From positions 7,750,001-7,814,000 of the forward strand of contig OY727102.1 in NCBI GenBank assembly GCA_963402885.1: 64,000 nt of DNA, in the 5' to 3' direction. Made by a program: the position numbers and the translations under genes. Shown here piece after piece: positions 1 through 64,000 of the stretch. The stretch's first letter is position 1. The number at the start of each line of letters is the position of its first letter. The notes under the pieces are model-generated. The model was not told where the DNA came from, did not search any database, and saw only the letters and a list, made by a program, of their open reading frames with translations. The DNA is from Antedon bifida. Taxonomy: Eukaryota; Echinodermata; Crinoidea; Comatulida; Antedonidae.

Positions 1-213
1 AAGAGCTTAATATATATATTTAGATTTTAACTGTTTCATTGATTTCAAATCTTTCATTAAACATTGTATTTTAATTGTATAACTATATGCAATACATTTG
101 ATATAAAACAACAACATTTTAATCTTATAAATATGGTAACAATTATATAAGTAAGCGTTGCTTAGATTTATATAATAAAAGAAAACAATCAAAGAAAGTG
201 CAAGAAGTCCTAC

Positions 214-1196
214 CGAAAAATCTCCATCAGTCGGAGGTATATCAACCTGAGCTTTTGTCCACTTGCTATATACATTCGAGCTGTACACCATCCATGCTGG
301 ATCAGTAGGGAAAGCAAGAGTCGCATCATCTATGAACACGTTCAGATGATCCCCAACTCGTGTAGTATGCATTGTGAAATAAAACTGCAAACATTTTGAG
401 TGGCTTTGTTGATGCATCTTTGGAGTTCGGAGGTTTATTCTGTCATATTCAGTAGTTCTAACAATATGTGCATAATGACCACCTAAAATTGTAAGTATAC
501 AATATATCGTTACACCGTACTGTACAATTTTGATAGATGAGTATTCTTTATTTCTAATAAAATAAATTGAATTATTTAAACACTTTTCTCCTGTTCATAT
601 CAAGTGTACTAATTAATTTTAAGGGTTTTTGTTCCTTTATATCTCTAGGCCATAATCCACAACATTCTCGTACATTTAGTACAGGCTCAAAAACACAACG
701 TAAAATATAGGGTGAGCCGAGTCTTGCAAAATAGAATGGATTTTCTTAATTAATCTTTTTATTTAAAAAATGGAATGTATCGAACTCTGCTCTATTCAAA
801 ATATGCGCGGTACATACGTTTTGTTCCAACTGATTTGTGAATAAACTGAAAAGGAGAATATAATTAAATTACGGGCTCTTTGAAAAGTGACATAATGAAC
901 AGAGAATACATGGAATTGTCCTTCCAAATCGAATACCTTTCCATAACAGTTTAGTTTGTAAGGAGAATCACTGAGAATTGTGATAATGATAAAATAACAA
1001 TTATACTTACTGTTGGTTCCTGTAGTGTGGTCAGTATTCGGTAAACGATAGTACTGTTCAGAAGATGCAGGAGATTTAAGCCACAAATGGGATTCGCCTT
1101 CCCCAAGTGAATACAGACAGTCAGTCTCAAAATCACAATTGGCGTTGTCCACCACAGGTTCCGGAGTAGTCACCACTGGAGTGTCTGTAGTCAGTA
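214..1196 (-). CDS. Gene A third MAM domain, MAM6-type (exons 6-7, incomplete)
   Basis: Exon 6 (1011-1196) begins with a Thr/Pro linker (TTDTPVVTTPEPVV) like the one before MAM3 of gene B, but continues with CDFETDC and RLPNTDHTTGTNS, which align with MAM6 of B (RLPNIDNTYGTPSG). Exon 7 (214-482) has INLRTPKM, CLQFYFTMHT, LNVFIDD and FPTDPAW, matching the MAM6 core of B and D. It ends in phase 0 at a GTAGGA donor. The closing exon lies outside the window. Confidence 0.82.
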
Positions 1197-4100
1197 CTGA
1201 AAGAGAGTTTTTTACGTTTTGAAATTTGGTAAAAAATAACCTTTCATCATTCACCTCGTGACATTATTTGTACTATTCCACTCATAAACATTCATTATTT
1301 GTATAATATTAAATGGAAGATATTGCAACGAAAATGTTTGTATTTGAAACAAATGCGTAATAAATACTACACACATACCGAGACAACAAACGTCTTTGAT
1401 ACATATCATCGGATGAAGTGTCAATTATTGACATTACTTGTCAATTTAAAAATCACGAGTAATGTCAACCTCTTTCATTATATTGGTGGTGTATCCCCAC
1501 AACAGCTTTTAGGTATAATTTTTTTTATTTAACTAAAGGACCTAACAACCAAGTATTTTATAAAGTTTAAACTTTCCAACAATGTTTATCTACTAGCATG
1601 AACATTCATTAGAATAATCAAGTACCACCATATTTAAAACAAAATATTGTCGTATACAGTTTACGAAATATAAGTATTCCTAGCTATCTATGCGGCTGCC
1701 TGTAGTTGAACCAAGGCAATCTAATAGCAGGATGCTGAGATCTGGAGACCAAAAGGTTTATCTGTGGCTGCGACATGATCAGTTCCATAATTATGTACTG
1801 TTGGTATTTGTCGCAGCCAGACATAAGATCAAATGACTGTTACGAATTCCTATCTTTGCTCAGCTCAATGTCCTGTTCGTGGATTGCCTTGGTTGGCAAA
1901 GCTATAGACCCATACTTACACATTTCGCATGAACCTTCGAAAATCTCAACGTCATCAATACAGTGTATACCTTCACCCATACCTCTAACCGCTTCAAACC
2001 CAACTTTGAAACTATTTACAGTTGAGGGAACTTGGAAATACGCTCTGTGCCATATTTCACTCTGATCATTCTCAACATTAAACATCAGCTGGGATTGTTC
2101 GTCATGGTATATAAAAGCATTGATATCTCCGACGTCATAGCCACTCAGGAAATACCAAAATTTAATACAATGGTCATCGTTGTCCGAAGTTGTATTGAAG
2201 ATGGCTGATACGATGCGGGCTCGATGTCCAGGTAGTTTAGGTACACGGCGTTGATCCATACAAATATAAAAACCTATACAATTGTAAAAGTAGCAAACTA
2301 TACATTATTAGTCAACTTTTATAGTTTCTTTTAAAACAAGCAACGTTTTCTTATCTGATTTTCGTATTAGTAACAATTACCATAAACTTTAATTTGAATT
2401 GTCTACCCACTTACCGTAGTCTTCACCAAACGTATGATCTTCATCGGGGCCGTCTCCAGAAACACCATCTTGAGCACTGTATCTTTTCCAGTCAACGTCA
2501 TCACTGAGGTCTTGTTGGTATCCACACAGTTCTTCGTTTTCAAAATTACAAGATATTCTGGGTTCCAAGGAATCTATTTGAGAAACAGCAATTCCTTATA
2601 GGCTAGTCAATCTAGCATTTTGAGTGAAACAAATTGCAAACAGAGATTTTTTTTTTTTAAATGGTTACATATGATAAGGTGATTATTTTTTGAGCATCAC
2701 ACCTCTGACACTCATCCCGAAGGTATGCAAATTAGCTTAAATATGCAAATTAGGGTGAAATTACAGGGTTACCATATCTTAAAAACTACTAATCATAGAG
2801 AGTTCATTTTTGCACAGTCTGGTTCAGAATATATATATTTATATTTGCTCTAATGAGACATTTTACATAAAAATGTCCGGAAGTACCAAATTTTGACCCT
2901 TGACCCCATTTCTCAATATTTACATAAATATGTGATTAAAATGTCTGTAGAGACTTTATTTTGGACTCAATGACTTGGATATTGTTTTTCAATATCCCCC
3001 ATAGAACTGTATTATAATTCCCAAAATCACAACTTCGTGACGCACCTCGAAAGTATGCAAATTAGTAGTACAAGTAATATTAAATATGCAAATTAGGGAT
3101 TGAAATTACAGCGTTGCCATATCTCGAAAACCGCTAATGCTAGAGTGTTGATTTTTTCACTAAAATATTTAAAATGTATATATTTATATTTGCTGTAATG
3201 AGACATTTTACAAAAAAATGCCCGGAAGTATGACATTTGACCCTCGACCCCATTTCTCAATATTGCATTATAATGAAAACTAAAATGTCTGTAGAGACTT
3301 TGTTTTGCCCTTAAATGACTCTGATACAGGTTTATAATAGCCAACATAGGAATGTTTAGTAAATCTCAAAATCACACCTGTATCACTCACCTTCAAAGTA
3401 TGCAAATTATTAGTACAAGTTACATGAAATATGCAAATTAGGGGGTGAAATTACAGGTTCCTATATGTATCGAAAACCGCTAAGGTAGAGAGTTGATTTT
3501 TTCAAAAACTTGTTCAGAATGTACATATTTATATTTGCTCTAATGAAACATTTTACGAAAAAATGACCGGAAATACAACAATTGACCCTTGACCCTATTT
3601 ATCAATGTTTGCATACATAATGCGACTAAAATGTCTGTAGATAATTTTTTTGGACTCAAATGACTCGGATACAGTTTTCCTATCGTCAGCATAGGACCTC
3701 TTTGTAATTCCCAAAATCACATCTTTGTCACACACCTTGAAAGTATGCAAATTATTAGTACAAGTTACATGAAATATGCAAATTAGGGGTGAAATTACAG
3801 TCTTCCCATATCTCGAAAACCATTAATGCTAGAGAGTTGATTTGAATTCAGAGTTGATTCAGAATGTACATATTTATATTCGCTGTAATGAAACCCTATT
3901 TCTCAATATTTTCATATAATTCAACTAAAATATCTGTACAGACTGTTTTGGCCGCAAATGCCTCAGATACAGGTTTTCTATAGCCAGCATAGAACTGTTA
4001 GTAATTCTCAAAATCACACCTTTGTTACTTCCCTAGAAAATATGCAAATTAGTAGTACAAGAGGTGAAAGTTGCCATATCTCTATCGGTCATTAGCGTTT

Positions 4101-7100
4101 TTCGAGATACATAAGGCTGTAATTTGCATAATTTCAAATAACTTGTACTAATAATTTGCATAATTTCGAGTTGCTTGACTTTTGGAATTACTAAACGATC
4201 CTATACTGGCTATATAAAACCTGTATCCAAGTCATTTGAGGCCAAAACAAAGTCTGTACATACATTTTAGTTGCATTATATGCAAATATTGAGAAATAGG
4301 TTCGAGGGTCAAATGTCATAGTTTTAATAAATTTTTTTTTCGATAATGACCCAGATACAGATTTTCTATAGCCAGCATAGAACTGTTTAGTAATTCTCAA
4401 AATCACACCTTTGTTACTTCGCTTGAAAGTATGCAAATCAGTAGTACAAGAAAGTTGCCATATCTCTTTCTCTCGGTCATTAGCGTTTTCGAGATACATA
4501 AGGCAATTCATTGTAATTTGCATATTTCATATAGCTTGTACTACTAATTTGCATACTTTCAAGGTGCTTGACTTATACTGGCTATATAAAACCTGTATCC
4601 GAGTCATTTGAGGCCAAAACAAAGTCTGTACATACATTTTAGTTGCATTATATGCAATTATTGAGAAATAATAATAATAATATCCTGGATTTATATAGCG
4701 CCTTATGTTGTGATATGACGTATCTGTTTTCATCGCGTAAAGATATCTTTAAACAAGGCCATATAGATGGCTGCAGTTGCGTGCTCAAGCTACTGTAGTG
4801 TTTACCGACCGACCAACCGATCAACATAGTGAGTTAAGCAGTGATTTACTTCACAAAATATATATTATCAGAAATTTATAAAATTGTAATTTTCTTAATT
4901 GGTTTTGTTTTTAGTATATACTGTAAAATCAAGTCTAGAATACAATACAATGTTATGTTGCAAAGCATGGATTAACATAATTGTAATATGTTATATACAA
5001 CCTATTCCTTTCCCATTACTACTTCATTTTCTTTTTTAATTTTTCTCGATAAAAATAGTTTATCATGTAGTTATGCAGTTTTCAATAATTTTGGTTAAGA
5101 TAATTTCCTCAAAGAAAAATGAAATAACAATACCTATTTTCAAATTTAATCTCTTCCCGATTAGTTTCCAGAAATGTATCAAATTGCGGTAATTTTTATG
5201 TGTTGTTTTAGTTGATTTCTGTAAAATCAATTGTTTTGAATATAATACTTGCTTCCTTGTTTCTTTTTGAGAATTATGAAAACATTTCCTTATATGGTCA
5301 TATACTTTTAGACCAGCACTTAAAGTGATAAACTATTTAAAATTATAAATTAATAAGTAGTTAAAACGTAACTTGGTCTGTGTTGAATTAATCAAAATCA
5401 CTAAAAATACTTAGCCGATTATCGGTACACCATCTAAGTATCATCACAAAATCCGTAATACAGCTTCAAATGTGTTTCTTATGCGACGCCTGTATCATCC
5501 TAACCTAACTATTAACTATAATTTAACCCCCATGATATAGTTCATGAGATGCTGTAACACTGGAGGCTGTCTATGATGCAGAACAAGTATTTTCATATGA
5601 GATTCAGTACTGAGAATCGGGCGTAAGGGTCTTTCACACCTGTTCCGGCACAGTTCCTGTCTGGCTACAGCAAACCTAATCCAACGTCAATGTTTTGTTT
5701 TGATGCATAGCCGCGTGGAGGGTCGGCGTGAAAACGAAACACTCAAATTCGGTTTGTCGGCTCCGGACCAGAACTGTGCCGGAACAGATGCTGAATGATC
5801 CTTTAAATAGGCCTCCTCGATATAATTGAATTAATTTTACCCGTATGCATGTTTATATATTTCAAATAAATTATAAAGCATTCCTAACTTACATTCACTG
5901 TTAGGACATACACTTTCAGATATATGTACATTGTCAATTGATATTGAAATTCCACTTCCTCTATTTGCTTCAAACACGACCTAAACATAAAACAAAATTG
6001 GTTTAGGGATTATTTTTTCTGTCTAATCGAACTTAAAAATACCAACTAACATGAATATGTTGGTCGATAGTATTCACTCTCGCAGAATCATAATAATCTT
6101 CTCGAACATTTAAAACAATCATACAGTAAAATAATAACGGGTGAATAACTCACTTTAAACGGATGATCGCTTGTCAGGTCTATCTCTATGGGACGCCAAA
6201 CATTTCCCATATCACCCGTTATTTGCCATATTGGCTCACCGAAGTAGGTTTCATTCCAGCTTTGATAGATGCTAAGCGTTCCTGTCCGCCGACTTCCAAA
6301 AATGTTGTACCAAAAGGTCAAACATTTTGGTCCTCCGTTATATACAGATGAATATTCTGGGCTTAGAAGTCTAGACACACCCGTTGAATATGCGTACATA
6401 AAGTATCCTATAGATAAAGTAGAAAACATAAATAAAGAGTTAGTCATTCAAATAGTGAAGTGAATTTTCGGTATGTGCTAAATAGGGAGGGACGAATAAT
6501 TAACCATTAAGATCACGCCTCAGCTGTAATCTTTTTTTTTATCCAAAATGATTTGAGCGTGATCTCTATATACAAGACACCAAACAAACAAACAGGATAG
6601 GATAAACGCAGAAAGTTTATGCAAAAATGTCACGTTAGAGGACGTCTTTCATATTACTACTATGAAATTGTCCGTTTACACGTTTTAAATGATTTCGTTG
6701 AAAATATTTTTTCTTTTTCTTTTTAATGTCTAGAACACAATAAAGTCATTAGCTGTGGCACACTAAATTAAATATTTATGTTTTAAGGCAGCTGGCCCAA
6801 TTTAATAGGCCTACCTATAAATAAATTCCCTCCGAGGAGTGAACTTGAACTTAAAAACGTGTCTGTCTACGAGATACTGTTTTGCAAAGCGTGCCGTCGC
6901 ACTAAAAATTAAACATTCCGTGTCATTTACGGTACTTTACTAGATTTACCGTTCTACTACATTTTGTTACTTACAGTATCTGTCAAAAACATATGCTTGT
7001 TAATAAGTTTCTTTTTTTTTTCATTTCATAACTTGAAGGTGGTTTATTTTTGTTATAGTCAAGATACTATTTTTTATCAGATCCTATCAGAAATTGCCAA

Positions 7101-8526
7101 CGGCATACATTCCTGCCGCAATGGGTGACTGTTTAAACAAACCTAATATATAACGGTTATGACTATTTTACGAGGTGTATGTAAAAAAAACACATATGAT
7201 CAGGTTTGAGCCGATTTATCTGTTTGGCTACCCGATTATGAGTGCTTTCTCCACATATATGACAATAGTTGCCCATTACAGCATCTCGTGTGTATCCGAC
7301 ATGTTGTGCATAATAGTAGCCTAAGAATCGTAGTATTGCAGCTGCGGCATCAATGGCTTTCCTTACCAGATATTCAGTACCTTCCATTGATGCTCAATGA
7401 AAAACACTACAACCCGTAACCAACTCGTCATAGATTCCAAGAACTTCAGCCCGGAGATACCAATGCAATGTCTCTATGGTATGAGGTAGGTCTACATAAT
7501 ATACCTAATTTATCGCATCATACTATCTACAGTAGAATAAGGTGCCATTAGATTAAGTGATGCGTGTTAAAGCCATTTTTCATATCCTGTCACTTCCGAA
7601 AGGCGGAAACCGTTTCTGGTACGTCCCTGCACTAAAAAACATGTTTATACATCTAATTGCTTTCCGCCTACTGCATTTTCTTCCTGGGCATTGTACACCC
7701 GGGCATTAACATATTGTATTAGTTATCGGTTTAGGTTTGATAGAGCTGATTAAAGCGATAATTATAAATAGAGGAACAATTATGTTAACGCTATACATAG
7801 GGTACTCACAATTTAAATAATTATATCAATTGCAGAAATAACAATATCATATGGCGCCTATACAACAATAGGCCTATTAGCTTATATTTTATTTGAGAAT
7901 ACTTTCACAAGTAATTCTCGGGTGGGACTCCAACCCACGACCTCCAAATCAACTGGCGTTCATACATCTAGACTACCGAGCTTGCGTAGTAAGTAGGCAG
8001 CGGGTACTGCACCAACATGATTGTAATTGTTTGTAACTACACTACGTCAGAGTAGAGCAAAACATCTGACCAATTAAACCCTGACGCAAATGTACTCCAC
8101 AGTAGTTGCAAACAATTGCTATCAAGTTAAATACATTTTATTTCATATTTACAATCAGGAAATTCAAAATATGCATGAGATGGCGAAAAGGTGCCACAAT
8201 TGTGTGGCTGAATATAAACAGATATACCAAAATGCTTTCTTAAAATTGTTTCCAACAAAAAAGAATGGCATTTTAAACTTTAGGACCTATTGAATTGAAT
8301 ATGACTTACCGGTATAATTGCCGTTCAGACTATCAGAGGGTAGTGTCTGTACACCAATATTGCCTTCTCCGTTCCATCGAAGCCATCTTCCATCATCTGT
8401 TTTATCCTGCTTTATCCGACACATGCTTTCCTCAAAATCGCATATCAGTTGATTTCGGCGTCTTGCATGTGCTGTTATAGCTAAAAGTAGTAACAGACAA
8501 ATACTTAATGCACCTTTAGAAAACAT
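214..8526 (-). CDS. Gene A: multi-MAM-domain receptor, 5' part (3' end outside window)
   Basis: Predicted secreted or type I membrane protein made of MAM domains, which are extracellular adhesion modules. The seven exons seen, in transcript order, are 8310-8526, 6154-6407, 5893-5980, 2415-2573, 1920-2273, 1011-1196 and 214-482. All have AG acceptors and GT donors, and the phases close (1,0,1,1,1,1,0). The first ATG at 8526 opens a hydrophobic leader (MFSKGALSICLLLLLAITAH) followed by the first MAM cysteines. MAM1 and MAM2 match the other genes of the cluster. The third domain is of the MAM6 type seen in genes B and D, so the architecture differs from B. The next exon would lie left of base 1. 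A TATA box and a CCAAT box lie upstream. The product is not recognised as a named gene. Exon calls are strong; function is inferred only from domain content. Confidence 0.88.
1920..2573 (-). CDS. Gene A MAM2 (exons 4-5)
   Basis: Exon 4 (2415-2573) carries SCNFENEELCGY, DVDWKRYSAQDG and GPDEDHTFGEDYG. Exon 5 (1920-2273) fuses the core and the carboxy-terminal strands (GHRARIVSAI, CIKFWYFLSG, FEAVRGMGEG, CIDDVEI) in one 354-base exon, exactly the length of exon 5 in gene B. The open frame runs on past 1920 for 80 bases, but a GTAAGT donor at 1919 in the conserved phase is the better end. Confidence 0.87.
2690..4670. repeat. 345-base repeat array with inverted units (gene A intron 3)
   Basis: The word AAGTATGCAAATTA starts near 2721, 3051, 3396, 3741 and 4038, giving a period of about 345 bases and a shortened last unit. 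Each unit also holds CATATCTCGAAAACC, TTATATTTGCTCTAATGA, a CCGGAAGT word and TTGACCCTTGACCCC. From about 4090 to 4330 the unit runs in the opposite orientation, from 4335 to 4475 it is direct again, and from 4480 to 4670 it is inverted, so the RNA or single strand could fold back. No coding capacity was seen. Confidence 0.8.
4668..4754. repeat. Short AAT run and TTTATATAGCGCC repeat fragment
   Basis: A run of AAT triplets leads into CCTGGATTTATATAGCGCC, a phrase common in dispersed repeats of marine animals. It joins the 345-base array to a CGGT-family element. The family name is not known to me. Confidence 0.4.
4755..4836 (+). mobile_element. CGGT-family element, copy 1
   Basis: It begins AAGGCCATATAGATGGCTGC, then GTGCTCAAG, a run of CCGACCGACCAACCGA and ACATAGTGAGT. 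Four other copies share this order (23,135; 26,075; 56,651; 62,094). This copy lacks the GTCGCGT hairpin end seen in copies 2 and 4. Confidence 0.65.
5625..5804. mobile_element. Non-autonomous inverted-repeat DNA transposon (180 bases)
   Basis: The left end AAGGGTCTTTCACACCTGTT and the right end (read inverted, AAAGGATCATTCAGCATCTG) are imperfect inverted repeats. Inside each is a perfect GTTCCGGCACAGTTC block. The element has no coding capacity and lies in intron 3 of gene A. The general look is hAT-like, but I could not settle a target duplication. Confidence 0.65.
5893..8526 (-). CDS. Gene A signal peptide and MAM1 (exons 1-3)
   Basis: Exon 1 (8310-8526) encodes the leader and the MAM amino-terminal strand, with the cysteine pair in CDFEESMC and the tryptophans of GRWLRW. 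It lacks the usual GPxxDHT stretch, having GVQTLPSDSLNGNYTG instead. Exon 2 (6154-6407) is the core, with CLTFWYNIFG, FGEPIWQITGDMGNVW and the FK end. Exon 3 (5893-5980) gives VVFEANRGSG and the SIDNV strand, ending with the last cysteine. Exon 2 holds the typical aromatic core of a MAM domain. Confidence 0.87.
7915..7995 (-). mobile_element. tRNA-derived SINE head or tRNA pseudogene
   Basis: Read on the minus strand, GCTCGGTAGTC resembles a pol III A box, and GTGGGTTGGAGTCCCACCC, about 35 bases on, resembles a B box inside a T-arm. The rest does not close a convincing cloverleaf acceptor stem, so a SINE head is likelier than a working tRNA gene. It lies in intron 1 of gene A. Confidence 0.5.
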
Positions 8527-8604
8527 GTTGATTTCACTGGTACACTGATGAGATCGTCAGTTTGAGTTTTGCAAGTTTACTATCGTATCGATTCAAGTGT
8601 GTGT

Positions 8605-8645
8605 CTTATATAGGCAACGTCCTTGCAAAATGTTAGTTTGATTGG
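8605..8645 (-). promoter_or_regulatory. Gene A core promoter: TATA box and CCAAT box
   Basis: On the minus strand TATATAAG (8605-8612) lies about 80 bases before the ATG of gene A, and CCAAT (8641-8645) about 30 bases further upstream. The spacing predicts a start site near 8,575 with a short 5' leader. This is inferred from motif and position only. Confidence 0.6.
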
Positions 8646-8649
8646 TGCG

Positions 8650-9900
8650 TGAGAATAGGATAAGAAGTACACCGTACCATCCAGGAACCTCTTGTGACCT
8701 TTACTGACGTCACATTGTTTTTCTAAGTGCTTATTACCTGTTGTACCCAAAGCGAGTATACATTTTCAATGTATCACGGTACCTCATGGTAGCTAAAATA
8801 CAAAACAGAAAAAACTATTGTTTTTAATATGGGGATTTCTTTTTAAAAAGTAAAAATGTACTAACCTTACAGTTTTGTTGTTCTTTACACAAACCGACTT
8901 CATTGGTTTGTAAATCTAGATGAATTTTACAATCACACATTTAAATTGTAATTACAACCATGTGATACATATATTGTTAAACCTATCATTTAAAAACAAA
9001 ATATTATAAACTACTATCATCGTAATCAACATTTTACATGTTTCATGTTATTTCATTTCATTTTCTTTTCTGTTTTTCATGTACATATCATTTTCTGAAA
9101 CGTCTTGAAATTAATTAAACAATGTAATAAAAATACCAAACAAAATACTTGCATTCCAATCCTTAGTTCAAGTTAAATCTTCTAGCCAGTAGGCGTACGG
9201 TTTATACTGTAACTCATGCTATTTCTCAAATGACACAATGTATACGCACAATAACGGATACCTTCATGTAATTGGCAAGTTATTTGCTATTAGATAGTAC
9301 GATGGTTTCTGAAAAAATAAATACATAAAATAATTAATGCAGAAAATCCTCATTCTATGCAGACTCTTACAATACAATACATGATTTAATATTTTATATG
9401 TATTCATAAATATTTATTTAGTTATATTAGACTATATTTTGTTATACTTTGTTTGAATTCATTTGTAGGTTTTCGTTAAATGTCCTACCGTAGACTCTGC
9501 CCCCTCGTCCCCCCTTTATACAATATCAACAATTTCTAGAAAAAAATATCGCTTTTTAATTATCAAAAGCTGATTGATTGATTGAATGCATGCTTGATTG
9601 CTTCCTGACATTTATATCAACGTACGTCAGCAACAAAAGCAAATCCGCCTTACAATGTGTTGTGTTGGGAAACTTCTGACTGTTAAATCAATTAAGTTGT
9701 TACTTAAAAACATAATGTCACTAAAATTGTCTAGAAGATCCTCTTTTATTGAACTTAAGACACTTGATTGACAATTATATTGTTCTAAATTTAACTCATA
9801 ATATTTCAGTGTAGGATTAGGTCCGGTTTTAGATTTCTAACGATTAACAACAGTGATGATAGTAAAATAACAATGTTAATAGTGATGCCTAGTGGGATCA
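8650..9900. other. Spacer A/B, no recognised feature
   Basis: AT-rich DNA upstream of gene A. I see no open frame with codon-like composition, no RNA gene and no clear repeat here. Confidence 0.5.
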
Positions 9901-10019
9901 GAGGCTAAACGTATTTTTTAGCTCAGACCCAACCATGATGTAGAGCTGTACTGGGGACTTATATTTCATTTCATAGTTCAAAGTATAAGTGCATTTTCCA
10001 GGAACTAGTAGCTCTATTT

Positions 10020-10192
10020 TCGCGCCGCGGCTTTACCCAGCTAAAACCCCTGAGGACATAATCAATAAGAAGCTTTATCAACGGGAAAGCTATATATCTA
10101 AGGCTGACAGTTTCGCAATTTTGTAAACTCGATTAATTTATAGGTCCAACCTGCTGGACCCAAAAAAACGTCTGGGAAACGAGAGTCTATGA
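10020..10192. repeat. Spacer repeat shared with 42,081-42,246
   Basis: CGCGCCGCGGCTTTACCCAG, then GAAGCTTTATCAACGGGAAAG, AATTTTGTAAACTCG and GAGAGTCTATGA, recur in the same order and orientation in the C/D spacer. It is either a dispersed repeat or, given the second shared block at 10,739, part of a duplicated spacer. Confidence 0.65.
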
Positions 10193-10738
10193 GGGCTCAC
10201 GGTTGAACGATTTTGGACTCTCGCCCTTAATTGGTTGAGGCAGATCAACAGACTGCGTAAGAATTTTGTGTGTGCCGTTGTCTCTGAGGACTGCATGTCC
10301 TGGCATGTCCAACACACGTCGGGAAAATAATGTATTGAAATTCTTTGAATGAGGTTAAATAAACACTCTTTTGTATTTAATAAACATGTAATATCATATT
10401 TGATTGAATTTTACAATGTTGATATACAAAATATACTACTAAAAACCGTAATTATTAAAGTTCATACAATTGCCTACTGAGGGCGCAATTTATTTACTTA
10501 GTTCGTGGCTAAAAACGATTATTTTCGGCGATGTTTTGGACCCTATATTTCGAAAACTACAAGTCAGATTTAAAATAATTCTTCCTTTATTTTAATATTG
10601 ATATAAAATATTAACAGGCAATGTATGCTATTAACTTCTAATGTCGCATCGTTATCCCTAGGTAGTAGGCCTATACTAGTGTGTGTGTGGCTGAACTTAG
10701 GGAGTTAATGCTGCTACCCTGGAATATCATCTACATAT

Positions 10739-10882
10739 ACTGTAGTTTAGTTTATGATTATATTTTTGTTCTGTACAGCAGGCCAGACAATATTAATTTA
10801 CACAAAATGTTTACTATGGATTATTAAACAAAAATAATTGATATAATAAATCATTATAATCTGAAGAAAGAACAATGATTAA
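10739..10882. repeat. Spacer block shared with 45,922-46,062
   Basis: TGTAGTTTAGTTTATGATTA, TTTGTTCTGTACA, ACACAAAATGTTT and CTGAAGAAAGAACAAT occur in the same order at 45.9 kb. Together with the shared block at 10,020 this marks the A/B and C/D spacers as paralogous. Confidence 0.65.
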
Positions 10883-11938
10883 AAATGTTTTTTTTGTAAG
10901 AAATATTTGTTTAAAATTGTCTTAGTTCAGCCCAAACCATGGTAGGGCTAGTCATGTAGGCTTATAATATTTTGTTTCATATTTCGTAGTATAATAGGTA
11001 CAATTTCCGGAGACCTAGCAGGTCGATTTTTTTAACATTTTCTTATCTCTTCCCCAACTATGATGGGCTGGTCATGTAGGCTTATTATATTTTAACAAAC
11101 CATGTAAAGTGCCATTTCCGGGGACCTAACAGCTCTATTTTTAATTGTCTTAGGTCGGCCACAGGAAAAAGGGGTCGATCAGTGGGGTTATTCCGCATTT
11201 ACGTTTCGCACCTCCCCAGACAGTAGCCTACACCCATGAGAATACAGATATCGTTATAACATTAATAGGCCATGACAGGTTTTGTAATATAAAATATGCA
11301 TAACACGCCGTTATACATTATCACATTTCAATTTTGTAATTTGAATAATTTTTGCTTCAAATATGATTATGCAGTGACCATTGTGTTATTTATGCTTCTA
11401 TTGGGAAAAAAAAGAAACAAAATATCTCTAAACATAATTTTAAAATAAGTAGGAACTACAAACAATTTAATGAGAATGAATTTAAACTTGATATGGCAGA
11501 TGGAAATTGGAAAGAAATCGATAATATACTCGAAAGCTTTGTAAATAAATTTCTTAAAATTTCGAATAAATATGCACCTCTTAAGAAAAAATACTACGCC
11601 AAATAGAATCCACATGGATTACATCTGATTTAGTTAATGAAATGTTTTTGATGTGAAATGTATTGATCCCAAATGCACCCCTTTCATTGGTGTATAAACG
11701 ACATATTGAAATAATGCTGTCGCATGCAAATGTAAAAATAACAAAATAAATGTTAGTAACAACAATAGATGTTGTTTTAACGTTTTCTTGCTATGGGTTT
11801 ACCATAAATCATTATCGTCATTAATCACAATAGCACCCTCGTAAGCTTACCTTTTTAGGGATGATACTATTACCAGTATATAAATGTAAATGTAGCTATA
11901 ATCATCGAGCTTAACAGGAAACTGAATACATTCGGCTT

Positions 11939-12075
11939 AGACCTTCTACAGCCGCATGACAGAAGCCAGCAGTGTGCTACAGTAAGCACACCCCTACTCT
12001 TTTCGAATAATTTACCAAGTTCTTTAACGTGCGCGGGACCAACGGCTTTACGTCTCATCCATCGAAAGACGAGGC
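11939..12075 (-). mobile_element. SINE-like repeat fragment
   Basis: The minus strand reads GACGTAAAGCCGTTGGTCCC, then GCACGTTAAAGAACTTGG and GAGTAGGGGTGTGC. This block type recurs widely in invertebrate dispersed repeats in my experience. No A or B box was seen, so the exact class is uncertain. Confidence 0.4.
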
Positions 12076-12439
12076 ATTGAAACAATTAATATGACACATA
12101 GGCTTGAACCAATGTCTCTGTAACGATCTTTTAAAAATTAAAGCCCAGTATTGGTCCTCTTTCCTTCACAATTTGTTGATGGTTGTTACGGAATCCAGTC
12201 TATTTATTTTTTTGTATTATGTATCAAATTTAAAGTTTGTCTGAAAGTTGTATTGAAAGAGAAATTTCGTTTTAATCCTCGTCATCACCATTATCAACTT
12301 TTTAAAGGAGCTCATATTTCGAGTGGATAATGGTATTTACTATTGTCACAAGTGACATAAAGTTGTGTATATATTTTGCAAGTCATTCTTACTTTTCCTT
12401 TGTTTTCACTATTTGAACCTTTCTTTTGTTTTAGGAAGC

Positions 12440-13530
12440 TATTGTGTGAAGCCAGTGGAGCAGAGTTTTTGTGTTGCAGAGAAGGATTGTGTGGTGTTTG
12501 CTGATTGGAGGAGAGGTATAAGGGTTAAGTTAGTGTGTGAGTTGCTGATTGGTGGAGAAGGATAAGGTGGTGATATGTGGATAATTGAGGGAATTTTGAG
12601 GTAGATGGAAATTGAGAGGAGACAGAGAGGGAGGGCTATGTTATGTTAAGCCAGAAAGGGATAGGTGAATATTGATATGAGAAACTAAGACGTGCAGGAG
12701 AAGAAGTAATTGAATTATGGTGATATAGAGCTGAAGCAGAAAGGAAATAAAGAGATATACATGAAGTTAATAAATTGTGAGTTGGAGATAATTATGGTGA
12801 TATAGAGCTGAAGCAGAAAGGAAATAAAGTGATATACATGAAGTTAATAAATTTTGAGTTGGAAGTAATACTATAAGGCTGTACTTAAATGTAGAACTGT
12901 TAATTGTTGAGATTACTGAGGATTAATTTAAATTGTGAAGGTAAATTGACGGAAGAAATAACTGTTGGAAACAGCAGACGTTGTTGCATGTAAAGAATTG
13001 TTTGGAAATATTGAAGAGTAACTGGATTGATACTGATATTATTTTACGTGGAAAGGAGAAAGAAATAATTGGTCGGGGAGCGGATTGCAGGGCAGAACGA
13101 CATCAAGAAACATTTTAACTTTATATTTGATTTATTTATATGTCAGAAAATAGGAAGAATTATAATTGATAATACAAGCAGAACGGGAGCAGAGGCGTGG
13201 GAGTTGTTTATTTGCAGAATCGTTTTAACTTTTATCTTTCTAATTTGTTTTGTGTCAGCGTAGGAGAGAAGGCAAGAAGGAACGATATTGTGGACATTTA
13301 GTATTGTTTAATTATTCATCTTGTGATATTATTGTATTTGAAAGGGGGGTTTCGGGGATTTATTTAAAAATAAGAAGATTGTTGATATTTGGTTTGGAAG
13401 GATTGGGAAATTTGGGGAATTGCATAAAGTTTGTGGGGAATAGGAACACGGTATCATTGTTTGAGAATTGGTTGGGTTTTTTTTGTGGGTTTTTTTTTTG
13501 GGGGTTTGAATTATAAAAGAAAGAATTGGT
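12440..13530 (+). other. G-rich, strand-skewed region with 77-base tandem duplication
   Basis: About 1.1 kb in which the plus strand is strikingly rich in G and A and poor in C. Within it a 77-base unit containing TATGGTGATATAGAGCTGAA is duplicated in tandem (12,714 and 12,791). Several open frames of 64-105 codons run through it, but their low-complexity composition and lack of splice or domain signals argue against genes. Confidence 0.45.
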
Positions 13531-13749
13531 TGTCGAAGATTATTATTAAATTTTACTTTTTACATTTATATGTGTACAGTTGTGGCTATTTACCGTTATT
13601 CACCGTTGGTTACCAGCAATTACATGTCCGAAAGAGCCGTAATTGCGGCTGTGTGACAACTATTTTGTTTTCATTTTTCGTTTTCATTATATTGCTACAA
13701 AAAGTTCTACAAAATGTTTTTAATTCTCGGACTACACCATCATTCTAAA

Positions 13750-14411
13750 CAAAACATAAACAACAACTAAAACTGCTTACCAATACAATTGTGTAATATA
13801 ATATATTTTATTATAATTCTGTAAAGTGTGACAAACTACTGTATATATGTTCTCTATACTTAAACTCGTTAGTAATTGGTTAAACTGCATTCTAAATAAT
13901 ATTTTTAAGTGAAACTGTGTACAACACATACTTAACTATTATTTTCAACTAAATATTGTTTCAATTTTAAAAACCTAAAATAAGGTTACATTATATAAGG
14001 TAAAAATGTTCATTACTACAAAGTTGCAGTTGTATATACCATTAATAATAAGTCTTTGCTTCGGACAATTTGCACGAACAAATGTGAACCCTTGTAATCA
14101 AAACAAAAACAAATGACTACAAATATAGATAGGCCTATTATAAAATCCATGTGAATATTTTGTGACCACTATATATTTTTTCCAAATCCGCACTGCATTA
14201 TAGGAGAGTACAATACAGATTTTCGAGATGATAGAAAGACAAAAAAAAGATTATTGTGCGCATGCGTATACACCGTTCGGTTCCTTATAATGTTCGTCCT
14301 TCGTCTAACTTTCTGAAACGAAAGCTCGGTATCGGAACACAGAGAAAGAACTTATTAAAGATACAAAATATTTTTAAATTATGTAATTTTGTTTTAAAAT
14401 GGTGAGGTGTG
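13750..14411. other. 3' flank of gene B
   Basis: AT-rich DNA after the gene B stop codon on the minus strand. No canonical AATAAA lies within 100 bases. The first good one is at 13,807-13,812, about 600 bases downstream, so the 3' UTR may be long. Nothing else was recognised. Confidence 0.4.
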
Positions 14412-14668
14412 TTAGGTTTTAAACGAGGCATACGCATTCTTATCCTTTTCCTCTGTCTCCTTCAGTTCATTGTCTGTGTTTGAATCATCTGAAGCTTTCG
14501 GATGCTTTAGTTTCCAATAAAATATTGATAACAGTACAAGAAGAATAACTGCAATTGCAAACAATACTGATAGGAAAGCAATGGTAATTTTATAGGATAA
14601 AGAGTCGGTTGTTTTTGGCTGTTCTGTTGCTTCATTCACTAGAGTTTGAGGCGCTTCTGAAACAGCCA
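14412..14668 (-). CDS. Gene B last exon: stalk, membrane segment, tail
   Basis: A short Thr/Glu stalk leads to a membrane segment of about 25 residues (ITIAFLSVLFAIAVILLVLL, then SIFYW). A charged tail of about 30 residues ends NAYASFKT. The YASF motif could be a YxxF-type sorting signal. The tail differs from those of genes C and D. Confidence 0.92.
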
Positions 14669-17600
14669 CTGCAATTTAAACAAAAACACCGTTAAATTAT
14701 TATCTAAGTTAAGTTATGGAATTTGCATTGAACACAGATGGCAAACTCAACAATACATGTTGCATCTATATTTACAATACAGAATTTTAAAAGTACAAAC
14801 GTACAGCTTATGGCAAAACAAAAATACAATTCATTTACAATGTAAACAGAAATGAATAAAAATCATTTTAGAAATATAAGCGTCTTAATAAATACAGACC
14901 TGTGGTACATTTTCCATTTTCTATCATGACATCATCAAGCGCCATAAAACCGGTTCGTACTCGTCCGACAACACCTTCAAACACGACCTAACAATTAAAA
15001 TTTAAAAACAAATCATTTTTTGTGTGTAAAATATGCTGTTTATACCTTCTATTGAATTTAATATTTTTAGTTCTTCTCCTTCCATTTATTTCTTTTTTTA
15101 ACAGAGTAAATCATAGTCAACAGTAAGTATTACCGTAAATGTTTCTTCTTGGGGTAATATGTTGACTCTGTGTCTACGCCATGTTGACTGGTGTCTTCTA
15201 GGTAACGCATAAACCATGTCTATTTTTCCAGATGATGATTTGGTGTATATATCAATTACAAAATCACCAGTACTGACATACGAATAGTGTAGACAGTTGT
15301 ACAAACCAGCGGAGATATCTGGTGATGTCAATACAACTCGCTGGCCTGTTTTTAATTCTGCTGCTTTCGCAAATATATAGGAACTTTGATCTGGGAAAAA
15401 ATCAATGTAAGTTGACAGATATTGGCGTGTGAACATGCACTTAAATTAAACATGGAATGGTTAAACGTGTTGTGTTTATTTAATATAGATTGTTGTTATT
15501 ATTTTACAGTTTTAAACAAAATGGAACGATTTTGCTGTAAACACAATTGGGTAGAATTTGCATTCGTAAAACCGTATTATAAAGAGAAGTAGGCTATATA
15601 AAAGATTGGAAAGTCGGCAACTTATCTTATTTTACAAACTACACTACTAAATTTCTCATCTAAACAAACTCCCCGAAACGCATTAGTGTATTACTATTGC
15701 CACAGTTTGATGCAAGATAATTATTAAAGTACAGTGTCACTGCAGCATAATAGCGTGTACACACACACTTAGTTGAGGTAGGTAATTGTACAGTATCATA
15801 TGACATGTATAAATATTTGTGTGTTAGTACTAGTACAGTACCATCCAGAAAACCTTTATCATACCCGACTAAATTTTAACGAAACCCCGTTAATTAGATA
15901 ACGATAGGACTGCACTATATAGAAGTAATATACAGTATAAATTGGCAATATATAAGAAATGTTTCATTACTTTGAGAGAGAACAACATTTGTATCATTTG
16001 AAATGGTTTGGTTTCCATTAATGGATGATGCATTAAAAAAGGTCCAGTCCAATAAAGTTTCTCTTTCATCACCACTGCCATCTTCATTGGTGTTTTCTTC
16101 AAATCCACATCTCATTACACCATTCTCAAAGTCGCAGCTAGTTTCGTTAACTGGGTGACTCTCTGGCGGAGGATCACATGACATGATGACAACTTTCACG
16201 TCATCAATCGCAATATCCCCTTCATACCCGTAGCCAACTATGCCTTTAAAATGTACCTGTGTTAAAAGGTAAAGAGTAAGACATGCATAATTGTTATTTT
16301 TCTCGTAAAATAATTGAGTACAATTCATAAACTGAAATATGTAATTCAGGCAAGCCTCCACAGACATATGGGCAAACAGTAATCGAAACAAGCTATCCAT
16401 TTCTTATTTACCTAATGTTCTTATTCTTAAATTGAAATATGTTCCATCGATACAGTACATACTTTTCTATAATACTATGTTGACTAACCTTCATTGAGTG
16501 GTCAATTATCTCTTTAGAACCATTCTTAAAATATCTTTTTACATTCAGTGGAAGAATTGCTTTTCTCCAGTGATCACCTTGCTCTCCAGTTTTCGACCAC
16601 AGTAACTTCTTTTCACTAAGTGCCGGCGTTACCCTGTATACTTCTAGACTACCTACTGAATTTCCATGCATGTGATACCAAAAATGAAGGCATTTAGAGT
16701 CGACAGAGGCAGGTAGAAGTGGACTAGATAATTCTGCAGAGTCAAATGGTACTCGTGGAGGTGACGTTTCGATGTACATATAGTTCCCTATTGGAAAGAT
16801 AAAAAATATATGTGAAAAGCTTATGTTTTACCAATCATTCACCTGTATTTCAGTCCACAACAAGAATTCATTATCAAGTTGGTCTACTTTTGAGAATATG
16901 GGCTAGAAGATGTTAGCTGCAATATGAATGTGAAAAGAGTATTGCATGTTCGTTATAGATACCAACACATTTTATAGGGTTTTTTTGTAATAGAATTAAC
17001 AGTTGAAATACCTTCTTTTTCGTCATTCAATATGTATGTGTGGTCATTACTTGGTCCAGTTTTCTTTGTTTTTGTTTTACCTCCATGACGAGTCCAATTA
17101 CATTTTGCCGTGCGTACATTTTTGTATCTACAACTGTTTTCACTTTCAAAGTCACAATCAATAGTTGAAGTCCATTTCGGTTCAGGAACTGAAACGAGAA
17201 CGATGTTTAGAATAATATACGTAAATCATTTATATTTTTTAAATTTAGTAGTATTAGTCATGATGTTCAAGGAAAGAGATACATTTATTATTACTGCGTT
17301 AATTATGGTAGTTTGCCTAGAGACAAAACTAACATACCTTTAATACATTTATTATGCAAAAGGATGACGTCATCGATGGCGATATCTGCGTGCTTTCCAC
17401 CTCCGGATCTTGGTTCAAATACAATCTAAAAATATACAACTATTTTGATTAGGTTTGTCATATTCGTTTTTAAGTTCATTTAACAATTATTCTCATAACT
17501 CAGTTACAATCCTTTAACAACTTAAAATATAGATGTAGAACAAATTAGTTGAACATTTGTTATCTATTATTTCGCAAAGAAACATGTATATAGCCTTACA

Positions 17601-20600
17601 TATTCTAAGATACATCAATACAAATAATACAGAGTTTGTATTCAAATAATAGAATGGAGCTTTCACAAGAGCTCGTAAACGTTAACGCTATTTTCCAACA
17701 TACAACGTGCAAGCTTTGCTCACGTGTAAACAAATCGATTGAGCGAGCTCAAGAATTACGAAAACTTTAGTTACGTGCGTTGAAAACCTTATTTCTGAAA
17801 AATATCGTAAATGAAAAACGTTATCGAAACATGGAAGAATCATTAAAATTCTGCAAATAATTAAGAAAACAAATAGTAAATATAAATTATAATTTTAATT
17901 AAACCAAAACAAAAGAATTGTTCATCGCAATATGATATTTATCACCAAATATATATGCATGGTTAAACATGCCAAGCTATGCCTAGTCTATAGGCCCATA
18001 ATTTGTCTTAATACGAGCGGCGTATGTTGCGTGCGCGACACATGTGTTGCCTTCTACACTTCCCGTCGGAGCGCGAAATCAAATAAATTGGATCAACGTC
18101 AACGCAACTGTTCGCTGAAATACGCTTTTATGAAATGAGTAGAATGTTGACGTCAGCCGTTAAAGTTAACGTTTACGTGCATAAGCTCCCTAATGATAAT
18201 TTCGCTCAATGCGCTTTGTTGCTCCACCACTCACTAGAACATTTCAAGGTTTATCTTATGTACTTCTTACAGTAGGCCTATCCTTACCGAGTAGTTGCCT
18301 TTAGTTTGTTCGATGTCCATTTGAACGAGGTTCCACCGGTTGCCTTTCTTGCCTATTGAAGACCAGATTGGATCAACAGGGAAGCGCTTAATTGACTCAT
18401 CATCGACATAAACGTTGAGACTCGATATTGCATTTGAGTTTAGATAATAATAAAACTGGAAGCAGCGTTTCTTGGCTGTCATCTCTACTACTGGTGTACG
18501 AAGAAAATTTCGTTCGGTTGGCGGTTGGGTATGTCGAAACGAAATGAAATAGTAATGACCTGAAAATAAATATTTATAGGAACTGAATAAAACAGAATCA
18601 CAGTTATTTAAATGAACTATAGCAGTTCTACAAAACATTGTTTGCATGTATGTATACATGTCATCATTGTTCATTTATGGGAAAATATGGTTACTTACCT
18701 GATGGCGTCCCATACGTATTGTCAATATTTGGTAGCCTCTTATGTGTATGAGTTTCTTTGTCTGATAGTTGCCAACCATTAAGCAATGATGTATTGGTAG
18801 AAAATGCGCAATCCTTCTCAAAACTGCAGTCTATTTTATCCATAACTTCAGGTACTGACAAAAGTAATACAAAAGAAGACATTTACGAAGATCAAACTTA
18901 TATATAATTGTTCTTGGATAATCAATAACATTACGGAAACAAACTAATAATAATATGTCAGTGTATCGGTCGTCTTTTCGTATGATACATTATTATAGAG
19001 CTGTGAAGAACTTACTTGGACAGTGTCCTTTGCTGATCATGACGTCATCTATTGCCACAAATCCGTTGATCGCATGACCTATTTTAGCTTCAAACATGAT
19101 CTATAAAGTTAAAATGCTATGTTGATCACCAAAATACCGATTTGATGAAACCAATGTTGCAGAATACATTATAAGTTGTATGTGATCACGATACATTAAA
19201 GGAAATTATGCTTCTAATAACTATAAGAGTGTTCCGTCTACTGATCCTATTATTTATATAAATTGTCTTGTTATTAGCCACTAGTCATTCGGCATATTCT
19301 AGATTGTACACGTGTATTCCAGTCAGTAACTAACAGCCGAGCAATCTGTCGGCAAGTAGTTATCAACAACCAACATTATAATAACCATTTCTTACAAACA
19401 CGGGTTAATAAAAAATACACAATAATTTTATAATGATAATAGGCATAACCTTTGCAGTATACTCACTGAGAACTGTTCATCTGGCTTTGTTGTCTCCAAC
19501 TCTAGAGTGTATTTTGCCCACAATGGCGCCATTTGCCTCGTCAGGGAAGTTATCAACGTTTTAGTCGTTGTATGATGTACAAAATGGATGTTCAAACCAA
19601 AATCCTCTTTGATTATGTATAACATTTGTAGACAATATCGTTTGGCGTATTTAAATTCAGGAGTTATAATCGCTACATTTTTGTTTTCTTCATGAATGTC
19701 AGCATATAAAAATGAATTGACACCTATGAAGAAAAATGTGATGTTTATTTATGATCTGTAAATACAAATGAAAGAAAGCAAATTAATTGTTTGAGGCTGT
19801 CAGTATTTTTTTTTAAATGTCTTAAAATACCTAAAAGTGTTATTTAGTGCAAGGCCTTCTGATACATTACTGTGGTATGAGAATCATCATTATTTCTACT
19901 AGGCCTAAATCGCATTACTCGAATCCAAAAATATTATTTTTTTAGATATATTGATTGTTTAATTATTCCATTTCTTTTCTTTTTTTTCTTTCCCTTTTCT
20001 ATTCTTTCTTTCCTTTACATTACACTCCACTCCATTTCATTTTATTTTATTATTTTGCCACACACACATATTATCTAAGTTGAACCTTAAATCCTACCTT
20101 TCGAAATCTTTATTGATGTCTCACTGCCTGTCCACGAGGTTTCATCTTGATATTTCCAAGGATGCCAAATATAATTTGGTACATAATCTCTGTAGTTACA
20201 TTTGTTAGAAGGATGCTCTTTAAATGGACAATACGAATGTGTAATCGCAGGTTCAGGTGAATTACATGCATTAGGAACAAGTTTAATATCATCAAGAGCA
20301 ATATCTCCTTTATATCCGGCCCCACGAGCTGACAACGCTTGAAATGTAAACTGTAAGTAAATAATACTATTCATATTAGCTGGTAATATTTTGCATTTAT
20401 TCTAATTAACTAATAAAGAAATTAGGACAGTGGCATTACACGTCGTACAGTATATATCCCATGAATGATTTGTCAGTCAAAATAATTTCTAAATAAACAC
20501 TTTTAAGCATTTAATAAATAAGGCAATACTATCAAAATAGAGTATTTACCTTGATCAGTTCATCGAACACTCCATTATTGTTGAGATCAATAGTGCCAAG

Positions 20601-23600
20601 CGACCATTCTGAGGTAGGTGTACTAGTTTTATACCATAGATGCATGTCTGATAATCGATATTTACCTCGAACCGTCAAACTACCTATGTCCTCACCGTAC
20701 ATGTGATACCAAAACTTAAGGCACATTGGACCATTTATATGTCTAATATACGGTGTGGTGATAGAAGTGACTCCACCTGCTCTTCCTACAAGCGATGCTT
20801 CAACGTATATATAATGGCCTTCAACAAGTACAAATTTATGATATATAATTAATTGGAGTGCAATATCTTACGCTTTGAACACGTCTATATATAGGGCGCC
20901 ATCTATATCGTCACACAATACCGGTACCAAATTACTAGTACTACGGCAAGTACTATGCTACCTTGGCCTAATGAATATTTTTTAAGTTAAGAAATTAACG
21001 ATTACTGTGTAATTGTACTAAAAAAATGTTATTTCATATAATAAGTAATACAGGAACCATTGATAAAGTTGTGTTACTACCGGCATTTTCCAAAATGAAT
21101 CAATAAGCGTACACTCAGCATTTTGTTCATAGTAAAGAAATATTATTATAAATTGTTTCTACTTTTCACGATTTAAGATTATATAGGAGAATTGGAGTAA
21201 TAATTATTATAGAAGAATTCATGGCAGTTAACAGTAACTGTATGTTGGAGAAGAAAATATCTAATAAGTAACTAATGCTACTTTTGACCTAGACTAAGAC
21301 GTCTCACCTTCTGCTTTGTTAAAAGTATGATCGTTTTCTGGCCCAGTACCAAGTGAAGGTGTTGGGCCTTGGAATCTTCTCCACTTGTTACCTGTTGCTT
21401 GTTGAATGTAACCACACATTTCACCTCTTTCGAAATCACAGTCAATGGTTGATTTAAATGGTTCAGGTTTAACTAAATTTATATAAATAATACAAATAGT
21501 ATATAGTAAAGATATATTATTAGTAAAGATGTACTCACAATCCTTAAAACTACATAAAGTAAATCATTATAAATGTGTATGTTTTATAGGCCTACTACTA
21601 TTGTGTAAACATAAATACCTGCTGAACACTTCTGGTCATAGAAAACTACGTCATCAATACCAAACATCCTAATATTGTGACGTCCATACATCATGGATTC
21701 AAAAACCACCTATTTGTAAATACATAATAATATAGTATTATCTATAAATGAAGCTGTTTAAATGTAGAATAATGTTTCCGATGGGTAGTAAAGCTGAACT
21801 TAGAACACATTCCTTTGTCTAGTTATAGAAAAGACATTATTTTTCCGGTATCGTAGACAATTCATGGAATTAATTTATGTTTAAAATACGGCGTCACATT
21901 TATGTATCACAAAATGTGTCCGAAATACTAAATATATTGTAGATACAGTACCTGGAAAGACAAGAAAAAAAAATCATCAACGGCGCGTTGATGATTTTTT
22001 TTTCTATACTTTTCTATACTCAATACTATTACTCACGGTAAAATTGTCATTTGTTGGCGGTAAATCAATTTGTATCTTTTTCCAGTGGTCTGTTGAGTAT
22101 TCATTGGTTATCCAAATTGGGTCAATTAACAACTGCTTGTCACCAGCGGCCTGATCCATAATGTAGATACTTAGGGGTCTGCTTTTACACCAATAATAGT
22201 CATTACACATGTAATAGAACATCAAGCAGTTGGAAACGCTCGTGCTGTGTATGTATGGAGTACGAAAACGAACTCCATAATAGTTGATCTTGTTTAATCC
22301 CAAATAATGTCCTAAAATTAAATAATAATTATCATTATATTAACCATCAGTGCCATCATTTAGTGGAAGCAGAAGCAAAGTCACCATTAGTGCCACCATC
22401 ATTAGAAGCAGAAGCAAAATTACCATCAGTGCCATCATTTAGTGAAAGCAGAAGCAAAGTCACCATTAGTGCCACCATCATTAGAAGCAGAAGCAAAATC
22501 ACCATCAGTGCCATCATTTAGTGGAAGCAGAAGCAAAGTCACCATTAGTTATACCATCATTAGAAGTAGAAGCAAAATTACCATCAGTGCCATCATTTAG
22601 TGGAAGTAGAAGCAAAGTCACCATTAGTGCCACCATCATTAGAAGCAGAAGCAAAATTACCATCAGTGCCATCATTTAGTGGAAGCAGAAGCAAAGTCAC
22701 CATTAGTTACACCATCATTAGAAGCAGAAAAGGACTTCGAACTTACATTTATGTTATTTGAGGGAAAATATCATTGACAAAAGTCGCCATTCACACCACA
22801 AGCAGGCACATGTTATGCGTTAAAACTATAAATTTAGACTATTTATCAACATTTGTAAACATTCATTTATGCCTGTTCGTTGTGACACTGACAAAATTGT
22901 ATGATTTCTATGCTATCTTACCTTCAGGTCCAACAGTATGGTCATACGCTGACATGATTTTCCACGTTGACTCCTTCCCATCATAGGAACCATATCCACA
23001 CGTATCGTTCTCAAATGTACAACCAGCATCGTCTATGTTTTTCACTTGCCAAGTTCGTTCGGTTGGAAGTGGCTCTGTTGGAGTTGGTGTCGTGTAATCT
23101 TTAAGTGAAAAATCATATTGTATTGCATTAGATCAAGGCCATATACATGGCTGCAGTCGCGTGCTCAAGTTAATGTTAACCGACCGACCAACCGACCGAC
23201 ATAGTGAGCTGTAGAGTCGCGTTGCACGCGACTAATAACTCAAGCAACATTGTAATCATCAAATTTGTAATCATATCTGAATAACGAATTTATACGCACA
23301 GTTTCAAAATCGATTGAGTTACGGTGAACTTGTGCATGAACACGTTATAAAGATATACACTTACAATGTAAACACAGACAGACTACAGTACAGTATTTTA
23401 ACAGCGCAAGATAACAAATATACAGTAAACTTACGTATTGGACAAATTCCACTAAGAACATCAACGTCATCAAAGCAGAAGGCACCTTGACTTGGATTGC
23501 TTCCACGAATTGCTTCAAAGATCAGTCGAAAAGGATCATCTGTATTGGTTAGTTGAAAACTACCTCGATGCCACGATGATCGTTGATCACCTCGGACATT

Positions 23601-25679
23601 CCACATTAACGCTTTCTTGTTATTTTGCTCTGCGAACACTTTTAATTTACCAACATTTGAACCAGATACGTAGTACCAGAACAAGACACAGTAGTCATCT
23701 GCAGTTGTATTCTGAATTGGTGATATGATTCTAGCTCTGTGGCCTGATAATCGTGGAGTTGTATTTGGGTTTACACACAAATAATGCCCTAATTAATAAA
23801 AAAAAAAGAAGAAGAAATAGACATTTTAACCTATTTATGATTACTTCAGCCTCTAGAGTATTTTATCTATGCACTAGTGCTGTATGTGGCACCAGTACTC
23901 ACACAAAATACCTCCGTTATGTGTCTATCAAACAGAAATTACCAAAATGTCATTACAGGTTATTCCGAAAGATAATATCTGAGATTCTGAGAAATGCCGA
24001 ATTATATTTGTTGTTGAATGCAGGAGAGTTTGATTATTTTTTTATAAAAGTGTCTTTTGTAAAGCTTTTTTTTTTACCAAAAGTGAGTTACCATAGTCAA
24101 ACCCAAATGTATGGTCTTCATCTGGTCCATCTCCTGACATCCCCTCATCCGCCTGCTGTCGTATCCAATCGACATCAACAGTAGGGTCAGTTTGATAACC
24201 ACAAAGGTTGTCTTCAAAGTTGCATGATATGTCAGGATTGAGGGAATCTGAAATATGATCATATTCAACAGTAAATGTATGATCCTACACGTTTCCTTAA
24301 GCATTTTTTGCAATAAAATTACATGTCGACACCCATGTGTGTTGTGCTCAAAATATGTATTTGTTGGTATTGCAATTATGTTTGATGTATTTTAAAACGA
24401 AATTAATAAAGATTCTAACATTATATATCTATAAATATTTTCAGTAGATAATAAATAAACCAAAGTATTTAGGCAGTAAAAATTCTAACTGGTATATCAT
24501 CATATATTTATTGCTTACATGTTCCGGGACACTTTTCATCTGTTATTACAACGTCATCAATTGACATTGATGTTGAGTGACGTCGATCAGCTTCAATAAC
24601 AATCTATAAGTAAAAAGTTAAAGAGAACAATTCGCATTCATTGGAGAATATTGTTAGGTCACGATATGTGGTGTTGAAATTGAGTGCGTACAATTGACAA
24701 AAAGAGTACATTTTTAAGTTTTATTGGGGTATCTATGAATGACATGGTCATAAATGTTATTATCTATTGATTTAATAAACAAGCTCTCTGAATGCTTTTT
24801 TTTTTCAAAACATTTTTACCTTAAAATCTGTATCACTCGTTAAATCCAATTCAATTGGTCGCCAGACATTTCCTAAATCACCAGTGACCTTCCAGATTGG
24901 TTCACCAAAGTGGGTCTCGTTGTATGTTTGATATACACGAATTGTTCCATCCGTAGCATATGTCTTTTGCTTATATATTTTGTACCAGAAAGTTAAGCAC
25001 TTTGGGCCACCCTCGAATACTGATGTGTATTCTTTAGTTAGAAGCCTTGCAGTTCCGTAATTATACACAGACATAAAGAATCCTGTGAACAACAAGTCTC
25101 ACAATGCCATACTATTAACCTTTTTAATGTGAGTGAATACAATTTTTAAAAAAAGATTAAGTATATATATTTCATTCTTAATTATATTTTGTGCTAATTT
25201 TGTAGTAATTTATCTTTTTCATCTGCTCATCTTCGGAATGAGTGATCAAAAAGGCAACATCAATCGATATTTTTGTTTTTCTTAAGCAACTTATCAGGCG
25301 CTACCATTATTATTATTAATATCTGTTACAGAATAAACAAATAAATCGGAGAAATAGAAAATTAAACGGTAGGACTACAAGTAAGTAATGTTCATAAATT
25401 GATAATTATAATAGAAAATTGAAGAAATTAAAATTATAATATATGTGACGTCATTGCGTAAAATTGTGATTACGTACCTGAACTATTACCGTAAGTATGA
25501 TCTACAGACCCTGCAGAATCCCCTGACCATCTTATCCAACGAGCAGACGCCGTCTTGTCTTTTTTTATGGTGCACATGTCCTCCTCAAAACTGCAATCTA
25601 TGTCTTTAAAACAATTTACAATTGACAAATTACACACTAAAACAGAAAGTATCAACAGATGAAGAAACACGGTGTTCAT
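14412..25679 (-). CDS. Gene B: complete eight-MAM-domain type I membrane protein
   Basis: The 22 exons in order are 25478-25679, 24820-25082, 24519-24603, 24092-24247, 23435-23788, 22922-23098, 22037-22311, 21619-21709, 21308-21472, 20550-20818, 20098-20350, 19467-19723, 19016-19100, 18699-18854, 18288-18559, 17338-17425, 17012-17188, 16489-16787, 15971-16256, 15134-15390, 14900-14987 and 14412-14668. Every intron is GT-AG and the 4,512 coding bases close to 1,503 codons plus a stop. The protein has a leader, eight MAM domains (roughly residues 28-183, 188-353, 366-534, 541-708, 720-877, 881-1049, 1054-1235 and 1250-1418), one membrane segment near 1446-1470 and a tail of about 30 residues. 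MAM domains are extracellular adhesion and homophilic-contact modules, so a cell-surface recognition or adhesion role is inferred. I know no named protein that is simply eight MAM domains plus a membrane anchor. Confidence 0.92.
14900..16256 (-). CDS. Gene B MAM8 (exons 19 in part, 20, 21)
   Basis: CDFENGVMRCGF and LDWTFFNASS form the amino-terminal part, though the GPxxDHT stretch is missing. Exon 20 (QSSYIFAKA, GQRVVLTSPDISAG, CLHYSYVSTGD) is the core. Exon 21 (VVFEGVVGR, FMALDDVMIENGKC) closes it. Exon 21 ends at a less common GTCTGT donor. Confidence 0.92.
15971..17188 (-). CDS. Gene B MAM7 (exons 17-19 in part)
   Basis: CDFESENSCRYKN, WTRHGGKTK and GPSNDHTY are followed by LSSPLLPASVDSKCLHFWYH and VGSLEVYRV. 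VHFKGIVGYGYEGDIAIDDV and a cysteine close the domain at the start of exon 19. Exon 19 then continues into MAM8. Confidence 0.92.
17338..18854 (-). CDS. Gene B MAM6 (exons 14-16)
   Basis: CSFEKDCAFSTN and RLPNIDNTYGTPSG are followed by GHYYFISFRH, NFLRTPVVEM, CFQFYYYLNS, LNVYVDDES and FPVDPIW. Exon 16 gives IVFEPRSGGGKHADIAIDDV. Intron 15 carries an inverted-repeat element at 17,656-18,189. Confidence 0.92.
17656..18189. mobile_element. Inverted-repeat DNA element (534 bases) in gene B intron 15
   Basis: The left end GGAGCTTTCACAAG...GTAAACGTTAACG and the right end read inverted (GGAGCTTATGCACGTAAACG, then TTAAC) match, giving imperfect ends of about 35 bases. The inside has no open frame of note. 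Confidence 0.6.
19016..20350 (-). CDS. Gene B MAM5, divergent (exons 11 in part, 12, 13)
   Basis: The first part is unusual: CPFKEHPSNKCNYRDY and WHPWKYQDETSW replace the normal CDFE...W pattern. Exon 12 (GVNSFLYADI, YCLQMLYIIKEDF) lacks the FWYH core motif. Exon 13 (IMFEAKIGHA, VAIDDVMISKGHC) is typical and nearly identical in DNA to gene C. Confidence 0.9.
19970..20055 (+). repeat. Pyrimidine-rich tract in gene B intron 11
   Basis: About 85 bases of almost pure T and C (TTTCTTTCCC-like) on the plus strand, close to exon 11. On the transcribed strand it is a purine tract, so it is not a splice polypyrimidine tract. Confidence 0.5.
20098..21472 (-). CDS. Gene B MAM4 (exons 9-11 in part)
   Basis: CDFERGEMCGY, GPTPSLGTGPENDHTF and then ITTPYIRHINGPMCLKFWYH with IGSLTV form the domain. 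It is closed by FTFQALSARGAGYKGDIALD in exon 11. Exon 11 continues without an intron into the start of MAM5. Confidence 0.92.
21619..23098 (-). CDS. Gene B MAM3 (exons 6-8)
   Basis: A Thr/Pro-rich linker (TTPTPTEPLPTE) precedes CTFENDTCGYGSYDGKESTW and DHTVGPEG. Exon 7 holds FRTPYIHSTSVSNCLMFYYM and the PLSIYIMDQ strand. Exon 8 (91 bases) is VVFESMMYGR to GIDDVVFYDQKC. Confidence 0.92.
22343..22735. repeat. 79-base minisatellite in gene B intron 6
   Basis: ACCATCAGTGCCATCATTTA starts at 22343, 22422, 22501, 22580 and 22659, an exact 79-base period. Each unit is itself two related halves (ACCATCAGTGCCATC and ACCATTAGTGCCACCATC). There is little divergence between copies, so the expansion is recent. 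Confidence 0.9.
23135..23233 (+). mobile_element. CGGT-family element, copy 2
   Basis: AAGGCCATATACATGGCTGC, GTGCTCAAG, CCGACCGACCAACCGACCGA and ACATAGTGAGCTGTAGAG, ending in the perfect hairpin AGTCGCGT-TGC-ACGCGACT. This is the fullest-looking copy with both termini. It lies in intron 5 of gene B. Confidence 0.7.
23435..24247 (-). CDS. Gene B MAM2 (exons 4-5, core and C-terminal exons fused)
   Basis: Exon 4 has SCNFEDNLCGYQTDPTVDVD and GPDEDHTFGFDYG. Exon 5 (354 bases) runs from GHYLCVNPNT through CVLFWYYVSG to FEAIRGSNPSQGAFCFDDV without the intron found in other domains at the FK/IVFEA junction. The same fusion occurs in genes A and C. Confidence 0.92.
24519..25679 (-). CDS. Gene B signal peptide and MAM1 (exons 1-3)
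   Basis: The ATG at 25679 opens a hydrophobic leader (MNTVFLHLLILSVLVCNLS) ending near residue 23. CSFEEDMC, ARWIRWSGD and DHTYGNSSG follow. Exon 2 adds GGPKCLTFWYKIY and FGEPIWKVTGDLGNVW, and exon 3 adds IVIEADRRHS and SIDDVVI with the fourth cysteine. Confidence 0.92.
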
Positions 25680-25756
25680 CTTGACTTTCTTTATCTCTTA
25701 TATGTCTAATACATCAAAATAAATTTAGTATTGTGTGGTTTTTGTTTGTTATATCC

Positions 25757-25833
25757 CTTTATACTTCAAACCCGGTAGTATACAATTTCAGTCCTCCCTG
25801 GAAGTACCTCAACATCCAATAATAACGACAATA
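25757..25833 (-). promoter_or_regulatory. Gene B core promoter and element shared with gene C
   Basis: TATAAAGG on the minus strand (25757-25764) lies about 80 bases before the ATG, the same distance as in gene A. Further upstream (25,812-25,833) ACATCCAATAATAACGACAA on the plus strand recurs before gene C as ACATTCAATAACGACAATA. Confidence 0.55.
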
Positions 25834-26074
25834 CACAGTGACCTTCGGGTCATAATACCGGGTTGAAACTTTGATTATTTCCTATGTTGGATTACAGGCA
25901 AACTTATTTCTATTGTGTGCTGAACACAATTTTACATTTTTTTTTCAGACGGATTTTTCTGTTTCATCAGTGACACAATCATTAGACCATACATCCCGGT
26001 GTCTCTTAGCTTTTCCTTTATTCTTTATCAATGGTTCCGTTCGATCAGGGGTTCTTATTATAGCGGTAGTTTTT

Positions 26075-26188
26075 AGTCTCTACAGCTCACTATGTCGGTC
26101 GGTTAGTCGGTCGGTCGGTTAGTCCCTCGGTCGGTTGGTCGGTAAACACTAACTTAAGCACGCGACTGCAGCCATGTATATGGCCTTG
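26075..26188 (-). mobile_element. CGGT-family element, copy 3
   Basis: Reads on the minus strand as AAGGCCATATACATGGCTGC, GTGCTTAAG, then an expanded CCGACC run and ACATAGTGAGCTGTAGAGAC. It lies in the B/C spacer. Confidence 0.7.
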
Positions 26189-26189
26189 T

Positions 26190-28117
26190 TCCTGGTTGAT
26201 ACTGGTCTGACATTTTATATGGAGAAACACTGCGCTGTAAGACATTGCGTTGCATTTGAAATAGGCCTACTTCGTATGTACATTAATGTAGCACTGCGCA
26301 TTTTTATTTTGTACGAATGAATTTCAGCTCCTAACAGATTTGTTTTTGGGGAGTGGGTGGGGGTTGCAGGCCTACTTTAGGCAGGCCCAATCCTAACCCA
26401 TATTACATTTATAAATATTAATATTAGGTTAATATATTTTTGAAGTATGACTTAATTGTGAGTCTAATAATAATAAAACAAATCTTGCTGTAGTAACGGT
26501 ACAGAGAGGTACTATATTGGTGCAAAGATACACGTATCCGGGTTCAATGTTTATATAATTTATAATCACAATTGAACAACTTGGGAAACACTATCATATC
26601 GTTTCCTTATCCTCAATATGTGTCGGATAGTTTGTTCCAATAGGTCTCAAGTGATTTATAGAAACCGGAATGGTGGATGTAGTACTACAATCATGGAGGA
26701 AATAGCTACAATGTATTTATGTATAATCTTAATCAATCAAATCAAATCAGTTTTTATTTAAATTTCCATTTTACTTTTGGGTTTTATATAGTTATTTGTT
26801 ATTTTTATATATTTTTTCCTTTTTCTTTTTATTCTATTAATATGTTTTAACCGTCATTATGAATACTTGTTCTATTAAATCACTGTATATCATATTTATT
26901 TACGTTCATTCAACTCATTGTGTAATTTTTTACATACAGACCACATCCAAACATGAGGTCTCCCCTACTTGTTAACCCATAATGCATTGCCTTAATTCCC
27001 TTAGTCTCTCAATCTAGACAGTACAATCACTATCAGCATTACTATTGCTAAGTTTGACCTTCTTACAATTGCAAAGGAATGTTTAGCTTTTCTACATTAG
27101 GTAATTTTTCATCAGGTTTAAAGCATAAATCTTTACGTAAAGATACAAGGGGTTGGTACATTTCCTATCATCATCATTAAACAAAACACGAACCAGTGAA
27201 AACACAATGTTATCGGTGGTTTGGAATGATACTTTAATTTTATGAGTGTAATGTAAGTTTAATTGTCTTATAATTAGGATGAGAATGTGTTGTCTTGATG
27301 GAGATCATGAATGGTTACAACAACAACGACGGGTATTGAGTTGGGTTAGGTATTATTCTTTTATTTGAATACATGCTTTTTACATCTTACACATGAAAAA
27401 ATTCAATCTTTATTATGCAAATTATTCTTTTCTTGTTAATATACTGGAACAGAAACGTTCATCCTTCACTAAGGTTTAGGTGCATAGCAGTGGTGAGTGC
27501 ATCGATGATAAAATACAGATAAAACAAAATTAAAGAAATAGTAGCAAACAAATAATAAAAGCATCAACAGTACTATATTTAATTGGTGCATGACTATAAT
27601 TGGAATATAGGGCAGACAAAATTTCTACTTCAGCCATACATTTAGGTCATTTACATATACATTGGCTTACTTTAAGATTAATATTGGGGTTTTATAACAC
27701 GCGGAGAGGATGCTATAATTAGGCAGTTTGGGCAACCTCCGTAACCGTATACGTACGACGCATGGGTACAATTTGTGTACTACGTCAAATTCTATGTAGC
27801 TTGACATTAATACCGATGACTTTCGACGTGCGCATTGCATTTACACGTTTTATATATTCGTTGAATATTAATTTGTTAAACGTGGCACAGATCACATTTA
27901 ACCAGCAAAACTTAAACATAAATTATTCCAACAAATTCAGACAGATTTTAGTATAAAAATATTTCAAGAAAACGACAAAGAAGTAATAAAAATGGCTAGG
28001 CCTCGGCTACAAACTATGCTAGGCCTTCCTCCTACATGAAAAAAGGTATACCAAACGTATCCGTATACCTCAAGGATACGTATGCGTCTACGTGAGTTTT
28101 CCGATACTCTCTATTAG
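26190..28117. other. Spacer between genes B and C
   Basis: About 1.9 kb of AT-rich DNA, the shortest spacer of the cluster. I see no gene, RNA or clear repeat in it. A 64-codon plus-strand frame at 27,762 has no supporting signal. Confidence 0.45.
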
Positions 28118-28123
28118 TTTATT
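28118..28123 (-). terminator. Gene C polyadenylation signal
   Basis: AATAAA on the minus strand, about 80 bases after the gene C stop codon. Confidence 0.5.
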
Positions 28124-28202
28124 AGACGGTGTAAAACTACTTGTATATCAGATATTTGAGATGAAAACTCTTTTTTTTTCTTATATAAAACATAAAGCCA
28201 CG

Positions 28203-28429
28203 CTAGGTGTGTATGTTAAACGGCGTTTGCTCTTCAACTAATCTATCATCTGTGTTTGTATTAACTGAATCTGTTGGCAGCTTTACAAATTTCCAACGAT
28301 AGAGCAATAACAGTAAAAGAAGAATCATTACGATTGCAAAGAATACAGATAGACAGACAATGCCAGTCAACTGAGACGACGATTCAGTTACTTCTGGCCG
28401 CACTGTTGTTTTCTTTATTTCAGATCTTC
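28203..28429 (-). CDS. Gene C last exon: membrane segment and tail
   Basis: Stalk GRSEIKKTTVRPEVTESSSQ, then a leucine-rich membrane span (LSVFFAIVMILLLLLLLYRW) and a tail ending EEQTPFNIHT. Nearly identical to gene D through the span. Confidence 0.9.
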
Positions 28430-28629
28430 CTGAATCAGAAAAATGAAAAATAAAGCATAATAAAAACAGGTGCATAACATTCCATTCAGTACCCTTTTTT
28501 ATATATATATATAATTCAGGCAAATTGCCAAGGATAACCATAAGCGAATTCATTCACTATCCTTCTTAAATGTGGCAATCCTGTTCACAAGACAAACATA
28601 CACAATATGCTCTACATAAATAAGTCTTT

Positions 28630-28740
28630 GGGAGTGGAGTTGTACTTTTTCATTAGAACATATGACAGAATTTGAACCCAAGACTCTTGAATTGGTAGCC
28701 AAGCATCATAACCACCAAGCCACAACTCCACTCCTCCGTT
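28630..28740 (-). mobile_element. tRNA-derived SINE or tRNA pseudogene
   Basis: On the minus strand TGGCTTGGTGGTTATGATGC resembles an A box region and GGGTTCAAATTC a B box. GGAGTGGAGTTGT at one end recurs inverted at the other side, giving a short foldback. The B box has an A where a functional tRNA would usually have G, so a working tRNA is unlikely. Confidence 0.5.
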
Positions 28741-29167
28741 AAGTATTTTTTTCTCTTGTGGCAATTTGGCCATTTATTCAATTCAATAGAAAAGATTAAA
28801 CCAAAATATATTTTTCTACATTTTACTTCATTTACAATAATTGTTTCTCATTCATCAAAATAGAATACATTTCATTTATAAATAAGGTGAACAATTAAAT
28901 AAATTTTAAGTTGAATTATAAAATAAAATACGAAACTATGCGTTTGTGTCAAGGATTTGATAAAACAAAAGAAAAAAATTAAAATAAACTAATTCAAAAG
29001 TTGTAGTTGCCATAGTATGAAAATATATGGGATATTGACGTATCAATTAACCATTTCTCTCTATTAAGTATCACAAGTAATGGATAAAATATTTTCTTTT
29101 AAATATGAAAAATTTACTTTTCACATTTAAAAAAATGAAAGTTAATAATTACAGTAGAAAGACTAAC

Positions 29168-30235
29168 CTGTGGCACATTTTCCATTTTTAATTATGATAT
29201 CATCAAGAGCCATAAAACTTGTTCGTTCTCGACCGACCATGCCCTCAAACACAACCTAACATTTAAGTTAAACATACTTTCAACTTTTAAACAAGTAATG
29301 AACTCTATATTGTATATTATATTTTAAATATTGGTTGTTTTTTAGATATGTACTGTAGAAACTGCAATGTATATTTTATAGTTATTTTATTGATATTTTA
29401 AACCGTACTTTTAAAAAAGATTGTAATTTTAAATGTTACTGAAAGTTCCGAACGAAATAAAAGTGGGTCGCATCACGAAAGAGAAAAACAAAATATTTTT
29501 AATTTACCGTAAAAGTTTCTGACTGAGTCAATAAGCTAACACTTTGTTTACTCCATGTTGACTGATGTATGCTGGGTAACACGTGGACCATCTCCAATCC
29601 TCCAAATGATGACTTTGTGTAGATATTAATAATAGAATCACCAGTACTGACATACGAATAGTGTAGACAGTGATGCAAACCAGCAGAGATATCTGGTGAT
29701 GTTAATACAACACGCTGACCTGTTTGTAATTGTGATGCTTTGGCAAATATGTAGGAACTTTGATCTAGAAAAAAAATATACAGTTTAGTTAAATAAACAA
29801 TATTTATTAACAATATCATTGTTTATGTTTACTGTTGAATATGTAGTATTACAAGGTATATTAGACTGTTCTGACTCATTATCATAAAAAAAAAGAAGAC
29901 TCAATCATACTGAAACGTCATGATAACAGTTGCGAAATAGAAAATACTATTTCAAGAAAGTTTAGTACATTACTTTGAGACAATACATCATTGATATCAT
30001 CACTTGATTTAGTTTGGTTTCCATCAACAAATGAAGCATTAAAGAAGGTCCAATCCCGAATGTTTCCGTCACTAACGATGTTTACTTCGAATCCGCAATT
30101 TTTCATTCCATACTCGAAGTCGCAGACAGTTTCATTAACTGATTGAGTTAAGTCACATGACATAGAAACGACTTTAATGTCATCAATCGCGATGTCACCT
30201 TCATAACCATAGCCAACTATGCCTTTAAAATGCAC
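29168..30235 (-). CDS. Gene C MAM8 (exons 19 in part, 20, 21)
   Basis: CDFEYGMKNCGFEVNIVSDG, RDWTFFNAS, then QSSYIFAKASQLQTGQRVVL, CLHYSYVSTGD, VVFEGMVGRERTSFMALDDI. Intact. Confidence 0.9.
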
Positions 30236-31166
30236 CTGCAAAATCATAACAATCTGTCCTTAACTCTATGATAGTTAAAATGTGTGTAGGCTACTGTGAT
30301 TTGATACTCCAATAATTGATTGTTTATATGAAAGATCTGATTGTTAAAAATACAGAATACTTTCTTATAACTATTTTATAAGGTAATATTATATAACTGT
30401 TAAAAACACGTAAAGTACACACGTTACACGTATTATCTTACATTATTGTACTGTAAATTGTTTTGGATAATAATTTGCCTAACCTTCATTGAATGGCCTA
30501 TTATCTCTCTAAAACCGCTATCGTATCTTTTTGTATTCAGTGGTACAATTGCCTTATTCCAGTGTTCGCCTTGATCTCCAGATTTTTTCCACAACAACGT
30601 CTTTTCAGCAAGTGCTGGTGTTACTCTGTACACCTCCAAACTACCTACTGACTTTCCATTCATGTGATACCAAAAATGTAGACATTTGGAGTCAGCAAAT
30701 GGATGTAGCACTGGGCTAGACAATTCTGCATCGTCAACTGGTATCCGTGGATGTGACGTTTCAATGTACATATAGTTACCTAAAAGTTATATAATATACG
30801 TCAAATGCATGACCAATTTGGCTCACATATCCTTTTTACCACATGACTTAAGATTAAAATGTGATAGCAGACTTGTAATGTAGGTCTATTTTTGTTGTAA
30901 AAAAATGTTTATATAAATAAAGCATCAAGGTCCCAATTTCAAACATTACAAAGATTTAATTTTTAACAGTATAATTATAGTTGAATTGAAATTACCTTTG
31001 TTTTTACTCATATATGTGTGGTCTTGTATTGGGCCAGTGTTCATTGTTTTTGTTTTTCTTCCGTTTCGCGTCCAGTTAAATTGTGCTGCTGTTTCATGTT
31101 TATACCCACATATGTTTTCACTTTCAAAGTCACAATCAATAGTAGAAGTCCATTTTGGTTCAGTAA
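29974..31166 (-). CDS. Gene C MAM7 (exons 17-19 in part)
   Basis: CDFESENICGYKHETAAQFN, GPIQDHTYMSKNKG, LSSPVLHPFADSKCLHFWYH, VGSLEVYRVTPAL and VHFKGIVGYGYEGDIAIDDI. Intact, and shorter than B and D at the RYDSGFRE stretch. Confidence 0.9.
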
Positions 31167-31627
31167 CTACAATAAGAGCAATATTGTTATATACTTATTT
31201 TACATACAGTAATAATAATGGCGTATAAAAATACAATCGATTTAAGATATGAATGAGTTTAGGACAATATATAGCGTGTGAATGAATGTTGTGTTACTAC
31301 CTTTAAAACTGTTGTTACTTTGTATTGAATGTTGGTATACTACCTTTACTACATGTATTGTTCCAAAGGATGACATCATCAATTGCAATATCAACGTGAC
31401 GTTTTCCATCGGATCTTGGTTCAAATACAACCTAACGAATAACAAAAATGTGCAGTTCATATAATTCTATACCAGTGCCTCAGTTAAAATATTTCCATAA
31501 TGTATAGTTCTCCTGCAGAAAACAACAATCAACATCGATCTGTTATTAGAAAGTATGGGAGGGAACTTATACGTCAGGATTAGTCCGGCGGTTTCTATTC
31601 TCAAACAACCTGAAAAACACCTGTGAC

Positions 31628-31790
31628 TAGACTTGCTCCAAGTCTGTATTTATTGTCTTTTTATGTCATTCCACACGTCGTCGTCCAAACTCAAGTAATA
31701 CACATATGAAACGCCATATGTGCAAAAATATATGTATTTGTACTAATGTTAAGACAAAACTCCTTCTGGAGCCCAGACTAACCTGTGACC
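31628..31790. mobile_element. Small inverted-repeat transposon with 9-base target duplication (copy 1)
   Basis: TAGACTTGCTCCA begins it and its inverted mate TAGTCTGGGCTCCA ends it. The 9-base word ACCTGTGAC stands directly on both sides (31,619-31,627 and 31,791-31,799). The inside carries ATGAAACGCCATATGTGC. Related copies lie at 47,080 and 51,807. It has no coding capacity. The 9-base duplication fits Mutator-like or a similar group, but no transposase is present to confirm it. Confidence 0.75.
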
Positions 31791-31799
31791 TGTCTGTTG

Positions 31800-31945
31800 T
31801 GCTGATTAGAACAAGGCGATCTGACAACAGGAAGGCTGAGCTCCGGAGAATAAAGGGTTTATCTGTGGCTGGGCACCGGTGCAGATCATGGGGGACTGGG
31901 GAGACATGTCCCCCACATATTTTTTAGTGGGGGATTGTTCACCTC
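31800..31945. repeat. Dispersed repeat fragment
   Basis: GCTGATTAGAACAAGGCGAT, GAGCTCCGGAGAATAAAG and TTTATCTGTGGCTG resemble 1,710-1,780 (CCAAGGCAATCTAATAGCAG, TTTATCTGTGGCTGCGAC) near gene A exon 5. It is followed by GGGGGACTGGGGAGACATGT. Class unknown. Confidence 0.4.
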
Positions 31946-32190
31946 ACTTTTCAACAGCAAAATTATTAAATTGTTGAAATGAAGTAGAAAGTAAGACTCC
32001 TATGACACGCATGACGTATCGTATATAATTTCAGAAAATACAGTATCTAAGAAGAATAGATCATATATAACCAGTGGTGCATCAGTACCGGGCGAAAATT
32101 GTATGTGAAACGACCTATAAATTACTCAAAAAGCCGGGCTTCCAGGGGGCGATCGCAAAGTATTTCATTTTTATACGCACCCACCCACAA

Positions 32191-32258
32191 TCACTACCTT
32201 ATTTGGGCACATCACACTTTTTTGCCAAACGAGTTTGATAGTGTTGACAGAGCTTTAA
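32191..32258. mobile_element. Fragment of AGCTCTGTCTACACTATC inverted-repeat family
   Basis: ATTTGGGCACATCACAC, GCCAAACGAGTTTGATAGTG and GACAGAGCTTTAA match one end of the elements at 37,231-37,360 and 56,523-56,905. Only one end is present here. Confidence 0.55.
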
Positions 32259-32621
32259 GTACTGAATCTCATTGTTTAGCATTGCTGAATTGAGTCAAAC
32301 GTTTTACTTGCACAGCTTTCATTATTCATTATTGCTTTCCTTCTTTTAGAATCGTGTCATGCATTCGTAGGTAAGTAGGCCTAATTCTAAACTCCAAACT
32401 GCACAGCTACCATGCAAGAACAATATGACTTACCTGAAGGTGTTCCATACGTATTGTCAATATTTGGTAGCATTCTATGTTGGTGGGTCTCTTTATTTGA
32501 TAATTGCCATCCGTTAGCCAGCGATATATTGGTAGAAAACTCACAATCTTTCTCAAAATTACAGTCAATATTATCCACGACCGGTACTTATATTGAAAAA
32601 GAATATAAATAATCAATACCC

Positions 32622-32834
32622 TTAAACCTGTTTTCCTGTCGACGTTATTTGACGCTATCGTTATTTGACGCTAACAGTTCAACGACGATCGTTTGAAAAC
32701 GATCAAGTTGAAATGATAACGATAGCGAGTATCTTTTCCTGTAAATCGTTAACATTTCAATGTTTACGTAGAAGATCGCCGATTATTGTTAACGATAGCG
32801 TCGAATAACGTCGACAGGAAAACAGGCTTTAAGT
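32622..32834. mobile_element. Inverted-repeat transposon with TTAA ends (about 210 bases)
   Basis: CCTGTTTTCCTGTCGACGTT at the left and the same word inverted at the right (GTCGACAGGAAAACAGG), both extended by ATAGCGTCxAATAACG-like words, form ends of about 38 bases. TTAA lies at each outer edge, as expected for piggyBac-type target duplication. It sits in intron 13 of gene C, and no coding sequence was seen. Confidence 0.7.
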
Positions 32835-32929
32835 TATTACATTATTCATCTGGAATATTAAATCAGGTAATGTGGCAACCACCTTGTTAGTATCTCGTGC
32901 AGTGATATTTACAAAGTAGGCCTACTTAC

Positions 32930-34258
32930 TTGGACAGTGTCCTTTGCTGATCATGACGTCATCTATTGCCACAAATCCGTTGATTACATGGCCTATTTTG
33001 GCTTCAAACATAATCTAGACAAATAAATAAAATTATAGTCAAGAATAATAACTAAATATACAATTTGTGTCACGTTTTGGTAATGTATTAATTGTGGTTC
33101 AGTTACAAAACATATACATGCTATATAATGATATTCATTTACCATAGGTAATGGAAATTATAACAATAATATTATACTAATAAACGATCCGAAAACCAAG
33201 TGTTTAAAGGCATTTGAAATACATTACTTTAATTACAGTTCTACACATGTTAACCTTCTTAGATTCCCTTTCCATTCAGTTTCACTTCAAATTTAAAGAA
33301 ACATGTATTTTCCCTGGCGTGTGTAACCCATGGACGTACACATTCAGCTACACTATACTTACCGAAAACTGTTCATCTGGTTTTACTGGCTCAAACTCTA
33401 GTGAATATTTTGCCCACGACGGTGCCATTTGCCGCTTAAGAGAAGTCATTAACGTTTGTGTAGACGAATAATTAACATGAATCTTCAAACTAAAATCTTC
33501 TTTAATGATATAAAACAATTGTAGACAATACCGTTCGGCGTACTCAAAGTTAGGAGATTCAATCGCTACATGTTTGTTTTCTTGGTCAATGTCAGCATAT
33601 AAGAAGGAATTAACACCTAAAAAAAAGTGTATATAAAGAGTTTCCTTGTCTGTTGTATATAGTAAATATTTGTGGGCCGCGTTTGTGGCTACAGTGTCAA
33701 TCCGAATCTTCCCAAGCTTGGCCACAATATGACCTATGACACAAAATCTCGTCGAGTTTGATACTGGACGGGTAGGGTCAAAGGTCAAGGGAACAGTCTA
33801 GAAATACTATTTCTTATTATTTACCTCCATAATTTGTTTATGAATCTCGCCAAACTCTACCTCTATGATCTATGATTCATTATCTATGAGTAGTTTAGTT
33901 TTGAGAAAGGGTCAAAGGTAAAGGTCACAATCCACAAAATACTATTTATTAACTATATTTATTGTTTACAGGTACAAGTTTACACCACGATCTCAAAATA
34001 AAAAGACACTGTACCTTTAGAAATACCGATTGATATTTTACCGCCTATATGCCATGATGCATACTGATGTTTCCATGGATACCACGTATGATTTGGGAGA
34101 TAATCGTTGTAGTTACATTTGTTGGGCTGACTATTGAATTGGCAATGTGAATGTGTAATTGCAGGTTCTGGTGCATTACATTCATTATCAACAAGTGTAA
34201 TATCATCAAGAGCAATATCCCCTTTATGTCCACCAGAAATAAACGCTGAAAACTCAAA
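32930..34258 (-). CDS. Gene C MAM5, divergent (exons 11 in part, 12, 13)
   Basis: CQFNSQPNKCNYNDYLPNHT is nearly identical to gene D, GVNSFLYADIDQENKHVAIE likewise, while exon 13 (KIGHVINGFVAIDDVMISKG) is nearly identical to gene B. The domain is therefore a mosaic. Confidence 0.9.
33640..33935. repeat. AGGTCA-rich repeat fragment in gene C intron 11
   Basis: GGGTCAAAGGTCAAGGG (about 33,775) and GGGTCAAAGGTAAAGGTCA (about 33,910) lie in sequence resembling the 54.1 and 58.7 kb repeats, in inverted orientation. Confidence 0.4.
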
Positions 34259-36173
34259 CTGCAATCAGAAAATGCAATGGTATCAAATTATTTTATTATA
34301 TTAATCTACACTCTTGCACTGATGAACGGCTAGTGTTGCCCGAAAGCTCTGCTAACTTTTCTGGCTGTTTTACTTTATCGTTTTGATTTAGCTTTTCGCT
34401 TTTTTTTGTATCTCCATTGAGATCCAGCCACTGATACCCACAGCATTGTCATTTTTTCAGTAATTTGCCTTTGGAATTATATTAATCTACAGTGATAACA
34501 AAAAAGGCTTTGCATAATTAGGAAGCGAAAGAAGTAAAAATCAACAGAGTAAATGTTGTCTCTACAATTACAAATTACATCATATTTTCATAGCCATGCC
34601 AATACAATAGCCATGGAATTTCTTTGAATAATTCAATAATACAGTTCCGTTGAGAATTACAGTATAATTCATAGTTGATTCAAAGTTACTTATAACGTTA
34701 GAATATATATTAACATACCTGTAGGTGGTCATCGTACATTGTTATCTCGTTTTTAAGATCAACAGTACCAAGTGTCCAGTCGGAGGTACGCGTTGTATTA
34801 GTCCATAGAACCCTTGTTATATAACTGAAAAATGTCCTGAATGTATATCGGATTGTCAAACTGCCGATGTTCTCCCCTTGCATGTGATACCAAAATCGAA
34901 GACACATTGGTCCATCGGCATGTCTGAAAATTGGTGTGCTGATTTTACAGTATTCTCCTGTTCTGTCTTGCTCTGATGCTTCGACGTATATATAATGTCC
35001 TTAATCCAATTAAAGATCACTTTCATTTTTGTGTATTGCAAAATATTTAAATATTATACACATCATAATATCATTAGTACTGTTAATATATATATCATGG
35101 AAGAGTGATTTCACTCTTCCCTGATATACTTATAAATAAATTCCATTCAAAGCCTCCAGGAAATGGAGCTAACTTAGCCAGAAGCTGTTGAAGTCACTAG
35201 TAGTATGAATAAGATAATCTCCAATTAATTAAATGTAGTATTAAGAAGAAAACGCTGTCAGCAAATACTCGTTTTATACTAAAGGCCCTTTTCTCTAAAG
35301 CACTGGCATACGCATTTGTTTCATGTACATGGCGTATTCATAACGAGTTGGACGTGTACATAATGTACAACGAACGTATACAGAACCTTCCAAAAACCTT
35401 AGTTAACTGAAACTTAAATGTCGTACACCACCTACATCGTATTAAAACCGTTTAGTTTGCAACTTATGCTGAGCGATAGATTAACTTACGCATGACGAGT
35501 GTCACTGCCATCCGAGGACAGTTTTTCTATTTGCACCCAATTTTCAGTGCTCCACATACTATCTATTTCCGAAGTATCATAGGAGTATTTGCATCAGCAT
35601 CTCTTTTATATCATATGTGGTGCCGTGGTGCCTGTAACATGTAAGATTTAAGTGTTAGGTTACTAGACCTACTAGATAATGTGAAACCCATGTTGTATTA
35701 CCAATATTTCTATGATACTTCGGAAATAGATACAGTACCGAGAATCGGCTGCTATTTGTATATATAAATTTAGCGACTTCGAATAAATTGATGAAGCAAG
35801 AACATTTTTGATTTGCACGTCCAAGGTCGACTGATACTCTATGTCGTCATTTTCAGGATTTGCGCATTCCAATTTTGAGAATGTGATCAGTGGCATTTTG
35901 TTATTCGCTCTTTGACTTAATATACGAGTAGACGTGTCGTCATAACACTCCAATTCGTTTTAGTGCACGTTCATTCAGATTTAAAAGTCGATAATCAGTC
36001 GGTAAACTCACCTTCTGTTGTATTTAAAGTATGGTCGTTGTCTGGTCCAGTACCACGTGATGGTGTTGGGCCTTGAAACCGTATCCACTTGTTACCTGTG
36101 TCTTGAATGTAACCACACATTTCATTGTCTTCAAAATCACAGTCAATTGTTGACGATTTCGTAATTGTTTTTA
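34015..36173 (-). CDS. Gene C MAM4 (exons 9-11 in part)
   Basis: CDFEDNEMCGYIQDTGNKW, GPTPSRGTGPDNDHTLN, then PIFRHADGPMCLRFWYHMQG, IGSLTI and FEFSAFISGGHKGDIALDDI. Intron 9 carries a foldback at 35.5-35.7 kb. Confidence 0.9.
34305..34465 (+). repeat. Repeat with hammerhead-like CTGATGA...CGAAA core
   Basis: GCACTGATGAACGGCTAGTG, then GCCCGAAAGCTCTGCTAAC, followed about 60 bases on by CTCCATTGAGATCCAGCCAC. CTGATGA (34,319-34,325) and CGAAA (34,341-34,345) are in hammerhead-ribozyme order, with a short GGC/GCC stem between them. Stem II is poor and has extra bases, so a decayed or merely similar sequence is possible. It lies in intron 10 of gene C. Confidence 0.35.
35099..35120. repeat. Perfect 22-base hairpin
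   Basis: GGAAGAGTGA and TCACTCTTCC form 10-base perfect arms with two bases between them, in intron 9-10 of gene C. Function unknown. Confidence 0.6.
35520..35760. repeat. Foldback with 25-base arms in gene C intron 9
   Basis: TATCTATTTCCGAAGTATCA (from about 35,550) reappears inverted as TGATACTTCGGAAATAGATA near 35,712, about 120 bases away. Beyond it, ATTTTCAGTGCTCC and ACCGAGAATCGG also pair loosely. Confidence 0.6.
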
Positions 36174-36364
36174 CTGAGAAAAATAATATGGTCATCATAA
36201 ATAAATGTTTTTAGATATGACATGACAAAATATCATATCATTGGATATGAGTATAGTGATTAAAATTATAACAAAAACATGTATAACAATTTTTAAAATT
36301 TAAGATATATAATTAAAAACATATATATAAATAAAACGACAATAATAATAACAAAGTGTGTTAC

Positions 36365-37839
36365 CTGCCGAGCATTCTTTATTGTAGAACTTTACGTCAT
36401 CAATACCCAGCTTATATATATTATCACTGGATATTTCAAAAATCACCTATTAATAAATGAATAAAAGTTTCGTTAGCTTTATAAAATTGTTCAAATTTAT
36501 TATTTTAAACAAATTAATAAGTGTTTTAGGAAAAGCGGATAAGTATGGACTTATTTATGACAACAATCTATCAAACGATTGACTTCTAATTAAATTAGTT
36601 ATTTAAATAGATCAACGAATAAATTGAGCGATTTTGCATAGAAATGTTTGTTATGTACATGAAATGAAAACAAAGTTAAACATATCATTAATGCGCCGGT
36701 AGTGTAAACATGAAGGACTTAAAATCTGACTGAAAATCAGAATTCAATTATATGTTTAATGTATATATATGTATGTTGAATTATATAGCCTATGTTGCGA
36801 TTTATCAAACTCACTGTAAAATTGTCATTCGTTGGTGGCAAATCTATCTGTATCTTTTCCCAATGTTTTTCCCTTGAGGTTCCACCAGACTTTATTACCC
36901 TAATTGGATCATGTGGTAACGCCGCTTCCTCACCGACGGACTGATCCATCATGTAGATGTTTAATGGTCCGAATAGACACAAATCTCCAATACACATACA
37001 ATAGAATGTTAAACAGTTGGAAACGCTATTGCTGGTAATGTATGGAGTCCGATAAGCCCAACCAGGCTTATTTTGCTTTATTCCCAAATAATGTCCTATA
37101 AAACAATATAGCACCAAAAAATAGGTTTTTACTTTAGTAGACTAGGTGTTTTGATTGTAGAAACTGTGGTGTAGCCGTATGTAATTGTTTTACTCCACGT
37201 CCATAGTCGGAGGGCTTCGTTTTGACTGTCTAAATCTCTGTCTACACTATCAAGCTTTATGTGACAAAACAAGGTCATGTTCCGATAACATGGACACGAG
37301 TATATCATATCACTACCATAATTTGGGCACATCAAACATTTTTGTCAAACTAGTTTGATTTTCAGAGCGTTAGCCTCCAACCTGGCCACCTGATGTACGA
37401 TATAAGCTGCGGGTCACTCGTTTACTGTTTAGCTGTTTCAATACAAATAAGGATTGTTTCGTATTCGTTGTATGGAACTATTATCCATATACAACTCAGA
37501 AACTTTTTTTTTGTCAAAGGATTAGGCTACAAACATCATCTCAGCACATTTACAAATTGACACAACAGGAGACGCTTCCAGCAAACGATACTTTATGACA
37601 CTATCAACATTAATACTTCATTTCATTTTGGAAACGCAATACCCTAAACCTAAATTCAATCTTACCATTTTCTCCAACAGTATGGTCATATCCTTGTTTT
37701 ATTTCCCAACTTGTCGCCTGATCATCATAGCGACCATAGCCACAAGCATTGTCCTCAAATGTGCAACCTGCGTCTTCTACGCTTTTTACTTGCCACGGTT
37801 CTTTGGTTGTCAATAGTTCCGTAGTAGGTGGCGGGTGTT
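36365..37839 (-). CDS. Gene C MAM3 (exons 6-8)
   Basis: Linker PPPTTELLTTKEPW, then CTFEDNACGYGRYDDQATSW, YRTPYITSNSVSNCLTFY, PLNIYMMDQSVGEE and IFEISSDNIYKLGIDDVKFY. Open throughout. Intron 6 is short and lacks the minisatellite found in gene B. Confidence 0.9.
37231..37360. mobile_element. Inverted-repeat element, short copy
   Basis: CTCTGTCTACACTATCAAGC at one end and TTTTGTCAAACTAGTTTGAT at the other, with ATATCATATCACTACC and ATTTGGGCACATCA inside. The same words occur in the longer element at 56,523. It lies in intron 6 of gene C. Confidence 0.55.
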
Positions 37840-38216
37840 CTGTTTTGCAAACAATTAATAACAATATGAAAATCGTTCTACCTTGCTTACAAATATCTTG
37901 CTAACATAAGTACATAAGTTGCATAAAGCTTTCTGTTTTCGTTACAAACAACAAAGGAAAAAACAACAAGAGATATCATTCTACAAAACATAGAAATACA
38001 GATTTTATAGCAGTTAAATTATTACAGTCCTCTTAAATGTGCGGAGAAAACATACATGTGTAAAAAGCATAATCATCAACGGGAGTACCTTTGGAAGAAA
38101 TTAACCTGAATTAAAAGAAAGTAGATTTTTGAAGTGTTTTGCATGATTTACAGATTGTGTAGCGGGTCTAGAAAGTATATTGCAAATGTTAGCATGTTTT
38201 TATACATTAAAGTTAC

Positions 38217-38903
38217 CTGTTGGGCAAATTCCACTAACAACTTGAACATCATCAATGCAGAATGCACCATGATTTGCACGTTCTCCACGAATTGCTTCAA
38301 AGATGAGTCGAAATGAATCATCAGTGTTTGTTATTTGAAAACTACCTTTGCGCCACAACGCTGGTAGATAATTGAAGTCGCCCGGAAAGTTCCACATGAT
38401 ATCTGTTTTGTTACTTTGCTCTAAAAGCACAAACATTTCACCTCTTGAAAGATATACGTAGTACCAGAACATAACACAGTAGTCGTCTGCAGTTGTGTTC
38501 TGAATTGGTGATACAACACTGGCTCTCTGACCTGTAGTTCGTGGAGTAGTAAAAGGATCTACGCACAAATAATGCCCTGTATGGAGTAAATATATTTAAA
38601 AAAACATTAAAAAAACATAATTATATTAAGCAAGGGTATAAACATATTTTCCTAGAAATTAAATTAAAGAATAAGACATTTTCTGCTTGTTTGGTCATAT
38701 TCAGCGATAAGTTTTATTTTGTATTATTTATTTTGATATTGACGTACCATAGTCAAATCCAAGTGTATGGTCTTCATCTGGTCCATGTCTATACCCCCCA
38801 TCGTCTGCCTGTAGTCGCATCCAATCAACATTAAAAGAAGGGTCTGTTTTGTATCCACAGCTGTTGTATTCAAAGGTGCAAGATATGTTAGGTTTTACAG
38901 AAT
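38217..38903 (-). CDS. Gene C MAM2 (exons 4-5)
   Basis: SCTFEYNSCGYKTDPSFNVD and GPDEDHTLGFDYG, then the fused core exon (360 bases) with CVMFWYYVYLS and FEAIRGERANHGAFCIDDV. It has two more codons than gene B. Confidence 0.9.
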
Positions 38904-39419
38904 CTGAAATATAGTAATGTTCAAAGTCACACACTAATACATTTACTACTACTCACTCTTTTTTTACTTTTACAAGTGTTCATTATCCACTCCATTAACA
39001 TGTATTTATTAGTACAGCAATGAATAATTTAATCTTCGAAAATGTCTGTTATAAAACATATGAATATCTTTACTCGTAAGCATACTAGATAGAAACGTGA
39101 ATATTTAAACTAAAATAATATAAATCCAAAGGAAAATTACTGAAACAATTATAAATGGATATAAACAATAAAAGTAAAACGATAAAGTAAAACAGCCAGA
39201 AAAATTCGCAGAGTTTCGGACAACACTATACCTTCATCCGTGTAAGTGAGAGTACTTGGACAAAATTGAGAATATTCAGCAGCACTGCCTGAGTAGATTG
39301 AAATGAATAAGTGAAAGAAATAATAACAAAGGAGGCACAGGCTGATGAAAAGAGAGTGCAGAGAGTAAGAGTAGAAAACAAAACATTATTATATATATTA
39401 TAATATACAGTTTGCTTAC

Positions 39420-41231
39420 ATATTCCCAAACATCTTCCTTCTGTTATGACAACATCATCAATCGATATTGAGCTTTCTTGGGGTCGTTCTGCTTCGATAA
39501 TAACCTTTGAACAATAATTGTTACATAACTTTTACATAGACAATTCTATAATTTAAAATGCTAATCCTGCTTTAAATGTTTCTTTGTTTTACTCTACCTT
39601 AAATTTAGTACTACGTGTTAGGTCCAACTCAATAGGTCTCCAGATACCTCCAAAATTGTCTGTAACCTTCCAAATTGGCTCTCCAAAGTAGGCATCACTG
39701 TATGTTTGGTATACACGTAGTGTTCCTTCATCATATCCATCTTGGGTAAACATTTTATACCAAAAAACCAAGCACTTTGGGCCGCCGTCCAATAATTCTA
39801 TTAGAAGCCGTGCAGTTCCACTTTCAGTTGTCACTGGTGTATGGACAGACATAAAGAAACCTTCAGAAATAAATAAAACATATATATATATTTCTCCTAA
39901 AATAAACAATATTGTTATGTAATTTTGTAAAATAAAATAAAATAAATAAGACAAATCGAAAACATTGTACAAAACAATTGTGCATATTTTTATTATTAAA
40001 CGCTAAAGAACAAATTAAATTACAAAATACTAAAGGGTTCGCTCGCTTCGCTCGCGCACCTTCTAGTGGGTGTACCCGAATGGTTCTCGAAAACATGACC
40101 AACGCCTCTGGAAATTGAAGCCCGGTTGTAGTTCACGTAAAAGTAAAGGCCTTCAAAAATAGTTAAATTACTAAAACAAATTGTAGTTCACGTAAAGTAA
40201 ATGCCTTTAATCAATATAACTGATTAGTTGAATATCTAAAACAAAATTGCATTAGTTCACGATACGTTGAACCACTAAAATATTTGTATTTAATATTGAA
40301 TGTCGCCACCAACGGCCATTTTGCCGGAAGTGACGGACCCGGAAGCAAGTTGAACAACAGCGCGAGTGTGTGAAAATAGCCCTGTGAAATCCACAAATTT
40401 CGATAGGTAACGCTAAATGTTGTCATTGTAAAAGACAAAAATGGAACAATAGCGTAGTACTGAAAACTAATGTTATCAAATCTATGTTTCACGGTACATC
40501 TAAAATAGATAAGGTAGGTATCCAAGGCGGAGATTTATACCGAAGTTTTTCCATTGTGCTCGCCTATGTCAGAATTAACCATAATTTATATATAGATGCA
40601 TATGCCTATATTGAACCGCCAGCTGTAGAACTAAGTAACAACATGAAATAATATGACTTTATATACATAATATTTAGTATGTTTTCTCCTCTAATTCTCC
40701 ATCTCCATATCATAGGCAAATTCCGAATTGTATGCCTGTATCGTATCGTTTAATCACGAGATCCAAGAAATATTAATAAGTTATTCAAATCATATAGAAT
40801 CATGCTCATAATTTCAGATATAATTTTACAAAATTAAGGCCATTGTAATTTTTATCAAAAGCTATGAGTCAGAGGCCTAAAATTAATAAAGTCAGGCAAT
40901 ACGCCTGAATAAACGAATGAATGAATGGAAGATATGATGAGGGAATTAATGTCTATGACTTTAAACACATGATACTCCACACGTTTAGATATCGACGACA
41001 ACCGGCTAGATTCTTACCTGAATTATTACCGTAAGTATGATCAACAAAACCTGCAGAATCTTATCATATCTTATCTTATTATCTTATCCAACGGGCAGTC
41101 GTCCCGTGGTCTTTCTGTATGGTGCACGTGTCTTCCTCAAAGCTGCAGTCTATATCTGTGGAACAATGTACACTTGACCTACTCAATAAAGCAGCAAATA
41201 TCAACAGAAGAAACACACTATACGTGCTCAT
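39420..41231 (-). CDS. Gene C leader and MAM1 (exons 1-3), exon 1 interrupted
   Basis: The leader MSTYSVFLLLIFAALLSS is followed by CSFEEDTC and ARWIR. Then 24 bases of GATAA-type sequence (two TAA codons, then TGA and TAA) replace the 12 bases coding WSGD in gene B. The frame resumes with DSAGFVDHTYGNNSG. Exons 2 and 3 are intact (CLVFWYKMF, FGEPIWKVTDNFGGIW, SIDDVVITEGRC). Confidence 0.85.
40440..40615. repeat. Repeat, inverted partner of 54,846-55,010
   Basis: CACGGTACATCTAAAATAGA, GGTATCCAAGGCGGAGA, CATTGTGCTCGCCTATGTC and TTAACCATAATTTATATATA recur in reverse complement in gene D intron 10. This copy lies in intron 1 of gene C. Confidence 0.65.
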
Positions 41232-41354
41232 AGTTGATTGCTTTCAGTACAGGCCTAACACATCGACAAGTTAATAAACAAATGATGTTTAAACCTCGAA
41301 TATGGTTGTATCATTCGGTTCTTCCTGAAATATATATTTTAAGTACTTCCAAAA

Positions 41355-41373
41355 ACATTCAATAACGACAATA
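41355..41373 (-). promoter_or_regulatory. Upstream element of gene C shared with gene B
   Basis: ACATTCAATAACGACAATA on the plus strand matches the element upstream of gene B, about 125 bases before the gene C ATG. I do not see a TATA box as good as that of gene A or B; only ATATATATTT near 41,326 is present. Confidence 0.4.
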
Positions 41374-42080
41374 AAAATATATTTCTTGGAATAGTTCCGT
41401 GTTTTGCGCCGATGTTATTTCCTGTGGTTGTTGCGGTAGCCCTTTTTTCCAATTTTATAAATTTGCATAATACATCCTATTCACATTGTTACTATTGTTT
41501 TAAGGTTATAAAACAACATGCTAAAAACCTGAGTTATATGGTAGTAATTCTCACTCATTTTGAATACAGTTACTTTCTTTTTTCAAATGTCTAAAATAAA
41601 AAAAGAAAACACACGATGACTGAAATAAAACTTTGATGAAACAAACAGAAAGTTGCTAAGTTCATAATACAGAATAAAAATGCATCATTTCTTTACAGGT
41701 AGTACAGTAGTTTATCACAAATACACTTGAACTTATATTAATCCATTCTTTATATATCTATAGGCTACTGTACAACAACGTTATCTTATTTTGATCTTTG
41801 TAATGTCATATTGTTTAACATCAATATAACACTATCAATAATGCTCTATGAATCAAGTTTTACCTGATTTTTTTAAAGCAGGCTTTTTACGCTAAAATGA
41901 TGTTGAGTGATAATAAATATTACAACATTGAATGCCGGAGACGAAGAAAGAAAATAAAATCAGGCATATTTGGCTTGGAGTAGAGACTAGACCTCTATGC
42001 TCTCCTCATTGTGTGCCCATATACGCGGCTACCTAGTGCCATTACCATTTCCAAATACCGCCGTAACATTCTTCTGTTTT

Positions 42081-42246
42081 TCGCGCCGTGGCTTTAGCCA
42101 GCTATATTCCCAGAGGACTACTCATTCAGAAGCTAAATCAAGCGGAAGCTATAGTTCTAGAGGCTGGTTTGGAATTTTGTAAACTCGGACGGGTCATGCT
42201 CAAATTACAAACCCCAAGGAGAAACCTGGGAGAAGAGAGTCTATGA
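42081..42246. repeat. Spacer repeat shared with 10,020-10,192
   Basis: CGCGCCGTGGCTTTAGCCAG, AGAAGCTAAATCAAGCGGAA, AATTTTGTAAACTCGG and GAGAGTCTATGA match the A/B spacer copy in order and orientation. Confidence 0.65.
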
Positions 42247-42524
42247 AAACATAATACAGTATTGTTGAGATGCATGTAAACGGTAAACTGTAAAATCTTT
42301 TCAAATAAATAATGACTTTGTGCTTCCTGTCAATCTAGGCCGGTATTATAATAATTTTTTTTAAATAAATAAATAGTCAAATAATCAAAACTTTTTTTGG
42401 CTGAAAACCTATAGGGTGCCACTGGCCATTTATCACTTGTTGACATCTAGGCTTGATGAATTGACCCCCAGACTTGACCTTAGCAATAAAGATAAACTAA
42501 CGTATTGGATATAACCCACCTTGG

Positions 42525-45500
42525 TTTTTTTTTTTTTCTTTTATGTGGGATCATCCCACTTTTATTTCAAACAAACATCATATTAAAAAAAAACCAGTAA
42601 TATAATTATGTTTATGCAATTGATAATATTGATTGATATTTTTTATACATGTCATCATCAATGCATTTCATTTCTTTTATAATCATATATATAAATTATA
42701 CTTATATTCTTTTTAACAATTTTTATCTTTTTAATTCTTACTTTTGCTTGAAAATAAATACTACTTAAAATGCGTATTTATCTTTAATTAATTTTTATAC
42801 ATGTTAACGTTAATGCATTTTCTTTCTTTTATAATCTTATATACCTAAAATTAACATATTTTTCTTAATTTCTTTTTAAATTAGACATATATAAACACAT
42901 ATATGTCGATATACATATACGGATATATGTGTGTATATATATACAAATACATCATACATACAAACGTACCAAACACCTGAACACATATATAACTATACCA
43001 TACATAAGCATACCAATCCAAGGTTTTATGAAGAAATAGGCTATACACAAATATCATCGAACAAAAATGTCAGGTAATCTTTTATTGAAGATTCTATTAA
43101 TTATTTCGATTGGATATTTGCGTATTCTTAGTTCAAAGTATACAATCTGAGAGATATCGTTATTATTACCATATACAAATTTAGAGATACATAATTTAGT
43201 AATTACAATTATAATTATCAAACGTCCGTTCCCAATAATTTTGACATTTTGGTAATGAATACATTTTTGAAAGAATATGTTCTCTAACAATTTTTGGAGT
43301 ACATTTGTCAATACAGACATTATTAAAAAGGATTACAGGATCAAATAGTTTGTCCCAAGATAAGGCGTTTTTCCAGTCAGCTGGGATACAACTATGAATT
43401 GAAAAAAGTGTAATCAATGTTTTCGGGTGGTTGATTTTTTCTAACATTTGTTTTGAGGAAATTAAGGTATCATCAACGTTGTAAATGTCCCGAAGCGTTA
43501 AGATTCCGGCTTTGATAAATGCATGATCGTAAAGCGTTTTGCCGTAGTGTGTTATATTAGCATTATTCCATATAATTTCATTTATTGGCTCTATGACGTT
43601 GTGGTTAATATAATAATTATTGTGTTTGAACCAGTCAACGATCAGTCGTGAGTAAAAAGCTGGAAGATAATTGATTATTTTTATACACTCTTTGTTCATT
43701 TGTTTTATTGAGCATTTGCATTTAAAAATATTTAAACCTAGGCCTGTTTTATCTAGGAAGTATAGGGCAAAATTTTTCCACATTGATTGTTTGTTGTCGG
43801 CTAATTTCTTAATCCATGATAGGGTAATAGATGTTAAAAAGGAGGGAAGGTGAAATATGTTTAGTCCGCCACGGTTAAAAGTTGACGTAATTACTCCTCT
43901 TTTAACACATTCGGCTCTATTCCATATGAAGTTAAAAAATGTTGTGTTTAATTGTTTTACGATTTCGTTCGGTATAATAACTGTAGAAGCAAGGTATGTT
44001 AATTTGGAAGTCAATAACGTTTTTACTATAATATTCCTGCCAATCATCGATAGGTGTCTACCTTTCCATGCTCTGATTGACTTTTCTATATGTTGCATTT
44101 TATTTTCCCAGTTTATTTTGATTTTTTCGATAGGAACGTTCGGGTTGAATACTAGTCCTAAAATTTTAATATACTTATCAGGGTGTAATTTCCATTTTAT
44201 TCGTTCTGTTTCTTCAGAGCAAAACGCAAGTGAGCCTATCCAAAGAGCGTCGCTTTTTTGGGCATTGATTTTTAGTCCTGAAATGCAAGCAAAACTGTCA
44301 AGGATATCAAGCGCATGGTCAAGTGATTGAATAGAGTCGATAAATATTGTTGTATCATCAGCAAATGATGATATCTTTACTTCGTTTTTATTACACACAT
44401 TTATCGGAAGCTTGATTCCGGTAATGTCATTGGATTGTCTAATCTTACATGCGAGGGGTTCAATTGCTAGTACAAAAAGGAATGCTGAAATAGGACACCC
44501 TTGGCGTACTCCTCGTTGTACTTCAAAAAATTCCGATAGATGTCCATTATTTATAATACAATTACCACAGTTTTTTAATATCGCTGAAAACCATTTGATA
44601 AAGGATTCTCCAAAGTTGAATTTGGGAAGTAAATCAATAAGATAATCTTTTTCAATCGAGTCAAATGCTTTTTTAAAGTCAACACATAGCATTATTCCGG
44701 GAAGTTTATTCGTTTGCGTGTATCTCAATATATCTTCAATTAGCCTTAAATTGTTATGAATGGTTCTACCCTTAACAAATCCGTTTTGATCATTGTTTAT
44801 CAAAGAAGGGAGAACCGATTTAAGTCTAGCTGCTAAACATTTGGTAATTAGCTTGTAATCGACGTTAAGGAGACTTATGGGGCGCCAGTTGTCAAGGCTA
44901 TATCGGGGTAACCCCTTGCCTTTATGTATAAGTGTTATAACTCCTCTGTTTTGAAAGGTTGTTAGTTCTCCGCGGTTGTATGAATCGTTAAAAGCTTTTA
45001 TGACTAAATTATTGGCCAGAATTTTTTGTAGAACTCGGGCGAAAGTCCATCGTATCCAGGGCTTTTATTGTTTTGTAGTGTTTTCAAAATGTCTTGGCAT
45101 TCAATGTTTGTAATTGGGCCTTCGCATGCTAGTTTTTGGACTTCAGTTAATGTTGGTAAGGTTACGTTTTTAAGGAATGATGTTGGGTCTTTAGTTTTTT
45201 CCGATTTATAAATGTTTGAAAAGTATTCTACTTGTGCTTTTAGGATTTCAAATTTTGCTAGGATATCATTATTATCTTTGTCTCGTAAGCATGTAATATT
45301 TTTTCTTGAACCGTTAGTTTTCTCTAAATTGAGGAAGAATTTAGAGGATTTTTCACCTTTTACAATCCATTGTATACGTGATCTGATTTGGATACCTCGT
45401 ACATAGTTCTCGAATGTCGTCTCATATTGGTGTTTTAACCTGTTATATTTAAGTTTGAACACATTACTTTCTGGATTTTTTAATAAATTGTTTTGAGCTT

Positions 45501-45806
45501 TTTGTAACTTTTTCTCTAACTTATTTAATTTAGATTTGTCTGATTTTTTGTGTAATTGTGAGTACGTAATACTAAATGTCCGGATTTTGTTTTTGCATAC
45601 AGCCCAAAATTCGGCATCTGTAAGTTGATTCTGGTAGGTTTCTATACAATTATCAATTAATTCGCTAATTCCAATGCAGAATTTATCGTCATTAAGTAGC
45701 TCGTTATTAATTTTCCAGTAACCTTTTCCGCGATTTTCATCTTCAAATTGTAGAGTTAAGTGTACTGCCATATGGTCGGATTTGGGGGCGGTTACAATTT
45801 TAATTG
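42525..45806 (-). mobile_element. 5'-truncated LINE (L1/Tx1-like non-LTR retrotransposon)
   Basis: It is flanked by the direct repeat ACCCACCTTGG (42,514-42,524 and 45,807-45,817), an 11-base target duplication. On the minus strand it ends in a poly-A tail (poly-T at 42,525-42,537), with a 3' UTR of about 650 bases. The coding part starts inside the last strand of the endonuclease (SDHMAVHLTL) and runs through the reverse transcriptase to the end at 43,196. Truncation at the 5' end and one frame change near 45,005 make it inactive. It separates two blocks that are closer together in the A/B spacer. Confidence 0.9.
43196..45806 (-). pseudogene. LINE reverse transcriptase reading frame
   Basis: Motifs in order: end of endonuclease SDHMAVHLTL, linker WKINNELL, a Lys-rich segment, RT fingers SPGYDGLSPEFYKKFWPII, then after a one-base frame change GVITLIHKGKG and WRPISLLNVDYK, GFVKGRTIHNN, motif A LCVDFKKAFDS, motif B GVRQGCPISAFLF, motif C SFADDTTIF, motif D LKINAQKSDALWIG and motif E IKILGLVF. 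The catalytic aspartates are present. The carboxy-terminal part (43,196-44,000) is of the kind found in L1-clade ORF2. It is not a host gene. Confidence 0.88.
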
Positions 45807-45921
45807 ACCCACCTTGGTGGTATTATATGCTTTGAGTGATTTGAATTAAATAAATTCAAAGTAGGATACTTTTTTTATATTTTTGTGTGTTTAAGTGAAC
45901 TACTATCTACTCACAGTACAC

Positions 45922-46062
45922 TACTATAGTTTAGTTTATGATTATAGTTTTGTTCTGTACAATAGGCCAGGCTATATACTTACGTTACACAAAATGTTTC
46001 TACTGATTGAAAATAATTTATAAAAAATCATTATTTCTGAAGAAAGAACAATAATTTGAAAT
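45922..46062. repeat. Spacer block shared with 10,739-10,882
   Basis: ATAGTTTAGTTTATGATTAT, TTTTGTTCTGTACAATAGGC, ACACAAAATGTTT and CTGAAGAAAGAACAAT match the A/B spacer. It lies just beyond the 5' end of the LINE. Confidence 0.65.
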
Positions 46063-46064
46063 GT

Positions 46065-47079
46065 ATTGTCTACCAAAAACATGAAAAATGAAGATTAATC
46101 AAATCAGACTTTAGGTAGGTAATTTTGCAGTTTTAATAAAGCTATTCACTTCTGTAAAAAAAACAAAAACAAACAAAATATAATATATATAGTTACATAT
46201 AGTCACATGTAACTTTAAAATGACACATTCAAAAGCAAATTTAAAAAGAAAATAATATTTTTTAGGGAGACAATATCTTTAAAACTGTTACGTCAGCAAG
46301 TGAGTAGCGTTTTTTGGTAAGAAATATTTCTTGTTTAAATACTGTTGGTGGTTAATGTATGCCCGTAATGTAGGGAGAGAAACGAAATATTATCATAGAG
46401 TTCAATCTCGCACAGAAATACTGTGTATGAAAGAAGGTCGATTTTCCCTAGTTTTTGAAGATTGGTAACTTTAAAAAAAATATGTATCGATTATTCTGCG
46501 TTATGCAGCAGATTGAAACAGACCCAATAAATAAAAGATGATAACAGTACAGTCATACAGTACTTAGTAGCGATTGTATTACTATTGCAGCGACATAATA
46601 ATAGTAATAATACAGCCAAAAAAAGAGAGAAGATTTAAACGATATGGAATTGAATTAAATTTTCAAAATAAAATAACCTTCCTTTATACAAAGCAATAAT
46701 ACGGTATTGCGGTATTTCTTGGACTCTGCTTTTTGTCTGAAATAGTCTTCAAAGGATTATGGTTGAAATAAGGAACTCAATAGATAATGCTACTATATCC
46801 TGTACTAAAACACACACGGGAAATTAACCAGTTTAGAAAGGACGCTGACCTATGCATTATGATTACCTTGAAGATGCTACAAGTATTTTAGAGCTTCAAA
46901 AAAATATTGACTCTAAAACTAAACATTTAAGCAGCAAATAGACAATGTAAGCAGAATAATGATGATAATTGCTAAATGTATAGTATCAGCAGTTAAGACC
47001 ATGACTTGGCTACATGTTTGATGGGAAGCACCAATCTACCCGAGAAAATAGTTAGGCTAATGCTTTTCGTCAATCGGGT
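46065..47079. other. Spacer C/D, no recognised feature
   Basis: AT-rich DNA with no convincing gene, RNA or repeat. Confidence 0.45.
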
Positions 47080-47247
47080 AGTCTGGGTTCCAGAAGGAGT
47101 TTTGTCTTAATTTTAGTAAAAAAAATTAATATTTTTGAACATATGGCGTTTCACGTACAATACTTGAGCTTGGATATTTCCATACAAAAATCGAAACGTC
47201 GACTGGTGGACTAACACAAAAACGAAAATAAATACAAACTCTGGAGC
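47080..47247. mobile_element. Small inverted-repeat transposon with 9-base duplication (copy 2, inverted)
   Basis: TAGTCTGGGTTCCAGAAGGA at one end and CTGGAGCAAGTCTA at the other match the family at 31,628. The flanks TCAATCGGG and CCAGTCGGG agree at 7 of 9 bases, so the insertion is older. Confidence 0.65.
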
Positions 47248-47249
47248 AA

Positions 47250-48585
47250 GTCTACCAGTCGGGCAACAAAGTGCTCATTTTTAGCCGTTAAAACGCTGTT
47301 TTTTAACTGAACATCGCCAATTTATAGTCACTTCCGGTTCCATTTTCACTTCGCGGCAACCATTTTGCATGAGAATACACTTACAAATCTGCTGCAATTT
47401 CCATCATCCCGGTTAAATTATGTCTTTCTATAATTGGAAATTGATAATCCTAATATGGAAGATTATTCCCGCCACGAAATTTTGGTATAGCCCAGAAAAT
47501 TACGACATAGTTTAAAGAAGAAAAAAGGGCAGCTGGAGGATTTATTTGTTTGGTTTCGAAGGGAATCGGGCACTTTTCTCCATCAGTACGAAATCTTTAT
47601 AAAAACTTAGTGGGTGGTTATTAGATTATTAATCTTTCTTTCTTTTCTGAAAGATTAAGCTTGGTTCAGCTTATGGGACGGATTCAATATCCGTTCAAAT
47701 CTGGGGATATATTCTAAGTAGACGCCATCGTATGTTTAGTACACAGGCCGTGTGGTTGAGTAATTTCAATTCTTCAAAATCAGTATGTGTAATCAATTTT
47801 TTAACCATTTAATATACCCAAATATGTCATTAGTCATTCTTCTTGGATAAAGGAAAATAAGCGATCAAGTTCGAAGTATAAAAATTAAATTCTAAGAATA
47901 TCTTACAGTATAGTGTACTATATGTACCGTAATACTTAAGTCTGAGAGATGAGTCGATTTAGTGCACATATTTTACCATTGGTCTTAATATGATTTTTGT
48001 GTGAAAAATACTTTGGTACATCTGAAAATCCAGTTCTTAAGTGATTCTAATGATGCACTTTCGGGACAGAGGTCAATGACCTAGTTTTTCACGCAATTTT
48101 ACCAATATCTTTATTTTATGTTTTGGAATTAGGCTCAATGTAAAGCTGATGAATCATACTACACATTGATTATCATTAAAGGTCATTTGAGTATTTATTT
48201 TACAAAATTTATGGAAAATCATCTCATTTTTTCCATTTTTTGGTAATTTTTTTTTATTTTAATGAATAACACATATTTTTGTAACATATGCTTGATTTTT
48301 TTCAAACAACTTTTAAAAATTGCCCTAACTATACGGGAGTGGATATCAAAGAGAAATTTGCGTTAAAATTAGAGCTTGTATATGTAAAATACTGATTTTA
48401 CTCATTTTTTGGTAAAAAAAACGGAACGAGCTCAAGGATAAAACGGTTTAGGCGAATATTGCCGAATAAGTCATCGACTTTAATATGTCTGTAGGCCTAT
48501 TGTTATGCTTATAAGAAACGCCAAATCTGCGTCATAGTTGAAATGGTCGGAATTTGTTGTTATTTAACCATATTTATAACCTTAC
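47250..48585. other. Spacer 3' of gene D, no recognised feature
   Basis: AT-rich DNA without gene, RNA or clear repeat. One stretch near 47,330 (CACTTCCGGTTCCATTTTCA) vaguely recalls 40,315, but is too short to name. Confidence 0.4.
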
Positions 48586-48586
48586 T

Positions 48587-48840
48587 ACATGCGTCAGTTC
48601 ATACATTTACATGGACAAATGATACAATATATAGGCCTATATATTATTTCTATTATTACATTATTTGCGTGAGCCATAAAAACAAACAAAAAAGATGTTT
48701 GTTTACAATGAATAATAATGCTATAAAATGAAATGTTTTATCCATATTACAGTATATGCATCAGTTCATACATGGACAAATAATACAATATATAGGCCTA
48801 TATATTATTTCTATTATTATGGAGATACATCATAAAAATG
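48587..48840. repeat. Tandem duplication of a roughly 165-base block
   Basis: GCGTCAGTTCATACATTTAC...ATATATAGGCCTATATATTA at 48,590 recurs at about 48,760 (GCATCAGTTCATACATGGAC). A TAA triplet run follows at 48,847-48,869. Confidence 0.65.
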
Positions 48841-48966
48841 TGTTTAGTAATAATAATAATAATAATAATGACATAAAATGATATTTGTCTATGAATAGTT
48901 TGTTTTAATTTTATTCAGATTTCAATTAATATATTTGTAGGTGTAGGCCTATAGTATAACAGTGGT

Positions 48967-48972
48967 TTTATT
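48967..48972 (-). terminator. Gene D polyadenylation signal
   Basis: AATAAA on the minus strand about 40 bases after the gene D stop codon at 49,013. Confidence 0.55.
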
Positions 48973-49012
48973 GAAGCCAAGTTAGATATTGATGTCAAAA
49001 TGATGTCGAGTA

Positions 49013-49239
49013 CTAGTTCGTTGTCTCTTCTTGAATCAGTCTATCATCTGTATTTGTACTATCTGAGCCTTTTGGCTGCTTTACAAATTTCCAACGATAG
49101 AGCAATAACAGTAAAAGAAGAATCATTACGATTGCAAAGAATACAGATAGACAGACAATGGCAGTCAACTGAGACGACGATTCAGTTACTTCTGGCCGCA
49201 CTGTTGTTTTCTTTATTTCAGGTCTTCCTGAATCAGACG
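49013..49239 (-). CDS. Gene D last exon: membrane segment and tail
   Basis: ASDSGRPEIKKTTVRPEVTE, the same leucine-rich span as gene C (VFFAIVMILLLLLLLYRWKF) and a tail ending DDRLIQEETTN. A second in-phase AG 12 bases further in corresponds to the acceptor of gene C, so two forms differing by four residues are possible. Confidence 0.9.
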
Positions 49240-52200
49240 CTGAAAATTGAAAATAAAATATAATAAAAATAAAATAAATATTGTTGTTTTTTAATGTAAG
49301 TATGTAGGCCTACATTAAGCCTACGCTTGAGACTACGATTTGGTAGTGTTTCTTTTTTCAATCAATAGAGTGCTCCTCCAGTAACTCTATACCATTGTCA
49401 AAATATTTCGATGATCAAATGTTAAGAACAAATTTTGTTAAGACATCTAGTGATTATGGCTACAAACCTGATGTACATTTTCCATTTTCAACCATAATAT
49501 CATCAAGCGCCATCAACCCGGTTCGTTCTCTACCGACCATACCTTCAAACACAATCTAAATTGTGGATTAAACATTTGTTGGCAATATATATTTATATTA
49601 AGTAATTTGAATATTTATATTGAATTGTTATGTAAATGTAGGCCTACTAAATTTAGTGTAAATATATTATCGTTTATGCTCGGATAAATATATACAAAAA
49701 TGTATGACTTTCAGGAAATCTTTTTTCGTTTTCATTCTGCTCTAACGTATTATTATTATATAATATTTACATTAGCAAAAACCCAAAATATTAATATTAA
49801 TTACCGTAAAAGTTTCTGATTGGGGAAATAAGTTAACACTACGTTTATGCCATGTTGCCTGATGTCTTCTTGGTAACGCAAAAACTATGCCTACTTTTCC
49901 AGATGATGATTTGGTGTAGATATCAATAATTAAATCACCAGTACTGACATACGAATAGTGTAGACAGTGATGCAAACCAGCCGAGATAGCTTGTGATGTT
50001 AATACAACACGCTGACCTGTTCGTAATTCTGATGCTTTGACAAATATGTATGAACTTTGACCTGGAAAATAAGGTAGTAGATTTGTATTATTTATTATGC
50101 GTGTGACTTTGTTGTACTCATTCACATAAAGTGATCCAAGTTTTTGTGGTTTTTTTTGTGTATTTTGTTGTGTGTTTTTTTAAAGAAAATGTCAAAGTTC
50201 TATTGAATTATAATTAGGTCAATTGCATTCGTTAGAGGCAAAGTATTACAACATACAAATGGTGGTTAGTGGGAGGTACGAGGTTTTGAAAGAATGGATA
50301 ATTCTGATTTTATAAGTCACAGTACTAGAAAATAATTAGAAATATAAATTACTTTGGGATAGAACAACATTTGTATCCTTCGAAATGGTTTGGTTGCCAT
50401 CAATTCGTGTCGATGCATTAAAGAAGGTCCAGTCTAATAAATTTATACTATCATCATCTCCACTGCCATCTTCATTGGTGTTTTCTTCAAATCCACATCT
50501 CTTTACACCACTCTCAAAGTCGCAGAAAATTACGCTAACTGGGGGATTATCTGGCGGCGGATCACATGACATGATGACAACTTTGACATCATCAATCGCA
50601 ATATCTCCTTCATGTCCATAGCCAACTATGCCTTTGAAGTGTACCTGTATTAAATATAACGGTAAGTGAATTATACACGTACGTTCATTTGAATAAAACT
50701 AATTTCTTTAATTCTATAAACATCGACACACATTCATTAAAAAAATCTACGGTTCTCATTTATTCTAACCATTTATTACAGTACATTACATATTTCTGTA
50801 CCATTTTTCTAACTCACCTTCATTGAATGGTTAAGTAACTCCTTAGAACCATTCTTAAAGTATCTTTTAACATTCAGTGGGAGAATTGCTTTTTTCCAAT
50901 TATCACCTTGATCTCCTGTATTTGACCACAGTAACTTCTTCTCATTTATTGCAGGCGTTACTCTGTACACTTCCAAACTACCTATTGACTTTCCACGCAT
51001 ATTATACCAAAATTGAAGACATTTGGAATCAGCAGATGTAGGTAGAAGTGGACTCGATAATTCTGCTGCGTCAAATGGTATCCGTGGATGTGATGTTTCA
51101 ATATACATATAATTCCCTATTTGAAATGTTATATAACATTACGTAAAATTCATGCTACTTTCAACCATTAACCACACATTCAATCCAAGCAAATACAGTA
51201 GCCCCACAAAGATCACTCATACATGTTGAGATTTGATAAGTTAATACAATTAATGCATAATATGTATATATGCATATATGTATCCATACAAAATAATAAT
51301 TCTGCGTTACGTTTAAACTCAAATTATATATATATATAGATATATACCTTCTTTTTCTTCACTTATATATGTGTGGTCTTGTGTTGGTCCAGAGTTTATT
51401 GTTTTTGTTTTTCCTCTAATTTGCGTCCAATTAAATTTTGCCGTATGCTCATCTTTATATCCACATATGTTTTCACTTTCAAAGTCACAATCAATAGTAG
51501 AAGTCCATTTTGGTTCGATAACTAAAATAGTAATGTAAATTGTTTAAAAACAGTAGTTATGGCCACGAGGTACACGGCCACTATTGTTGAGAAGTGTACT
51601 ACAAACTATGTTATACTAAAGTAGGCCTACCTTTAATACATGTATTGTTCAAAAGGACGACATCGTCAATTGCAATATCAACGTGGTATTCACCTCCGGA
51701 TCTTGGTTCAAATACAATCTATCGAGTAACAAAGATGTAAAGTCCCTGTAAAAACTGGCAAGATTTCATGTCATTCGATCTTACCAATCCAGTTCATGGT
51801 TCAAGTTAGACTTTCCTCAAGTCTGTATTGTTTTCTTAAGTTATGTTAGTCTAGTCGGCGTGTCGATTTTTTTCCTGAAACACAGACTTGTAAGACGCGT
51901 ATACAAAAATCGATTTGCAGATCGCAAACATCCTGTAAGAATGACGTATATTATCATACCGTATTTGGCTAATGGGGCGGGTTTATGTAAATATTATGGT
52001 TATAGAATCAACCAATCAACGGACCTTTGCGATGGGCGATTTTGTAATGGGGCGACTGTGCAGAGGCGACTTTGCAAGGGGCGACTTTGTATGAGGCGAC
52101 TTTGCGATGGGTTGACTTGAATAGCATCCGGCCTAGAGTACACAAAACACACACCTCGAACGTGATATATTCAACGTAAGAGAGCGCATGCGTAACTTAA

Positions 52201-55200
52201 GTTTTTAGATTTCGAGTGAGTAGCCAATCGCATGCGGCTAAAACTAGTCAACCGGATAATCGTATGCACCAAGAATTCTTGGTGTCAAACCACGTGACTT
52301 GTCCGTGTTTGTTGCACAGACGATGTTTTAGCTCAAATGTATACGTATGAAACGCCATATGTGCCAAAATAGTTATCCTTTTACTAATATTAAGTCAAAA
52401 CACCATTCGGCACCCAGACTAGGTTCAAATCTTTGAAGCTTTTAAACAAATATTTTCTACTATCTACCAGACACAGCGCAAAATGCAATGCAACAGGACG
52501 CTGACCTCGCCTTGCCAAGATAGGAACTCGATCGGACCATTACTTGTCTGACAAATACATTGATTAGGCCCAGCCTATTTGTTTCTACTATTCTTGTTAC
52601 ATGCCTTTTTTTTATTGTACCTAACTTTACCGAGTAGTTTCCTTTAGTGTATCCAATATCAACTTGAACACGATTCCACCGGTTGCCTTTCTTGCCTATT
52701 GAATGCCAGATTGGATCAACGGGAAAGTGCTTAATTGATTCATCATCAACGTAAATATTGAGACTAGAAACTGCATTTGAGTTCATATAATAATAAAACT
52801 GTAAGCAGCGTTTATTAGTAGTCATCTCTACTACTGGTGTACGAAGAAAATTCCTTTCTGTTGGGTGTTGAGTATGTCGAAATGAGATAAAATAGTAATG
52901 ACCTGAGAAAATCAATAAAAAAAATGTCATAGTTATTGGTTCCATATCATACATTTGAAAATGATTACTAACTCCTAAATACACAACATATGCAAGAAAA
53001 ACATTACTCACCTGATGGCGTTCCATACGTATTATCAACATTTGGTAACTTTTTATGTTTGTAAGTTTCTTTATTTGACAGTTGCCATCCGTTAGCTAGT
53101 GATGTATTGGTCGAAAGGTCACAGTCTTTTTCAAAATTACAGTCAATTTTGTCTACGATTTCGGGTACTGATTATATAAAAAGTATTATAAAATAAAGTA
53201 AAATCAAAGGTAATAAACAAAACTCTCTTTTGGAATAATCAAGCAACAGTGCAACCACAAACTAATAATACATAAGTGTGTACTCATTTGAGCATGAAAT
53301 GGTAAATTACTGTACGTACCTGGACAGCGTCCTTTACCGATCGAGATGTCATCGATTGCCACAAATCCATTTCTTTTGTGGCCTATATTGGCTTCAAACA
53401 TAATCTGCAAAATATAGTTAAAACTATATAATTGATTTAACCCGTAGACCTGCATATATAAGTTTATCTTTAAAAATGTATAGGCCTACTTACTGAGAAC
53501 TGTTCATCTTCCTTTAATGGTTCCAAATCTAGTGAGTGTTTTGCCCACGATGGTGCCATTTGCCTCGTCAGAGAAGTCAATAAGAATTGATTTGATGAAC
53601 GAATGTTCAAACTAAAATCTTGTTTAATGATATAATACAAGTGTAGACAATACCGTTCGGCGTACTCAAAGTTAGGAGATACAATCGCTACATGTTTGTT
53701 TTCTTGTTCAATGTCAGCATATAAGAAAGAATTGACACCTAATGAAGACAAAATGTAATACAGGTATAAGTTGTACAAGTATACAAGTTGAAGTAATACA
53801 TAGAGTATTTTCATTATAAATAAAACACTCACGATTTTACTGACGGCTGTTCTGTGCATTCTGACTGATCACACTTTATAGATGTTAAGAAAATGTTCTA
53901 TTCTGAGTTTTCCTATTTCATATACATTTTTGCTATTACTCTAGTAGCTAGATCGAGACCCAAGGCATGTGTGTATCTACGTAACTACTGGTTGTAGAAT
54001 TGTTCGAAATATACGTTGTGTTATTTGCTGCACATTAAGAATGTTAAAAAAGGTTAAAGGGTCAAATTAAAGAGGTACTTTTATCTCGGCAAACACTGGT
54101 CACAGCAATCAATTTTGGTCTCAAAATGTTGAGAAGGCATGCATTCATATTCAGTCTAATGGGGCATTTTAGTCAAAAATGATCAGAAATGCCATTTCTG
54201 ACCTTTGACTCACATACCAGGGCATCTTCATATCTCTGTATAAGTACTGGTCGTAAAATGTGTAACCAAGCCAAAAATGATTGTTTGACCACCCTAAACC
54301 AATTTCTGAAGTCAAACTCAAAGTCAAAAACTGGACCTCAAGGTGCATACGAAAGTAGATCTGGCTACTAGAGTGTTATGGTTTGTACTGATTGTGGAGA
54401 ATATTTAAACTATCTAAAATTCGAATATTACACGTTGTCCGACAAATATTCATATTGTACTACCTTTAGAAATACCGATGGATGTTGTACTGCCTATGTG
54501 CCATGATGCATACTGATGTTTCCATGGATACCAGGTATGATTTGGGAGATAATCGTTGTAGTTACATTTGTTGGGGTGGCTATTGAATTGGCAATGTGAA
54601 TGTGTAATTGCAGGTTCTGGTGCATTACATTCATTATCAACAAGTGTAATATCATCAAGAGCAATATCTCCTTTATGTCCACCAGCAATAAACGCTATAA
54701 ACTGGAACTGAAATCAGATAATGCAATAGTATCAGATTAGTTCCATCATGATATAGATTGGGGAAAAGATCACATGATTACCGTACATGAACGCTCTCAA
54801 CTTTTCATATTGAGGAAAAACCTACTTGTAAAAACTTAGCGAGTAGTCATTGCTGAATAGTATCTATATATAAATTATGGTTAATTCTGACATAGGCGAG
54901 CACAATGGAAAAACTTCGGTACACATCTCTGCCTTGGATACCTACCTGATCTATCTCAGATGTACCGTGAAATGTAAATTTGATAACATTAGTTTTCACT
55001 ATTACGATATTGTTCAATATTTCTATCTTAGGAATATATTATAAAGGATTTTATATCAACATTTTTGATTTCATCAGTATATTTTCAATTCAATTTCAAT
55101 TGTACGCGGGTCGAAGTAATCGCCAGGTTCACGATAAGTTCACATATTCACCTTGCAACTTTCTGGTTTCAACATCTAAGTTGGCCGTGGCCGGCTATAG

Positions 55201-58200
55201 CCATTTTAGTTTTTTTGTTTATTCGGATCGGACCACGCGTGTGAAGGTACGGTAGTTAAAAAATTAAAATTGTACTGCAAATTAATAAAGATCAAATTAA
55301 ATATACGCCATAAAGCATCGGAATATATTGTGGGGAATAGTATTATAAAATTACATAGGGAGATCTGATGATAAGACAGTTTGTGTTTAAAATCGAGTGA
55401 AATCCCGATAGCCGAGTTTTATTGAGTAAGCTGGCAGGAATAACTGTAGGCTATCTGTGTCATGTTGCAAGCCGTCTAAAACGTCTTCCTTTTTGGGCCG
55501 AAACGGCCCACTCTGTCGCGGAAGTTAGTTTAAAGAGATGTTTAAATTAAATAATGTATTCACTATTAGGATGACATTTATTTGAATAAACGCCTCCCCA
55601 ATAAAACATCACTTTGAATAATAATCTCCCCCCACCCCCAAACCCAACTATCTAGTAAACGCGCATCCACATTTATACACACAATATTGTATTATATTTA
55701 TAGTAACACAATGGTACTATTTGTAGTAGAATTCATCGCACTGTTATCTACAATTTACCAAAGTATTTGTTATTCTTTTTTACCACTTTTCATATATCTA
55801 TTACAGGATTTTATTTGATTATAAATGTTACCACATTATTAAAACTAAAAAATTAAACATATCCCTTGAATAAGCACCTCCCTTAAATGAACTCCGCCTC
55901 CCCACCTCAGCCTTATAAAAGGGCCCTACCAAACAATACACACTATAGGTCTACTTTAAAATGTTATTAATCATCTAAGACACTGTGAAACAGAGTAGGT
56001 TTAGTTTTACGAATGTCAGGCATTTTCACCGACAGAAAACGTACAAGGAGAACGTCCTTTTTTACCCGAGTCATTATCATTCCGAGAAACCATCGTCTAC
56101 ACTTCCTAGAGAGGGGAGGGGGCGAGCGAACCCTCTAGTATAAATAATTAATACAAATCCTAAAAACGATCTAAAGCTAATTCAAATGCCTTTTTGAATG
56201 AAATTAGTACATATATATCTCCACATCGTACACAAAAATCTGCTGCTGCATATCTCGCGGTGGTGTTTACAAACAGAGGCATGACAACAGGTGGCGCTGT
56301 TGTATTTTACAGTAATTTGTACATCAGATTTTTTTTCATCCCCGAAACGTTTTTTTTTTTCGTACACAAATATGTTTTAAAAGTACTATTAAACGATCGT
56401 TGAATAGTGCGTACTATTGAACGCCATGTGACCCACAATCGTCTAATCAAATGACAGGAATTTATTTAGGTGTTATATAATAAACAATATTACATAACAG
56501 TTTGTCATACATATTAATACATTAAGCTCTGTCTAAACTATCAAACTAGTTCGTCAAAAATAAGTGTGATGTGCCAAAATCTGGTAGTGACATGTTTAAA
56601 TATGGTAGTGATATGACATCTTCATGTCATATATGGGAACATCACTTTTAAGTCGCGTGGACGCGACTCTATAGTTCACTATGTCGCTCGGTCGGTCTGT
56701 CGGTCTGTCTGTCGGTCCGGTATCACTATGCGTTTTATTGCTTTTCTGTACTTTTTGAACTGTTTTGATGTACAGAAAAGTTTTAAAGTAAATTACTTTT
56801 TGAAAGTTCATTTTTTTCTGAGAGCACGCGACTTATGGCTGTTGGCCTTGTTTTTAATTAAACTAGTTTGATAACGTAAAATTTGATAGTGTAGACAGAG
56901 CTTTATACATGTTAGTCATTACGCAATATATAGCAGTGAAATTAATATTAGTTTGAATATTACTGTAGTATGGCGACAATTAACATTCCGTTACGATATC
57001 GTTTATCGCATAAACTTTATGAATCACAGGTTATAATCCATAATTTAATTCAAATTTACATATAAAAATTAGTGTTAATTTTATACCTGCACGTATTCAT
57101 CGTACATAGTTCTCTCGTTATCAAGATCAATAGTGCCAAGTGTCCATCCCGAGGTACTAGATGTTACAGTCCATAGATCGTCTCGTATATAATGCCCCCA
57201 AGACTCTCCACGTATTTGAATTCTCAAACTACCACCGGTGTGCTCTCCTTGCATGTGATACCAAAACCGAAAGCACATTGGTCCATTGGAATGTCTGAAC
57301 ATTGGTGTGCTGATATAAAAGTATTCACCTTCTCTTGATCGTTCCGATGCTTCAAGGTATATATAGTGTCCTTAAACCAAATAAAAGATTAGTTTAAAAT
57401 ATTTTCTTTACTTTAACAACAAAGTAATTGTGAATCAGTATTATATTAGTTAATTAAATGATTTAGAATAGAACGCTATCTTTTTAGAACAATTATATAA
57501 AAATATATCTGGCCATCAGCCAGTCATAATTTGTTTAAAATCTACTTGGATATTATTATTATTTATTTCCATGTTAGGTGTTTCACGTGTGTACGAACCA
57601 AGCAATGGCATTGTCTTCAAATTCAACGCCAGCTTGAAATTCAACTATGTCGGGTATTACTGTGACTCGGCAAAGTAAGCAGGTGGTAGAGAGACAACTA
57701 AGGCCGAAATCATTCATTCAAAGGAGTTAGCCCCATGATTAGAGACGCTATTATGGACATTGTAATACGATATTTAATAGCTAACACCAACACTATGCTA
57801 GATAAGATGTGACATAGATTTTTGGTAATCTCGTAAGGTTGAGGCAGGTACGCATTGTGTCCGCCTATCTATAAATTAAGCATCATGTAGGCCTACAGAG
57901 ACATAATCGGTAAGCTTAACTATGTGTTGTCTTACCCTCTCTTGTATTTAAAGTATGATCGTTGTCTGGCCCAGTACCAAGTGAGGGTGTTGGACCTTGA
58001 AACCGTATCCACTCCTTTCTCGTTTCTGGTTGGCTGTATCCACACATTTCTTCGCCTTCGAAATCACAATCAATTGTTGAGATAAATGGTTCAGGTTTAA
58101 CTAAATACAACCATAAAAATAATAAATAATTCCATTAGCAAGGATGTACGCACAATCTTTAAAATAAAATAAAGTAAAGCTTTCTAAATTCGTTTTTTAT

Positions 58201-61200
58201 ATATGCCTAATATTTTATTGATATAAATGACTTCGTAATGTTGTTACTAAGAAAATCATATGGTTATTATAACACAACGATATAATAAAAATAAAACATT
58301 TAAATAATGATAGATTGAAATCATTGGAAAATAATTACTCATGGTATAGTATTCAGAATATCAAGATATTTGAAGGTAAGAATTTGCTAAAATACCTGCA
58401 GAACATTCCTGATTGTAGAACGTTACGTCATCAATACCAAATTTAAACATTGCCTCAATTACTAATTCGAAAATCACCTGTAAAATAAAATAACTATTAT
58501 AAACGTCTGCTTAAACTTTCAGTTATCTAATTAATAATTAAGACTATTAGTTGTTACCTCTAGTAGCTAGATAAACTTTCGTATGCACTTTGAGGTCCAG
58601 AGAATTTGACTTCAGAAATTGGTTTAGGGTGGTCAAACAATCATTTTTGGCTTGGTTACACATTTTGAAAATGTGGTGAAAGGTCAAAAGGTCAGGGTAA
58701 AAGGTTATAAGATCAAACATCAATATGTCCTTAAATCTCGACAACCACTGGTCACAGCGAGGTTTTTTTTGGTCTCAAATTGATCAGAAGGTATACATTT
58801 ATATTCAGTATAATGGGATATTTTCGTCAAAAATCACCGGAAATGCAATTTCTGACCTTTGACACATAACCCAGGGCATGTATTTATCTCCGTACTACTG
58901 GTCGTAGAAATATATATTTTGTTATTTGTTACACATTTTGAAAATGTTACAAAGGGTAAAAGGGTCAGGGTCAAGGGTTATATGAACAAATAAAAAAAGG
59001 TACTTGTATCTCGGCAACCACTGGTCGCAGCAAGTCAAGTTTGGTCTCAAAATGTTCAGAAAACATGCATTTATATTCAGTCTAATCAGGGAAGAGTTAA
59101 ATTACAATTTCCCTGGTCTAATGGGGCATTTTAGTCAAAAATTATCAGAAATGCCATTTGTGACCTTTAATCCACATACCAGGGCATCTCCATATCTCTG
59201 TAAGTACTAGTCGTAGAAACTTAAATTTGGTATCAAATTGTTCGAAATATACATATTTACATTCATTGTAATAGAAAATGTGGTTAAAAGATGAGAAATA
59301 CTATTACTAATGTTTCAACTGATACTTTAAATTGTTTTGATAGAAACGTCTAGCTCAACAGTTCTTTTTAGAATGCTAGAAGTAACTTGCCATATTTATC
59401 CGAATAAACGCACAATAATTTATCACAACACATTTCATTAACTATAGTCCAGTTCCCTATGTAAAAAAAAGTGCCTTCGTGTGCAGATCATGGGGAAAGT
59501 GTAAACATTGTGTTTTATGAATGTTTGAATCATGCTGGTTATAAAAACCCATGTTGTCAAATTTCTAAAATTCAACTTTGACCTCTGACCTCAATTTGAA
59601 TATTTTGACCCATTGAAAACAAAATGGTCATATCTTTGCAACGCTTAGATTAAATAAAGTAATTTTAGTTTCAAATTATTTGGAAGATGTATATTAATAT
59701 TCGTTCTAATGAAAAAGTTTGTCCAAAAATGGCCGGAAGTATGATTTTTGGCATTTTTGACCTTTGACCTACATATGATATAACTTCGTAACTAACAGTT
59801 GGACAAACTTTAAATAGGGCTCAAATTATTCTGAAGGTATAAGTTTCTATTCAGTCTAATGAGAACTTTTTCAAGAAAATTACTTAAAATCTTTGTATTG
59901 ACCTTTGACCTGTACTGGTAGTACACATTCCTATAATCTCAAAAACTATTGGCCGTAAAAGGGTTTTTTTTTTGTGAAATTTTTCGAAAAATTTACATTT
60001 ATATGTTGTATAATAACAAAATTTTATAAAAATGTAAAAAAATTCAATTTTCGAAACCTAACTTTGTAATTTATTAACATCACTAGCGTTTGTTATAGTA
60101 TTAGTAATGTGTTATATTTGCTGATTTTGAGCACTTCAAATGAATTTATCAGAATTATGTGTATTTAATATTAATTTTTTTTTTTTTGATATAAAAAAAA
60201 TTTAATTATCTATCAAATAAGACCATTTTCAAATTATTATAGCTAAAATTTAATTAGATACAGGGAAAAAAGTGTATTTTTACTTGGGTAAACAGCGCCC
60301 TCAATCTTCATTTTTTCCCTAAAAATACCACATTTTTATGTGGTTTCATAAACTTAGCTGGTTATAATTTTGTTTCAAAGATTTTTTACAGTAACCTGTA
60401 ATTTACATACCCCTTCTATAACATACTAGGTCAGTTTCTGAAAAAAATTTAGAAAAATATCCTTATAGCTTGATATTTTTGTTGAGGTTATTACATGATA
60501 CATGCCAACAAAATATTTTAAATTTTGTGCTAAAAGTCCATCTTTTTGGTTTAATAAAAGCTATCTAGCAGTATTACTACACAAAATTCATATTTTATTG
60601 GATAGATTTTATGATTATCTTTCCAATAAAATGTGCTGTTTGTGTAAGAATGTCTGTACAAGATTGTTTGTACTGACCAAAAAGATGGATTTTTAGCACA
60701 AAATCAAAATCTTTTTTAGCGTGTACCATGTAATAACCTCAAGAAAAATATTAAGCTATCAAAATATTTTTTTCATTTTATCTCAGAAACTTACTTATTA
60801 TATGGTAGAAGGGGTATATAAGTTACACGTCACTGACAACAAATCCTTTAAAAAGTTACAACCAGCCAAGTTTATAAAACCACATAAAAATGTGGTATTT
60901 TGAGGGAAAAATGAAGATTGAGGGCGCTGTTCACACAAGTAAAAATACACTTTTTTGCCTGTATCTAATTAAGTTTTAGTCATAATAATTTGAAAATGGT
61001 CTTATTTGATAGATAATTAAATTTTCTTCATATGAAAAAAATAAAACTTCATATTAAATACCCATAATTTTGATAAATTCATGTGAAGTGCTTAAAATCA
61101 GCAAATGTAACACATTATAATACTAAAACAAACGCTAGTGATGTTAATAAATTACAAAGTTAGTTTTCATAAATAGAATTTGTTTACGTTTTTATAAAAT

Positions 61201-62991
61201 GTTGTTATTATACAACATAAAAATGTACATTTTTCTAAAAATTTCACAAAAAAACCCCTTTTACGGCCAATAGTTTTTGAGATTATAGGAATGTGTACTA
61301 CCAGTACAGGTCAAAGGTCAATAAAAAGATTTTAAGTAATTTTATTGAAAAAGTTCTCATTAGACTGAATAGAAACATATACCTTCTGATTAAATTGAGC
61401 CCTATTTAAAGTTTGTCCAACTGTTAGTTACGGAGTAATATCATATGTAGGTCAAAGGTCAAAAATGCCAAAAATAATACTTCCGGCCATTTTTGGACAA
61501 ACTTTTCCATTAGAACGAATATTAATATGCATCTTCTAAATAATTTGACACTAAAATTATTTCATTTAATCTAAGCGTTGCAAAGATATGACCATTTTGT
61601 TTTCAATGGGTCAAAATATTCAAATTGAGGTCAGAGGTCAAAGAAGAATTTTAGAAATTTGACAACATGAGTTTTTATAACCAGCATGCTTCAAGTATTC
61701 ATAAAACGCAATGTTTACACTTTCCCCATGATTTGCACACGAAAATACATAGGGAACTGGACTACTACCATAATCTACAATTTACCAAGCATTTTGACAA
61801 AAACACTTTTTGATATTAATTGTGCTGTATTTTTTTTTATATCTAGGTGGTATTTATTTGATTATACATGTTACCATATTATACCCCAAAAAATGATGCC
61901 TCCTCTCCCCCTCAAAACCCTTTTGAACAAAAAATGCCCAGAGCGTTTATTCGGTCGTTTTTGACTAAAATGCCCCATTAGACTGAATATAAATCCATGT
62001 TTTCTGAACATTTTGAGACCAAACTTGACTTGCTGCAGGCTACGCACGTGTAAATTAAAAAAATATAAATGTTTTTAAACATTTTCAAAATTTCGGTCGG
62101 TTGGTCGGTCGGTCGGTCGGTCGGTCGGTAAACACTAACTTGAGCACGCGACTGCAGCCATCTATATGGCCTTGTTGGCTTAGAGCACACTTTTCATATC
62201 TGAAATATACACATAGGTCGCGCTGATTTAAATGGTAGGGGCGGTTAAGTAAGGGTCTTCTGCACCACCTCAGTCCCATCATGGTTGGGGCTAAGGTAAG
62301 AAAATGGAAACATGGATCTTTAGTTAGTACAATCGTATCAAAGTTCTCAATTCTTTAACACTAATGTTATTGATTTGTACTGTATAGGGCCTACCTTTTA
62401 ATTTATGAAGAGAGAAAGTCACGTTTCTTTCTTGTTTGTGTTTAAAATTATAAGTAACCCGTTACTAGTGTGTAATAATAATCCTAATGGACATTAATGT
62501 TATTTTACTTGTACAGTACTTCTTCTGTGTGTGTGTCGGGATGTATTATACTCACGGTGAAATTGCCATTTGTTTGCGGCAAATCCATCTGTATTTGTTT
62601 CCATTGCTTTACGCCTGTATTTCCACGAGTATACACTTTCAAAAATGGATCAACTGGTAACGCTGTGTCTTCACCAATGGCCTGATCCATAATGTGGATG
62701 TGTAAGGCTCCTTCAGGACATAAATCTCCAAGACAACGGTAGTTGAATTTCAAACAGTTAGAAACGCTATTGCTGTAAATGTATGGCGTCCGATAAGCCC
62801 AACCAGACTTTTCATACGTTATTCCTAAATAATGTCCTATACAACAAAATATAGGTACAATAACAAGATTAGTATTATCTTCATGTTTATGTAAAAATCA
62901 TCACCATTAGTAAAAGAAGATCACCATTAATGTCATAATAGCGATCACCATCCCAACTGCGTTATTATTTCATCATCATCATCATCATCGC

Positions 62992-63028
<37 letters not shown>

Positions 63029-63313
63029 TTGAATCATCATCGTAATCATCATCATCATCATCATAATATTCTTCATCGTCATACTTCCAAATGTTTCATA
63101 TTGTGCCAAAGGTTATGTCACTGACAGATTGCATCTTACCATTTCCTCCAACAGTATGGTCATATCCTTGCTTTATTCCCCAACTTGTCTCCTTCTCATC
63201 ATAGGGACCATAGCCACAGTCATTTTCCTCAAATGTACAACCTGCGTCTTCTATGTTTATCACTTGCCACGGAACTTCGGGTTGTTTCTTTGGAGTGGGT
63301 GTCGTACTATGTT
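49013..63313 (-). CDS. Gene D: multi-MAM receptor, MAM3 to stop (5' end outside window)
   Basis: Seventeen exons in order: 63140-63313, 62556-62836, 58396-58477, 57936-58100, 57087-57370, 54464-54707, 53494-53738, 53320-53404, 53012-53167, 52631-52902, 51631-51718, 51348-51521, 50818-51116, 50353-50644, 49805-50061, 49468-49555 and 49013-49239. All have GT-AG introns and the phase closes (3,413 bases plus one carried in, 1,137 residues before the stop). They correspond to exons 6-22 of gene B: MAM3 to MAM8, membrane segment and tail. Exons 1-5 must lie to the right of base 64,000. Intron 7 is about 4 kb and holds a 3-kb palindrome. No defect was found, so the gene looks functional. A cell-surface adhesion or recognition role is inferred from the domains. 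Confidence 0.9.
49468..50644 (-). CDS. Gene D MAM8 (exons 19 in part, 20, 21)
   Basis: CDFESGVKRCGFEENTNEDG is close to gene B. QSSYIFVKASELRTGQRVVL, CLHYSYVSTGD and IVFEGMVGRERTGLMALDDI follow. Confidence 0.91.
50353..51521 (-). CDS. Gene D MAM7 (exons 17-19 in part)
   Basis: CDFESENICGYKDEHTAKFN, GPTQDHTY, LSSPLLPTSADSKCLQFWYN, LNVKRYFKNGSKE (shared with B, not C) and VHFKGIVGYGHEGDIAIDDV. Confidence 0.91.
51631..53167 (-). CDS. Gene D MAM6 (exons 14-16)
   Basis: CNFEKDCDLSTNTS, KLPNVDNTYGTPSG, GHYYFISFRHTQHPTERNFL, CLQFYYYMNS, FPVDPIW and IVFEPRSGGEYHVDIAIDDV. All three exons are present, unlike gene C. Intron 15 holds a 615-base member of the 9-base-duplication family. Confidence 0.91.
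51807..52421. mobile_element. Longer member of the 9-base-duplication transposon family (copy 3)
   Basis: TAGACTTTCCTCAAGTCTG opens it and CACCCAGACTA closes it. GGTTCAAGT (51,798-51,806) and GGTTCAAAT (52,422-52,430) are the 9-base target duplication. The inside carries the family word ATGAAACGCCATATGTGC plus extra sequence including the GGGGCGACTTTG minisatellite. Confidence 0.7.
52028..52115 (+). repeat. GGGGCGACTTTG minisatellite (16-base class)
   Basis: About five imperfect units of GATGGGGCGACTTTG type in tandem, inside the transposon copy in gene D intron 15. Confidence 0.65.
53320..54707 (-). CDS. Gene D MAM5, divergent (exons 11 in part, 12, 13)
   Basis: CQFNSHPNKCNYNDYLPNHT, GVNSFLYADIEQENKHVAIV and IMFEANIGHKRNGFVAIDDI. 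Exons 11 and 12 are close to gene C, while exon 13 differs from the B/C version. Confidence 0.9.
54050..54385. repeat. TGACCTTTGAC-bearing repeat unit
   Basis: ATCTCGGCAAACACTGGTCA, TTCATATTCAGTCTAATGGG, AGAAATGCCATTTCTGACC, then AAGCCAAAAATGATTGTTTG and CATACGAAAGTAGATCTGGC. The last 125 bases reappear inverted at 58,555-58,683. Confidence 0.65.
54464..58100 (-). CDS. Gene D MAM4 (exons 9-11 in part)
   Basis: CDFEGEEMCGYSQPETRKEW, GPTPSLGTGPDNDHTLN, PMFRHSNGPMCFRFWYHMQG and FQFIAFIAGGHKGDIALDDI. Intron 10 (54,708-57,086) is full of repeats. Confidence 0.9.
54846..55010. repeat. Repeat, inverted partner of 40,440-40,615
   Basis: TATATATAAATTATGGTTAA, GACATAGGCGAGCACAATGG and GCCTTGGATACC are the reverse complement of the copy in gene C intron 1. 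The two differ by roughly one base in seven by eye. Confidence 0.65.
55265..56520. other. Repeat-poor part of gene D intron 10 with C-rich patches
   Basis: Contains CTCCCCCCACCCCCAAACCC near 55,626 and CTCCGCCTCCCCACCTC near 55,890. The part around 55,751-55,850 resembles 61,780-61,880 (AATTTACCA...TTTATTTGATTATA). No gene was seen. Confidence 0.45.
56523..56905. mobile_element. Inverted-repeat element carrying a nested CGGT element
   Basis: AAGCTCTGTCTAAACTATCA at the left and TTGATAGTGTAGACAGAGCT at the right are inverted mates, with AAACTAGTT next to each. The element is split by the CGGT-family copy at 56,651-56,850, so the CGGT element inserted later. Confidence 0.7.
56651..56850 (-). 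mobile_element. CGGT-family element, copy 4 (nested)
   Basis: It starts (plus strand) with the hairpin AGTCGCGTGGACGCGACT, then TTCACTATGTCG, a CGGTCTGTCGGT run, extra unique sequence, and GAGCACGCGACTTATGGCTG with GGCCTTG. It is about twice the length of copies 1 and 2. Confidence 0.65.
58396..63313 (-). CDS. Gene D MAM3 (exons 6-8)
   Basis: Linker TTPTPKKQPEVPW, CTFEENDCGYGPYDEKETSW and DHTVGGNG (63140-63313). YRTPYIYSNSVSNCLKFNYR and ALHIHIMDQAIGED (62556-62836). IFELVIEAMFKFGIDDVTFY (58396-58477). The last exon is 4 kb away across the palindrome. Confidence 0.9.
58555..59290. repeat. Direct repeat units leading into the palindrome
   Basis: AACCACTGGTC occurs at about 58,742 and 59,019, a 277-base unit. 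Each has TTTGGTCTCAAA, TTATATTCAGT, TAATGGG and a CTGACCTTTGAC-like word. The first 125 bases are the inverted copy of 54,250-54,375. Confidence 0.65.
59579..59911 (+). promoter_or_regulatory. Three DR1-type sites in the left palindrome arm
   Basis: TGACCTCTGACCT (59,579), TGACCTTTGACCT (59,758) and TGACCTTTGACCT (59,899) are perfect direct repeats of the nuclear-receptor half-site with one spacer base. The match is exact. Binding is inferred. Confidence 0.45.
61308..61640 (+). promoter_or_regulatory. Three DR1-type sites in the right palindrome arm
   Basis: AGGTCAAAGGTCA (61,308 and 61,449) and AGGTCAGAGGTCA (61,628), the mirror copies of the left-arm sites. All three stay perfect in both arms. 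Confidence 0.45.
62094..62173 (-). mobile_element. CGGT-family element, copy 5
   Basis: A run of CGGT units (about seven) then AAACACTAACTTGAGCACGC, GACTGCAGCC and ATATGGCCTT. The hairpin end is absent. It lies just outside the palindrome. Confidence 0.7.
62971..63070. repeat. ATC triplet microsatellite in gene D intron 6
   Basis: Long CATCATCATC runs with a few interruptions, preceded by ATCACCATTAGT-like words. It lies in the same intron as the 79-base minisatellite of gene B. Confidence 0.85.
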
Positions 63314-63772
63314 CTGTTTTCAATCAAATATGATATTATACATTGGTTATATGTTGTATGTATGCACACATGTCTAGGTTGGAGCTATAACAGATTAAGA
63401 GAATTCTTGCAACTTATAATTATATAATTGTTTTATTAAAGAATTATCCGATTGTCAAACGGTAGTATGTCTAAAGACAATACACTTGTGGGGCTATTTA
63501 TTTTCTCTAGATGAAAAGATGCCCAGAAATGTCATTGTTAGAAGTAAGAAGCACCTGTATTTTTAGGTGTTGACATTACTTATTTGATAATGTATAGTAT
63601 ATATATAGGAAGAAGGTTACACCCAGGAGACAAAAAACTGCATATTATATTGTATCTAGGAGTAGTAGTTGGAGTATCAGGTGCATTAATAAAGCAGTTA
63701 AAACTAATTTAGTACTAAGTGTACATTTAACATTCCTGGAGACATTAAAACGCATAATCAAATAACCAGGAA
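63314..63772. other. Part of gene D intron 5
   Basis: No MAM2 exon and no other gene was found here, so the preceding exon of gene D lies beyond the window. Confidence 0.55.
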
Positions 63773-64000
63773 GGTGAGTGGTACCTCAATGGACAGAGAG
63801 TGAACTCAAATTAATGAAAGACTTGCGATAGTGAGTTAAGATAGGTGAGTGGTACCTCAATGGACAGAGAGTGAACTCAAATTAATGAAAGACTTGCGAT
63901 AGTGTGTTAAGATAGGTGAGTGGTACCTCAATGGACAGAGAGTGAACTCAAATTAATGAAAGACTTGCGATAGTGAGTTAAGATAGGTGAGTGGAACCTC
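63773..64000. repeat. 71-base minisatellite at the right edge
   Basis: GGTGAGTGGTACCTCAATGG begins at 63773, 63844, 63915 and 63986 (the last cut by the window, with one base changed). The period is exactly 71 and copies are nearly identical, so the expansion is recent. The true length is unknown. Confidence 0.92.

Follow-up and report, generated by a model that had tools for sequence, protein, structure and literature searches.

A head-to-tail cluster of MAM-domain receptor genes, one of them complete with eight MAM domains, in Antedon bifida

The window that we analyzed, a stretch of Antedon bifida DNA of 64,000 bases (G+C 33%, N-free), carries a cluster of neighboring MAM receptor genes, which is best read as a family of type I adhesion or recognition receptors that duplicates locally and is without a known signaling domain. 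Profiles for three MAM exon types, derived from the window itself, were run on both strands and gave matches throughout the minus strand but, at E up to 1, only two weak ones (E = 0.16 and 0.32) on the plus strand. As shown in Table 1, AG/GT splice sites link the MAM exons into four head-to-tail minus-strand genes with a common exon plan, transcribed from right to left in the order G4, G3, G2, and G1. The typical MAM module is predicted to consist of exon a (phase 1 to 1), exon b (phase 1 to 0), and exon c (phase 0 to 1), with exons b and c fused in MAM2 (2bc) and exon c fused with the following exon a at the MAM4/MAM5 and MAM7/MAM8 junctions (4c5a and 7c8a); these exon models are based on splice-site scores and on agreement between the copies. 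Profiles and splice-site chaining thus bear out a preliminary description of this DNA, which had proposed four genes on one strand with the same exon plan, and the outer limits given there, 214 and 63313, coincide exactly with where G1 exon 3b ends and G4 exon 3a starts. The same description had set a single giant gene against its own reading. All modeled exons lie on one strand and their phases are compatible, as a giant gene covering the entire cluster would have it, but a leader with a start codon is present at G1, G2, and G3, and a membrane span with a stop at G2, G3, and G4, and these intervening leaders and stops make a giant gene extremely improbable. An Rfam scan of the whole window returned 0 matches.

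Table 1. Coordinates of the four MAM receptor genes and of individual exons in the window
Feature	Position	Strand	Description
G1, 5' part	214..8526	minus	7 exons seen; MAM1, MAM2, and most of a third MAM; the left edge cuts the gene
G1 leader exon 1a	8526-8310	minus	exon model
G1 exon 1b	6407-6154	minus	exon model
G1 exon 1c	5980-5893	minus	exon model
G1 exon 2a	2573-2415	minus	exon model
G1 exon 2bc	2273-1920	minus	exon model
G1 exon 3a	1184-1011	minus	exon model
G1 exon 3b	482-214	minus	exon model
G2	14412..25679	minus	22 exons; 1,495 aa; signal peptide, MAM1-MAM8, one transmembrane span, 35-residue cytoplasmic tail
G2 exons 7a-7b	16489..17188	minus	example of the slowly changing membrane-proximal half; pN/pS 0.27, G2 vs G4
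G2 exon 4b	20550..20818	minus	example of the fast-changing region; top window pN 0.55, pS 0.49, with insertions/deletions (G2/G3/G4 sliding windows)
G3	28203..41231	minus	21 exons seen; G2-like plan; stops in exon 1, exon 6b missing
G4, 3' part	49013..63313	minus	17 exons, 3a to TM; MAM3-MAM8, membrane span, 28-residue tail; 5' end past the right edge

The complete copy, G2, is evidently the "gene B" of the preliminary description and has every part ascribed to it there, namely a leader, eight MAM domains, a membrane span, and a short tail. Its coding sequence of 4,488 nt is open as far as the stop, and its hydropathy peaks mark the leader (residues 3-21) and the membrane span (residues 1442-1460). 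Tails of 28-35 residues were measured across the copies. Pfam was queried at a threshold of E ≤ 0.001 with four sequences (G2, G1, the first part of G3, i.e. exons 1b-6a, and G4). The MAM profile (PF00629) matched the joined exons of each, in eight stretches of G2 (E = 6.4e-214, 702 bits against a cut-off of 26.4 bits), six of G4 (E = 1.8e-150), three of G1 (E = 3.6e-77), and five of G3 exons 1b-6a. The MAM exons of G3 from 6c to TM match the window-derived profiles, which were themselves partly built from those exons. No Pfam family other than MAM was found at this threshold in the four queried sequences, in agreement with the view that the gene products are pure MAM receptors. The earlier claim of four eight-MAM genes stands for G2, which is whole, but goes beyond what the other copies display, as six of the eight positions are visible in G4, G3 is damaged, and G1 shows three domains; G2 is the only copy shown complete as an eight-MAM gene. 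Further, the four conserved cysteines that are a feature of the MAM family are in place, with Cys in 23, 23, 24, and 23 of 24 rows at the four columns, and the misses fall in two truncated rows, G3 MAM1 (first exon absent) and the G1 third domain (last exon absent).

A maximum-likelihood tree was built from 24 domains, with G3 MAM6 absent and G3 MAM1 and the G1 third domain partial. All eight positions group by position across the genes, with 7 changes, the minimum, against a mean of 17.7 for shuffled labels, and ultrafast bootstrap support is 100 for seven of the eight position groups; the exception is the MAM3 group (72), the sole group that holds the G1 third domain. This grouping of the G2, G3, and G4 domains by position shows that the eight-MAM plan predates the split of these three genes and that one ancestral eight-MAM gene was duplicated as a whole. 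Within the chain, the tree pairs MAM5 with MAM8 (99/98), MAM4 with MAM7 (91/92), and MAM3 with MAM6 (90/95), and the fused exons 4c5a and 7c8a lie at matching places in the two blocks (chance expectation 4 of 21 placements). This suggests, less firmly, that MAM3-4-5 and MAM6-7-8 derive from a duplicated three-domain block. By plain identity, only the MAM4-MAM7 pair stands out (40% in G2, 35% in G4); the MAM3-MAM6 pairing is weak (28%), and the MAM5 and MAM8 branches are long.

At the left edge of the window, G1 is near synonymous saturation with respect to G2 (pS 0.68-0.88 across seven exons) and is older than the split of G2, G3, and G4. Only its MAM1 and MAM2 were matched firmly to positions in the other copies. 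Its third domain is by identity slightly closer to MAM6 (38.0 and 36.5%) than to MAM3 (35.6, 33.3, and 32.6%), and when rows of MAM1, MAM3, and MAM6 were put into a nine-row tree, it was left unplaced, with MAM6 plus G1 at 53/16 and a long-branch warning. Because this domain is MAM3- or MAM6-like without a firm assignment, we do not date the eight-MAM plan to before the split of G1. It may be that G1 is a relic that split off before the three-domain block was doubled and that has five MAM domains rather than eight, which would explain the ambiguous affinity of its third domain.

The G3 copy is probably a pseudogene or a null allele because its exon 1 contains stops and it has no exon 6b. Exon 1 (41231-41018) exceeds its G2 counterpart by 12 bases and has four in-frame stops in an AT-rich stretch through which G2 reads. 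A search for the middle exon of MAM6 found no G3 counterpart to G2 exon 6b in the gap between 6a (which ends at 32434) and 6c (which starts at 31431), whereas the G4 counterpart is present with 85% identity. Joining 6a to 6c breaks the frame; if both remaining MAM6 exons are skipped, the phases keep the frame and the rest of the chain stays readable, but exon 1 is still broken. The other modeled G3 exons are open and still look constrained. A 42-base mini-intron (GT...AG by eye) that would bypass the exon 1 stops was considered and set aside as a faint prospect, since it has a weak donor and an unlikely length and would remove a conserved Trp.

Between G2, G3, and G4, pairwise dS is 0.46-0.72 and dN/dS is 0.32-0.36. 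We considered whether the copies might be misjoined haplotypes or assembly duplications and not paralogues, in which case a bad consensus could have produced the stops in G3. This is very improbable, as the dS values and the saturation between G1 and G2 are far beyond allelic levels, DNA matches between the copies mostly stop near exon edges, with a few crossing an intron, and the inter-gene spacers have little sequence in common. The dN/dS ratio is below 1 in every computable exon (five of the seven G1-G2 exons are saturated), and protein change is constrained overall, consistent with purifying selection. We note that MAM3-MAM4 (exons 3a-4b) change 1.8-2.8 times faster than MAM6-MAM7 (exons 6a-7b): between G2 and G4, pN is 0.278 (0.238-0.318) in the former and 0.100 (0.079-0.123) in the latter, with pS of 0.42 vs 0.45, and between G2 and G3, exon 6b being left out, pN is 0.263 vs 0.143, with pS of 0.50 vs 0.48. 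The family had been called fast-changing, which is supported in part: MAM3, MAM4, and the membrane/tail exon change fastest, and dN/dS is 0.32-0.36 over G2, G3, and G4. Among 365 overlapping windows of 20 codons, the 3 highest-ranking ones fall within exons 4b and 3b, ahead of a conserved Trp, contain insertions or deletions, and have pN slightly above pS; overall, pN exceeds pS in 30 of the 365, many of them with few changes. The variable stretch in 4b and 3b fits relaxed or diversifying change and is not proof of positive selection.

An exon-wise patchwork test on the 16 of 22 exons that are present in G2, G3, and G4 indicated that the closest pair of copies shifts strongly from exon to exon (χ2 = 210, 30 degrees of freedom, 0 of 10,000 permutations), this χ2 test taking in linked codons and amino-acid-changing sites. 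In exon 4c5a, 48 sites support G3 with G4 (vs 4 and 2), and in exon 7c8a, 55 sites support G2 with G4 (vs 6 and 15). When 4-fold sites alone were used (228 sites), the G3-G4 difference varied by exon (59 of 20,000 permutations), with no exon-wise variation for G2-G4 (19,806 of 20,000) or G2-G3 (14,804 of 20,000), and a pattern test on the 88 informative 4-fold sites gave 1,184 of 20,000 permutations (about 0.06). Exchange of exons between the copies is likely, not proven, because the silent-site evidence is modest, and unequal rates are the alternative. The cluster had been described as one with gene gain, loss, and exchange: gain by head-to-tail duplication is supported by the grouping of domains by position and loss by the damaged G3, and for exchange the patchy exon-wise similarity fits, but the signal at 4-fold sites is modest and only the G3-G4 heterogeneity is clear. 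The tandem copies with a damaged one among them, the exon patchwork, and the variable stretch with insertions and deletions in MAM3 and MAM4 would also suit a self/non-self, gamete, or immune recognition locus, in which diversity is kept by copy gain, loss, and exchange. A true self/non-self locus is possible, but we regard a recognition locus of this type as unlikely, given the purifying selection overall, the modest 4-fold signal, and the fact that tandem arrays of comparable size are common in genes without a recognition role. It is distinctly unlikely that the cluster is an undescribed recognition locus of pure MAM-chain receptors, each with a two-domain head and a three-domain block present twice, whose diversity would come from copying in place, swapping of exons, and decay, and in which the MAM3/MAM4 variable stretch would be the specificity surface (cell-to-cell or gamete).

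With regard to function, we lean toward the view that the chain of MAM domains forms the outer part of a single-pass type I cell-surface receptor that would work by contact. In such a receptor, the faster-changing membrane-distal modules (MAM3-MAM4, perhaps MAM1-MAM2) would bind a partner, either one on another cell or a soluble ligand, and the more conserved MAM5-MAM8 would serve as a stalk or as a part for side-by-side assembly. Because the proteins are without an enzymatic or known signaling domain, the output would be adhesion, endocytosis, or signaling via a partner. The solved structural relatives are extracellular MAM modules of MDGA1, enteropeptidase, SR-C, neuropilins, RPTP mu/kappa, and meprin beta; since the MAM of neuropilin, meprin, and enteropeptidase serves assembly rather than recognition, the presence of this domain does not by itself imply adhesion. 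Judging from these sequence features, contact-based adhesion or recognition would be the most likely role, with endotubin-like uptake ranked second.

The nearest whole-protein architecture is that of MAMDC4 (endotubin), which likewise has an outer part with multiple MAM domains. It differs in carrying LDLa modules between the MAM domains, whereas none was found by Pfam (E ≤ 0.001) in the four sequences queried here, and in being a single gene in mammals as opposed to a tandem family. MAMDC4 resembles the proteins described here in being a single-pass type I protein whose extracellular part is large and whose tail is short, with 40 residues that direct endosomal targeting (PMC11125477); in the gut of neonatal mice, it is said to be essential to the apical endocytic complex (PMC12746077). 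The cluster could, although this is rather unlikely, encode trafficking receptors of this kind, which would organize apical endocytosis in the gut or another absorptive epithelium and would have been copied locally for dosage or cargo range. The G2 tail is close in length to that of MAMDC4 and has YASF near its end, which fits the YxxPhi sorting pattern, but YASF is absent from the G3 and G4 tails, LDLa is missing, and few exons are as poorly conserved as the tail exon (pN/pS of 0.83 for G2-G3, 0.83 for G2-G4, and 0.51 for G3-G4).

Other known proteins share individual modules with the cluster. MDGA1 provided the best solved match to MAM2 (5oj2, E = 3.3e-26) and to the whole of G2, but MDGAs carry Ig domains, a GPI anchor, and a single MAM, and no Ig domain was found here. 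A solved SR-C-like MAM chain (8yt7) matched MAM2 and two G2 stretches, but SR-C combines a single MAM with CCP modules. The type IIB receptor phosphatases PTPRM and PTPRK likewise have a MAM domain, in adhesion, but Pfam found no Ig, FN3, or phosphatase domain here. Zonadhesin-like proteins have two or three MAM domains in their salmon, zebrafish, and chicken forms, and zonadhesins add mucin and VWD domains to MAM (PMC9275260, PMC1325057). In contrast to these mucin- and/or VWD-containing proteins, Pfam gave no VWD match here, and the zonadhesin order of MAM, mucin, and tandem VWD domains was not found. Among the open-access papers listed, there was no eight-MAM gene cluster and no MAM-only or expanded family like it, which is weak evidence that none has been described, and a scan of viral_contigs for animal relatives with exon 7b of three genes gave 17 pattern matches and no relative. 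MAM domains are usually single or mixed with other modules, and similar predicted proteins may sit unnoticed in mollusc or annelid annotations. A clustered, MAM-only family in which fast and slow modules occupy set positions offers a clean series of natural variants with which to ask what MAM chains bind. Should its allelic diversity prove high, it would add a new molecular class to invertebrate recognition; otherwise, it would be a well-defined case of local receptor gene duplication.

The spacers and introns of the cluster contain further features. Two spacer blocks upstream of G3 (42078-42187 and 45922-46067) recur upstream of G1 (10017-10131 and 10738-10891) in the same order and orientation, with about 80% identity, and were not found upstream of G2; they may be 5' flank copied with the genes or a mobile repeat. 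Between G4 and G3, on the minus strand, the interval 43199-45822 contains a 622-aa open frame that matches RVT_1 (E = 3.4e-39) and, just upstream of it in a different frame, a second open frame of 272 aa, without a Pfam match. We take the reverse transcriptase frame to be of LINE type by its look, and 43199-45822 is probably a retrotransposon remnant of that type. Several satellites and inverted repeats lie in introns. In G1, the intron that separates exons 1c and 2a has a tandem repeat of 345 bp (2739-3894), and more copies, direct and inverted, extend to 4670; in G2, the intron that separates exons 3a and 3b has a 79-bp minisatellite of 4.9 copies (22343-22729), which holds open minus-strand frames outside the G2 gene model. 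A 2.3-kb inverted repeat (59445-61764), located in the G4 intron that separates exons 3b and 3c, is 88.9% identical to its own reverse complement and looks like a foldback element or palindrome. Finally, a 71-bp satellite with 98% matches occupies the right edge of the window (63772-64000), 5' of G4 exon 3a.
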